Of a stretch of DNA of 64,000 bases, positions 1-64,000 are shown one piece after another. Within the stretch, counting starts at the first letter, position 1. Each line of letters starts with the position of its first letter. The notes beneath the pieces were generated by a model that saw only the letters and a program-made list of their open reading frames with translations, was not told the origin of the DNA and did not search any database. Source of the DNA: Heliocidaris tuberculata (taxonomy: Eukaryota; Echinodermata; Echinoidea; Camarodonta; Echinometridae); NCBI GenBank assembly GCA_025618425.1, contig CM046851.1, positions 5,001,024 through 5,065,023 of the forward strand, given 5' to 3'. A program made the position numbers and the translations under genes.

Positions 1-51
1 AAGTGTTCCTTTTACTTCAAATAAGTGCCCCTACAGTGTGAAATTGGGGCA

Positions 52-142
52 ACCTCGCTAGTCATAAGGACCGGTATTCATAACGCGTGTTAAAATGAAT
101 AGCGGTTTTCTATGAATAGCAGATGAATAGCGAGCGGACCCC
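52..142 (+). repeat. GCTATTCAT inverted-repeat family, copy 1
   Basis: A short copy built of alternating ATTCATA and TGAATAGCG words, starting CCTCGCTAGTCATAAGG and ending GCGAGCGGACCCC. Fuller copies lie at 5751-6008 and, in reverse orientation, at 32946-33206. The internal complementary words would fold into a cruciform-like structure. Confidence 0.7.
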
Positions 143-418
143 GTGAAATCGTCTTCACACTGTTAAATTCGAGTGTTTTAACATTGTGAATCACATCTTC
201 ACATTGTGAGCGAGTAAATTCACATTGTGAAATCGAAAATCACTATACGTGAACACTCTGTGGTAAACCACACTGTGGAGGTGTCCACAGTGTGAAATCA
301 TCTACAATCTGTTAAATTCGAGCGTTTTAACATTCATGAATCACATCTTCACAGAGTCGACTATACTGTGAACACACTGTGAACACACATATGGGACACT
401 GTGTTATTTTCGGCAGAG
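143..418 (+). repeat. CACAGTGTG foldback element, copy 1 (left end lost)
   Basis: This copy matches the complete element at 16859-17146 through shared words such as CACTCTGTGGTAAACCACAC and GTTTTAACATTGTGAATCAC. The right end reads ACACTGTGTTATTTTCGGCAG, a slightly changed terminal repeat. The left terminal repeat is missing and the copy abuts the GCTATTCAT repeat directly. Confidence 0.65.
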
Positions 419-963
419 ATCCTTTATATTCCTGCCCGTTCCACATTCTTACAATTTGATTTTAATACCGTTGATAATTGCCAGAGGCCTATTAAAATCT
501 GAGAGGTGCCCCTTCTTCCTTGACAACTGTCCCTTTTCCTTTGTAAGAAGTGCCCTTCCCCTTCTATGAAGTGCCATTTTCGTTCTTGATAAGGGCCTCT
601 TTTTTCTTCCTCCATAATTTGTGCCCCTAAGAGCAACTTAACTTTAATTTCGTCACATTTATATTTGATATAGTTATGTTAATTTTTAGAGGTATTTTCA
701 GTCTCTCATGCCGAGACTGTGTTTAGAAACCTTTTACAGAGCTGGGTATTTCCTCTTTATAAGATGTTATTACTCACCATGCAGCCTCACAGATCTTTAA
801 AAAAATTACTCACTCGCTTCACTGGCTCCCACAATAATATGTAGGTCAGCAAACCCAACTGCAAAATTTTTAAAAAATTATGTTACAGCATGTTAGAGAG
901 AAACATAACTGAAATCCCTTTAAATGTAATCACAATATAGGGTACAGGCTATATGCCAATGAT

Positions 964-1030
964 TAGAGATTGTATATATATTTTTCCCGTTGTATACAAC
1001 GGGAAAAAAATATATATATACAATCTCTAA
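964..1030. repeat. Near-perfect 67-bp palindrome
   Basis: The left arm begins TTAGAGATTGTATATATA and the right arm ends with its complement; the centre is GTTGTATACAAC. One A/T-run length difference is the only irregularity. It would form a long hairpin in single-stranded DNA or RNA. Confidence 0.8.
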
Positions 1031-1289
1031 ACATGCCCTTTTTTTAAAACCAGAAATAGCCCTTGATTACCGGTGCCCCCAAACTTTGGAAATTACTGCT
1101 CAATATTGCGATCATACCACCCCCCCCCCCCCCCCCCCTGCACCGGATTTACACAGGTGCATTATATAACTGTTATAAAAAAGAGTTTCGGCGTCTGAAA
1201 CAGACTTGGCCTAAGTATATCCCCAGACCCCTGCAATGTCTTCAATTTTGAATTGATGGCATCCTCCTACTCCCTCATTCGAGATTCAG

Positions 1290-1350
<61 letters not shown>

Positions 1351-2496
1351 CCTAAATAATTGTTTCTTATTTCAACCTCAACTCTTTCCCAGTCCCCCTT
1401 CTATCTTCAAGGAGCTTCAATATCAGACTTACCCGGGCTACGGAAACGCGCACCTATAATCTCCCCAATAATATACTCGGACTATAATAATCATGTGCAT
1501 CTTAATAATATGTGATGATTCTGTGATGATTCTGAGATTTTTCCCCTTGGTGTATCGGGGCATCCCCCGGCAATAAAGAGTTTGTTTCCTCATGCAGTAT
1601 ATATCATGAATGATTCTGACAAATGTGTTTCAGCCCCCCCCCCCTCATATAGGGTCACCATCCTGCGTATTTACACAAATTGATATTCAAATATAGAGAT
1701 TTAAGATATAAAGATTACACATGAAATAAACAATTTCGCATCATTTCCATTATTTGATATCAAAGATGGCGCTATTGTACTTGCTCTAAAGACCTAGTTG
1801 AGTGAATAACTAAGGCGGTACAATTATTGCCCATGCCTTCCCTTTTGAAAGGGAACCCTTGCTGTGTCTGGGGGGGGGGGGGGGGTTACTGGGAGGTTCC
1901 TCGACAAATTTTGCCGCGTTTTTCGATTCGCTGCATTTCATTGCACACCACTTTTTTTACTTTTTTCTGTCAAGTCTTGCGCATAATTATATCTTTTTGA
2001 CACCAATACGAAAATCGGTCTTCCGTTACCGAGTCACGTGACCTTTTCTGACCTTATGTCAGCTCGAAAACTACAATTTCTGAATTTTGTGTACAAAACG
2101 AATGGGAACCGCATTTTCCAAAATAAACCAGTACAGGATAAAGCGTTAAGTGTCCCCTTTCGATTTCTTTTTACCAAAAATGCATGTCACGATATGGTGT
2201 GATAATTTATTTATATATTTAGGCCTATTTTGTGCTTATCAGATTTTTTTGAAATGGGCACCAAACGTCCTGTTTTCGCTCCTAATGAAATAGCTTCATA
2301 CTTAATCAAAATATTTTTTTTTTAATAGACTAGCTCAATTTACAGTATATAGTTTATTGTTTGGTCATGCATAGAGGAGAAGTACATAACATAACAAATA
2401 AAAGTCTACATTTCTTTTTGGTAGAGATAGCATGAGGATAATATTTCGACTATTTTTTTATTTATTTCAGTGACATGGCATTGCAATAAATAAACT

Positions 2497-2547
<51 letters not shown>

Positions 2548-3774
2548 GGGGGTAAAGAGGGACTCAGACTGGAGGGATACCGTTGTAATGCCGTAGTTGC
2601 ACCAAAATGCAACTATGCAATATGCAAGCAACTTGTGTATAATAATTTCCGTGCACTAGGCCTATTTAGTTCGTTCGGAAAATTAACGCGATCTATTTTT
2701 TTTTTTCATATATAAATCTAGCACGAAGTGGATGACGTTTTTGGGGTTTTTTTCTCCAAGTATATAGCCATGCGGTACATTAGTTACGTATTTACTGTGA
2801 AAGCAGACATAAAAATACAATACGATTCCATCTTTCTGAAATATATATTTCGAAATAAACGTTTCAATTGAAACATTTGGGAGGATTTTCATGTTTGTTT
2901 ACGAATCTAATAGATATATACCGAGGATTCAAGTAAAACCCAGCGATTTTGATACTTCGACCGGATACTTGTGGGGAATAGCGGAAATCTCTATATCAAT
3001 TCCGGATTGGAAACGGAAAAAAATATGCGCTGAACTTTTCATGCCATTATAGAATATACACACCCTAGCACGTTATGACATCGACTGTCACACTGGAGTA
3101 TAATAGCGATTTTAACTGGAAAAAATATATGGCCATATACCGTTCCAAATTTATAAAACATTTCATAATGCATTTGCATCACTATGTTCAACAAAAGAAA
3201 ATCAAATCAAAGAAAATCTATTATTATATCTATTCGATTCGATTGTCCACCCCTTGCAATGACTGCCTGAATTCAATGCCTGCAGAAAGAGTTCTTGTAT
3301 TTATTGCAAAAGTTCAAGTGTCAAGAGATAAATCGAAAATGATGGTCTAGGTAGTCTAAATAATGTAACAAAATCAAATAGAAAAATGAGGGGATTGAGA
3401 TATAAATTTGATATAAATTTGTTTATTCAGGTGAAATTTATTTGGGCGTAGGCATATACCATCAAGAAAATTAGTGAAATCAGGGATAGGATTATTTCCC
3501 GAGGAGTCGTGTAATATAAGCCAAACATGCAAATAAAGATATAAGATATGGCCTCATTATCACATCTCCAAACTATTTCACGGTGCTACTCTGCTCAAAG
3601 TAAATGAAAGATATATAAACCAAACTACGAACAATGATATAAGATATGACGTCAATATCACTTTTTTTTTTACAAACTATTTCATGGTGTTACTGCACTC
3701 AAAGAAAATGAAAGAAATGGTATATAGTAACGAATATAGAAAGGAAATGCGCTCCGTTTCGTGTCGACTCTTTC
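1031..3774. other. Intergenic stretch with microsatellites and homopolymer tracts
   Basis: It holds poly-C (about 1119-1138), (CT)n at 1291-1345, poly-G near 1869-1885, and (GA)n plus poly-G at 2498-2552. No gene is seen; ORFs are simple-sequence artefacts. Confidence 0.7.
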
Positions 3775-4663
3775 AAAGGGAAAGTCCACCCTGATATTAT
3801 GTTAATTTGACTAAAAGAAGAAAAATGAGAGAAACAGATTAGTGAAAGTTTGAGCAAAAGTCGATAAGAAATAGGAGAGCTATGAATTTTTGAAGTTGTA
3901 ATCAATCAATCACAAATTGGCAACTCTGTGACGTATCTTGCGAGCTCCTCTCCCGTTTGCTCAGCCTACAGAAAATCTCATAAATGTTCATTTTCTTAGT
4001 TTTGATGAAGGAATAGATTTGTTTCATACAGGTTTTGTGTAAAAACATATGAGCAATGATTATATCTAAGGTGCATGTATGATTGAATATTTTCTTTAGA
4101 GAAAAGGTAAGTTAATGATTTTGAGGGTAAAGGGCAAATGGGAGAGGAGCTCGAAAGAAACGTCACGGAGTTACAACTTCAAAAATTCATAACTTTCTTA
4201 TTTCTCATCATATCTTGCTCAAACCTTCATCGGTCTGTTTCTTTAAAGGGTACCAATCACCCAAAAATATTTTACTCTGTATGTTAGAGGTTCCATGTCA
4301 TTCTACCGTATTCCAAATATGGGCTTCGAATATCACTTCTATAAAGATATATTGCAAGTTTAATTATAAAACATAAAAGCGACTCATGAGTAGACTACTC
4401 AACGCACCCGTACGCGCTCGCCAAGATAAAGGCTCGCGCGGAACCCAACTTGGAGGTTCGGTTCCGCGCGAGCAGCTTCATGTTATCCTTTATTTCCTTC
4501 ATACTCCTAAACTGTTGACCTATAGAATTTCAGATAAAGTTCTTTGAGGTTAATTTTATACCTCCTAGCGGTATACAAATTCTTTTTTTTCAGGTGGTTG
4601 GTACACTTTGATTTTTCTGCTTCTTTTAAAACCAACTGGTGATCAGGGTGGACTTCCCCTTTT
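3775..4663. mobile_element. Long-inverted-repeat element, copy 1 (interrupted by a second element)
   Basis: The left end AAAGGGAAAGTCCACCCTGA pairs with the right end, which reads TCAGGGTGGACTTCCCC. Internal arms are shared with the copy at 9715-10219, including the words ATTTTTGAAGTTGTAATCAA and CATACAGGTTTT. Another inverted-repeat element (4245-4609) sits inside its right arm. No transposase ORF is present, so it is non-autonomous. Confidence 0.75.
4245..4609. mobile_element. Nested inverted-repeat element within the right arm of the 3775 element
   Basis: The ends are AAAGGGTACCAATCACCC and AGGTGGTTGGTACACTTT, complementary with few mismatches. The outer element's arm resumes right after it, as seen by comparison with the uninterrupted copy at 9715-10219. 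TTAA flanks the left end (4243-4246). A GC-rich 13-bp-stem hairpin (GCTCGCGCGGAAC at 4432-4444 with its complement at 4461-4473) lies inside. Confidence 0.7.
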
Positions 4664-4741
4664 TAAAAATCCAAACTGAAATAAATCTGGCTTCAGTGAG
4701 CTTTCATGAATGCAATCGCAATACCTCAGTCACACCCCAAA

Positions 4742-4908
4742 CAGGGACGGATCTAGCTTTTTTCCAAGGGGGGGGGGGGGGGTTTGAGGGGCTGAGTATT
4801 ATGATGGCGTTTTCCTATGCACATTAAATGTTTACTTGGCAGCCCAAGGGGGGGGGGGGGTTAAACCCCCTAAACCCCCCCCCCCCCCCCCCCGTAGATC
4901 CGCCACTG
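4742..4908. mobile_element. hAT-like miniature element with poly-G/poly-C core
   Basis: The ends are CAGGGACGGATCTA and TAGATCCGCCACTG, the same terminal sequence class as the elements at 17268, 36221 and 52542. The interior is mostly poly-G and poly-C runs. An exact 8-bp target duplication is not clear here. Confidence 0.6.
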
Positions 4909-4993
4909 CCAAACCGATTCCAGGCCGACATCAAACCGAACGATTCTTGGAATTGGCCATATAGGCGTAATGTTACTGTTTTTGTTCGGTCAG

Positions 4994-5136
4994 TGGGGCG
5001 TTTCATCAAGACTGTCTTGTCAGTGATTTTTACCTACAAATTTGCTCTCAGCCAATCAGATGCAAGAGTTTCAGTAGCTTATAACAGTTATTGCAAGTTT
5101 TCATTGATGACAAGTTTTATATGAAACAAGGCCCTG
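4994..5136. mobile_element. Palindromic foldback element (CCAATCAGATGCAA family), copy 1
   Basis: It starts GGGGCGTTTCATCAAG and ends ATATGAAACAAGGCCCTGG around a conserved core AAATTTGCTCTCAGCCAATC and AGTAGCTTATAACAGTT. The other copies are at 10306-10443, 62276-62405 and 62494-62640. There is no coding capacity. Confidence 0.7.
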
Positions 5137-5551
5137 GTTGTCGTTATTGTGTCGGTCTTGTCGGTGTGACTATGGACTATATGGTATTAACACGTCACGT
5201 TGTCTGTTGAAAGTCAGAAGGGCGTTGACTCTTAAAACCCTTTCGAGACATTTGACCATATTTGCGGTTTGGCTCAATAACTTTTGATTCAGAGCTCTAA
5301 AAAATATACCGGATGCATGAGTAGAAAAAGCAAAAATTTCTGCGCACACTATGTCCATTTGCGTTTGATGACAGGAATTAAAAAAAAATGAAAATAAGTG
5401 TTAAAATCCTTGAATTGGCAACACATTGAGAGGTTCAAAATCAATGTTTTTATCATAATGGGCAAATTTTTTCAACTTTTCGACAAAATTCCCGACCATG
5501 GTTTATTGTTTTCAAAGATATTACATCTTATTAGAACCAGCCTGCAAAAAC

Positions 5552-5725
5552 CAGGGTGTTAATTTAACACCATCTCGGTATCAATACTGGTCTACCCAAG
5601 ATAAATGTTAAAACAACACCAGTTAGTGTTAAAACAAGCCAGTTTGATTCGAAACTGGTGTTGTTTTAGCACTTATCTGGTGTAGCCTAATATAGATACG
5701 CAGATGGTGTTGATTTAACACCCTG
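5552..5725. mobile_element. 174-bp inverted-repeat element (CAGGGTGTTAATTTAACAC ends)
   Basis: About 24 bp at each end are complementary with one or two mismatches, and a second inverted pair (AACACCAGTT / AACTGGTGTT) lies in the middle, so the element is nearly a double hairpin. Confidence 0.7.
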
Positions 5726-5750
5726 TTGTTGTTTTTTTTTTTGGGGGGGG

Positions 5751-6008
5751 TACCTCGCTAGTCATAAGGACCGCTATTCATAAGGACCACTTATTCCACG
5801 TGACTAAATGAATAGCAGTTTTGTACGAATTATAGCGGTCCTTCTGAATAGCGAGCAAACCATAGACAAATTACCTCGCTATTTATAAGGATATCATTGA
5901 TAAGGACCACTATTCATAACTACTCATAAGGACCGCTATTCATAGCGCGTGTTTAATGAATAGCGGTTTTCTATGAATAGCGGTTCTTATTAATAGCGAG
6001 CGGACCCG
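5751..6008 (+). repeat. GCTATTCAT inverted-repeat family, copy 2
   Basis: It begins CCTCGCTAGTCATAAGGACC and ends GCGAGCGGACCC, with many TCATAAGGACC and TGAATAGCGG words in both orientations. It matches copy 3 at 32946-33206 in reverse. Confidence 0.7.
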
Positions 6009-6041
6009 GGTTTTTGCAGTGCATGTAGCACTAAAAAAGAA

Positions 6042-6073
<32 letters not shown>

Positions 6074-7509
6074 GAAAAAAAATGTTGTTGCCAATTTGAA
6101 GAACAAAATGTGATCAATTTAGTCCTCAAATAATTCCTGTCACGAAAGGGTAAAAGTATGAGTTATAATGCTCTTCTGGCTCTCAGCAGACGTTAATGGA
6201 TTTTTATCTACTTTCTGCCTTTTATGCTTTTCGTCCACTTTCACGATGTTAACCACGATATATAACGAGCTATGAAGATCCTGTAGTATATTTAGCACAT
6301 ACTTAAAACATGACACTTCTTGAACATGTCGTGATTGTCAAATCTTTTTGTCTCCAATATGATTGTTATTTAGTGTTATTATCTTATATTGATATTATTT
6401 TTTAAATATCTCGTTTGGAAATTGTTATTATTTCTTGTTATTATTTCTTGTTATTATTTTTTAATATCTCGTTTCTAAGTGAGGTGAAAATGATGGGTTT
6501 GTGAAACATAATGTAGAGTACAAGCTGTCCGTGCATGATATCCTTTGAACGTCAGAAATAAGATGTGCTCATCATGATGTTTCACGCCCACCTTACGTTC
6601 ACGTCACGCTGAAACGGGATGTTTCTAAAGTTTTGAATGAACGTCGAAAAGCACTATCTCACGGTGCGAAAAATTACACGACCTGTATTAAAGTTATCAT
6701 GAAACTAACATGATACGCATAAGCTTCACATATTCAAATACAATTGTGTTTCAGATCATGAAATTCTGGGAGAGATTTGACTACTAATAAGGTCGACCTG
6801 TTCAGAAAGTGCCACGATAAGTTACGAGCTTAGTACGTTCTAAACACTACACTGAAGGATCTTCAGAGCTCGGTTTAATTTGTGTTTAAGTCTTTGAGAT
6901 CGTAATTGTGAGCGAGAGGTCTCATTCTTTTGAACCACTTTATATCTGACCATGACATCAATTTCTCTATTTTGAGAGTCCTACTTGTCTATCTTCACCT
7001 CGATATTTCTTTTGTATAGAGCAAATACCGTTTAATAAGAGAACTAATAACCGCCCTGAGCTAATACGTCATTACAATTTTGATACTAAAATAGGATCTA
7101 ATTGGATATAACTTGACACCTTCGTTCCATATCTGCGTAAGCGTAACATAAGAGGACACTCTCATCTTGTTTCATATATTATCTTATTCCCAAAATCGAG
7201 AAAGCTTTATTGCACCTATATAGTATTAAATGCCGAGTGTTCCATCAATTTTCAACGATAGCCATATTTGCCGACTGATGTTTGCAGATATCTCATTGCA
7301 TATTGACATTTCTCGGCCGCATGGTGTTGATAAAGTGGAGCAAATTGAATTGTCTCAGCTCGCCTATTGGCTTCTTGTAGAAACCGATTAAAAAAAATGA
7401 GGTGTGCAGTATAATAGGCGGCTGTACGACACATCCTCTAGTGACAATAATGCTCCACGGTAACTGTAAACTAACTGAATTCTGGATTTAAAGCCTGCAT
7501 CAAACACTT

Positions 7510-7570
7510 TACATAACACTAACCCTAAACCTAACCTAAACCCAATTGCAACCCTAACCTATAACCCTAT
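7510..7570 (+). repeat. Degenerate telomere-like CCCTAA words
   Basis: Several imperfect CCCTAA/CCTAAC units (for example AACCCTAAACCTAACC) run for about 60 bp. They are too few and irregular for a telomere; an interstitial relic or chance low-complexity sequence. Confidence 0.4.
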
Positions 7571-8234
7571 TACTTAGACGAAAAAAGTCAGGAGGCCGGG
7601 ATAATGTCGGAGCACCTAGAGTGTGTTTAAATCAATTTCTTAATCGGATTCGATACGAAAAACCGTCAGGTTTTCCAAACTACTTTTTGACGATTCCCCC
7701 CCCCCCCCCTCTTTCAACACGAAGACAGTTCCTTATTCAAACTCGAAGCATGAAGCTCACTATGAGCACTGGCGTACTCAGACTTGTTGAACGGTGGGCC
7801 GGGGGGGGGGGGTGCACAGACAGTGGAGTATCTAGGGATATGGCGCCAGGGAAATTAATAAAATTGCCCCTCCCTATCCCAAACTTATCTTCGTAACTGT
7901 ACAAGCGAGGGAACAAAGTGACCAAGTTGTATTTATTTCCTTCTTCATATTTTAACCCTCAAAAACGCAATATCTTATGCAATTTTATCCAGGAAATTCC
8001 GCACAGAGGCACTACATGTACATTAGAGTGATAGAGTTTTTAAACATTGATGAACGGTTTTCGATTCATTCTTTCTCAAACGAGGCGAAAATTAACCAAA
8101 CCCATGGATAAATATAGGCCTAGTCGAGAATAGACGTACGGGCACACTTTCGGGAGGGGGGGGGGGGGGGGGGGGGCTTACGCCTTTTGCCCGAATAGCA
8201 ACTTTTCAGTCTATACATTTTTGCGAGCGAGCAG

Positions 8235-8269
<35 letters not shown>

Positions 8270-8720
8270 GGTGCCCCCAATATGAGAACTCTAAAAAGCT
8301 TGGGGCTTCAGTTTTCCATCATTCTAATACTGGGTCGAGGACACTTCACTCTGTTCAAATCAAATGTGTCTAGCCTACTCTCATTATAGACTCTGTCCCA
8401 AGAGGCGAGAAGTAATTGGATGGTCTATACTCAAATCTCAAATAAATTTACTTTCATTGAGCGGAGCCTATTTATTCTGTCTGGAAGGTCGACTAATATT
8501 TCATTCTTATCATGTGATAATATTTGTTGCACAACTCATGTAACCAGAGCTAGAAACGGAATGTATCCTTCTTATCACTCAGTAAAATTGGGAATGCTTC
8601 ATTCGATTAAATTATATATGATATTAATCCGAACATAACACCATGTACAATCCTCTTCAGAATAATGATAATAAAAGACAAAGTTTTATCTTTTTTTAAA
8701 CAATGCACATAATTTTTTAT

Positions 8721-9085
8721 GAGATTTGATGTGAAAATTCTAACTGCCTATGATCCTATAGGCTTTGTATACACAATGACCTGTAAGCGTTCATGGGGGG
8801 GGGGGGGGGGGTTAGGTTTACTAGATGCTTGAGTCATAGTATAAGTGTAGGCAATTGATTCAGCAGCACATCCCAAATTGTATTTGTTATTAGAACGCAG
8901 AGATTTGATGTGAAAATTCTAACTGCCTATGATCCTATAGGCTTTGTATACACAATGACCTGTAAGCGTTCATGGGGGGGGGGGGGGGGGGGGGGGTTAG
9001 GTTTACTAGATGCTTGAGTCATAGTATAAGTGTAGGCAATTGATTCAGCAGCACATCCCAAATTGTATTTGTTATTAGAACGCAG
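8721..9085 (+). repeat. Very recent tandem duplication (two units of 179 and 186 bp)
   Basis: The unit starts GAGATTTGATGTGAAAATTC and ends TTATTAGAACGCA; copies begin at 8721 and 8900. They look identical apart from the length of an internal poly-G run (longer in the second copy). Confidence 0.85.
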
Positions 9086-9714
9086 AAATAAAAGCAAACA
9101 AACAAACAAACAAACAAATGAAATCAAGTAGAAATAACACAGTTTCTACGTAATCTGTTATTTATTTCTTTACTAATATAACCCAAATTTTTGTTCTGCA
9201 TTATAGTATCAGGTATGTTTCTATTAGAAGTAACGATTTCATTAATACACATTAATTCCAATCCCATTCAATGCAACTTCGGTTTTCATTATAAAAAAAT
9301 CAAGCGTTAGCAAATGTTTGTTAAAAGATTGCCAGATCTAACTCATGACAAAAGCTGACAGAAGAAATGATATGTTCCCATACTGTTACTAAGATCTCTC
9401 ACTCGCTCTCTTTCTCCCCCCCTCTCTCTCTTTCTCTCTTCTTTTCTCTCTGTCCCTCTCTCTTTCTCTGAACACCGACCAGTGTTGTCATTGGCGTATC
9501 AAGGATTATTTTGCTGGGGAGACATTCTTCAAAATATCTGACATCTCCCCCCAAAATAAATGGAACCCCCCCCCCCCCCCACACACACAGACCAAATGTT
9601 ATGGCATTTTCAGTGCATTGTTATCTCCGAAATTCCTGTCAAGAAAAGAAAGTTTATTACATTTTACAGGGGCACAATAACTTCAAAAATATCTGACAAG
9701 TCAAATAAATGTTG

Positions 9715-10219
9715 TAAGGGAAAGTCCACCCTGATAATAAGTTGGTTTTAAAAGAAGAAGAAAAATTAAAGAAACAGATCAGTGAAGGTTTGAGCAAAAT
9801 CTGATAAGAAATAAGAAAGTTATGAATTTTTGAAGTTGTAATCAACCAAACACAAATTGGCAACTCCTAATTTGCTCAGTACAGAGAATTTCATAAATTT
9901 TCATTTTCTGTTGAAGGCATAAATTTGTTTCATACAGGTTTTTTAAAAAAAACATATGAGCAAAGATTATATCTGAGGTGCATGCGTGATTGAATATTTT
10001 CTTTAGATAACTGGAAATTAATGATATTTGGGGTACAGGGCAAACGAGAAAGGAACTCGTAAGATACGTCACTGAATTGCCAATTTTGTTGGTGTACTTC
10101 AAATATTCAAAACTTTCTTGTTTCTCATCGTATTTTGCTCAAAACTTCACTGATCTATTTCCTTAATTTTTCTACTTCTTTTAAAACCAACTTATTATCA
10201 AGGTGTACTTTCCCTTTAA
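9715..10219. mobile_element. Long-inverted-repeat element, copy 2 (complete)
   Basis: The left end TAAGGGAAAGTCCACCCTGA pairs with the right end TATCAAGGTGTACTTTCCCTTTAA. The complementary arms run for over 120 bp. TTAA-like bases flank the right end. It is non-autonomous, homologous to 3775-4663, and serves as the uninterrupted reference. Confidence 0.75.
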
Positions 10220-10305
10220 TAAGAGTAAAGCAGATTTTTCAGGGGCCGTGCGTCCCTGTACCCTCTGGATCCGCTCTTGGTTGTAGAACTTTCTCTGCTG
10301 TATCT

Positions 10306-10443
10306 GGGGAGCGTTTCATCAAGCATTTTGTCGGTGATTTTTACCGACAAATTTGCTCTCAGCCAATCAGATGCAAGGATTTCAGTAGCTTATAACAGTT
10401 GTCGGTAAAAATCACTGACAAAACACTTGATGAAACGCTCCCC
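10306..10443. mobile_element. Palindromic foldback element, copy 2
   Basis: A 138-bp near-palindrome bounded by GGGGAGCGTTTCATCAAG and CTTGATGAAACGCTCCCC, with TGTCGGT(G)ATTTTTACCGACA near the left arm and its partner on the right. It is the best preserved of the four copies. Confidence 0.8.
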
Positions 10444-11126
10444 TGGCATGAAAACTGTTGGCATTGGTCCAAAGTTTTTATTTTCATTTTTTTTTTTTTT
10501 TTACATTGTAAGATTCTTAAATCAATTTGTACGATGATCCCAGATCCATTTTGATGGTTTTTGTTGGTATCTTGGACATAAGTTGAAAGTGATATTTGAT
10601 CAAACGAAAGGTAAACTGTAAAGTTGGCTTTTTGTCGATTTCATTGTTGTGGAAATATAGAAAATGTACGCCAGTAAAAAACGCACGACGATGGAAAGCA
10701 TAGATGAAAGAAATGTATTTTTCAGCAGCTTGGCAAATAGTTACAAAGCTGTGTGATGGAGCACTCTGAGAGTATATAAAGAAAGATTGTTTACCTAGCA
10801 TGCAAGTCAAAGAAAGTCAACTTTTGAAACACATAAGCATATTTGATATTGACAAATTGATTTGGGGGATCTCCGTATGGAGAGTGCAGAACACTATCTC
10901 GAATCATTTTTCTTCCTTCTCCGTTTCTTCAAGATACGTAATCAATTCAGTTAGGACGTGTAAGAGATAAAGAATATGTCGTCTAATCGAAATTGTAACC
11001 AAGAATTATTTTTAAAAATAAATCAAATATAAATCCCATTTTTTTGTAAATGAAAGAGCGAAATGACATATACCGTAGTAATAGATCTTTCAAAGAAATA
11101 TATTAAAAAATGAGACTGAAGAGAAA

Positions 11127-11131
<5 letters not shown>

Positions 11132-11171
<40 letters not shown>
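11132..11171 (+). repeat. (GA)n microsatellite
   Basis: About 40 bp of uninterrupted GA units followed by a purine-rich stretch to about 11280. It accounts for the long serine/leucine ORFs on the opposite strand. Confidence 0.9.
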
Positions 11172-11174
<3 letters not shown>

Positions 11175-11460
11175 GGAAAGAGAGGGCCAAAGAGAAAGCA
11201 AAGGGAGGGAGGGGACGAGAGAACCAAACAAGAAAAGGAGAGTAGAATAAGAAATATAAGACGTAGAAGAAGAAAATAAAAGAGCAGACCGTAATTTGTA
11301 GCATTTGTGGTGAGAACGAAATGTGACATTAAAGAGGTAAGATGCCATACAAAAAACAAAAAAAACAAAAAAAAATAGGGAAGAAATAACTTATATAATA
11401 AATCATATTCAGAATGCACGTGTATTGTCTCATGCCAGGTATATGGATGTACGCGCGTCG

Positions 11461-11755
11461 ACCAATCACAATCCGTTCTTTTGCCATTGCTACACGGACA
11501 AGCTCAACAACTTCCAGAGAAGCTCCGCATTACATCATATTTAAACCAACATCGCTACCAACACCACCACCGTCACCAGTTTGGCTCCGGAGCTATATCC
11601 ATCAAAGCCACCTTTTGTAAAATTCGTCTCTCTTCGTCGTGTTGCATTACGTTTATTATATTTGAAGGAGTTCAACATTATTGAAGATTCTGCATCTCGA
11701 CATGCTCGAAGGGGATATTTCATACAAGAATGACTAGCTTTATCTTATCAACAAA
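11461..11755 (+). promoter_or_regulatory. Candidate core promoter and 5' leader of the receptor gene
   Basis: A CCAAT box (ACCAATCA, 11461-11468) lies about 70 bp before a TATA-like TATTTAAA (11538-11545). That spacing would place transcription start near 11570 and leave a leader of roughly 185 nt. A short upstream ATG at 11730 opens a nine-codon ORF that terminates at TGA overlapping the chosen start region (ATG at 11756), which could dampen translation. The assignment rests only on these motifs and their distance from the signal-peptide exon. Confidence 0.35.
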
Positions 11756-11843
11756 ATGAACTTAATTACAATGGCAAACAAAGTTTGGGCGAAGTGTTGG
11801 CTCGCTTCTCTTGTACTTTTCTTCATAGGGACACCAGTATTCG
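11756..11843 (+). CDS. Exon 1: start codon and signal peptide
   Basis: ATG at 11756 opens a 29-residue leader with a short polar start (MNLITMANKVWAKC), a hydrophobic core (LASLLVLFFIG) and a small-residue end (TPVFG), typical of secretory signal peptides. The earlier ATG at 11730 is closed by a stop, so 11756 (or the in-frame ATG at 11771) is the start. The donor is GTAAGT right after 11843, phase 1. The next exon completes a Gly codon and continues NTLEIVNIS, so the join is in frame. Confidence 0.8.
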
Positions 11844-14800
11844 GTAAGTCAGAAATTAGTAATTACGCTATTAGATATAATCTTGCATGATTTCTCTTAA
11901 ATTTTGTGACATTATTTAAAATTCATTCTTAACGATACGACAATGATAAATACCATTTTCCGTTTTCTTTATATGGTAGTCCTACATGTTTCAATATTAG
12001 AGTATATCACATAATTCACAGATGTTTTGCCTCCGAAAAGGTGATTCTTTGAGTTTTCAAGATAGAAGGGCTTTATAATTTCATTAATTTATTAAACTGA
12101 GGCAATCGATTAAACTTTTGCCTTTTCAAGAATTTTTCAAATCACGCGGGGCCTTCAATTCCTACTGTAAACAGTGATGTATTAATATTTTCATTCTTGA
12201 TTCACTTGAAAACATTTTAATTATATACACAATTGGAAATACCATATTGACTTGATAACTGGTAGTAGCTGAGACTAAAATTTACGAAGCAATAATCCCA
12301 GCATTTCGGAAGTTGTGCTGCATATTCTCTATTTAGTGTTTGCACTATGCCAAACCAGAGCAAGTTTGATCAAATAATGTCAGGATTGTACAGATCGTCT
12401 TCTATAACAATATTTGAAGTAAATCATTGTTGTCACACCTTTATAGCCACCTTTCTCTCCACATGGTAAGGCAAATATCACAGAGATCCTCTTCTAAAAG
12501 TCTCTGCTCAATCATTTCCTCACTGCATGACAAGACAATACTGCAAGTATTTCGAGAATATTTGGGGTGACCCTCAGCTGTGGTCAAGTTCATGGATTTG
12601 TTGAAAATGTGCATTTCTTATTTGTTTCTTTACGATCTAACATAACGATGATACGTGACTTTTTAAAATAAGTGCCATATTTATACCCTGTCAAAATTCG
12701 ACCGTTTCAATTGGAGATAAAGATTTTTGTCTTGATTTATTCAGGTATCATTGGCTCTATATTGCCTTTAAATATGAAACAATTAAAAATCTTAAGTCAT
12801 TAAAGTCAATAGTTTTACTAAGAGCATAAACAAATGTCTTTGATTCAACAAAATAAATGTGGAGTCATCTTTTTATATAAACATACGCATCGGTTTTACG
12901 CATCGGTACATCATACCATAATCTTAATGGTTTAAGGAAAGTCTACTGAAGTCTAAGTAACTTGCACGAAATTTTCAAAGCGTTTTACCTCAAAAGGGAG
13001 AAAGCCAATGATAATTCAGTGAATTGAGGCGGTTTCTTAACATTTAAGAATATGCGATAATCTAACAGTGTACAATGTCCAATTTGAATCTTATTTCATA
13101 TTGGAAAGAAAAATGTTACAATAAAATCATACTGGAGAATAATAATGTTCTACAACATTATACAGTATATTTAAGATTGAGCGATTCATTCGTGCCACAA
13201 GTATACACACAAGGTGTGTCATATTTAAAACGCAGTTAAGCACTTAAAGAACAGATCTTTATGATAGACTGTGTAATGATTAAACGGTGTACTGAGAAAA
13301 AGAAAATATATAAAATGACTTTTCAATCACTATTTTATTTGTCAATCTTTGGTTTTCTGTGAAAATTCTTTTATTCTTGAAATAATTAATAGCATTGTTG
13401 ATTTAGCTCAATTCAACAATAAGAAGGGGCGTCGATCCGTTTTTCGGATGGGAGGGGGTGGTAAAGTCATGATTTTTGTTAACGCCTCTTCATTACCAGC
13501 TTCTCCACGGGTACATGAAGGAGGGGAAATTAGAGAATTTAACCCTGATCGTGTAATACTTTTTTTTATTTTATTGTTTGGAAGGTTTCATTCCCCCGCG
13601 TTTTGCATCATTTTGCCTTATTTTATTTTACACCTCCGGATTTATTGGGGAGGGGGCAACTGCACCCCTGCCCCCTGGATCGACGCCCCTGATAACAAGC
13701 GACAGGTCCTTGTCATAAATGAGTGCAAATAAATGTTCCCACCAGATACAGCGATATTTGATAACATTTTCAATATTTGCAGGCATATTAATTTACGTGT
13801 GTATATACCCTTGTATGTGTTATTTCTGTCATCTAAACTGTCATCTAACTGTCGTTTGTGATTATTCCTATAGAATAACTCACTTGTACTTGAATTTATT
13901 TGATTCGATGTATTCCTGCATCTCCTTTTGATTATGAATAAGATTGTCATGATAAATTGGGAAATATCATATAATACATGAAATGATACGTAAAATTGTC
14001 AATACATCAAAAGTATTTAAAGTTATAATCAAATATATAATTATTTAGATGACTGTGTTTAATTAAGTCTATAATCTGGTTTGCATTGTGAAGTTCAATG
14101 TATAATTTTACATTTACCTTTTCCAAACGGGCATACATGTAAATAAGAATATATGATTGCCATTGCTTAGAACAGCCTGATTGTCATTTTATGATAATCC
14201 CTCATGGAGACATTCTGCTCGAATATTATCGTTTGATTATCAATCTTGTAATCCATCAAGTCCTTGCGGTTTATACTAATACCAATTATAGTAGAGTTAG
14301 CACGCGCTTAATATGTTTCAAGCTATATATGCAACGTTGCTTGTCCATGGAACACAGATGTATATATACATGTATATATATATATATATTTGTGTGTGTG
14401 GTAGAATAACATACAATAACATTTTTTGTGTGTTTGATATTTCATGAACTAGTTTTTTAACAATACCTTTGAACAAAGCCATACCGAAGATTTCCGTTGT
14501 CCACTCATCAGAGTAAAACGCATGAAAGATTTTATTCTTACACTCATGACGAAGAAAAAAAAATCAGCCATAATATTGATGCTCAAAATGCAGCAGAGAA
14601 TATACAACAGTAAACAAGTATCATGAATGACGGTGCATATCATGTATCGGTGCAATTAATGAAGTACAACCTTGATTATGATATAGCGAAGGAGGAGTAT
14701 ATCATTTCATTTATCTAATAAAATGAATTAAATCAAATAGAACATTATTGCTAAATGTGCTGTATTGAACCCTCTAATTTGATGTCTAAAACGTTTCCAT

Positions 14801-17800
14801 TTTTAAAAGGGCATTTTAATGGCATTATACTTCACAAAGTATGAACATATCCGAATTTCAAGAAAGTGTTCAAAAAGGAATCTTTCGAAAGTTATTGTAA
14901 GAGGTGAAATAAATATTCAAAACTAGAACAATTTTCATTGGCTTTGGTGAATTGTTATCTCAGGTTTGTCTTTATTCGAATTGTTGTACATCTATAGCTA
15001 TTTCTGTACCAGAAATGGAACCATTTTTATTTCAGTCAATGCACTTGCAGTTTAATGCTAAAACGTTATGCTGATAAGTTATTTCGTTCAGGAAAAGACG
15101 TAAGACTCAATTTTCGTCAATATGTAACAGTGCGAGGACTATTACAATGATGAATTTCTGGCGATTTAGTGCAAGGTTATACCATTTAAATTTAATTTTT
15201 AGAATAACATAATGTGGTAGTAGGACATACATCATTGTTGGTATTCTCTACTCATAGAGATCTAAAGTTTCCTAAAGCCCGGTTAAAATCCAAATTTTTC
15301 TTCAAATTGGTAACAGTATACTTTATTTCACTCTACCACTCTACTCGATTCACATGACGAGATTTGTAAATCAAAATTTATGGCGATTAAGTGCAAGGTT
15401 ACCATTTAAATCTAATTTTTAGAATAACATGATGTGGTAGTAGGACATACATCATTGTTGGTATTCTCTACTCATAGAGATCTGTAGTTTCCTAAAGCTC
15501 GGTTAAAATCCAAATTTTTCTTCAAATTGGTAACATTATACTTTATTTCACTCTACCACTCTACTCGATTCATATGACGAGATTTGTAAATTAAAATTTA
15601 TGAAGAAATATATATATCAAATAAAATAGTGCAACGAAAATGCCAATCCATCAGTGAAAATGATGCTTTTGCATTTGACTTTAGTCTTGCCAGTCTAAAT
15701 AATTCAATGATTATTTTCCTTTAAAATATTATATTCAGTGAACCACATTTACTGCAACATAATTTACGTTATTCTAATTCAAAAGATCTTTTTGTGTCAG
15801 TTTCGCCCATAGGAATATTGTGAGTCAACTTTTTTTTTTTGCACAAGAGAAATTTGTATCCGATGAAATATGAAATCATAAAAATAATAATAAATCATAA
15901 AAAGGAATTGACAAATACAGAAAGGGCGGTAAGTTTGCACTATCCTCCACATGGTTGAGGACATAATGCATGATTCAGGTCAAAATGAAAGAAGATGTTT
16001 GATCTAATTTTTTAAAAACTGAATTTAAAAGGTGGCACAGATAATTCATAGAACGTAAGGCAATGGTATGAATGGTACCCAAATCGTATCTCTCAATAAT
16101 TTTTCAAACGATCGGAAAATTCTAAAAGAGCGTATTCTCGGTTACTAATTAATGGCCTGTGCTAATTTTAGGAAATGATGGAAATTCTTTGGAGCAATAA
16201 CTACAATTGAAATGTAAAGTGCCTTTTTCATTTGAATAAAGCGGTTCCATAATCATGATAATACAACGCCATTGACGGATTCATATTTTATTCACAGAGA
16301 GAAATCCGACTGTTGATTTTAAAGGCACTGTTAATTTTTGAAGCACATCTTTAAATATCAGTCCAAAGTGTGATGGAAATCAAAATCATAATTGGTGATC
16401 ATTATATTAAAACCCAATACGAGGTATTTATTGCAATTATACATTTCAAACATTCAACGTTACGGCATAAACAAGGAAATAATGGGTGATGATAATGGAT
16501 GGATTTCTTTTAATATATATTTTTTCTTACATTCTTAGCAAAATTGATAAATATGAGGAAATTAAACCGATGATTCGAGGGCTTCTGCCAATTTATTCGA
16601 AAAATTTGTCGCTTTTATCTAATTTTGAGTGACTTTGAAGCAACTAAAGTTTCCGCAAATGGAGAAGGTGGTTGGGGTTGTTTGAAAGAAAGCTAAGTCC
16701 TGATTGGCATAGGGGGGGGGGGTGTGCATGTTGCAGAAGTGCGTTCAAGAGGTAACCATGACAACCCGATGGAATTTCTTTGTTTTACCTATTGGCTCAG
16801 TGGTCACGGTGTTAGAGCAGTTGTCTGGCAACCAGGAGGTCCTTTTACAACCGGTAATCCCTGCCGGAAAGAACACAGTGTCCAACAGTGTGTTCACAGT
16901 GTGAAACACAGTCAAATTTGAACGTTTTAACATTGTGAATCACATCTTCACATTGTGAGCGAAATGCACCCTGTGAAATTGAACATCACTATGTGAACAC
17001 TCTGTGGTAAACCACACTGTGGAGGTGTCCACAATGTGAAATCATCTTCACACTGTTAAGTTCGAGCGTTTTAACACTGTGAATGACATCTTCACAGAGT
17101 CGATTATGTGAACACACTGTGGTACACTGTGTTCTTTCTGGCAGGGATGTCATAATGAATGGACTAATTTTGGGTACTGAAGTTAATGGAATGGGTTAAT
17201 CTAAAGTTAATTAATTAAGCTACATAGATTTTGAATTTGAAAACACATGAAATGCATATGTTGGCTTCAGGGGCGTTGATCCGTTTTTTGAATGGGGGGG
17301 GGGGGCAATGAAGGTATATAGTACCCTTCATGATTTTTAACGCCTCTCAATTACCAGCTTCTCCACGGTTACATGAAGAAGGGAGTATCGGAGAAATTTA
17401 ACTCTGATCGTGCAATATATACCTTTTGCATTTAATTGTTTGGAAGGTTTCATTTCCCGAGTTTTGCATCATTTTACATCTCCGGATTTATTGGGAGGGG
17501 GGGGGGGGGTGGTGGTGGACAAAACGATACGTTAGCCCCTCCCCCCCCCCCCCCCCCCCCAGGATCGACACCCCTGGTTAGCTTTGTGCCCCGACATATA
17601 CTCCGGCGACGAATGTGTCGGGAGTGCTAACATGTAGTATGCAATGCTAATCTAACTTAAAGTCTATGTAGCTGAATTAATCTACTTTAAATTTATCCAT
17701 CACATTAATTGCCGAAAATAGTACTCCATGATGTGTCGTTGTGACAATATGCATCATTATGACATTACCGGTTGTAACAGGCCGGGGGTTGGAAACCAAA

Positions 17801-19823
17801 ACGATGAGCAAGTGCCCGGTCTTCACCAAGTCCCTAGGATAGGACTTACACTAACCGTTACCCCCTGGTTGCTAACAAACATATACTCGCTTTCTTAACT
17901 GTTACAGTAAAAGAATCTTCAATCAATCAGTGGTGTTTGCTAGAGGGCGTGCATGGAATGTATTATTATTATTGTTATCATTTTGTGTGTTTTTTTGCCA
18001 ACGATGCCTTCCTTGGCTAAAAAATGATGATGCCATGCTCCTTGAAGTTGCTGAGGTGCAGGGGTGGATCCACTATTGTCAGAAACGGAGAGAGGGGTGA
18101 GAAATCGTTTGCATTTTCTAGGAATATGATTTGAATCGGGGAAAAATAATCGGTGCTGAATTTCATTAGTAGAAATCGGTGAGCATCGTGTTTTCTAATA
18201 GCTACACTGAGTCGTTTTCCGAAGGTTCATAATTCCGAAGGTTCCTAATTCCGAAAAAAAAAATGATAGGGTTCATAATTCTGAAAAATGAAATACGGTT
18301 CATAATTCAATTTTTTTTTTTGTAGAACCCTAAATCATTTTCGGAATTACGAATCTTCAGAAAAATGAACCCTAATTAATTTTGGGAATTATGAACATTC
18401 TGAATATTGAAGCCTATTTCATTTTCGGAATCATGAACCGTTGAAAAAACTAATATTCCGCATAAAAAAATCCAGAGTAATGCAAAAAATGTTCGGAATT
18501 ATAAACCCCTGGTATGAGAAATCTGTGTTTCAGAATTATGAACCTTCCGAATTACGAACCTTCCGAAAAGATCGTTTTTATTGTTGTCGTTATCATGTCG
18601 TTGATTATGACCAACATATTACAGGCTAATGACTCTAAGAAATTTTTATTGGTGATAAGGAATTAAAAAAAGAAAAGAAAGAAAGAAAAAAAAAAAGAAT
18701 ATCCCTGCCAGCAGCCATTTATTGATGAAAATGGATGTGGCTTTCACATCAGTCAATTAAATATTAATTGAATAACGCTAATTTTTGCATGTGCGTGGTA
18801 ATCATTGTGCACTTCTGAAAAACGACTATGAAGGCATTAAAAATTACAGGAGCTATGACAGCAAAAAAAAAAAAAAAAAGCAAAAAAAAAAAAAAAAAAG
18901 TTACAGCAATAACACTTAAATACGAGAATGAATTTAAATGCTGATTAACTAGGTTAATTGATGTAATGATCTTGTGAATTGATCATACCTTACCCTGTCG
19001 TTTAATACATTATATTTCATCACCTTTAATAGTTTAATGGGAAATGACGATAACGGTTCGAATTAAAACAAAGTCAAACGAAAAAAGATAAAAATCTGTT
19101 CGTCACCAGAGAAACCTTTGATGGAGCTCAGAGAGTCAGTACAATATAAAGAGAGGCTATCATGGCCAAGGCTATTACAATTTTCAAATTCAGAGCTTTT
19201 AAACTCCTGCACTCGAGACAATGGTGTGCCCGAACACTGTTTTAACGGACCCAATTTTTAACATACTCCTATCATGGTAACTGATACTCCATGTATTTGT
19301 GCATGATATCCACAATTAAGAGTGCCATTAATGACACATATCAAAGATGCTTTCGGAATGCGAAAATACAAGGTTTCGACAATTTCCTTCGATTTCTACA
19401 TTATTTTCCGGCACAGTGAGAGTTGAAGAATATTATTAATATAGACATAATATTATGAAAGATAATTTCGAATTGCGAACAAAGTTTAATTTCGTTCACC
19501 TTCTACAAAATAATTCTGATGCAGTGAGAGTGAAAGAATATTGTATAGTTTGGAATTTACTAACCAGAATGTAACAGGAATAGGAAATGCTATTCTGATT
19601 CTTATCATCTGCTCGTAAATTACTGTTTTTCGAAATTTTCCTTACAAAAAAAGAGTATTCAAATGTAAACTGAAAATTACAAAAGGAAGGTAATGAGGCA
19701 AGAATTGAGGAAGATAATTTAAGTGCTAGAGATTAAACATGACAAACTTATATCCAATCGAGAGAAAATCCCAATTCGAACTACTTTTTTGAAAAACAGC
19801 CAGCTCGAGAAAGATATGGAACC

Positions 19824-19872
<49 letters not shown>

Positions 19873-22179
19873 AAGGGAGAGGGAGAGGGAGACAAAAAAC
19901 AAAATAAAACAAAACAAAGCCAAACGCGAAATGAAAAGGGCGGCAAAACCAATCAAAAATGAAAATTGGCTCGTGACTTTGTTACAAAAACATTATTTAA
20001 CACAATAATTACTCAGGAAGAGTGGAGGTAAGATTATGTCAACAACTCTTGACACTGCGCTCTCAAACCTTTTCGCCGCCTGTTTGATTTCATTTGGGTA
20101 GCACAAAAGCTCTTGCTATAACTTCTCGATTTGCCAATTTTCGCTCTTTTCTCCCCACTTATATTAAACACGCACATCTTCAATTTTTGAGAGGAGAGTT
20201 GAAAGCAAACTTCATTAAGAAAATCTGAATTGACACTAGCGATTTGCGAAGTGCAAAACTAATTACGGCTCTTTCGTGAATGATGATGAAAAGGTGAGAA
20301 ATCTGGGAAGTGTTGCTTTCAAGAAGGGATACTTGATTAAAAGTCAGGCGTATTGTAGATCTGATCACTGAAAAATTAAAGATTATTTGAGATAATTTTA
20401 TCAAACTTCACAATATTCCCGCCCACTAGGAAGTAAGGTTAAATAATTATCATAAATAAAAGATCAAGCTGTCCGATTCTTTGAATTTCCATGACCTTGT
20501 CTTCACAGAAGGGTGGTTATCTTGTGAAGATGAAAATTATCTCCTCTCCAAGAAACTAAATATGCATATATGCACTGAGATCCGTGGTGATGGTTTTAGT
20601 ATTTGACATGCGATTAAGACTGTGATTCCGGAATTGAACACTAAGTTGCCCTTTCTATTCCTTTGCTTTATTGTCATACTGGAAATATACAAACTGAGGC
20701 AAAATCGACTATTCGCTTTCTTTACTGAGAATACCTGTCTCCCTTTTTGAAAAGAGAAGTGGGGAAGAAGCGAACTTTCATAACCGATAATAGCTCTTGC
20801 GTGAGAAAAGATGAAAGGTGTGGATTTGGGAAAGTGTTACTATCATAGATGATACTTAATTAAAAAATCAGGAGCATAGTTAGATTTCGATTTTTTGAAG
20901 TGATTTTGTTTTTAAAAAATTATATTCTCCGCCCCTAGGAAGTTGGTAAATATAGATTAAGCAAATAAGACAAGGATTATCATCTTATAAAGTGCCAGAT
21001 CAATCTTCATAATTCTTTGATCATGAAAATTGACATCTCTCCCAGAAATTAAAATATGATATTCTGACGTACGGTGATGGATTTGGCATTTGCGATTCGA
21101 TTAAAACTGCGAATTCTGAATTCCTTTTCATGATGGTTTGATAAATCCGAGAGTTCATGTTTAATTGAAATCAATTTAGGTTGATGTTGAAAGAATTGAT
21201 TAATGCTTACCCATGGTAACTAGAATGTCATCAATCTTAAGGATTCACTTTTGACTTCTTGTTTACTCTTGTCTGAAGTTGCCTCTAATAAATTTTAGAA
21301 CTTAAGCTATTTCTTCTTAGAATGCAAATTTTTTTATTTTTTTGTTTTGTTTTTTGTAAAAAATTTTAGGTAAAATTTAATCGAAGTTGTAAAATGTAAT
21401 CGATTACGGCCTTTTTGCATTCCCTTAGTGAGAATTCCAGAAAACAAGTTGTAACGCGTTGAATTGGCATGTGTTAATTGGGAAGTATTGTGAGAATGGC
21501 TTATTTACCTGCACCATCATGACCATGTTCTTGTCTCCCGCTGCTCATTTACACTGTAATGAATGCTACCAGGGGCATTTGGAAGACTATTTTGAGGGGG
21601 AGGGTGGGACCATATTCGCCAACACGTTAGCCGAAAATTTTCAAACCAGCAAACAAAAGAAAAAAAAAAAAAAAAAAAAGAGAGAGAAGGAGAATTATCA
21701 AATTTACTTGCAGTGGTTTCCTTTTTGCCCAAGGAAGAATGTGAAAGGGGAGGGTGTCACACCCAATCCCCTCTAGAGACGCCTCTGAATGTTATCTCTA
21801 AATTATATACCTTTCCATCATGCTGATCAGATCCCCTCGAAATCAGGAAATTGCGGATGCTGTCATGAATCTTGATGACTGATCAGCTACTGAAGCCGAT
21901 AAGGTTTGACAGACGGATCTATCACATACTAATTCTCTTGCAAACATTCCTATCCCAGTCGTTGGAATTAATGTCGAGATGACGAACCTGCATGCAGAAT
22001 GTCAGGAAATTTATGATTTTTTCCCCCCAATAGCTTCAAACTCCTCAAAAGCCCTTTTATCCTAAATGCATATTTTTGTGAAGTCCCGCATCATATTAAA
22101 TGTAGTTTAGCAAGACACTCACGTAATAAAATAGTGCATACCAATTCAGAATATGGAATTATTAAACAAATACTATATA

Positions 22180-22250
<71 letters not shown>

Positions 22251-25200
22251 CAAAGAGATAATCTCATTTCTAGAAAGTTCATTTTCTGCCCTTTCATATG
22301 ACACCTCAATCGGGAAAAATGAGCCAGGGATGACAAAGCTCTGTTGGTTTAAAGTGATGCTTGCATTTCCATGATTTATTAGACGAATCCGTTTGCACTG
22401 GCTGCCTGTCCTAGCAATAAACAAAGAAGACAAAAGACTTCTTGCATGGCTGATCGTCAACAAAAAGGAGCGGTGAGTACAAAATGATAAAAGCTGATTG
22501 ATATAGTAAGGTACGTTTTCATTATCAAACTTACTTGACCGTGCAGTTAACGACAGAGCAACGAGTATTTATGGTAACAGAATGGAGACGATCTGGGAGC
22601 CTTCAATAAATCATGGAATGCAAGCATCTATTTACACCAACAGAGCTTTGTCATCCCTGGCTCATTTCTCCCGATTGAGGTGTCATATGAAGGGCAGAAA
22701 ATAAACTTTCTAGAAATGTGAATATCTCGTTGAAATTCAGATATCGTTGGCTAAACGACTTTTTGGTAGCCCTGCTTCATATTGCCTTTATTCACTCATG
22801 CGTGAAGTATGTATCATATGAGTCGCATCAAATGAAAGAAGAGGATCCAAGCTTTACAAATATGCATCATTTATTAATCATAATTGTGATTAAGATATGA
22901 TTAAACATTGATAAACCTCGGTTTCGTTTTTTCTGGGATGCACTGTATAGGTCTAAACGGTTTATTTTAACATCAATTTGATCAAACTAAGCAAAACTAC
23001 ATGTTTCTTATTTTTAACCATTCTACATAGGAAATACTCTTGAAATAGTAAACATCTCTAAATCCGAGAGTTTGTTCATTGGGTCTCCGGGGTTCCCAGG
23101 CGCGTACGGCGACAACCTGCTCGCCACGTGGTTGATACACGTACCCGAGGGCATGAGCGCTCTCCTCGAGTTCTCCCATTTCAGCGTCGAGTACGACTGC
23201 GACTTCCTCAAGGTTGGTTTTGGCAGCGAGCCCGGGTTGGAGGAGACGCGGTTGATCACGCTGAGCGGAGAGGAACTACCAACGGCTGGGGAATGGGAGA
23301 AGGTCAAAAGAGGTACCGATGGCATCCGTACCAGACATCAGACATCTTGGCTGCAGTTCATCACAGACTCTATCACGGAGGAAACAAAGTACAACGGCTT
23401 CTACGTCAACGTCAGTGCAATCGGTAAATAACAATAATTACAAATTTAAATTAGGTCGTTAAGTTACATTCGTGTCTAAATTATTACTATGATGCGTTAT
23501 GTTTGTTTTTCTACATTGTACATGTACAGGTATATTTTGCACATATTTTCTTCAACAATATTATATCCAATGATATAATTTGACATCATTTTCTCATCGA
23601 ATAAATACGTACATTAGTACTGCTGACGTACTGCTGATGTGCAGTGTCCTTTACCTGGATGTGATGTTGTTTCAACTCTCTCTCTCTCTCTCTTCCTTCG
23701 ACTCCTCTTTTCGTATATCCTTCTCTCTCCTGTATTTCTTTTCCTTTTCTCAGTTTTTCTCCTCTTAAGGAATTCATCACATTCCTGGTTGCTGTCTGCA
23801 CTTGCAGACTTTATGTGCAATTTTACCAACAATTCTACACTTACAGACAATAATTGTTTGCAATGTTTACTTACTTGGATGTGGCCTCTCCTTCATACTT
23901 CTCTCTCCCCCTCTCTCTTTCTCTCTCTTTCTCTTTATCCCTCTCTCTTTCTCTCTTTAACTTCTTTTCTCTCTTTTTCTCTCTCCACCATCTCACCCTT
24001 CTCAATCTTTCCTGTCTTGGCTTTTCACCACATTCCTTTTTTTGTAGTGTAATCACAATTACAGCAACCTTGGTTTTTGTTTTTGCAATATGCATGCAAT
24101 TATAAATATCTGTGCTAGTAAGTTTCCAATTTTTGCTGTTACGAGTGTCATCTGCTTCTTCTTTCTGCCTTTCTTTATCCTTTTCTTTCCTTTCCTCTCA
24201 TCTTTCTATTTCTTTTCTACTCCCTTTCCCCTGTACTCCCCGGCTCTCTCTCTCTCTCTAGCGAGCTCTGTGTCTCTCTTCTCACCGTTGACACGCGTTT
24301 TTACAGCTCTTTTGGCATTGTATTTACAACACAGTTTGCATGAATGATTAATGATTATTGATCCTTGTCTCTTGAAATGTTCAAAAAATGTCCAATACAC
24401 GACAAGTATGTTTATGCTTTTGCATACATGTATTTGTGGTGTTCCGGCCTAGCTTTGTGTGTGCCAGTGCAATTTTCCTGCCTTCATGATTATTGTCATT
24501 TTGCTATTTCTTTCTTATGTGTACTTGTCTCCTTTGGGTCAGTGCTTTTGCTGTGGCTCGACAGGCATGCTCTTTTTCTCCCCCATTTTTTAAGCTTGCC
24601 TAGCTCCTGCCGCGTTCGATGTGCTCCTTTGGGTTGGTTGCCCCTGTGGTGGTCCGCTTGCGCGATTGCGTGCTTTGATCATAGACATATTAAATAGTAT
24701 AGACGAAAAGGTAGCACGCGCGGATTTGCCTCATTTGCATATAAGCTACAGCGTCACCATTTAATCTAAGCGTATTTAAGCGTATTTAGGCTCCGCCCCC
24801 CGAGAGACATTTCATATCTCCCGAAGCCCCCATTAGCATAAAAATCCGATTTCACTTCATGCATTATTTATTTTTGCTTTGCGTATCCCGACAATATTCA
24901 GCTCTGATTGGACCTTACCTCATGAATATTACAATTATCCAAAAGAATTAATCGACAACAAATATGACCTTTTTCGTCACTTCCGCTGTGTGTAAAGTCA
25001 ATGTAATGACGTCACCCGCAGGAAGTGTGAATTTCTTGTGAAAAGTTCACCGGTGAGTACAACTATAATTACGCTTAAATTTCATAAACAGAATAACAGT
25101 CATATGAATTACTACCAAAGTGAGGGATCTCCTGGAATTTCTGTACATTTTGAAAGTATTTGAAAGTACTGTATGCTATAAAAATATGGGTAATCTGTTG

Positions 25201-28200
25201 TCAAACTTTCATTACATTTTCTATCGTTATGAGCTTATGTTTCAGCTCGATTGCCATTACCACCCCTGCCACTCTTGACAGCTTACCGGGAGTTTCGGGC
25301 AGGACCGTGTCATAAAATCAAATACATTACCAGACAATTTCATCCCCATCAATGTCAATGACAGTGATCGAAACTAACTGTTAGAACACATAATTTCAAA
25401 ACTTAGTCGGAAAAATATCTAATATGACTCTAATGTGACATTAACATATTAACTAGGACCAGGTGGCTTGTCGAGATTAATTTACTTTTTCAAGCTCTGG
25501 TGTGAAGATTTCAGCAGTTCACAAGTTCCATGATTTTGATTTTATGTCTGAGTTAGAGTAGAATGTAACTTAGACCTATCGTAGATCTGCATTTCAATTT
25601 AGTTGATTGGGCCAAAATTCTTTGACAAATCGGTTATCTAAGTTAGATGTAGACATAGAGTCTAGATCTAGTTAAGCTACAGATCTGACAGTTAGACCTA
25701 ACAAGTTAGTCTGGAATAGATGTAGGCCTAGACCTCTGTTATCTAACTTACACAAAGGTCTAACTGTTATGTTAGATCTACTGAGGATTTTGGGGGGTTT
25801 ATTTTTTTGTAGGGCCTATATATTATTGGTTATTTATTTATATATATTGGGGGGGGGGGCGGGCATGCGAGGCCTAGCCAGTCATTGACGTAGGCCTAGG
25901 TCTTGTCTTGGCAAGTCCTAGAATCTACATAGATTAGATCTGATCTAGACTCCTACTCGGTGGTCTAAGTCTAGATCTTTTCTAGATCTAGATCTAGTCT
26001 ATAACGTACATGTAGATTTAATCGTAACAGTTAGACATAGTCCTAGACACTAGAGTCTAGGGTAAAGCACATTACTAGCCTAATGGAAGAAAGCCTGGTC
26101 AGTGATTGAATTATGAATGGGGGGGGGGGGGGGGGGGTCCTGGTCTAGTTAGTCTTTACTCTAGTTCTGCCCATTAAACTCATTGTAATGCTAAAATGAA
26201 TAAACCTCTATAGTGTTGTTAGCTTTTAGCCAATTAAACTAAAAGTTAAAGTTTGATTGAATTTGAAAACGAACTTTAAGAGAAGTCGGGACATGTATGT
26301 TTTGGTTTTGGGTTTTTTTTTTTTTTTTTTTTGTAGTTTTGTTTTGTTTGTTTTTGTTTTGTTTTTTTTACTTAGTGTAGTGTAGCAGGGAATGAAATCA
26401 AAATCAAATGGGCTAGTCATTTTCATTTTTAGGCAGGGCCAAAAACATTGTTGAAAGGTAATAAAGAGAATCACCATCAATTATCATTTCAATATTTTTT
26501 TTCTTTTTCAGATGGACATGAAATGAAGAATATGCAGACCTACCAAGTGTTTTGTTCTACATGTATCTACCCATCAACGCATGGCTGAACGTACTACTAC
26601 CACTAACTATTGGAGATGACGGATGAAATGCAATGTAAATCTGCTAAGATGCCACTTTATTTTCATTTCCCTTATTGCATGACAGGTATGGTAGTTCTAG
26701 ATCTAGAGCTCTAATCTTGGAAATCAATTAAAGTGGCAGCTCCATGGTTATTTCAATGGGAATGTTAAGATCCAGTTGAGGAGTTACAGATTTTAAAGAT
26801 GGAATGATAGATTGAGCTAATACTTATAGTATCAAGGATAGATGTATGTTATCCGAAGTATATAATAAATATAAGAGGGTTTTATGGGATCTAAAATGTG
26901 TTGACAAGTAAATACATTGTTATTTCCTTTGAGAGTGTTCTTCAACCCTTTTTGATAATACATGTACACAAACAATAGCAAGTAGAATATCAAATGAAAA
27001 AAAATTATGTACTTAAATTTATTTTGAAATATTTCTGAAGAAAGACATTACAATTTCAGATAGAATCTGTGAAAGGAATCTATGTCTTACTTGTATTCTC
27101 TTTGAGAATCAATGAGACCAGCATGAATGGAGTATAAATACTTATTATGTGATGTATGAACAATTTTATTTTTCCAGGATGATGCTTCTCTTCTTCAGTA
27201 ACAATAGATGCTGAAGGCATATATCCCACTTTGAGTAAAGGCAATTCAGAGAGGAAGAAAGAACTACCGACTTGCTGAAGTTAAGAGAGGTAGGCTCAGC
27301 TGTATGAATAAGTTTCTTTGTATACACTCCCACAACTGAGGTACTAAAGGATGTCCTTGATTCATTCACAAAGATAGATTTTGTAAAGGGGGGGGGGGGC
27401 ACAAATCTCAGAAGAATAAGAAAAAAAAAGGGGGGTTGTCAGATTTGTTGGGTCCAGTTTTCCTTCAAAATTCTCTGACAAGCAACAAAAAAAGAAAAGA
27501 AAAAAGAAAGAAGCTTATTATTTCGGGGGGGGGGGGGCACAATTCTAAAAAGAGAGGCCACAATGTACACTACTCTTTGAAAAGGGAGGAGGCCGGAAGT
27601 TACCCCCCCCCCCAAAAAAAAAAAAAAAAAAAAAAAAAACTGCCACTGTGTTCATTGATTTGCATATCATGTGATTTCAACGTGATTAATTCCATTCTTT
27701 TCTCATTTCATTCAACAGACATGCATGGAGTTCAACTTGACCTCTTCATCTTTGATGGCTGCTACAACAGATCAAATCCTTCGTATTCGTATTCCGGAGA
27801 GTCTGAAGTGTAACAAGCTCATTTAAGGGAAAAGGATACTGCATCTAAAGCTTTTCACATGTGGCACCTTCACCCGCCCCTCCACATGTCACTTTATAAA
27901 TTCTAATACAGCCAATTCTTTCATGTAGATGTATTTAGCTCATTAGGCCTATTGAGTTGAGGGTTTCCTTTTCGAGATGGCCTAGGGACATTGCCTGGCC
28001 CCTAATCATTAATGTTTATGAATTATGATAATAATGATAATAATAATGATAACAATAATAGAACAGTTCTTATATTGCGTATAATACCTTTGAAAAAGGT
28101 ATCAATGCACTGAGGAAAGGGTGAGAAAGAGAAACAAGTAGGAAACCTGCCGGAAATGTTATAATTTTATTAATCAATTGAATGAATATGTTTTTAGTGC

Positions 28201-29797
28201 AGATTTGAATTGCCATACTGTATTAGCTTGTCTTACATTACTGAAGTGATTGCCAGGCCCAATGAGGTAATGCTTTGATCCATTGTGCATCTCAACAAAT
28301 GTAAAAAAAAAAAAAAAAAAATTAATCCCATGAACTGATCTTATATCTGCTGATTGAAATTATCATTTTGGGAAAGTCTGTAATACTGTTTATATGATAT
28401 AAAACTAAATGTCAAAAACAATCAGTATTGAGAAATTGAAAAAAACAGGTTAGTTCATCTAGCTCTAGAGCCTTACATGTATGTAGAGAAAATTAACATA
28501 ACCATCTTTCATTTTCAAGTAAAATAATTATGCCCTTGGTATGTGTGGATCAAATTTCAACCAACAATCTTTAGGACTCTGAAATGTACATTAGTTGGTC
28601 ATCATTTCAATGCAGACTTTGTGGTTTTGGAGTTAGGGCACTAGTGTAGCTAGGGGGGGGGGGGCAGAGGGGCAGACTGCCACCTGACAACTCTTTGACG
28701 AAAAAAAAAAAAAGGTTATCGGGTTCATAAAAATTTCTCTGTTGTGGATTTAGGGAGGGAGGCAATCCCAGCCCGTGCCCCCCCCCCCTTTTTGAAAGAA
28801 CAGTATACATTGTGCCCCCTCCTTTAAAAAAAAAAAAAAATTTATTGTGCCCCCTTTTAGAACTTCTTTTGTTTGTCAGAGAATTATGGAGGAAAACTGG
28901 ACCCCATGAAATCATGAAATCAACCCCCCCCCCCCACTGAGCGACTTTTGGAGGGCTTGCAACAAGAAAAAAATACGTATCTCCCTTCAAGCAGTTTCCT
29001 AAAGTTGACAGACCTGCATTTGTGTGCCCCCCCCCTTAGAAAATCCTGCATACTGCACTGAGTTAGGGTAAATTTGTTATGAAAAATCCTGATGATTTCA
29101 TCAGGATTTTCAAGTATTCTATGTTGCATAAGTCATCATTTTATAAACTCCCCGTAGTATAACAGGAACCTATAATGTGTTCAAAAATTCCAAATAAATC
29201 AACAAATGCAATAAGATTTAAAGATGTAATACTTCCATGTAGCAGGTGAGGTCATTTGATTTTAATAATTCATTTATGATGAAAATGTACTTTTTGTTAG
29301 TAATATAAAGTATATGTTTGAAGTTTTCGTGTAGGGCATTATATGATTTATTTCTATAAAAGTTTAGAATAATACTTATAGGGCCCTTTCATATTAGTAG
29401 AACAAATACATTATAAATATACGTTGTGTTAAAAATAGTGGATGATGGAATACACAATTGAAAAAGTAATATAGATGCAAGAAAAAGATTCAAAAAACAT
29501 AAGGTAAAACAATCGGTTTGTGATCGAAGATAACATGTAGAGAAATAATCAAGCAGAAGGTGAGCAAATCTGTTTTAGATCGACTGGACATCATAATTGC
29601 AGATTTCATCACATAAACTGTAAACATGGTAAATTACATTATTGTGAAAAGCTATGCAATTAAAATTGGTTTTATGAACATTCAACTAGCAGTAATCCAA
29701 TAGTACATGTATTTCTTTTCTTTTTCTTTTTTTTCAATGAATCAAATCTAACTGCAGATAGAATGATGAAACAGGACGTGAGGGAGAAATAGAGTGT

Positions 29798-29838
<41 letters not shown>

Positions 29839-32800
29839 ATAGAGATAATGAGAGAGATAACTTGTGAGATGATATGATAATGAGAAAGGCAACGATGTGA
29901 GATAGTGAGAGAGAGATGGGAAGAAAAAATGGAAAAGAAAGTTTCCAATATTTCTGCCCCCCCCCTTGCCGCATGAGTTAGTGATTCTTTTTAAGGGGGG
30001 GGGGGGGGTAGAGAGAGAGAGAGAGAGCTGGTAAGTCTGGCCCTAGGGGTGGGGCCGGGAGTTCAATTCCAAGTTTGCTAAAGAAAAAAAAATCAACAAC
30101 AAAAAAGAAAAACAATTACATTTAAAAAAAAAAAATTACTGTCAGAAGTTCCCACATATGGATTCGTTTCTTGTGACACAGCTTAACCAAGTTTGACAGT
30201 TTGACCAAGTTTTCAACAGTGAATTAAGTACGGCACGTAGCTTCTCACTGTTTATCATTTCAATTGTATTGTTGATTATTATAATTAATCAAAAACGGAA
30301 GGCACTGATTGGCCAATACTGGTAAGTCGTCAAAATCCATATCATGAATACATTAACATACATGAATAAATTAAGTGTACTTGACCTCTCTCAATGCGCA
30401 TGCTCGGCGCTGACCCGCGTTTTTGTTTCTGTTGCATGAAGAGCATGTACGGATGTTGGGAGCATCTTAAGAAATGAATAATTCATAGTATGTTAATGGG
30501 GGCTTCGGGCGCGTTCAAATCGTGTTCAAATGTCTCTGACAAAATGGCGGAGCTTTAGGGGCCTGGCTTTGATCTCCTGGAGGCGCTGAACTTAATCGGT
30601 TCAGTGCTTCCAGGTTGTTGAAGTTTGCGTGCTCGTCGGCGGATTGCGGTGGGGGCGCTGACTTGGCGGATCGGTGGGACGTGGCGGGGGTTAGGTCTTT
30701 AGGAGTGAGCATGCGTGCTGGGTCGCGATAGGAGCGCTGTTTCAGATTGTAATGTATATTTTCTTTTTTTTACTAAGTTGAATAGTTTTAATATGTATAA
30801 ATTACTTATCTTGTCTGTGATTTTTTTCACCTTAGTACTTATATTTATATTTATATGTTTTTTAAAAATTGTAAACTCACACTGTTAGTCTTCGGACTTT
30901 TTGCTGAGTCTTTGTAATAAAACCGAAATTGAATTGAATTGAATTGAATTAGTCATTATAAGTTCTTGAACTTTATATCTTGATATACCGAATATATACA
31001 TGAACGAATTGGCAGAAGAACTTTTTTTGTTCGATATTGTAAAAAAAAAATTGACATCAGCACATAAAAGGAAATCAGCTTGCATAACAAAATTGAAACC
31101 ATTTTTTTTCCTGGCACCGTCAATCTTCTGCCTTAAAGATGAAGGAGTGGACTACAGACCATACATAGGTTTCGAAAATTTTAAGAACAAGATTCACCTC
31201 CCTAACTACAAAGGAGGATCCAATGCAATTGAATTTCCTGTGAATACACTGGTATCGTACGTTTTCGAAGCGCGTGAAGGGGCTTCTATAGGGATGTATT
31301 TGAAAGGATTCCAAACAACTGACAGGTGAGTCGTCATTTTAGTTAAGCACGATGCAAACGAGGCGTTATTCCATTACCGCTAATTACGCCAGCTGATTGT
31401 TTGATTCAAAAGAATCCAAGCCACAGTAAGCAGTGACCAATAGGCCCCTACAAATATTGACGGTTGCGCCAGGAGTTGTCACACAAATGTTCTGTATATG
31501 TATATATATGCACTCATGTTTGTTTAGATTGTTACGCCAGTTTTTAGTCGAAAGTCGATTTTCTGACAATAGGCCATCGCATCCTGCTTCTAGGGGATGT
31601 GTCTGTGGCTAAAGATTACGCCTGGACCTGTTCTTTGGATTTATATATGCCTGAATGTCCTTGAGTAGCAAATTGAAATAGCGCCTCGTGTGCACGGGGG
31701 GGGGGGGGGGGGGGGGGGGTGGTATTCTGAAAACGACGTTTTCTTTTATTTTAGTAAGACAATGTAAATTGTCATAACAAATCAAAATAATGACAAGTCT
31801 TTGCGCAAAAAAAAGGTGGCTGTGCTTGCGTAAAAGTTTAAAGAGACATCTGCGCATGCACCAAATGATAAGTGTTTATTGCGCACAATTTCAATTTGTT
31901 ATGACGATTAACATCGTTTTCCTAAACAAACACAAATAACATAGTCTTCGAAACACTCTTCAACTTTTGAAAATACATGTTGCAAAAATCAGTCTGAAAG
32001 GTGATAAGAAAACTTTGGGTTTTATTTCTCAGTTGTCTTAAAACTACTATCTGACTGTCATGACTATAGGGCTATCTTTCTTATATACTAAGCCAAATTA
32101 GTAAACAATAGGCTACTTTAAGAGCAAAGTGTCGACCATATGCCACCAGGAGTTTTTCAGTGGTAGGCCGATAAGGCGATAAGGCACAATAAAAACTTTT
32201 AAAAACCAAAAAGTTTGCATTCGAAGAAGTAAAGGCTTCATTATTTTCTAAACTGGTCTTAGAGGCAACTTCATGAACAAGACTTATATAACAAGAGGTC
32301 AAACGCGAATCCTTTAAATTGATGACATTCTGATTACCATGGTCGAACATATTTTTCACTCAATGATAAATTTTTAAACCTCTATTATTTTACAAATGAA
32401 AGGGCTACCCTGTCGAAGTACAAAGACAAATTAATGAAATAAATAAAAGCATACTTCAGATGAAATTGTCAATGCAATTGAAACATGTTCTACACCGTGT
32501 ACATACCAGCTCTAAAAAGGTTTGGAAGTTTTTACTGGCTCAGTCAACTCAAAATCCTTTGCTCATTCCGCCTCTGCAGGAGTGCCATATTGTACTTCGG
32601 AGAGGGTAAGGAGGTGGGGAAGCGAGACACAGTTATACATCGCCTTGTTGACACCATCGGGCAGTTCGATGCATTTCCTGTTGAGAGCAAGGACAGATGG
32701 ATGTGGGTAATGTTTACCAACAGCTACAGAAACAATGCCGAGCAGAGTGGCTTCAAATTACGAATAACCGAAATCAAACGTAAGATGACGTTAAAGAATC

Positions 32801-35800
32801 ATTAAAGCCCAACTCACACGGGGCGTCATTTGCTGACGCTATGACCTTGACCGTTAGTGACTGGTACGGTCTTTTAAGCGTCATGAAAGAGTGATATCTT
32901 TTGAACAGTGATTGCACAACAGACAGTGCAAACAATACTTTTAACCGGGTCCGCTCGCTCTTCATAAGAACCGCTATTCATAGAAAACCGCTATTCATTT
33001 AACACGCGCTATGAATACCGGTCCTTATGAATGGATGTCCTTATGAATAGCGAGGAAATTTGTCTATGGTTTGCTCGCTATTCAGATCTGAAGTACCGCT
33101 ATTCGTACAAACCCGCTATTCATTTAGTCACGCGTTATGGATAGCGGTCTTTATGAATAAGTGGTCCTTATGAATAGCGGTCCTTATGACTAGCAAGGTT
33201 ACCCCCTTTTAACAACTGGCGTATGGGTTAGTTACCTTCACAGGCTCGATTAGTGCAGGTACTGATGCAATCGAAATGACGTCTCGTGTTAGCCGGGCTT
33301 AAGCCTTTCGCTTAACCCTCGGGTAAACGTCGCGTTGGCCGAAATTAACACAAAAGATTTCAGGGATTTTCTGACCGGTATCTTTTTATGGAAAACAAAT
33401 AAAGGGACGGAGACAAAAAGGATAGTATGAATGAATGAATTCTGAATGAATGAATGAATGAATGGGTCGATGAATGAAAAATATTGAATAATGATTGAAA
33501 GAAAATCAGTCAAAATAATCTATTCATCCCTGTTCATAGATTTGAATCCCGATTTAAATTATGCATTGGTGGAAAAAAAAATCACCCAAATAACTGAATA
33601 AACACGAAAATACTTTCTACCTTATCTAGAGGTTTTTAATGAAATGAGATCAGACCTGGGATCAGAGGCGAGAGGATGGCAAGACTGGTGTAAATGGCCC
33701 GAGGTTTGAAAAAAATGACCGTACACAAAGAAAAGCAAAATATGATGAGAATGATAATGAACGAAACAGTTTAAAGATGAAAAATGCAATCAGTGGCGGA
33801 TCCAGGATTTTGTGACCGGGGCCCAATATTTACAAAATTTTCTGACAAGCAAAAAAAGAAAGAATCAAAGAAAGAAAGAAAAAAGGGTCATCAGCGTTTG
33901 GGGGTCTCTTTTTAAAGGTCCCCTGCAACCCAAATGCAAGTTGATTTCTGTTGATGTGCAGGGATGCATACAACTCATATTTTGTTATTCAAACATCTAA
34001 ATATGTTTCATAGATTTTAAAATATTTTTTGAAATCATTTTCTCAAACATGCTAAGCTCCACCCTTAAAAAAATGCTCCAAATCTCATTCCTGCAGTGAC
34101 ATCATCTGTCAATCATTTAGTGAGCTAAGGACAGACAGTGGTATGTAGCTTCGCCAGAGTTGACCATCTGTTCTAATAGACCATACAATGCCTACACAGT
34201 AGTTGCTATGTCAGACATGCTGTAGCATCACCAGGAAAAGAATGGTATTGAGGAGGTATTGTTTGAAAGCATGCAATTCTATTGTGAGCATGTGCTGAGC
34301 TGCAATGGGGGAAGTTACTTTCCACTGTCTATTGTAGAATGTTAGTGTAGCTGACTGATGATTGACAGATGATGTCATTGCAGGAATGAGATCTGGAGCT
34401 TTTTTTAGGGTGGAGCTTAGGAGGTTGGAAAAAATATTTTAAAAAACATTTAAAAATCTATGAAACATATATCTAGATGTTTGAATAACAGAATATTAGT
34501 TGTATGCATCCCTGCACATCAACAGCAATAAACTTGCATTTGGGTTGCATTTTGGCTGCAGGGGTCCTTTAACTAAAAAAATCTCTGACAAGCAAAAAAA
34601 AAAAAAAGGTCATCAGCATTTAGGGGTCCCTGAATGCAATGACATAATGTTTCAGCAATAGTCTAATACAGCAGATAGAGATAACCGTCCAAGTTGTGTG
34701 TGTGCGTGTGTGTGTGGGGTTGTGTTTTTTTGCGTGTTAAAAGAAAAAATATTAATATATTAAAAGAAAAACAAAAGGTGTGTATATGTGTATGCCGGTG
34801 TTCTGTCTCTTAGTAATAGGATTGCATGTATTTCGAATTTATTTGAAAATACAGAGTCCGGGAGAACAATGCAGTCACTTTCTAAAATTGTGTGTGAGGT
34901 GTAAATTAACAACTTTTCAATTTTTCGCAACTTTTAGTAAGACTTCATTCTTTCCCCGCCCCCCCCCCCCGTGCTTCAATTTTTTCCTTGATTGATAATA
35001 TGAAAACAGGAAATTTTCAAGTTTTCACCTGAAATGACACGCTTGGAGACACCACACTAAAATTCCCAGGGAATTGCGGTCAATGCGACGCGACTTTTAA
35101 TACGCGACTAGCTGTTTCATAAAAGCCTAAAATAATCACAATAACGTAGCCTACCATGAAATAAAACTCGTTGAGTCTCTTTCACCTTTTGATTTACTGA
35201 TTTTACTCAATGCTCTATGTTGGAATATAGGGCAGTGTGCAAAGACGCTGTCAGCTTATCAAGATGATATCTTTCTTTACATTAAAAATCCACTTTTTGT
35301 ATCAACTGATATCAAGGAAATTTGAATTATTCCTGTTTGGATTTTTTATTTTTTATCTTTTTTTGTTATTCCGCGCTGTACATCTTTTCATACCAGTAGA
35401 GTTGGAAAGTGTTTTGGATAAGTCTTTAAAATCTGATGAACGACGGATTTAAGTTTCGTCATAAATATTCTTTCCAAAAGTTTTTATATACTTTGTCGTT
35501 GAAAAATAGACATGAAATATAAGCAAATTGCTGAAGAAAAATAAGGCAAATGTTGTATGCGTGGTGATCTTCCATTAGCTGTTTTCGGAATATGGTCATC
35601 GGCATTTACTTCTTTCCTGTCCGATTTTCTTCACAGCCGAAATCATTCTGACACCAGAAAACCCATACAATTTCACCTTCAATGCCTCTAGGAGTAGAGT
35701 ACCAGACGGTTCTAAAGTCTTTTCTGCAACATGGAATGTTAGAGCACCACCTGGAACCAGCATTCGGATAAGTTTTCTACAACTTGAAATGGAGTAAGAG

Positions 35801-37190
35801 GTTTATAAGGACCATTTCTGATGGGAAAAGAGCGCCATTTGCCCAATCTTCCGCCGTACACGCGTAAACACACGCACGCGTACCCCCTCCCCCACACACA
35901 CCCACTCCCAAAATGCACTTTTAGGGACTTTTTAAATCGTTTTATTTTTTTAAGCAAGTCATGTTGCTGCTCGGAGGTTCTTGAGATTATTTGTCACGTG
36001 ACCAAAATTTATCTTACTCAAGCCTCCCTAAAGTTGGCCGGGACAATTAATAGGAATTTGAGATTGCTATTTATACGAACGATCGGGACCAAAATGATAA
36101 AGGCTCAAATTCCACTGCAGTCTGTCTCACAATCCAATCATAGTAAGGTACCTAAACGCACATGGAATAGTGTGTGGCGATGAGGGAGCACGGGCTAAGC
36201 GAACATTCTTAAGGTGGATCCAGGGGCGGCGCTACAGGGGGGGGGCAGAGGGGGCGACCGCCCCCTATGATTTTTCAGGTAGTGAAAAAAGAAAAAAAAA
36301 AGAAGAAAAAAGAAGAAAAGGAGGAAGAAAAGGGAAGAAAAGGGAAGAAAGAAGAAAGAGGAGTATTAAAAAGAGAGGTCTTAAACATATAACTCTATAT
36401 TACCCCTGTTATTTAATGGAGAAAAATATGACGTCATCTTTAGGTCGTCTTGCCTCTCCTATCAAAATACCCTGGCGCCGCCCCTGGGTGGATCTACTGA
36501 ATTTTAACAAACTCTGGGACAGAATGTAAGAAAAGTATTTCGTACATAGTTACAGATATCTAACGAAACAATTATATAAATGGAGTTTCGTTACAGTTCA
36601 TCTCACATTATCAGAATTAGCACCCTTCACCTTTAAACAATTTCGGAAATATTATCATGATTATAGTGATTGAAGTTCACCGTCCAGAAAAGGGTGGGTA
36701 CTCTCTGGCATGGCTGTCTTTTCTCCTTTACAATTATTATGCATTTGTTTTGGTTTTATATTTTTACCATACATTAGCCCTTGTATTTTATTATCTTGAG
36801 ACAAGGTATAAAATACAATATATATAAGGGTAACCCGAATGATCTTTCCAGAAGTCTATTGTTTTTTTTTTCGCAGCATTAATCTCGATTTCTTCATGGT
36901 CGGTGATGGTTGGACCTACCTGAGGTATGAACAGTACAGGTATGCTGTCTCTGCCGGGCGATGTCACAGAGACACCTCTGGTGCCCGCCCACTCGATGAC
37001 GTCATCATCAACCTCTCCCGCGTCTTCATCGGTTTCTATGGTTACGACTCCGGTGCTGACAGCGTCATTGTAGCTCAGTTGAGCGTTGCAGAAAAGGATG
37101 GTATAGGTGAGATGTTCAAATGCATTTACGTATGTGCGTGGGTGTGTGTGCGTGGGTGTGTGTGTGTGCGCTGTGATTTTAGGTATGGGA

Positions 37191-37221
<31 letters not shown>

Positions 37222-40200
37222 AGTGATCAATAATTATGTACTTTCTATTCGTCTTTTTGAATCTTGACTTTTTGCCCCTTAATAGATTCATATTCATGAA
37301 AATATCGAATAATCCAGGTTGTACTAAACATGAAAAATGGTAGAAATTTTCGTCGATTTTACCTAAAAAGAAAGGAACTTCTATGGAAATTTCACGAAAC
37401 GCGAAATCTCTTCTTTTTTCTATTAAAAAAATTATTATCTCCATACCGTGTCAGCTGGTCAGAGCGACAAGCCTAACCCGGCCAACTACATCCCGGACAA
37501 CTGCCTCAGGGAAAGTAACATCCGGAAAACTAGCAAGGGACAACTACATGTACCAACTAGGAAATTACCTATACGGACAATTATCACCAACGAAAACTAC
37601 CCCCGAGGAAAATATTACCCCCTCCCCCATTATTTCTGTGAAAGATTCTCAGAATACAACCTAGGTAGTAATCAAGTTGTGGGGTATTTGTGCCAGGGGT
37701 CATCGTCCAGGGGTCATCGTCCAGGGGTAGTTTTCTCAGAATCGTCTGTCAACTCAGAGTCATATATGTATGGATGGATCAGCTCATGTGACTTTAAAGA
37801 TTCCAGAGTGAGCTGGAAGTAAAGGGGCTATTAAACAACCTTTCACGTTTTATTCTAGCTTTGGTTTCAATAAAGGCGCTAAAACAAGCTCTAGAAGCTG
37901 GAGAAAAGGAAACACATGTACTGCGTAGTTGTAAATCAAGAACAACACTTAGCAAGGTATTAAATTTCTTTAGTCTTAAAGTAGGTTAAACTGTTCTTTG
38001 GGAAATTTCCTTTCAGTTTTTAAAGAACATTCTTATAAGATTTTGCTCTGAACCGCTGGTCCTCTTAACCATTGATTCACCAGACCCATAGAAGACATAA
38101 AACTATTGGCGTAACGTTACACTAGTGATACCAACTTTACAAGCAAAAAGAAATTAGAAAAGACCGCTCTGAAACTGCTTTTTATGGCGACTAAAATCAT
38201 CAAATTTTTCAATCAATGTTATTTACACCTAGATTACCCATTGGACGAGAGTTTGCCTGGAGCTATCATACCGGTTTCCCCTCACAATATGACGAGAGTA
38301 ACCTCGCCCAATTACCCGAACCAATATCCGCACTCTAGCATCATGACCTGGGTTCTCCGCGCTCCGCCGTTATACCGTTTCAACGTTCACTTCGACAAAT
38401 TCAAACTCGAAGAGGGACTGGACAAGCTAAGTATGGGAAGTGGAACGGCTCCTTTCGCGGAGACATCCGAAGAGTTGACTGTATCCGAATCTGCCACTGA
38501 CGTAACAGATGTTTTGCTAGATGATCGCGCATTCATGCAAGAGTACATGTGGATCAAGCTTGAAAGCGATCAGCTCGGAGTAGATGGGAGATTCGCTTTT
38601 AATATCACCGCTGTGATAGGTGAGTGATGAAGTAAAAATAAAACAAGTTGATGGATCTTTTCTCTTATTTCAGTCTAGTTTGTCTTTGTAACTGAAATTA
38701 ACAGTTATGAGTAGGTCTCAACAGTGAAAAAAGTGCATCAATCCTTATCTTTTCTTGGGAAATACATGTACTTTACTCGGAGTTTGTTTTCTTGCTATTC
38801 CTGCTGTATTAAAGCTCATGTAGAGTATTGGTAGCAAAAAGGAAATTGGAAAGAAACATGTTAAATATAGTTTTCATGTTGTTCTCCTTGTATCAAAAGA
38901 TGTCTGTAAGAGATCATTTGGTATTCCATCTATGTGCAGTGTGTGGAGCTACTCATCATTGGTTTTATACGTGTGTGTACAGTGTATAGCACATGCTGCC
39001 TTTGTTGGGATTTTCCGTGCCTGTCCCGGCACATAAATTAGTTTTTGCCTCTTATTTCTTTAATATTAAACTTTAGGAGGCGAAATCTTCACAGTGTCTT
39101 AGTATTGCTAGTATCTTGCTATTTATCAACAAAAATTGAAGAAATCTGACGAACAGTTTTTGAGGGCTTACAAAAACTTGACATGACCTTTAATTTTGTA
39201 TGTCTAAGTGACTAATAGAAGTATGTTATTCAAAATACGGCACATGGCATACAGTATTTTGACAATATTGTTGAAACCACGAAAAGAAAGAATAATGTAA
39301 GCCTAACGTTGAAAAGGCTTACGGTTCACCATGTGACGGACAGTCAACCCGTCCGAAACGTCGAGTCTTCTCTACTCTCAGCCTTCTCATCTGGTTTACG
39401 GTCCTTTTCAGGACTTCACACTTTCAAGAAAGAATACTTGTACATTCTCTTAATTTCTGTCTCGCCTTTCCATTTCTTCTCCTCTTCACTTTTCTCCACT
39501 TTCCTCTTCTTACTCAACAGTCCTTTTCATGACTAACCACATTGTGAACCGTAAGCCTTCTCAACGTTACCAGTACCACCATGCAAACCTCTACCTTCAA
39601 AGATCATCTAATGTAAGCCTGAACTTAAAGGGACTAGCAATTGGGATCCTATGTGTGTTTGCATCGGACTGAAGGCCATAAAATTAGATCATACGAAGTT
39701 GACCGAACTGCCCGAACTGCCGAGGGTTAAGCGACCTTCCCCCGATATGACATTCATAGACTCTGTACAAGTCTCAGGATCATGATACAAGCCTACGCAT
39801 GTACAGTCTACAGCTACTGAACTGATTAAAAAACGGCTGGTTGCTAGAACTGTGAGCAAATACGGCACTCCCCGCCCAATTCTAACCCCTATAGGCTCTT
39901 TGCAGGTTGTCTTATCATAATAAACCGTTTGAAGTGTGTGTCATGTTATTTTCAGTTATACCCAACGGCTGGAAAGGATTTGCACTTTGGCTACTGACAT
40001 TTCTGAGTGACACCTCTTACATAAGGTCAATGTGTGTGTATTACATGCAGTATACACTATGACACTGCCACTGACCACTGACCAACACACAGCTTGCAGT
40101 CAACATACACCGGGATGTATGTAGAGCTGGAGGTCAGATAGAGTTCAGCTATTCCTCACCGCTGATTGGTATGTACCGTGATTGAAGACACGCCCACGGT

Positions 40201-41791
40201 CACTTCATACAAATTGTCACATTTTCCGATGCAAACACTCATGTCAGCTCATTTGCTGGTCACTTTAATCAAAGCACATAAAACAACAACAAACAAAGCC
40301 CACTCTTGTTAAATCGATGAACACAAACAATGTAGTTTCTAATATTTTATCGGCACACTTGAGCGGATGCAGAGCAATAAATCGAGCAATAAAGATGGAG
40401 ATATACCTTGTCTTGGAGTGACCCACAGTTACGTAATAACGATCTGTATAGATATTTTCGCCCATCATTTCTACTGCACGTTTGTCTTTACGGCGTTCAT
40501 TTTCACAGATCCCATCGTCATAGCCAAAGGCAAATTTGAAATGCTCAGGTCGCCATATTACCCTTTACCTTATGAAAACGAAGCATATGTGAAATGGAAA
40601 ATAGAGGTTCCCGACGGACATAGCGTGATGTTGCATTTCATCAAGTTTCACTTGATCGATAGTGGGGACACTCTCGTCATAGAGGACGCTCTCCTGTCTG
40701 CAAAGGACAGTATTCCAGCCGTGTTTACGGGTGTTGATGTGCCCTCCGACTACGTCCTTTGGTCTACCGAAGCGCTGATCCGTTTCGAATCGAATTCGTT
40801 TGGTGTCGGCGAGGGTTTCAATATCAAGGTTCAACCAATATTTGGAGAGGGTAGGTCTACGTAAGCTAGCATACTAAGGTTATTAGTACCAAAATATAAA
40901 ACCTATTGATAAAGATAATTGTTGTCTTTATGAAAGTTATGCTATTACTATTCATTTATGCACCATAGGTTCTTTCCATGATACACAGGTGGCAGTCTTA
41001 TAATTAAAAAGGGGGAAACAAAAACTATATATGAAGCCCCTCAGTGACCTCGGAAGAAATTGTTCTAAACTGCACATAGAGTGCGACCTCACCATGTTCA
41101 AAAGATCCATCCATATTTGGAGTGTGAACCACGTGCTGAATACGATTTAGTGTACTCAATGGGTGATTTCAAGTTCGGTGTTGGTGTTGGTGTTGGTGTT
41201 GAGAGCGTGAATTGGGCTGCTTATTCTAGCCCCAACACCGAATTCGGGTTTATAACAATAATACCAATCACATTATTGATAGCTCAATACCTAGTGAAGT
41301 CAATCCCAGCACCAGCTTCATTTCAGGTTCGGTGTTGTGGCTGGTGCTAGTTTTGCCCTAACACCAACACCAGCTTTCAACACCGAACTTGAATTCACCC
41401 AATGTGATTCGTCAAACTATAAGGTTGATAAGTTGACGATTGGAACTATTTTGGTCATTTAAAATCATGGAGCATGTTATTTTCATTTTACTTGTATTTT
41501 GTTATACTATTATCTATAATACTTTTGTGTTGATAACTATTTAGTGATTCTGTCAAATATTTGTAATGTTCATAGAGATTTTATTCTAAGCGCCGGAGAA
41601 ATAACTTATCTTGCCATCTTCAAAAGATCCCTAAAAAATATTTCTTTCCCCAGTATTCTTATGTGATCTACTCATTTTTTACGTCAGTCTATTCTGAAGT
41701 TCTTTTTTTCTCTTCAAATCTGTAATTTTGAAGGCGCTATATGGTACTTTTTGTTTTTAGCACTCCTAGATATTCGATGTTATTATTATTA

Positions 41792-41858
<67 letters not shown>

Positions 41859-42239
41859 CATTATTATTATTATTAAGTATTTGGCGTCATCTGGGCCTGG
41901 GAGGGGAAAAGCGAACTGAATCACTGGTCTCTCCTCCCGATATAACTGATTTGGATGTGCAGATGTACCCCTACACCAGGGTTTCCCCCTACTATTATTC
42001 GAATGTGCAGTGGGTTCTTAACGTGCAAAGGTGGTGACTGTCCTCTACACGGGGCCTCCAGTTAACGTCCTATCCGAGGGACGGAGTGTTTTCCACTGTA
42101 ACATAGCCTGCGTCTATGAAACAAGGGAGGGGCGCGTTAACACACAACGCAGGCTGCAGTCATCCGCCCGGGGTGGATTCGAACACACGATCTTTGGTTC
42201 GACAGGCAGACGCTTTACCGACTGAGCCAACTCGCCACC

Positions 42240-42323
<84 letters not shown>

Positions 42324-42697
42324 CATCATCATCATCATCATTATCATCATCATCGTCATCATCATCATCATCATTATTATTATTATTATTATTATTATCA
42401 TCATTATTATTATCATAATCATAATACATGTAATTATTATTATCGTGCACAATGTGCCATATAACTGATGAAATAAGGGCATCTATCGTGGTTTTTGTCG
42501 GTCTTTATTCATCACCATCTAGGTCATTGCCTAACCCCTCTGGGATTTGAAGGGGGTTGGATTCCCGATGAAAGTGTGCATGCTTCTACCCAGAATGACT
42601 CCAACCATACACCAAGCCACGCCAGACTTCACGGTCCTTCTGCTTGGATCCCGAGTCCCAACGATCCTGAGCCACAACTCACGGTAATAGAGTAATG

Positions 42698-42776
<79 letters not shown>

Positions 42777-42928
42777 TGATAATAATAACAATAATAATAA
42801 TAACTATAATAATACTAATAATAATACTGATAATGATGATGATGATGATAATAATAATAATAATAATGATAATAACAAAATCAATGCAATCATCAACAAC
42901 AAAAGTGGCAATAATGATTATGATGATA

Positions 42929-42964
<36 letters not shown>

Positions 42965-43888
42965 GATGCATTTATAGTGCACAGCTTCTACCAAAATAAA
43001 CTCGATTAACTCGAAGTTACATTCAGTGCGCTTGCGTAGACTTGTCTATTCACAAATCCTAGCACTGTCATCATCGTTTGTAGTTAAATTTTGGTATTTA
43101 ACCTCTTGACAGAAGTAATATTTGAAGCTGATATTCGGTATAAAGTATACTTCTATGGGACCCTAAAAATACAGAACAAACTAATACCGGTGATTTGTCC
43201 CCCTTTTAAGATAAAGTTGGCAAATTGGGAAAGGTTGATTTTGTGCTACATGGGTGTTTACTGTGAGGTTTTAAAATCAACAAAAAGACAATGAATTGAC
43301 CCAATCTCGCTGAAAGTCACATGCACTGCTCGCAGAATCGTGTTGATTTTTTTTTATAGGAGTGCACACTCATTTCACATGAAAGTTTGGTTCAAATTTT
43401 TCAGATATTTCTTGTCATATTTGGAATATGAAACATTTGAAGAACAATTATTTCCAAGGTACATTTTCCCAATGATATTCTTCCAAACTGACATAGAGCA
43501 AATATCAGAGAACTCACAAATTATTTTACACCCTTACCAGAACTCATCTTTATCTTTTCCTATGTGACTTCTTAAATTTTCCAGATTACACTCAAGACGT
43601 TGTGTTACGTAACAGGCGCAGTCATCCAGAGTGGTCCTGATAGTACCGGTAACTGGGTGGACTCCTTCATATTTTCATTCGATCCTGATGAAGAGACCGA
43701 GGTTTGTCAAAATCTTATATTATATCGCTTTAATTAGATTAAACCTTTTCTGTAACATAATTATATGTAAGATAACACATCCACGTAGACATGTAATCCA
43801 TTCCAAACGCGGAAACCTTCTGAAAACCTTCTGAACAGCACCTACTTGCTAACCGAAAATGATTAGAGAATATATACATTTAATAATG

Positions 43889-43923
<35 letters not shown>

Positions 43924-45569
43924 TAGAACTTTAATTCGTCACTGAAGACGAATTAGGTGGTCTGTCTACCCGTTGGTAAAATTGCTAAGATGTGATAATA
44001 TTTGTGCAAGATAATATTCCTGATAATGTTGACAATGGATGGAGACTTGCGCCAAAGAAAATCGGACAATTTCATATTGCATTATACATGGGATATTAAT
44101 CCATAGGTTTAATACACGACAGGCAATCAGATTTTGCATAGGGTTGTACACAAACTACATTCAATTAGACATAACACGCAAAATAAAAAAAGTTTATTAC
44201 ATTGTGATTTTATATGTTACAGTAGTCGAAGCACATGGTAAAATATAAGGTAAAAAGAAGAAACAAAAATTCAAAAAAATGGACCCACCGGGATTTCGAA
44301 CCTGGGTCGGCGGGATGGGAGGCAAGTACTTTACCAATAGACCAAAAGTTTTGCAATAGACATAACACGTACACTAAAAATGGGATTCTCAAATTACAAT
44401 TTGTACTTTAAAAAGGGGTATGATTCCGACATCTGATCAAAAATTGGAGGGCACATTTGTAAAAGCTTATAGTCTCAGCTATAACATACTAACCTTTGGA
44501 AGAAAATCGAGCAGAAATAATAGAGATACAGCTCAAAGAAGACAGGAATGCATAATCAAGATTTGAGAAAAAGTCATGTCCCATAGAGAATACACGCAAA
44601 ATGTGAAAAATTGACATGCCTCCTTTAATCGCAGAAATACACCTTGATGCCTTTGTCAAAATGAAAATTGGTGGAATTGATTTTGTAGAGAAATGTCTCA
44701 GCTACAACATATCAAAATTTGGAAGAAAATCGACAACCTATTACTGAAATATTGTCAAATGAATACAAAAATCATGACGTCATTTTTTCAAAATCGAATT
44801 TTTGAGTTCATATGCAAAAATGACGACGTTCCGATCGATCGACCCCCGATTTTTTTTCATGAATTCATATCTACAACTCATAGACATGTTTTTACCACTT
44901 TTTGCATTATATTGCCCATTGACGCGCGCACGAATTTGAAAGTTTGACGGGCGTGTGGCATTATGGAATGTCGAGAATGACTGTAAATAGTTGGAAATTG
45001 TCAAGAATAGTGTCAGGAATACAAACCATGCGTTTTTACGTTCTATACGCGCTGCGCGCGTGCATAAAGCGCGCGCGGGCGTGCACGCACGGAAAATTTT
45101 GAAATGCTTAAAATAGCCTGAAACGTGTGCAAAATGAATTTGAGATGGTTTTGAGCATTTTTAAAATTTGACGCGCGCGTACGTGCACGTCATAATGCGC
45201 GCGCAAATTTTGCTGACATGTTACAACGACCCTCGACCTGAAGGTTATGTGTGTAAAATATGGTTCATTTTTGATGACTCGTTATGAAGATATGATCGAT
45301 AATGTGATTTCACAAAATGGCGCCTGGATGACGTCACGATGACTTGATGACCTTGAAAAAATTTCTGGCACTTGACCGTGATAGGCCTGATGACTCACCG
45401 AAATTCGATGAAAAGTGAGTGAGCCGAATTTGAGTAATCATGCTCACAAAAAAGTGGCGTAAATAAAGAATAAAGAAAGAAAATTCTGACGAAATTAGGA
45501 GGTGATCTTTCTACGACAGACCACCTAATAATAACAATAATAATAATAATAATAATAATATATATATAT

Positions 45570-45608
<39 letters not shown>

Positions 45609-48600
45609 ATATATTTATAGATTATGTATGATTGAAATAGCATGAAAATAGTACGAGCGTACATTCTTAACATGCAGCTTGTTTAAATTTCACTCATTTC
45701 GCCTTGTCGAAGATGTACCTGCATGTAGATTTGTTTTAGGTGACAATGACAATGACAATGACAATGATTTTATTTCCCATGTCACCCCTTCCAGGGTATT
45801 GGAGAAACAATAATTCACAATCAGTTTGTATACACAAGAACAACTATATACAAATATATACAATATTTACAGTATGTCTGCGTAGAAAAAAAAAACAACA
45901 ACAAAAAAAAACAACAAAAAAAAAAACACACACAACTACAACAAGCGTACAATATTATGCACTGATTTGCACAGACACTTATTCCGTAACGTGGGTGTAA
46001 TGGAAACTAGAATATTGCCTGGCTATAACAAACAATGTACATGTATAAAATTAATCAAATAAAAGTGTAAGAAGCAATGAAACAAAGCTAAACTACAACA
46101 AAACAACCCAAAATATAGTAGGTGCACCTATCAGTATATACATTGTATAAACATATTTGAATATTATATATTGTACAATATCTAAGCATGGAGGGACATT
46201 ATCCCCTGACAGAATTTCGCTAGATTAGTTAAAACCTTCATATCTTTAGAATTAAACAATTGCTCCATTTTCAATGAACTTGGTCTGTTTCGGAAGCACG
46301 GTTTTACAAATCTCTTTCTCATAGCATCTGTTGCCGAGCATTCAAAAATATAATGAAATTCATCCCCAATCTTATTTTGCCTACACAACGTACAAATTCT
46401 GTCTTTTCTTGCAATATTAACATATCTACCAGTTTCAACAGGAAGTTTATGATTCGAGCAACGAAATTTCGACAAATGAACTCTATTTGAAAAAGGTAAT
46501 TTGATAAGGTAGTTTTCAAGACCAACATTGTTCTTAAAAATTCTATAATTAGTGCAATACGTACTTTCATGGATATTACTTCTCCAATTTTGCGAATAAA
46601 TATCTCTTAATCTCAATCTAATCGCTGAACTAAACCATGAATAAGAAACATTTCTGTTGTCATAAAATATATTAGACATACCAATCTCGTGGAGACTACG
46701 TTCAATATATAATAACCATGGGGAAGAATAAATAGCTTTGTCATGTAAAAGTTTCAAAATATTACAAACTGTATTTGCTAATTTAGCCTCTTTACCATTA
46801 ACAGTTCGGAACCAAAACTTTAGCATTCGTTCCTTAATATTTAAAGACATTTCCATCCTTCCAAGTTCTCCAACAGCCATGCCATTGTGTGTGTTCTTCC
46901 GTAGTCGTAAAACCTGTTTACAGAACTGGGTTTGCAACAGTTCTATCTGAGAAATATTTCCATGTCCCCAAATTTCACTTCCGTACAGAAGAATTGGCAC
47001 GACAAGACGGTCGAAAAGTTCAACTTGAATATCCAACGGCAACCTCAGTTGCCTTGATTTTATAATCAAACTGTACATTGCTCTTTTTGCTTGATTATAT
47101 TGTTTATTAATAGCTCTCTTAAACTTATTATTGTAAGAAAATATCACACCCAAGTACGTATATTCTTCTACAACTTCTACTATGTCATTATTAAACTTAA
47201 ACTGCGCATATTTTCGAACTTTTCCTCTCGAAAAAATAACTACTTTTGTTTTACTAATGTTAACCTCTAGTGACCACAAGTTACAATAAACGCTAACAGC
47301 ATCAAGAGCTGCTTGCAATTCATTCTCATTTTTCGCAAGTAGGATGGTATCATCTGCATACAATAGTGAAAAAAGTTTCAAGTATATATCAACACCTTCC
47401 GAGAGCAATGAATTGTCAATTTTAGTAGGTAATAAATCAACACCATCATATTTTTCTCTCACGAAAGATACAAAATCATTAATGTATAACGAGAAAAGTA
47501 ATGGAGATAGGTTTTCGCCCTGCCTTACACCAATTTTACAATCAAAATATTCCGATTTCTCTGAATGTTTAATAACTCGAGATTTTAAATTTGCGTACAT
47601 GCTTTTAATTATATTGAAGAGTTTCCCACTTATTCCACTTTGTGAAAGCTTAAACCACAATGAAGTCCTATCTATAGAATCAAAGGCCTTCTTATAATCA
47701 ATGAATGCACAATAAACTCTTTTCTTTTGAGATAGGTATAAATCTAAAAGAGAGTGTAAAACAAAGACATGGTCACTGGTCGAATAATTTTCTCTATATC
47801 CTGCTTGTTCCTCTCCAATTATATTATTATTATCTAAAAAGTAGTTTAATCTTTCATTAACTATCGATGTAAATAATTTACCAATACAGCTGAGCAGGGT
47901 AATTCCTCTATAATTATTAGGGTCTTTCGGTGACCCCTTTTTCTTGTATATTGGACATATAAGCCCAAGGGTCCAATCTGTTGGAATAATACCTGAATCA
48001 AATATTAAATTAAACAGCTTGGTGAGTAAACTGATCAATTGCCTAGGACTACATTTCAAACACTCATTTAATATCAGATCGACTCCAGACGCTTTGTTGC
48101 ATTTCAATTTGGTAATTTGATTAATAACTTCTTCTTCACAAATAGGTTGATCGAATTCCCCAAAATGTAACAAATAATCATTGTTATGGTTTCCTAACAA
48201 ATTACATCTTTGTGAAAGTAATCTATTGGTATCATTTAATTCCTGGAAATGAGTTCTAAATTCTTCAATATCGACAGGACAATAATTTCCCCCCTTTTTC
48301 TTCACGTTAAGAATATTCCAATACTGTTTGGGGTCTTTCGTTTTTAAGTCACGCAAATTTTTATGAAGATTATTAAAATAGACCGAACGCGCCTTATTCA
48401 CAGTTTTCTTGTATAAACGTTTCACGTTTTCAAATTCTTCTTGGATCGAAGTATCCGTAGCTTTCTTTCGTTTGTTTTTCAATTTGAAAAACTGCGATCT
48501 CAATATTATACACTCTTCATTAAACCAAGGTAAACAGTTTTTTGGTTTTCTCTTTTCACAATTATTAAAGCGACGTTGCAAAGAAGTTTTCTTCACCATT

Positions 48601-51600
48601 TTTGCTGTAGAAGCTGCATTCATATACACTGTCTTAATCATATCATAAATCTCATCAACTGATTCTTGACTAAGCATTTCGTTTTCAATATTACTAATCA
48701 TGAAATTAATGTCATCATAAACATTTTCTTCAAGCCCATTCACGAAATCCTTTGAACGAGACTTATCCCATGCTATTTTAAATGAATCAGGACCTTTGTC
48801 CCTTTTTATAGTCAATTTACTATCTTCTATATCGTACTGAGCATTAATATCAAGGTGCACATAAATTGGATTATGCTTATCTGAAACAAATTGTCGAACT
48901 CCTCAACCACAAACTTCTGCACATATTTATAATTTTCCTGAGTTGTTATGCAGTAATCAATAACACTTGTATTGGCATAAGTCAGACTGCCGGGAACATC
49001 AGCAGTATCCCGACCATTAATAATACTTAAATCCAATGACTTACAAAGCTCAATTAATTTCAAACCATTGTTATTTACACAGATATCCATGTTAATTCTC
49101 TCGGGAATGACATGATTTATGTCGTATGAATTAAATAACTCCATATCTTCTTCTTTGTCACTAAAATCTGGCAGATTCCCCGTACGTGCATTAAAATCTC
49201 CGATTAAAAATAATGGTGCATCAAATGTACTCCTCAAATCAATAATATCTAAGCCTATATCTTCAAAACTGTCTGAATTATAGTATTTGGAATTTTCATG
49301 TGGGATATAAACAACACCTAATATTATACTAAAATTTTGATTCACGTCAATCTTCGTCCACAGTACATTATTGGAACATAATTCATTTAATACTCTAATT
49401 TTATATTTGTCTTTTATGATCATACAAATACCATGGACACCTCCAAATGGTTGATTCTCATTTAATTTCTTTTTAAAATAAGCTTTGTAACCCTGAGGTA
49501 TTAACTTGTCATCCAAAATATCGGTTTTTGTCTCATAAAAACAGGCAATATCAACTTTCCTTATATAATCATTCAAAATACCTAACTCAAGCTTTGATCG
49601 TAGTCCACAAACATTAACACCTAGAATTTGTAGATTGGAGTGTACAGTACAAGGGAAGTGTGCGTCCGACTCCATGCTAGTGTTGCCATGGCACCCCTAC
49701 AGTCCAGCATCCTTTAATTTGCCCTCGGACCATCCAAGCTTGGTGCAGAGGTCCTGTGGTACTTCCAGCACCTTTCTGCTCTCCTGCCCACCCGGCGCCT
49801 TCACCATGCAGTTAATTCTGCCGTCGATGGTCCACACCTTTGTCGTGTTTTGGTCACCCTTCACGGCACGGAGAAGCTTTGCTCGGACAGGAGTAAGATC
49901 CTCTTCGATGTACACATTGCTCATGTTTGGCTCCTCTCGCAGACGACGCTTGGCTCTCATTACCTCCACCTTGGTCTCCCGACGCACGAACTTTGCAATA
50001 ATGGGCCTCGCCTTCTTGACTGCAGATGGTCCTCGTGATTTCGTCGCGGGTTACCGATGGCTTACGCTTATGTCATGACGGGAGACGTGAACTCCTGCTC
50101 TTTGCACGACTGACACCACCTTGGCAGTAGTGTCCTCCGCGTCGGACTCTGGGATGCCATATATCCGAATGTTCTCCCTTCTGCCGTATTGCTCCAGACG
50201 ATCCATGTCGTTCTGGAGTTGGGTTGCATGTTGAGATGGCGCCACAGAGCTCACGGTAGAAGGCATCCGTTCCATCATTGCGGTGACTGCTGTTGTCACT
50301 GCAGAGGTGATCGCCTTCACAATCATTGGTTGAATTGCGGTCATCACCTGCGTGATAATACTGGCAACGTCGATTTCGGGCTGTGACGGGATTTTGTGAT
50401 TAGGTGATGAGCACTTCTTTGGAGTGGAGCCTGTGTCACCGTCGGGCTGTGGTGGGATTTTCTGTTTGGATGATGACCTCTTTAGGGTGGAGCCTGTGTC
50501 AATGCCGGTGGCGGCAACCACAGCATACGTCACCGCTTCCTCCAGTGCCTGGTTGGACTCTTTAATGGCAACCTCATCGTCGAGCACGGAAAACCTATTC
50601 ATAATGTAGCTCGGTGACGTCACAATGTGAGAAATGTGCACAATACAGTTATAATTGTTACGTCACAAACTGAGTTGATCGAGGTGATACGCAAGTGGAT
50701 GCGGTCTGAAGCGTCGTCTGAACTGTGCGTTTTACAGGTTGCGCACAAGTTACCAGGCAACAAGAAGGGTTGCGGACGGTTACAGGGGTAGATACAGTTA
50801 CTAGGCAACGAGATGGTAATGTAGAGAAAATGTTCGAAATTCAAACTGAAATTCGTGAATAACGCAGAAAGAAGACGATAAAAACGATTTAAAAAGCGAT
50901 GATAAAAGTTCAAAAGTTCAAACCTCGAATTAAGATAGGTAAGATGTTCATCGGCACGTAAATAATGTTTCTCTTAAAAGTTTGACTGTTTAGCTCTCAA
51001 AACTGTTTCACAGTCTCAAAGATCAGCATTATGATGAAAGTAACGATTTATCTAGATTACTTACGACGGTCAGTCACGATGATGAAAAGTTGCAACATAT
51101 TATCTTCAAAATATTGTCCAAAAGTATAATTTTCGGGAGCACGGAAAAAACACGTCCGATATGAAATCCAATAACAAATCAAAAGTTTGCTTTCTATTTC
51201 GCATATCTTGTAGGAAATAGAAGGAGACTGGAAGTCCAAGAACGTATATCGTCTTTTGTTCGTCAGACCTCATCGGGCTAATTTGATAAGGATCAATCCA
51301 CAAAGCCGGTCTGCGGCAATCTTTTCCTTTCGTCTCGAACTCTTGGGTTGCCGAAGTGGTAAATAATCGTCATTTTCTTCATCGTTTTTTCTTTCACTAG
51401 CTTTCTATATCTTACCTCTTTTTCCTTTCTCTCTTTTCTCCTCTTCTTCTCTACTTCTCGCTCTCTCTCTCTCCCTGCAAATCTTTTCAGTTCTTTATCT
51501 TCTTTCCTTCCAATTTTCACCTCCTCTTTTTCTTTACCTTTCCCATTTTCTTTCCTCCCCTTTATCGTAGTCGTCATCTATCTCCTCTCCTCTTATTCCT

Positions 51601-54600
51601 TCTCTGCCTCTTCTTTCTTCTCTTCCATCTTTTCTTACCATTCCTCCTCTTCTTCCTCCCCTTTGGCCTTATTTTCCTCTTTCTCTTCCTCTTCCGCTTC
51701 CTCTTATTTCTTATTTACCACTCATCTTTCGTTCATTTCCTCCTCTTCCTGGTCCCCGTACTTTTCCACATCTTTCTTCTCTTGCTCTTTCATCCACCCA
51801 TTCTCTTCTTATTTCTTATTCTTTACCCCTTCATCTATGTCTCATCAGTTGATCTTCTTTCTGCTCATCGTTCACCTCCTTCTCATACTCTTCATTAGGT
51901 CATTAATACTCATCTTCATTGTTTGTTTTCTTGCTTTCTAATACCGTCTTACCACATCCATATTGTGACTCATCAACTTTGATACTGACAAACGTCTCAT
52001 CTCAGTCAACAGAAAATATCCTAACATGCCTACTGCAATTTCCTACATTCCATTTTATACATGTTATAAAGTCATACATGTTATAAAGTCATACTGATAT
52101 GCCATTGCAGATTGTTACTTCGATCTCGGCCTCTCGTCTGGCCATATGCCTGATGAAAGCATCAAAATTTACCGTGAAGGAAGCATCGCATCAGAAGCCC
52201 CAGACTTAGTGCGGATGCTTCCCGTTCAATATTCACCATCGAATGGTCTATCATCGGGTGTGTCTGACGATGATCTCACTGTCCGAATCGACTTTGACAC
52301 CACGACACTCGTCAAGGCTATCATCATTCAGAGACGCGAGGGTTCGGGTCTTAAGAAGTTCACTTTCCAATATGACAACCAATCGCAGATTGAGTTCGTA
52401 AGTTCAGAGACACTCAAATTTTTGTCAATCATTAACAGCAGCGTAGGAATTCACTGGTTTAATCTTCATCATGCTAATGTCAGTCCGCCGCTTTCGTACC
52501 CCATTGATCAACTGCATTGTTTCATCTAAAGTATATTATGGCAGGGGCGGATCCAACGTTTTTTTTATAGAGGGGGCATGATGCCGTAACAGTACACAAT
52601 ATAGGGGGAATTTTTTTCTAATGTGTACTAAAGGTATGCCAGTTGGGTTTCAAAAGGGGATGCACGGGCCGGTTTCCCCCTATGTAGATCCGCCACTGTA
52701 TTATGGCATGCACCTACTCGCAGTAGGTCCGTGATTATGGTATCAGTGTATTGATTTTAAACCTTAGATAAGAGCATTTAACTGACTTATGTCCTCTTGA
52801 TGTGTATTGAGGTACAAAACTATCTTAACCACCTCGATGTATTCTTTCAGGACATCTCCGATTGTGATCTCAGAGTTTGCAAGAAGACGATCGAAAAGCC
52901 TCTAGCGGCGACCTCGGTGACCATCAGCAAATTAGAATGGACTATTGCTGGTATGCCCCACTTCTTCCGGTTTGAGCTGCTGGGATGTATCACTGTAGGT
53001 AAGAAACAACAACAACAAACATAAAATTTCAAACCCTTGTATAGTTTTTTGTAACTTCCCCTCACACGCACGAACACAATTCAAATTTCTTTCATGTTAG
53101 TTGATAAATCGCTAGATGTTAAGAAGAAGGGGAAAAGGGAAAGTGAAAAGATCCCTTACATTCTAAAATAAATTTTCCGACAAAGGTAACGAAAGTCCTC
53201 AGGTTTTTTAGGGGAGGGGGCGGGGACTTGTCGACATTGCATTAAAAAGCACCACTTTGCCCACTGAATATTTGAATGGGGTTAGCCCTCTAGCCCCTTG
53301 ATTCAAACTTACCGCTAAAATTGTTCAATAATCTAAAGGCTGAAGGTGATATTGCCATGATGGTGACATGATTGTTTCTACACAGACTGCATAACACCTT
53401 ATTGCACCGATGACTGCAACCTGAATTTTCTGGCGTCCAAGAATGCCCGCGAGATTGCTTCATCAAGGACCACTTCGATGCCTGCAAGATCCACTTGCGA
53501 GCTCGATATCCCTGAGAAAGACGACATGTTCATCACGTTCATATTACTTGGATTTCATGTGAGGAGAAATTTCCATTTGTATGTAATAGAACATCTTGCA
53601 AATGTATGAATCGTTGTTAACGTTAATGGGGTATCAGTTCAGAGTGGGCATGGTGGGGGCAGGATCATCCCAGTTGATCGACGGCTCACGATCTACAGTT
53701 CACGAGACATTTTGCCCTCTACACTGACGATATCAATCTCATGAACCCACAGATAAGTTGTCAGAAGGCCCACGAGAATGACATGCCAGTTGAGCTTCAT
53801 CTTAGGGATGCCGGTCTCGTGGGCCTTCGGCCAATATCAGGCTATAGCTAAGGAAGGCGATTCAACCAACGTCAATTAATTTCAAAAGGAAATATGTATA
53901 TGAAACATATTAAACTGCCCCAATTCTGAAGATTGATCGACGCCCGTGAATGTTCATCAAGTGCAAAATATGATTAGATTTTGTAAGTTGATATCATTTC
54001 TTAATGACGTAGTAGGGGTCGAAATCCTTATTTATATACGTATTTGCAGTTTTATTTATACAGGCTAACATTGTCGGTTTCAGAACTGCTTTCCACAACG
54101 GCCCTGTCAGCATTTACTGTGTACATGAAAATATTTTTAAAGATTGATATACAGAAAAAGAATATAATCCCTTGTAGAACAAAGAAATAAATTAATTTAC
54201 GTATATACAAAATACAGATTTGAAGACCATCTAAGAATAATTAGATTGAAGAAAAATGTTATACATGTAGTTTGTAAAAACACAAACGAAAACCTTGGAC
54301 TGGTATATAGCCATCATCTTGATGAAGGGTTTGGCAATAATTTCCATGTGCATCTACCTGCCATTCAGCAGAGTACATACAACTTCCATGTACCCTCAAA
54401 TGGGCTCTGAGGTTGACACTTCAAGATACAGTTTTCTTTTTTCTTGTTTGTTTCTTAACGGTTATACTTCCAGTCAGATGAAGACTCTGAAGAAGATGGG
54501 TCACTCGAAATCAATGAACCCGGAAAACCAAATAAATTCAGTCTTGGCAGCAGTGTTCCACCTGTCTTCGTCTCCTCATCCCCTACGGTATCTGTCCGCA

Positions 54601-57600
54601 TCCTGACTGGTATAAGTACGGCCCATCCTGACGTTACGGTTACTTATGGTTACACAGGTCCGTACGAAATGAATCGTCATCTATGTCTATCAAAATGTAT
54701 TTTTTGGTAGCATGTACTAGCATAGATGGTTATGAAGGTCTATATAAAATTACTTATTGTATGGGCATGTCTAAATTTGTAGTTCAGTTATGATGTGTGA
54801 TAACAAAAGGAATGTTCTCCCTGTATAACATCTTGCGTACATGAACACATTGCCCGGAGGAGATCCCCATATCACTACTTATGACCAGGGGCTCAATTCT
54901 TGTTCAGACGGGGGGGGGGGGGGGGGGGGGGGGGGTCAGTGGTCGAGAGTGGAAGGATATTTGAGGATGCATCCCTAAGTATATTTTGTATTTTGTATAA
55001 AGAAATAAGTATAAAAACTTTTCCTTGTATAGCAACGCCCTTGGTTAGTTTTGCAAGACCCCCCCCCCCCACCCTGATCTGGATCGCCGCCCTTGATCTT
55101 GACATTTAAAAAAATCACAAATTGCCAATCATTGTCGGATATTTCTGAAACGTTTACTATCTTGTTCTACGGATATTCCTCCTTCCATCCAAGCTATATT
55201 CCACGAAATGATAATTACCTGCTCTCCCTTAGATAAACCTGGATGTTACAGCGACAAGGATGAGACCGTGTGTAAAGGAACAGGTGGAATCATAATGTCC
55301 AAGAATTACTTCAACGACTATCCTGATGGCGTGAAGGAACATACTTGGACAATCATCACAAGTCTCTGGACGAAAGTCATCTTAACCTTCATCGAAATCG
55401 ACGTGTACTCGCTAGAAGACGATTGTGACGACGATTACGTAAATGTTACGGACTATAGTCAAGTCAATGTCTATTGCAACGTTGACGAGATGTCGGCCGA
55501 AGTGGAGTCGTCATCCAATTGGATGAAGATCAAGTTCCATTCTGATGCTCAGGACACCAAAGGACATACCGGGTTCTTAGGAGAATACAAAACGGAACTC
55601 CTCACGCCGGAATTCTCACAGCCCGTGGATAACCAGAGTAAGTAACAATAATCGGAAAGAGGTTGGACAGTCGCCAAATTACACAGACTGGAAATTGCGT
55701 ACTTAACTGTTCTAATCTTGCTGTTTTCCCATGTCAACGCCAGACCGTGATTCCATGATTGCCACTGTTTTTCTTTAAAAGCTGTTAAGCTCATATCAGA
55801 AAAGAGGTTACATAAAAGATGTTCAAAATATCACAAGCTTTCCATTCATTTGTTTAAATTTCCAATGAAGTTTTGATTTTAAAGAATGTGTTCTGTTGAC
55901 AGTATTGTATCTATCCGATTTTCGACTTCCGCAAGACATCCCTTATCTCCCATCTGTGAGTTCGCTAGTTTAAGAGATCATAATTATGCAAAAAAAAGGA
56001 GCATGAAAAAAAAATGATTCTCATTTTCAGGTTACACATGCCCGGATAGCTGGGATGTCTTTCATGGCTTCTGCTACAGCCTGTTTCGCCTGTCCGAGGA
56101 TATCACATGGACAGATGCGGAGCAGAAGTGTAAGGACAAACAAGCTCATCTAGTTAGCATCAGGGATCAGGACGAAATGAAATTTCTTCATTTCATGATA
56201 TCATCAGACAAGTGGAATTCTACACAAACAATCACGTACATTGGTAAATACCCGCCTTTGGTTTGTATATCCACTTTTGTAAAGGCAGTCGCAGATCCAT
56301 GATTTTGTAGTCTGGATGGAGAGCCAGCAATACCAGTAGCTACAAAATTAATGGAGGGTCACTTTTAACATCGTATACACGTTATAGGTATATCCTATAC
56401 TAGTTGCCTGAAATATGATGGGTCGCCTCTCCTATAAAGGGTGGTTAAAAATGATCTAATTATTTGGGCATTATGAACCTAGTGAATGACATCAGCATTG
56501 CTGCATGCAGTTTTCTTTTCTTTTTAATCTCTCTCTCTCTCTCTCTCTCTTGGTCAGTCTCTCAGTCACTGGCGGATATAAGAGAGTGGCACAACTGACC
56601 CGTGCCCTTGAAATCCTATTTGCCCGTCAATCAAGTATACAAGTAATTTTTAGTTGCTTCTCAGAGGTTTTTCGGAAGTGTGTCCCCGCCTCTGTATATT
56701 TTGTAATATCTACTTAAAAGAGAAGTAAAACGTCTCGTTTCCATGCCAATTCTTGAAATAATCAGTGGAAAATTTGCTTCTCCACAGTGTTGAAAGTGAA
56801 AATCATAATACCTGTGAGAGCTGAGATTCAGAACCTTAACTCTTTTCCCACTACATGTCAACACATTACTAACACCAGTAACGGTGTTATAAAAGGAGAT
56901 TCTATATATGCGCATGCAACAAAGCATCCTTTCCATATCTTGCAGGTCTTGGGAGCAGAGAGAAGTATGGTGTCTTTAGATGGACAGACGGTACTCCCAT
57001 GTCCTATACAGCTTGGGCAAAACAATCAGAGTATGTAATCTCTAATCTATCCTCATTGCCGCAAGTTTTCCGCGTCTTGTCGTCAATATTTGGGCCAACG
57101 TGAGTCGGTACCTCGGCCCCCAAAATGTCGCAAACATGCCAACGCCTAATATTGGCTCAACAGTTACAAGTGGACGTTGGTCTAAAATATTAATTGGTGA
57201 TTGGTTCCATAAATTAGAAAAGATATACGCTCTTTGATTAAAACGAGAATTTCATGCTCTCTGGTTAAGAGTATCGTCTAAAGCTACGACTCATCGAAAA
57301 AGTACAAATCAGTCTTATTGAATGAATTTAGCAAATCATTTCCCTTTGCATTCCCTCAGATAAAAAGTTTTAGTCTAATAGCTGTAATGATAAAACACAT
57401 ATATGGATGTCAGGAGTGGGATTTCTTTGCAACATAGGCCTTCACTATAGCTGCCAGTTCTTTTTGTTGTTGTTTTTTGCAATTGGCGTTTCCCTCTCTA
57501 TTATCATAACAACTATCTTTACAGCTCTGATCTGACGGATAGGCAACCGGATGGTGCATCCCTGGAAGCTTGTGTCAAGTTGGTTCTAAATCAGGAATCT

Positions 57601-60600
57601 CTTACCGACCTATCCTTCGACATGTTCGACCTGTGGCACGATGTAGCCTGTGCGGCAACGGAGACTAGTCAGTTCATATGTGAACGTCCTGCAGATAGAG
57701 TAGAAGGTAATGGCAGAGCGAGTACGATCAGACAATATACAAGACGGTATTGCTGGACAAACACCCATTCAGGGGCGCTGATAGATTCGTGGGGGGGGGG
57801 GGGGCTACAACCTCTTACATGTAATTTTGAAATTTATTGAGGCTTGTTGGCAAAAGAACCTTTCTGTCTTCTCAATGTTGCTATACAATATTGACAACAA
57901 AATAGGCTTGCTGATTTTTGGTAATTTCTATTATCATGATTGATTTTTCTTTGGTTTATATGCAGGTTCTTTCGTTGATGAGCAATTTCCAGTCTACAAG
58001 TCAGGTAAGAAAAAAAATTGAAACTAGTTGTTCAAGATATAATTACCTTGTTCAGACTTTTTGCTTGAAATAATGGGTTTCATGAATTTCACTCGTGGGC
58101 GGGGGTGTCATAATGTGCAGAGTTGTCTACATTTAGACTAATATTTTCTTTGATTGTTTTGTTTTGTTTTATTATAGACGTTGATGACAACCAATGCGGA
58201 CCTGGATTGTACCATTGTTCTTCGGGGGAGTGCATCAATGAAGTTTTCATTTGTGACAGCAAAGATGATTGCAATGATCGTAGTGACGAAAATGATTGTC
58301 CAAATAGTAAAATTACAATTTTATTACGGATGGGGGCGGATAATTCGATTTATCTTCATTACCGTACATTGAAGAGGAGTGAAAGTGAATGCAGTCTTGT
58401 CCTAATATTTCCAATTTAGCATGCAAAGTAATCTTCGATACCCATGAAAGCATTTAATGCCTTTATGGGTATCAAGATTACAAACAGATGGGAAGCCTTT
58501 TTTCATTGTACATGTATTTTCTTTACTCATATCTTTTCGGGGATCTATCATAATAAAAATGAAACAAAGTGAATAAATCATGTGTATTCTATGTTACACC
58601 TAAATAAACTGTTGTTTGTTTTATTCGCTGTTATACAGTATGTTTCATTTACTATCTTTTCTGATCGTTCTCTTGAAATTGCATTGTTCCATGGACATTT
58701 GTCATGTTTGTAGTGTTTGAGTCCGACAGAAATGTCAAAGTGTACATGGGACCTGGGCTCCTTACGTAGTCCCCGAAATTTATGTTTTTTCTCGATATTT
58801 TTAGACAGTTTTAGTTTGTCCTGTCACTGGTTGGCAATACGCTGTCATGTTACTGTCTGTGCAGGACATACCCAAAATGCATATTATTTAGGTCTTTTTC
58901 GAAACTTTTACAATTCTCTTCGCATGTTGAGCTTTTTGTTAGCAAATTCTGTAATTTTTAAATTTAATTTGTCGACAGTTTAGCTGAGACTGTCCTTCAC
59001 CTCTTACACACACATGCTTCATACCTCACACAGATGACGAATGCCTCCCCAACCAGTTCCAGTGCACAGATGGTGCCTGTATTGCGTCCGCGTTCTTCTG
59101 TGATACAATAGTGTTACATTGCCTCGACAACTCCGATGAAACTGCTTGCAGTAAGTTTTTAAAAACGGCGTTCAAAAAGCAAAGCGCAATGTAGATTTCA
59201 TGATTAGGTTTAGCCTAGTTCACAGTACATGAGCCATTACTTGACCGGTTGCATCATTAATTTTTACAACATTCATTCAGGCAAGATTTGACTGGAAATT
59301 GCTTGAATCCTTATCTGAGTGTCTAGGTTGCACACGAGGGATCATTTGCTGACGTGGGGCTGTGACGGCGACTTATGGAGTCTTTGACGCGCCATCTGAA
59401 ATATTGCATTGAAGAATTACCAGAAGCAAGTGCCGAGGTTCACATTCTAAGAATTGAAAATTTTGTAGATTAGTATGCCAGCTTTTTATTCCGTTCATCT
59501 AACGAAATCTAGCATCTCTACCATGATTAACTGTTACTGCATCAAGAATTTAAAAAAAAAAATCATGATAAGGCCTCTTATTTATCTATACGTGAAAGCC
59601 CGCAGAACCTTTTTTGTTGTTGTTGAGTGGGCTTTTATTAACTCTTGTGGATGGCGGTTTCATTCCATAGATTATCCCGACTGCCGGGAAAACGAGTTTA
59701 CCTGTGACAGCAACCAATGCATCGATGCCTCCAGGAGATGCGACTTCATTGACCACTGTTTTGATGGTTCCGATGAAATAGGATGCGGTGAGTTATCATG
59801 GTAACAAGCACTCTTACGATTAAATAAATAGATAAGTTCAAATTTTAGTTACACATTTTCATTACCACACCATGGTCTTATTCATGTTATAAGTGGTAGG
59901 TGTAGATGAATTAAACAGGGTGAATCGGTAAAATACAAAATTTTAAAAAAGAAAGAAAAAGAAGTAGTGTTGCAAGTGCAATGATTGGCCTTCTTACGGC
60001 TCCACGATGTATTTTTGATGCCTTGCTCATTTTGGGAATAGAATTGCTATAAAGTTTACATTCTATATTCCACATCAGTGGCAGATGATGGGGCATAATT
60101 ATTCAGATATTTCTATGCGTTTTTAAAGTGCTTAAAAAAATGTAAGAAGAATGTTGATTGTTCTTATTCTTTCTAACAGAAAAGAAAGACTACAATGTAG
60201 AAGTGTTCCAGTGTTACGACGGAACACTCCTTCCAGCCGAGGTTCATTGTGATGGGCTGATTGATTGCATAGGAAACACACATGAAGACGAGAAAAATTG
60301 CCGTAAGTAGCACGGGCGGATTATTTTGAGGGGCGGGGCAGGGGCATTGTCTGCCAGTGCCACTACTAAACTCAATCTGGCATAATTTTATGTTTTGCTT
60401 GTCGGAGATTGAGATTTTTCGGGAATGTGCCCCCTTGACAGAATTCTAGGACCGCCTCATGTAATCAACTAGTCCCATAAGTAATGATTCTTTCATCATC
60501 AAGACTAGATGTTTTTGTTTGAATAGTATTGAGAGCAATTTCTTCTCTCGTAGACTTTGATCAGGTAGCATTACCTAACTCATTTAAATTAGGTACGTTT

Positions 60601-63053
60601 ATGCGACCAAAAGTGGCTCCAGATCACAAGACCGATAGTCATCCAGACTGATAGTCCACGAGACTGACAGACCATCTGACCCATAATGTCTGTCTCACGG
60701 GGCTTCTGTCAACAGTTCTGAGGGTTTACTAGATAGACCTTGTCGGTCTCGTGGGCTGTCAGTCTAATAGAAGTTCTAGTACAAAATATCCTGACCAAAA
60801 ATGCAGGAAGCCTTTAAATCCTATCGAATTGTAATAGATAATTTCAAATCAAACCAAATTAACCAAGTCAAACTTAATTGCACTATATAGTTAAAGCTAT
60901 GGTCTTACTTTTTCTGTCACCAGCAAACCAGGAGATATTGGATGAACGGAAATTCTACTGCCCTGAAGGCGCATTGAATGATGTCTCATTTAAATGCATG
61001 TATGACTTCAACGAGTACGGGTTGATTAAAGGATGTCGTAATGTCGAACATTTGAAGGACTGCAGAAACGGCAAGTCAGATATTCTCTTATTATCGGTAT
61101 TTGCACGATTTCTTATGGCAATAAATGGAGTAAAACTTTAACGTTTTATTCGGTTACTTTTATTTTCTTACTACATGTACTATAAATTCATCGACGAATC
61201 ATTTTTTCCGCGTATTATTGAGTAGTTTGCTACGATTATTACCAGCAGTTTATCAGCGTTTTGATAATCTCTGAAAATATAGCAATTATATGAAATATCT
61301 TAAATGACCTGTCTCTGTCTCTGTTTTTCCATTCTCTATCCCCCTCTCAATAGTGTTTTTCCATTATTTTTTTTCCAATAGCAAATGACACATGCCCCGA
61401 GAACACGATGAGGTGTCCTAACTCTTATTGCATCCCACTGCGATACCGATGTGACGGCAAGGAGGACTGCCAGTATGGCGAGGACGAAAAACAGTGCGGT
61501 GAGAAGAATGATTTTTTTTTAAAGAAACGATTCTGTTGAATATATGCATTTAAATTTTGAGTTAACGTGGTTAATCGATCGCCATCATAGTCTATACAAC
61601 AATGTATCGTTCTATCTCTTAAACTCTCTCTCTCTCTCTCTCTCTCCCTCTTTCTCTGTCTTTATAGGAATACAGGCTTATATGTATATATTTGAAAATC
61701 CATCCATACTTGAGAAATCCATATCAAGATCAATTATTGGTTTATGATTATAGACAACCTTTGCAGGGGCCGCGGAGCGTTTTTGAAAGTGGGGGGGGGG
61801 GGGGGGGGGGGCTGATCTGATTTCACTCATTAATGACAATTTTCGAGCCTTTTTTCCAAAAATTTTTTAAAACATGTCTACTCAAAAAGTGGGGGGGGGG
61901 GGGGGGGGCTGCAGCCACCCAGCCCCCCCGGCTCCGCGGCCCATGCTTTGTACATGACTTGTGATAGTCCTTAAAAAAGATGCCCTAACGGATGAACATT
62001 GTGGGGCAAATTCGTATACTTTTTTTTTCAATGCGAATGTATTTGTATTTAGAACACTCAAAGTGCACAAATACTTCGAATTAGAAATTAGTTCCATTCA
62101 ATACTTAAAAATGTTTCGATTATTTTCATTTATTATGTTATACACAAATAGGGTCTAAATATTTTGATTACTGCTGGTTTACCATGGTTACGACAGGGTC
62201 TGCATGAACCGAATCTCAATAGGTATGAAATGCCCTCAAGATTCTGCCGTATTTCCTTATATCTGAGTCACACCTGGGGGGCGTTTCATGAAAGATATTT
62301 TATCCGACAAATTTGCTCTCAGCCAATCAGATGCAAGGATTTCAGTAGCTTATAACAGTTGTCGGATAAAAATCACTGACAAAACGCTTGATGAAACGCT
62401 CCCCAGCAAACCTACTCCACACCGACTCCAAACCGACCGATTCTTGGCCATTCGAGGAAATGTAATGTTTCGTTCAGTGTGTTGTCGGTCTTGGCCCTGT
62501 TTCATTAAACTTGTTATAAGTAACAACTGCAAAATTTCTATGACAAATTTGCTCTCGGCCAATCAGATTCAATGATTTCACTAGCTTATAACAATTATTG
62601 TAACTTGTTATTGATAACAAGTTTCATGAAACGGGCCCTGGTGTGACTGGGGTATTAGTGTTTCCGAGTCTCATATTTGTCTTTTATCCCTAAAGATTCC
62701 TTTAACTGTCCGGAGGGCACATACCATTGCAAAAGCAAATCCAGCAAAGGCCTCTGTATAAGTCCTGATCACGTGTGCGATGGCGTCATTCATTGCCCGG
62801 ATGGCGACGACGAAATTAATTGCTGTAAGTAATGAACCCCCTTAAAACCCACTCATAAGCCCACCACACAATCACACGGTCACCCACCAACTCGCCCACA
62901 CACATCCACAATGAATATTATATAGAACATTCGAATTGAATTGAACTTACATCGAGCACCAGCATGGCGGATAAAAGCGTTATACGGGAAACAATCGTCA
63001 TCATCATCATCAGCAGCAGCAATAAAATCACCATCATCAGTTCCATCATTATT

Positions 63054-63094
<41 letters not shown>

Positions 63095-63547
63095 TTTTAT
63101 GATCATCAGGTAGCACAGAGACTACAAATGTATCGCTTTGAACTCTTTTTTTATATGTACTTGATTTAATATTGTGTAAAATTGTCACCATGGTCACAAT
63201 GCTCAATACGCGGTGTGGATATTTCAATATGTGTGAAAACGGTTGTCGAAGAGAATAAAAAGTTGCTTTTTTTTACAGCAAAAGTACATAGTTGTAAATC
63301 ATTTAGAATTCACTCAAGTTAAAAATAATATTTAAAAGAACGGACAATAAAGGTTAGTTGAACCTAAATAGTAAAAAGGAAGGATCAGTCCCTTTTCTCA
63401 TCTCCGAGGTTATGTACTATACTCTGCACGCCCTCTCTCTTTCACTTCAGACAAATGTCCGATTGGATGTGAATGCAACGATCTTTCCTACACCTGCAAT
63501 TTGACTGTCGAAGTCAGTCGCCAGTTACCCAGGCAGCTGAGAAAACT
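11756..63547 (+). CDS. Mosaic CUB/discoidin/C-type lectin/LDLa/LRR receptor gene (overview, 25 exons, 3' incomplete)
   Basis: This entry joins the 25 exons listed separately below. The spliced frame is open for 4,676 nt (about 1,558 codons). Residue map: signal peptide 1-29; CUB1 30-160; CUB2 161-289; CUB3 290-418; CUB4 419-547; CUB5 548-661; F5/8C 662-806; CUB6 807-925; CUB7 926-1060; C-type lectin 1061-1220; linker 1221-1233; LDLa1-7 1234-1526; LRR cap from 1527. Every module begins and ends in phase 1, as in shuffled extracellular genes. In known families, many LDLa modules followed by LRRs mark GRL101-type and relaxin-receptor-type GPCRs, which act at the plasma membrane. CUB, discoidin and lectin modules bind proteins or glycans. 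Ligand, LRRs and membrane helices are not visible here, so a secreted or single-pass receptor remains possible. The exon chain is hand-traced and has no transcript support. Confidence 0.85.
13425..13690. mobile_element. hAT-like miniature element (AGGGGCGTCGATCC ends), copy a
   Basis: The ends AGGGGCGTCGATCC and GGATCGACGCCCCT are exact complements. The body matches the element at 17268-17576 (shared words CCAGCTTCTCCACGG, TTTGGAAGGTTTCATT, CTCCGGATTTATTGGG). No transposase. Confidence 0.75.
15154..15602 (+). repeat. Tandem duplication, two units of about 222 bp
   Basis: The units start near 15154 and 15376 and share long words such as GTGGTAGTAGGACATACATC and CTTCAAATTGGTAACA. A handful of substitutions separates them, so it is older than the 8721 duplication but still recent. 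Confidence 0.85.
16859..17146. mobile_element. 288-bp miniature inverted-repeat element, CACAGTGTG family, complete copy
   Basis: Terminal repeats of about 23 bp: the left starts CCCTGCCGGAAAGAACACAG and the right ends CTGTGTTCTTTCTGGCAGGG, with one mismatch. The interior is a series of CACAGTGTGAA and TTCACACTGT words in both orientations. A truncated copy is at 143-418. Confidence 0.85.
17268..17576. mobile_element. hAT-like miniature element with 8-bp target duplication, copy b
   Basis: The ends CAGGGGCGTTGATCC and GGATCGACACCCCTG are flanked by GTTGGCTT (17260-17267) and GTTAGCTT (17577-17584), an 8-bp duplication with one mismatch. Duplications of 8 bp and CAGGGG-type ends are characteristic of hAT transposons. 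The interior carries poly-G and poly-C runs. Confidence 0.8.
18214..18569. repeat. Array of GGTTCATAATTCCGAA words in both orientations
   Basis: The left side repeats AAGGTTCATAATTCCGAA and the right side repeats TTCGGAATTATGAACC, giving a 356-bp foldback structure with several alternative pairings. The ends TTTTCCGAAGGTTC and GAACCTTCCGAAAA are complementary. Confidence 0.8.
19828..19870 (+). repeat. (GA)n microsatellite
   Basis: About 40 bp of near-uninterrupted GA units, followed by GGGAGA words to about 19892. Confidence 0.9.
20190..21130 (+). repeat. Old, diverged tandem duplication (offset about 520 bp)
   Basis: Two blocks, near 20190-20650 and 20740-21130, share an ordered set of diverged words: GCTCTTNCGTGA, a GGGAAAGTGTT-like word, GATACTTNATTAAAA, CCGCCCACTAGGAAGT versus CCGCCCCTAGGAAGT, and GTGATGG...TTTG. 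Order and spacing are conserved although individual bases differ. Confidence 0.55.
22172..22246. repeat. (TA)n microsatellite
   Basis: Roughly 70 bp of TA units. The tract lies directly beside the inverted repeat starting at 22261. Confidence 0.9.
22261..22727. mobile_element. Inverted repeat with about 120-bp arms and 220-bp loop
   Basis: The left arm (22261-22380) and right arm (22604-22727) are complementary over nearly their whole length, sharing words such as CATATGACACCTCAATCGGG and GAGCCAGGGATGACAAAGCT. No ORF lies in the loop. It could be a foldback transposon or a hairpin-forming transcript source. Confidence 0.75.
23031..23423 (+). CDS. Exon 2: CUB domain 1 (single exon)
   Basis: This 393-nt phase 1-1 exon sits between acceptor TTCTACATAG and donor GTAAAT. 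It encodes a complete CUB-like fold: SPGFPGAYGDNLLATWLIHV matches the CUB opening S-P-x-[YF]-P-x-x-Y....W.I, followed by an aromatic/acidic centre (SVEYDCDFLKVGFG) and the final GFYVNVSAIG strand. It has one cysteine (in YDCD) instead of the usual four. NIS near the start is a potential N-glycosylation site, as is NVS near the end. Local base composition is clearly richer in GC than the flanking introns, as expected for coding sequence. Confidence 0.88.
24788..24839. repeat. Left member of a distant inverted pair (partner 30490-30556)
   Basis: CTCCGCC...AGAGACATTT...CCCGAAGCCCCCATTAGCAT here is matched in reverse by ATGTTAATGGGGGCTTCGGG...AAATGTCTCTGAC...GGCGGAG at 30490-30556. The pair encloses the candidate non-coding transcript. 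Confidence 0.55.
24976..25030 (+). promoter_or_regulatory. CRE/ETS motif cluster
   Basis: CACTTCCG, TGACGTCA and AGGAAGTG lie within 55 bp. This combination is typical of CpG-poor housekeeping promoters bound by ATF/CREB and ETS factors, and it sits just before a consensus splice donor. Confidence 0.4.
25560..26060. repeat. CTAGATCTA-rich low-complexity stretch
   Basis: Words such as CTAGATCTAGATCTAG, GTTAGATCTA and TAGACCTA recur irregularly over 500 bp in either orientation; BglII/XbaI-like hexamers are far above chance. No period is obvious. Confidence 0.6.
27448..28910. repeat. Inverted pair of GGGTCCAGTTTTCC segments with poly-G/poly-A tracts
   Basis: GGGTCCAGTTTTCCTTCAAAA...CTCTGACAAGCAA near 27448-27485 reappears in reverse near 28863-28905. 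Poly-G, poly-C and poly-A tracts lie between. Related 'CTGACAAGCAAAAAA' sequence occurs at 33840 and 34590, so this is a dispersed repeat family. Confidence 0.55.
29800..30030. repeat. (GA)n and poly-G cluster
   Basis: GA-rich runs at 29800-29835 and 30012-30028 with a poly-G tract at 29996-30008. Low complexity explains the leucine/serine ORFs on the other strand. Confidence 0.8.
30490..30556. repeat. Right member of the distant inverted pair (partner 24788-24839)
   Basis: See the left member. The spacing between matching words differs, so these may be ends of an old 5.7-kb element or two separate insertions of one repeat. Confidence 0.5.
30540..30955 (+). mobile_element. 3' end of a non-LTR retrotransposon (LINE)
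   Basis: A GC-richer stretch passes into an AT-rich tail with CTTCGGACTTTTTGCTGAG, AATAAAA and a terminal (TTGAA)n run (30928-30950). A short microsatellite after AATAAAA is the typical 3' end of CR1/L2-type elements. The ORF2 portion is missing or decayed, so this is a 5'-truncated copy. Confidence 0.6.
31139..31325 (+). CDS. Exon 3: CUB domain 2, first half
   Basis: The exon follows a pyrimidine-rich acceptor (TTCTGCCTTAAAG) and ends at donor GTGAGT. It enters in phase 1 (Asp codon completed) and leaves in phase 2. The peptide DEGVDYRPYIGFENFKNKIHL through YLKGFQTTDR reads as the first four strands of a CUB domain, with LPNYKGG in the position of the usual S-P-N-Y-P. No cysteine is present. 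The second half is exon 4. Confidence 0.82.
31326..32579 (+). other. Intron 3 (inside CUB2)
   Basis: GT-AG intron, phase 2. It contains a poly-G tract near 31698-31719. No other feature is recognised. Confidence 0.8.
32580..32779 (+). CDS. Exon 4: CUB domain 2, second half
   Basis: Acceptor CCTCTGCAG and donor GTAAGA bound this 200-nt exon (phase 2 in, phase 1 out). It completes an Arg codon and reads SAILYFGEGKEVGKR through WMWVMFTNSYRNNAEQSGF and KLRITEIK. That is the CUB second half: L.v..G, then an aromatic-rich strand with a small-residue turn, then the GF.l.... C-terminal strand. It has no cysteine, so CUB2 as a whole is cysteine-free. Confidence 0.84.
32946..33206 (-). repeat. GCTATTCAT inverted-repeat family, copy 3
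   Basis: Starts GGGTCCGCTCGC and ends GACTAGCAAGGTTACCCCC, which is the reverse orientation of copy 2 at 5751-6008. Words ATGAATAGCG and CGCTATTCAT alternate. Confidence 0.75.
33914..34570. mobile_element. TTAA-flanked inverted-repeat element with about 210-bp arms
   Basis: The ends AAAGGTCCCCTGCAACCC and GGCTGCAGGGGTCCTTT are complementary and overlap flanking TTAA at both sides (33912-33915 and 34569-34572), the target preferred by piggyBac elements. Arms at 33914-34120 and 34353-34570 share, in reverse, TCTCATTCCTGCA and GACATCATCTGTCAATCAT. No transposase ORF. Confidence 0.75.
35637..35793 (+). CDS. Exon 5: CUB domain 3, first half
   Basis: Acceptor TTCTTCACAG and donor GTAAGA; phase 1 in, phase 2 out, the same pattern as exon 3. 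The translation PEIILTPENPYNFTFNAS, then VFSATWNVRAPPGTSIRISF, matches the CUB W.I.aPpG.ri.l.f strand pair closely. NFT and NAS are potential N-glycosylation sites. The exon ends within an Asp codon that exon 6 completes. Confidence 0.84.
35794..36876 (+). other. Intron 5 (inside CUB3)
   Basis: GT-AG intron, phase 2. It contains the hAT-like element at 36221-36486, which includes a purine-rich GAAGAAA stretch. Nothing else is recognised. Confidence 0.8.
36221..36486. mobile_element. hAT-like miniature element with perfect 8-bp target duplication
   Basis: The ends CAGGGGCGGCGC and GCGCCGCCCCTG are complementary and flanked by perfect GGTGGATC duplications (36213-36220 and 36487-36494). Length 266 bp, no transposase; the interior includes poly-G and a GAAGAAA run. 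This is the clearest hAT-type insertion in the window. Confidence 0.88.
36877..37106 (+). CDS. Exon 6: CUB domain 3, second half
   Basis: The acceptor is TTTTTTTTTCGCAG. I chose donor GTGAGA at 37107 over the weaker GTATAG at 37101 because it fits consensus; both keep phase 1. The peptide INLDFFMVGDGWTYLRYEQY resembles the CUB D.l.v.dG centre, and RVFIGFYGYDSGADSV gives the late strands. One cysteine (AGRCHRD). It leaves in phase 1. The two candidate donors differ by two residues, so the exact end is slightly uncertain. Confidence 0.82.
37107..38232 (+). other. Intron 6
   Basis: GT-AG intron, phase 1. It contains a (TG)n-rich stretch at about 37130-37217 and a short duplicated CCAGGGGTCATCGT word at 37693-37722. 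No gene. Confidence 0.75.
38233..38619 (+). CDS. Exon 7: CUB domain 4 (single exon)
   Basis: This is a 387-nt phase 1-1 exon between acceptor TTTACACCTAG and donor GTGAGT. It contains TSPNYPNQYPHSSIMTWVLR, the clearest CUB opening in the gene, followed by APPLYRFNVHFDKFKLE, then YMWIKLESDQLGVDGRFAFN as closing strands. It contains no cysteine. NMT and NIT are potential N-glycosylation sites. Confidence 0.88.
38620..40508 (+). other. Intron 7
   Basis: GT-AG intron, phase 1, with one inverted-repeat element at 39304-39569. The rest is unannotated. Confidence 0.8.
39304..39569. mobile_element. 266-bp inverted-repeat element flanked by TA
   Basis: The ends TAACGTTGAAAAGGCTTACG and CGTAAGCCTTCTCAACGTTA are complementary over about 30 bp with two mismatches. 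TA at both borders fits Tc1/mariner-type target duplication. No ORF of transposase type. Confidence 0.75.
40509..40850 (+). CDS. Exon 8: CUB domain 5 (single exon)
   Basis: This 342-nt phase 1-1 exon lies between acceptor TTTTCACAG and donor GTAGGT. RSPYYPLPYENEAYVKWKIE, then VPDGHSVMLHFIKFHL, then the acidic DSGDTLVIED segment, fit the CUB fold; SFGVGEGFNIKVQPIFG is the end strand. No cysteine. A downstream 11.3-kb intron separates it from the discoidin domain. Confidence 0.88.
41161..41400. mobile_element. 240-bp inverted-repeat element (CAACACCGAA family)
   Basis: The ends GGGTGATTTCAAGTTCGGTG and CACCGAACTTGAATTCACCC are complementary with one mismatch. A (TTGGTG)n run follows the left end, and inverted words CCCCAACACCGAATTCGGG lie inside. 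Confidence 0.75.
41776..41878. repeat. (ATT)n tail of the SINE
   Basis: About 100 bp of ATT units immediately beyond the 3' end of the minus-strand SINE, which reads as (AAT)n on the SINE strand. Confidence 0.85.
41879..42240 (-). mobile_element. tRNA-derived SINE with conserved central domain
   Basis: On the minus strand the head has an RNA polymerase III A box TGGCTCAGTCGG (complement at 42218-42229) and B box GTTCGAATCC (complement at 42175-42184). The body includes CACGTTAAGAACCCACTG, a motif also found in the conserved domain of several invertebrate SINE families. The 3' end runs into an (AAT)n tail. The order head, body, tail indicates a complete copy. The match to a named SINE family is from memory and needs a library search. 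Confidence 0.82.
42240..42428. repeat. (ATC)n/(ATT)n trinucleotide array
   Basis: ATC and ATT blocks alternate over 190 bp directly before the SINE head. They explain long poly-Asp, poly-Asn, poly-Ser and poly-Leu ORFs. Confidence 0.9.
42490..42700 (+). repeat. Unclassified repeat with (AAT)n tail
   Basis: About 200 bp of complex sequence ends in GGTAATAGAGTAATGATAATAA and leads into a trinucleotide array. The layout suggests another retroposon 3' end, but no diagnostic motif was found. Confidence 0.35.
42694..42964. repeat. (AAT)n/(GAT)n array
   Basis: AAT units with interspersed GAT and AAC variants, interrupted near 42880-42930. Confidence 0.9.
43886..43921. repeat. (AAT)n microsatellite
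   Basis: About 35 bp of AAT units, 30 bp left of the 43952 element. A similar array follows that element at 45531. Confidence 0.9.
43952..45529. mobile_element. 1.6-kb inverted-repeat element, non-autonomous
   Basis: Perfect 15-bp ends ATTAGGTGGTCTGTC (43952-43966) and GACAGACCACCTAAT (45515-45529). AAT arrays flank both sides. The interior has no transposase ORF but includes a tRNA-like segment and a GCGC/CGCG-rich stretch (45040-45210). The short terminal repeats and large interior suggest a deletion derivative of a DNA transposon. Confidence 0.65.
44288..44350 (-). other. tRNA-like segment (3' half resembles tRNA-Gly)
   Basis: On the minus strand GGTCTATTGGTAAAGTACTT and CAGGTTCGAAATCCCGGTGG resemble A and B boxes and T arm, with CCTCCCATC in the anticodon region and a T-run after the 3' end. 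The 5' acceptor strand does not pair with the 3' strand, so it is not a functional tRNA gene; a pseudogene or retroposon head. Confidence 0.5.
45531..45606. repeat. (AAT)n and (TA)n microsatellite
   Basis: AAT units turn into TA units with few interruptions. Confidence 0.9.
45742..45772 (-). repeat. (CATTGT)n 3' tail of the LINE
   Basis: Four to five ACAATG units on the plus strand, immediately downstream of the LINE's AATAAAATC word on the minus strand. This marks the 3' end. Confidence 0.75.
46182..48860 (-). pseudogene. LINE ORF2 3' part: reverse transcriptase
   Basis: An 892-codon open frame with reverse transcriptase motifs in order: FIDYKKAFDSIDR (motif A), GVRQGENLSPLLFSLYIND (motif B) and LLYADDTILLA (catalytic YADD). 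The C-terminal region has CTLC...GDEFHYIFEC, a zinc-knuckle-like C-C-H-C motif seen at the end of many CR1/L2-type ORF2 proteins. No internal stop. It overlaps the endonuclease frame by 34 nt in a different frame, marking the frameshift. Confidence 0.9.
48827..49675 (-). pseudogene. LINE ORF2 5' part: APE-type endonuclease
   Basis: Encodes an exonuclease/endonuclease/phosphatase domain: LGVNVCGLRSK (Asn site), YETKTD (catalytic Glu region), LIGDFNARTG (GDFN motif) and SVIDYCITT (S..DY end motif). It nicks target DNA in known LINEs. The frame breaks near 48888-48893 (a 1-nt loss or equivalent), after which the reverse transcriptase frame continues. It was therefore originally one ORF with the next entry. 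Confidence 0.85.
49697..50641 (-). pseudogene. LINE ORF1 with one in-frame stop
   Basis: It starts at the ATG complementing 50639-50641. The N-terminal part holds a 'coiled' low-complexity region, then RRENIRIYGIPESD, a signature of L1-type ORF1/transposase-22 RRM proteins that bind RNA. A stop at 50051-50053 interrupts the frame; the same frame continues ARPIIAKFVRRETKVEVMRA, typical of the protein's second half, to the terminator just below 49697. About 315 codons including the stop. ORF2 follows after some 20 bp. Confidence 0.8.
51390..51920 (+). repeat. Pyrimidine-rich low-complexity tract
   Basis: Over 500 bp dominated by CTT/CCT/TCT words, with purines scarce. No splice or coding pattern is seen apart from strand-biased ORFs. 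Confidence 0.85.
52111..52397 (+). CDS. Exon 9: F5/8 type C (discoidin) domain, first part
   Basis: Acceptor GCCATTGCAG; donor GTAAGT; phase 1 in, phase 0 out. The peptide CYFDLGLSSGHMPDESIKIY is the classical discoidin opening (C...LG..sG.ipd..i..s), and VRIDFDTTTLVKAIIIQRRE corresponds to the l.vdlg....v..i..qgr strand. Known F5/8C domains bind phospholipid headgroups, glycans or collagen through apical loops. The domain is completed by exon 10. Confidence 0.85.
52542..52698. mobile_element. hAT-like miniature element, 157 bp, perfect 8-bp target duplication
   Basis: The ends CAGGGGCGGATCC and GATCCGCCACTG are near-complementary, flanked by TATTATGG at 52534-52541 and 52699-52706. It is the shortest complete member of the class in the window. 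Confidence 0.88.
52851..52998 (+). CDS. Exon 10: F5/8 type C domain, C-terminal part
   Basis: Acceptor ATTCTTTCAG; donor GTAAGA; phase 0 in, phase 1 out. It ends RFELLGCITVG, matching the invariant close of discoidin domains (lR.El.GC), so the first Cys of exon 9 and this last Cys form the expected terminal disulphide. Two further cysteines (SDCDLRVCKK) are extra. The usual W in the preceding strand is replaced by HFFRF, indicating divergence. Confidence 0.83.
53386..53558 (+). CDS. Exon 11: divergent CUB domain 6, first half
   Basis: Acceptor TTTCTACACAG; donor GTGAGG; phase 1 in, phase 0 out. The opening DCITPYCTDDCNLNFLAS has three closely spaced cysteines, and STCELDIPEKDDMFITFILL resembles the w.i..p....i.l.f strand pair of CUB domains. 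It lacks the SP.YP motif, so this is the weakest module call in the gene. The open frame and matching splice phases still support it as an exon. Confidence 0.74.
54474..54657 (+). CDS. Exon 12: divergent CUB domain 6, second half
   Basis: Acceptor TATACTTCCAG; donor GTCCGT (non-ideal at +3); phase 0 in, phase 1 out. The segment starts with a strongly acidic run (SDEDSEEDGSLEI), followed by a Ser/Pro/Val-rich stretch and PDVTVTYGYTG, which corresponds to the GF...y final CUB strand. Assignment as the second half of CUB6 is inferred from position and length. Confidence 0.74.
54889..55097. repeat. Poly-G/poly-C-bearing repeat in intron 12
   Basis: CAGGGGCTCAATTC at the left and GGATCGCCGCCCTTG at the right border a stretch holding a 25-bp poly-G and a 10-bp poly-C run. 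Probably a degraded relative of the CAGGGGCG elements; the ends no longer pair well. Confidence 0.45.
55233..55637 (+). CDS. Exon 13: CUB domain 7, canonical cysteines
   Basis: This 405-nt phase 1-1 exon lies between acceptor CTCTCCCTTAG and donor GTAAGT. It carries the canonical CUB cysteines: GCYSDKDETVCKG, DDCDDDYVNV and VYCNVDE. Acidic residues (EIDVYS...DDCDDDY) occupy the positions that bind Ca2+ in cbCUB domains (E, D, D), so calcium-dependent ligand binding is plausible. NVT is a potential N-glycosylation site. This is the only CUB in the gene with a normal disulphide set. Confidence 0.9.
56031..56243 (+). CDS. Exon 14: C-type lectin domain, first part
   Basis: Acceptor TCATTTTCAG; donor GTAAAT; phase 1-1, 213 nt. 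CPDSWDVFHGFCYSLFRLSE is the typical long-form CTLD start (CP.gW..f...CY), followed by TWTDAEQKC and AHLVSIRDQDEMKFL, the conserved alpha-1/beta and 'LvsI....E..fl' motif. The remainder of the fold is in exons 15 and 16. Confidence 0.9.
56946..57030 (+). CDS. Exon 15: C-type lectin domain, central part
   Basis: This 85-nt exon has acceptor TATCTTGCAG and donor GTATGT; phase 1 in, phase 2 out. With the end of exon 14 it gives YIGLGS, the WIGL-equivalent strand, then FRWTDGTPMSYTAW, the usual 'w.W.dG....y..W' segment. The Trp of WIGL is Tyr here. Confidence 0.88.
57525..57706 (+). CDS. Exon 16: C-type lectin domain, ligand loop and C-terminus
   Basis: Acceptor ATCTTTACAG; donor GTAATG; phase 2 in, phase 1 out. 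It contains QPDGASLEACVKL (a QPD motif, which in known lectins favours galactose-type sugars) and WHDVACAATETSQFICE. The usual WND triplet reads WHD, so one calcium/sugar ligand is changed. Cysteines for both conserved disulphides are present. Sugar binding is therefore possible but not assured. Confidence 0.88.
57966..58004 (+). CDS. Exon 17: 39-nt linker microexon
   Basis: A 39-nt phase 1-1 exon between acceptor TTTATATGCAG and donor GTAAGA encodes a short linker (SFVDEQFPVYKSG) between the lectin domain and LDLa1. Both splice sites are strong and phases match. Skipping it also keeps the frame, so it could be an alternative exon. Confidence 0.65.
58178..58306 (+). CDS. Exon 18: LDLa module 1
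   Basis: A 129-nt phase 1-1 exon with acceptor TTTATTATAG and donor GTAAAA. All six cysteines are present, and CDSKDDCNDRSDENDC carries the full calcium cage (D, D, D, E). LDLa modules fold around calcium and bind ligand basic residues. The peptide YHCSSGECINEVFIC gives the first half. Confidence 0.9.
59034..59150 (+). CDS. Exon 19: LDLa module 2
   Basis: A 117-nt phase 1-1 exon with acceptor CTCACACAG and donor GTAAGT. ECLPNQFQCTDGACIASAFF, then CDTIVLHCLDNSDETAC: six cysteines and an intact SDE, but the usual D-C before the fourth spacing is H-C, so one calcium-cage position is altered. Confidence 0.9.
59671..59787 (+). CDS. Exon 20: LDLa module 3
   Basis: A 117-nt phase 1-1 exon with acceptor CATTCCATAG and donor GTGAGT. 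DCRENEFTCDSNQCIDASRR, then CDFIDHCFDGSDEIGC. All six cysteines and the DGSDE motif are intact. Confidence 0.9.
60180..60302 (+). CDS. Exon 21: degenerate LDLa module 4
   Basis: A 123-nt phase 1-1 exon with acceptor TTTCTAACAG and donor GTAAGT. VFQCYDGTLLPAEVHCDGLI, then DCIGNTHEDEKNC. Only four of six cysteines remain: the first is missing and the third is replaced in the TLLPAEV stretch. The calcium motif reads HEDE instead of SDE. The calcium-binding fold is probably altered. Confidence 0.82.
60924..61070 (+). CDS. Exon 22: degenerate LDLa-like module 5 with GC donor
   Basis: A 147-nt phase 1-1 exon with acceptor TGTCACCAG. The peptide FYCPEGALNDVSFKCMYDFN, then GLIKGCRNVEHLKDCRN, has four cysteines with LDLa-like spacing but no SDE. 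No GT donor keeps the frame; the GC donor in ACG|GCAAGT at 61071 does, and it matches the consensus for GC-AG introns. The next exon joins in phase 1. Confidence 0.75.
61382..61498 (+). CDS. Exon 23: LDLa module 6
   Basis: A 117-nt phase 1-1 exon with acceptor TTTTTTCCAATAG and donor GTGAGA. TCPENTMRCPNSYCIPLRYR, then CDGKEDCQYGEDEKQC. All six cysteines are present; SDE is EDE, still acidic. Confidence 0.9.
61767..61942. mobile_element. Poly-G inverted-repeat element (CAGGGGCCGCGGAGC ends)
   Basis: CAGGGGCCGCGGAGC at the left and GGCTCCGCGGCCC at the right are complementary; the interior has two long poly-G runs. The terminal CTG on the right side is lost. Related by end sequence to the hAT-like class. 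Confidence 0.65.
62276..62405. mobile_element. Palindromic foldback element, copy 3
   Basis: GGGGGCGTTTCATGAAAG to CTTGATGAAACGCTCCCC around GCTCTCAGCCAATCAGATGC. Highly similar to copy 2 at 10306-10443. Confidence 0.8.
62494..62640. mobile_element. Palindromic foldback element, copy 4 (diverged)
   Basis: GCCCTGTTTCATTAAACTTG to CAAGTTTCATGAAACGGGCC around GCTCTCGGCCAATCAGATTC. It lies 89 bp after copy 3 and 56 bp before LDLa7, and belongs to a different subfamily resembling copy 1. Confidence 0.75.
62696..62824 (+). CDS. Exon 24: LDLa module 7
   Basis: A 129-nt phase 1-1 exon with acceptor TTATCCCTAAAG and donor GTAAGT. NCPEGTYHCKSKSSKGLCIS, then CDGVIHCPDGDDEINC. Six cysteines and DGDDE are present. 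An insertion in the first loop (KSKSSKG) makes it longer than modules 2, 3 and 6. Confidence 0.9.
63045..63092. repeat. (CAT)n microsatellite
   Basis: About 48 bp of CAT units with ATT variants at the start. Confidence 0.9.
63451..63547 (+). CDS. Exon 25: leucine-rich-repeat N-terminal cap (LRRNT)
   Basis: Acceptor TTTCACTTCAG; donor GTATGT; phase 1 in, phase 2 out. KCPIGCECNDLSYTCNLTVE and RQLPRQLRKL match the LRRNT pattern C-P-x-x-C-x-C....C......lP..L..L that starts an LRR domain. NLT is a potential N-glycosylation site. LRR exons of LGR-type receptors are usually phase 2, so LRR exons are expected to the right of the window. Confidence 0.88.
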
Positions 63548-64000
63548 GTATGTTGGATTCTGAACAAATCTCTACCTTCTTAATTGTTGTTAATACCTGA
63601 TAAAAAATGTGATGAATTTACATGTTTCCCAGATATTGACAAACTGGTGTTAAAATTGTTGTTGTGCTGTAAGTGCATTATAGAAGATGAGTATTTGCAT
63701 GAAAATAATAATATTCATTAATCTTATTAGTACAAGAAATGAACGAAAACAAAAAGAATAATAAAAGATATGACGCGTGGTCAGAAGCTAAATTGTAAAC
63801 CAAAAGTTTCTAAGAAGTGCACAAACCATCCATGAGGAAATTACAAAATGATCGAGTCCTGCGGACAACCGTTGTCAATTTGGTGCTTTACTTGATATGC
63901 TTCAATTCAACTGGTAATTCAATGAATAATTAGCTATAATGAATAATGATTCAGGCTAAAGTAATTCAAAGTTAACGTTAGATTATTAAATAAGGGGTTT
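63548..64000 (+). other. Start of intron 25, cut by the window edge
   Basis: Donor GTATGT after the LRRNT exon; no acceptor plus open frame matching an LRR appears before 64000. AT-rich, no repeats recognised. Confidence 0.7.

Follow-up and report, generated by a model that had tools for sequence, protein, structure and literature searches.

The stretch of DNA analysed here (the window) comprises 64,000 nucleotides of the sea urchin Heliocidaris tuberculata (assembly GCA_025618425.1, contig CM046851.1), and it was studied together with 120 kb to its right in a genome of 897 Mb in 69 contigs. In window coordinates, which are used throughout, a gene on the plus strand extends from 11756 to 71266 and thus ends 7.3 kb beyond the window's right edge. 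As modelled from a splice-site scan and alignments to relatives, it has 36 exons and encodes 2310 amino acids with no internal stop. A preliminary description of the window had reported 25 exons joining in phase with no stop; the phase and the open frame were retained in both an earlier 33-exon model and the final one, but the count up to 63547 rises to 27. Comparison with relatives revealed F5/8C-1, the first of two such domains, and an LRR exon, both absent from the initial exon model. A single open frame was present in 30 of the 34 internal exons, and 34 of the 35 introns are GT-AG, while the last has a GC donor. Six joins connect the LRRNT exon with the hinge/TM exon, and at each of them the split codon encodes leucine (33-exon model). 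Exon 1, a predicted signal peptide 11 kb upstream that was assigned by its sequence, donor and phase, is the least certain element of the model.

Table. Features of the gene and its surroundings (window coordinates unless prefixed L)
Feature	Position	Strand	Evidence
Exon 1, start codon and predicted signal peptide	11756..11843	+	sequence; strong donor; joins exon 2 in phase 1
CUB1 (single exon)	23031..23423	+	Pfam CUB 2.3e-5; 65% identity to Lytechinus P0139
CUB2	31139..32779 (exons 31139-31325, 32580-32779)	+	profile best match MASP-3, E 0.013, weak; aligned in P0139
CUB3	35637..37106 (exons 35637-35793, 36877-37106)	+	profile matches enteropeptidase CUB, 5.5e-6; aligned in P0139
CUB4	38233..38619	+	Pfam CUB 1.4e-6
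CUB5	40509..40850	+	Pfam CUB 2.8e-11
F5/8C-1 (discoidin)	42523..51358 (exons 42523-42683, 43585-43701, 51214-51358)	+	tblastn with urchin relatives, phase, Pfam
Non-LTR-type retroelement in intron 10 (43702-51213)	46185-48902, 48830-49696	-	906-codon open frame, RVT_1 1e-36; endonuclease frame, Exo_endo_phos 2.5e-7
F5/8C-2	52111..52998 (exons 52111-52397, 52851-52998)	+	Pfam (jointly with F5/8C-1); profile to neuropilin-1, 2.3e-9
CUB6	53386..54657 (exons 53386-53558, 54474-54657)	+	profile matches cubilin, 1.3e-4
CUB7	55233..55637	+	Pfam CUB 8.8e-11
C-type lectin	56031..57706 (exons 56031-56243, 56946-57030, 57525-57706)	+	Pfam Lectin_C 6e-14; PDB CTLD matches; QPD, WHD
Seven LDLa exons	58178..62824	+	Pfam Ldl_recept_a 4.6e-38, six stretches; splice sites
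LDLa exons 1-4	58178-58306, 59034-59150, 59671-59787, 60180-60302	+	
LDLa exons 5-7	60924-61070 (degenerate, GC donor), 61382-61498, 62696-62824	+	
GC donor of fifth LDLa exon	61070-61072	+	sole non-GT donor in the model
LRRNT exon	63451..63547	+	gene continues past the window
LRR exons	64060-64176, 65250-65321, 65853-65924, 66534-66605, 67098-67178	+	LRR_8 2.4e-19
Hinge and TM1-6 (one exon)	68102-69005	+	7tm_1 9.6e-33
TM7 exon	69595-69733	+	
Tail exons (stop in the second)	70039-70265, 71078-71266 (L009:6039-6265, 7078-7266)	+	
Downstream exons resembling RCC1 repeats	L010:8374 to L011:4911		by eye; HERC-type gene
Three long open frames, similar to each other, with many tyrosine motifs (DDYYSVV, DVYSEM)	L015:9885-L016:1024; L018:6061-7287; L019:9624-L020:874		by eye

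The encoded protein runs from the signal peptide through CUB1-5, F5/8C-1, F5/8C-2, CUB6-7, a C-type lectin domain, seven LDLa modules, LRRNT and LRRs, a hinge and the seven helices (7TM) to a cytoplasmic-side tail, and its N-terminal CUB/discoidin/C-type lectin array spans about 1330 residues. This is the module order read previously, except that one F5/8C domain had been counted where there are two, the additional one lying between CUB5 and the one already seen. LRR exons and a rhodopsin-type seven-helix domain had been predicted to follow on the right, and both were found within 6 kb of the window's end, in the LRR, TM1-6 and TM7 exons of the table. CUB1, CUB4, CUB5, CUB7 and the lectin domain each exceeded the Pfam cut-offs. 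CUB2, CUB3 and CUB6 gave no Pfam match individually and were assigned through small profiles (3 to 5 sequences each), for which the best PDB matches were all CUB proteins. The Pfam family F5_F8_type_C matched in two stretches across both discoidin domains (7.3e-15); F5/8C-2 by itself fell below the cut-off (E 0.011), and its neuropilin-1 match came from a four-sequence profile. Seven LDLa modules were assigned against six Pfam stretches.

Intron 10 separates two exons of F5/8C-1 and contains a minus-strand retroelement; the annotation of Lytechinus breaks the gene at the same place. Downstream of the gene, the three long open frames are perhaps receptor tails of a tandem family, as judged by eye.

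The exon chain could in principle belong to two genes, i.e., an upstream secreted CUB/discoidin protein and a downstream GRL101-like receptor, and a split of this kind had been named beforehand as the outcome that would undo the one-gene reading. Such a split does exist in one annotation: RefSeq for Lytechinus variegatus has two models, P0139 (LOC121432180, 744 aa) and P0001 (GRL101-like, 1485 aa), which sit on equally long contigs and to which our gene is 65% identical over 734 aa and 74% identical, respectively. Both halves, however, break off in mid-domain, P0139 stopping within F5/8C-1, of which it aligns with the first two exons, and P0001 beginning within F5/8C-2, and neither starts with the signal-peptide exon. 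The exon phases of the 36-exon model are compatible with one gene, and paralogues are predicted as one protein: P0003 of Lytechinus is continuous from both F5/8C domains to the 7TM, and P0004 of Diadema antillarum likewise combines CUB modules with a 7TM, although its discoidin and lectin region is incomplete. P0002 and P0005 of Diadema setosum are also joined, but they weigh less because both include stretches that resemble retroelements and P0002 extends into a second CUB gene; these public models are likely annotation errors. We read the P0139/P0001 pair as an annotation split, behind which a truncated soluble form could conceivably lie, and consider two separate genes improbable.

The sequence makes it very probable that the gene encodes a type C2 (GRL101-like) leucine-rich-repeat GPCR (LGR) with a recognition arm. 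It combines several LDLa modules ahead of an LRR ectodomain (LRRNT and five LRR-region exons) with a rhodopsin-type 7TM of the LGR kind, in which the motifs DRC, CWMP and NPYLY were found; these motifs make G-protein coupling plausible. The closest PDB match of the LRR-hinge-7TM region was RXFP1 (6.5e-64), followed by TSHR, FSHR, LHCGR and LGR4, and a fold search with the AlphaFold2 model of a Diadema relative, P0019 (mean pLDDT 77.8), ranked RXFP1, TSHR and FSHR first. In a FastTree tree of 166 7TM segments that did not include Lymnaea GRL101, the gene fell together with GRL101-like proteins of molluscs and with echinoderm proteins, and RXFP1 and TSHR lay outside this group (support 0.896). 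It paired with P0001 (support 1.0), and the clade around this pair (1.0) also holds the C19 loci described below and P0019, whose position within it was weak (0.308). Sequence and fold search uphold the GRL101/relaxin-receptor kinship proposed in the preliminary description, and the tree is consistent with it. The larger, kringle-bearing receptors P0006-P0011 fell in other echinoderm branches. An adhesion GPCR was considered and rejected, since the helices match 7tm_1 and a Pfam scan at E up to 10 revealed neither GAIN/GPS nor 7tm_2.

An unexpected observation was that the tails of P0006, P0012, P0034, P0130 and others look like a degenerate kinase C-lobe. In our gene the tail after NPYLY is 163 residues long and lacks an N-lobe, a catalytic HRD and a DFG; a full kinase was rejected because the tail is too short and has no catalytic motifs. 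Molluscan and echinoderm GRL101-like receptors have this tail module in common. With the window's tail left out, a profile built from 15 tails matched VRK3 at 9.9e-10, and the best 60 of 1313 matches at E up to 1 were all kinases or pseudokinases; this set derives from a first profile of 16 tails chosen by eye, so both profiles lean toward kinase-like members. With the tails of the window's subgroup alone, the best kinase match was not significant (E 0.17), kinases making up 24 of the 28 chains with E up to 10, and the subgroup's tail matched the family-wide profile at 96.3% in hhalign. For a wider scan, 120 of 138 proteins had an NPxxY-type pattern and 47 of their tails had at least 100 residues; in the 43 that remained after setting aside P0013, P0030, P0050 and P0058, Pfam PK_Tyr_Ser-Thr was found in 8 and Pkinase in 7 at E up to 0.1, and the tail of the orthologue P0001 gave no Pfam family. 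A mollusc-only profile matched P0001 at 0.037, and the window's tail was not among its matches at E <0.05; an ophiuroid profile listed the window's tail at 7.7e-6, and an urchin profile listed ophiuroid and mollusc tails. Models of the P0019 and scallop P0130 tails have the order helix, helix, strand, strand, helix, which in our reading would correspond to alphaD, alphaE, beta7, beta8 and alphaF of a kinase. The P0019 fold search is silent on the tail because its best 50 of 1769 matches are GPCRs. Taken together, we think that the GRL101 tail is probably homologous to a kinase C-lobe.

The gene is accompanied by similar loci. At five loci on C19, as at the window, matches to CUB1, CUB5, F5/8C-2, CUB7, the lectin domain and the 7TM follow each other on one strand in the same order, except that no CUB1 match was listed for C19d and no F5/8C match for C19e; those at C19:443k and 709k have equal scores and may be duplicates. 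Among the 13 best-scoring 7TM loci of the genome (the window included), out of at least 187 matches, 12 have a lectin match on the same strand, 7-27 kb upstream; the eleventh, C8:34.8M, has none. Five weak lectin matches (E 3e-4 to 1e-3; C1, C9 and C15) have no partner among these 13. We estimate that this genome has lectin-armed GRL101-type receptors at about a dozen loci; compared with their best S. purpuratus protein, the paralogues show 83-92% identity. The available text of PMC8286064 gives a single GRL101 orthologue for each ambulacrarian, against which the present genome has several more receptors of this type. Other urchins, starfish and a brittle star also have giant relatives among their predicted proteins. 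A degenerate LDLa pattern was found in 15 of 73 proteins longer than 550 aa, namely the window gene, nine of the eleven echinoderm proteins P0001-P0011, two scallop proteins and three shorter echinoderm proteins; P0004 and P0005 lack the strict pattern and have a variant visible by eye. The coral and unnamed GRL101-like proteins P0084, P0088 and P0122 carry CUB and PF00040, which we take to be fibronectin type II, beside LDLa and LRR, and CUB may therefore predate Bilateria on such receptors or have arisen twice. Single-exon GPCRs at L038-L052, about 40% identical to the window 7TM, nest among the echinoderm GRL101-like proteins in the tree and are perhaps the urchin 'surreal' receptors (PMC7042368, as far as its available text goes).

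QPD and WND are the Ca2+/sugar motifs of galactose-type C-type lectins. The window's lectin domain has QPD, with WHD in place of WND, so Ca2+ binding is not assured. Among eight proteins that were themselves selected by pattern, QP(D/N) occurs in all eight (QPD in seven, QPN in one), as does W(H/N)D (WHD in seven, WND in one). To our knowledge, classic immune-recognition modules are rare on GPCRs, and the unusually long outer arm, made of sugar- and protein-binding types of module, suggests that sensing of microbes or matrix may feed directly into G-protein signalling.

The best overall explanation, to which we assign a probability of about 0.55, is a lectin-armed GRL101-type receptor that passes capture by its arm to a G protein. 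The arm would capture a multivalent target outside the cell, the likeliest candidates being Ca2+-dependent galactose-type glycans on microbes or matrix, and capture would shift the LDLa array and the LRR/hinge unit. Together these could then act on the helices, much like the LDLa module of relaxin receptors, a G protein would be engaged, and the tail might serve as a docking module; expansion to several loci would serve different targets. Taken separately, the step from capture to G protein, drawn by analogy, falls somewhat short of even odds, and a glycan or microbe as the target is a more tentative proposal. A broader generalisation is doubtful: GRL101-type receptors might be bilaterian recognition GPCRs that arose by two fusions, with an outer, evolvable CUB/discoidin/lectin arm for capture and an inner, vestigial kinase C-lobe as a signalling scaffold, and in urchins they would form surface sensors at roughly a dozen loci, coupling glycan or microbe recognition straight to G proteins.

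Other functions would fit parts of these data. If the gene encoded a peptide-hormone receptor, an insulin/IGF-like peptide would bind at the LRRs and LDLa modules and the arm would merely localise or tune the response. The 7TM and LRRs are indeed nearest to those of relaxin and glycoprotein-hormone receptors, and IGF has been proposed as a GRL101 ligand, but the gene is one of many, unlike the one GRL101 per species reported (both from the accessible part of PMC8286064). The arm, moreover, is conserved at several loci and in several echinoderm classes, and we regard a hormone receptor as unlikely. Guidance and matrix proteins also use CUB and discoidin modules. This use, together with neuropilins as the best matches of the F5/8C-2 profile, is consistent with an adhesion or matrix receptor that acts in cell contact during development or regeneration; defence is better fitted by the multi-locus expansion and the snail GRL101 link, which leaves adhesion somewhat less probable again. 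A chemosensory receptor akin to the expanded single-exon echinoderm GPCRs, which lie in the same region of the tree at about 40% identity, is the least probable reading, even though starfish sensory tentacles show raised levels of a GRL101-like gene (PMC6267866, in its available part), because those receptors match as single exons and the arm does not resemble known odour receptors.

The lectin-armed receptor can be set beside several known systems. RXFP1 shares LDLa, LRR, hinge and 7TM with our gene and has no arm, and it carries one LDLa. GRL101, first found in Lymnaea, and the GRL101-like type C2 LGRs likewise have an LDLa array, LRRs and an LGR-type 7TM in common with it; the textbook form, as the accessible text of PMC8286064 presents it, differs in having twelve LDLa modules, six LRRs and no CUB/discoidin/lectin arm. 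Among literature titles and abstract openings, we found no description of a CUB/discoidin GRL101. Amphioxus receptors with CUB, lectin, LDLa, kringle or discoidin modules carry similar recognition modules on a GPCR but belong to the adhesion family, whereas our gene is 7tm_1 (PMC2246102, available part). GPCR-kinase fusions of choanoflagellates, sponges, oomycetes and amoebozoans place a kinase-type fold behind a 7TM, an arrangement that the GRL101 tails would parallel; as far as PMC12716839 could be consulted, they join kinase domains to other 7TMs, whereas the GRL101 tails have only an alphaD-to-alphaF-like fragment without catalytic motifs. Similar in composition are the giant echinoderm proteins P0003 and P0006-P0011, in each of which F5/8C, CUB, C-type lectin, LDLa, LRR and 7TM are predicted in one protein; P0006-P0011, annotated simply as 'uncharacterized protein', add a kringle and in most cases also EGF modules.

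Overall, the locus is a real gene, very probably for a GRL101-type LGR, and its recognition arm is exceptional; predicted proteins of the same type occur in urchins, starfish and a brittle star. Together with its paralogues and with the relatives from starfish and a brittle star, the gene offers a set for direct tests of glycan or microbe sensing through a G protein. Lectin-bearing GRL101 receptors are already known from snails, and the CUB/discoidin/lectin-armed form is a variant of them. The SudRes2 GRL101-like receptors of Biomphalaria combine C-type lectin, LDL, LRR and GPCR in clustered paralogues, as our gene does; compared by description only, they differ in that CUB and F5/8C modules are not named in the available text (PMC12297450). 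Snail lectin-LDL-LRR GPCRs have been linked to schistosome resistance (PMC12297450, same text), which may make SudRes2 the best functional analogy and our gene the echinoderm counterpart of that lectin-bearing GRL101 cluster.
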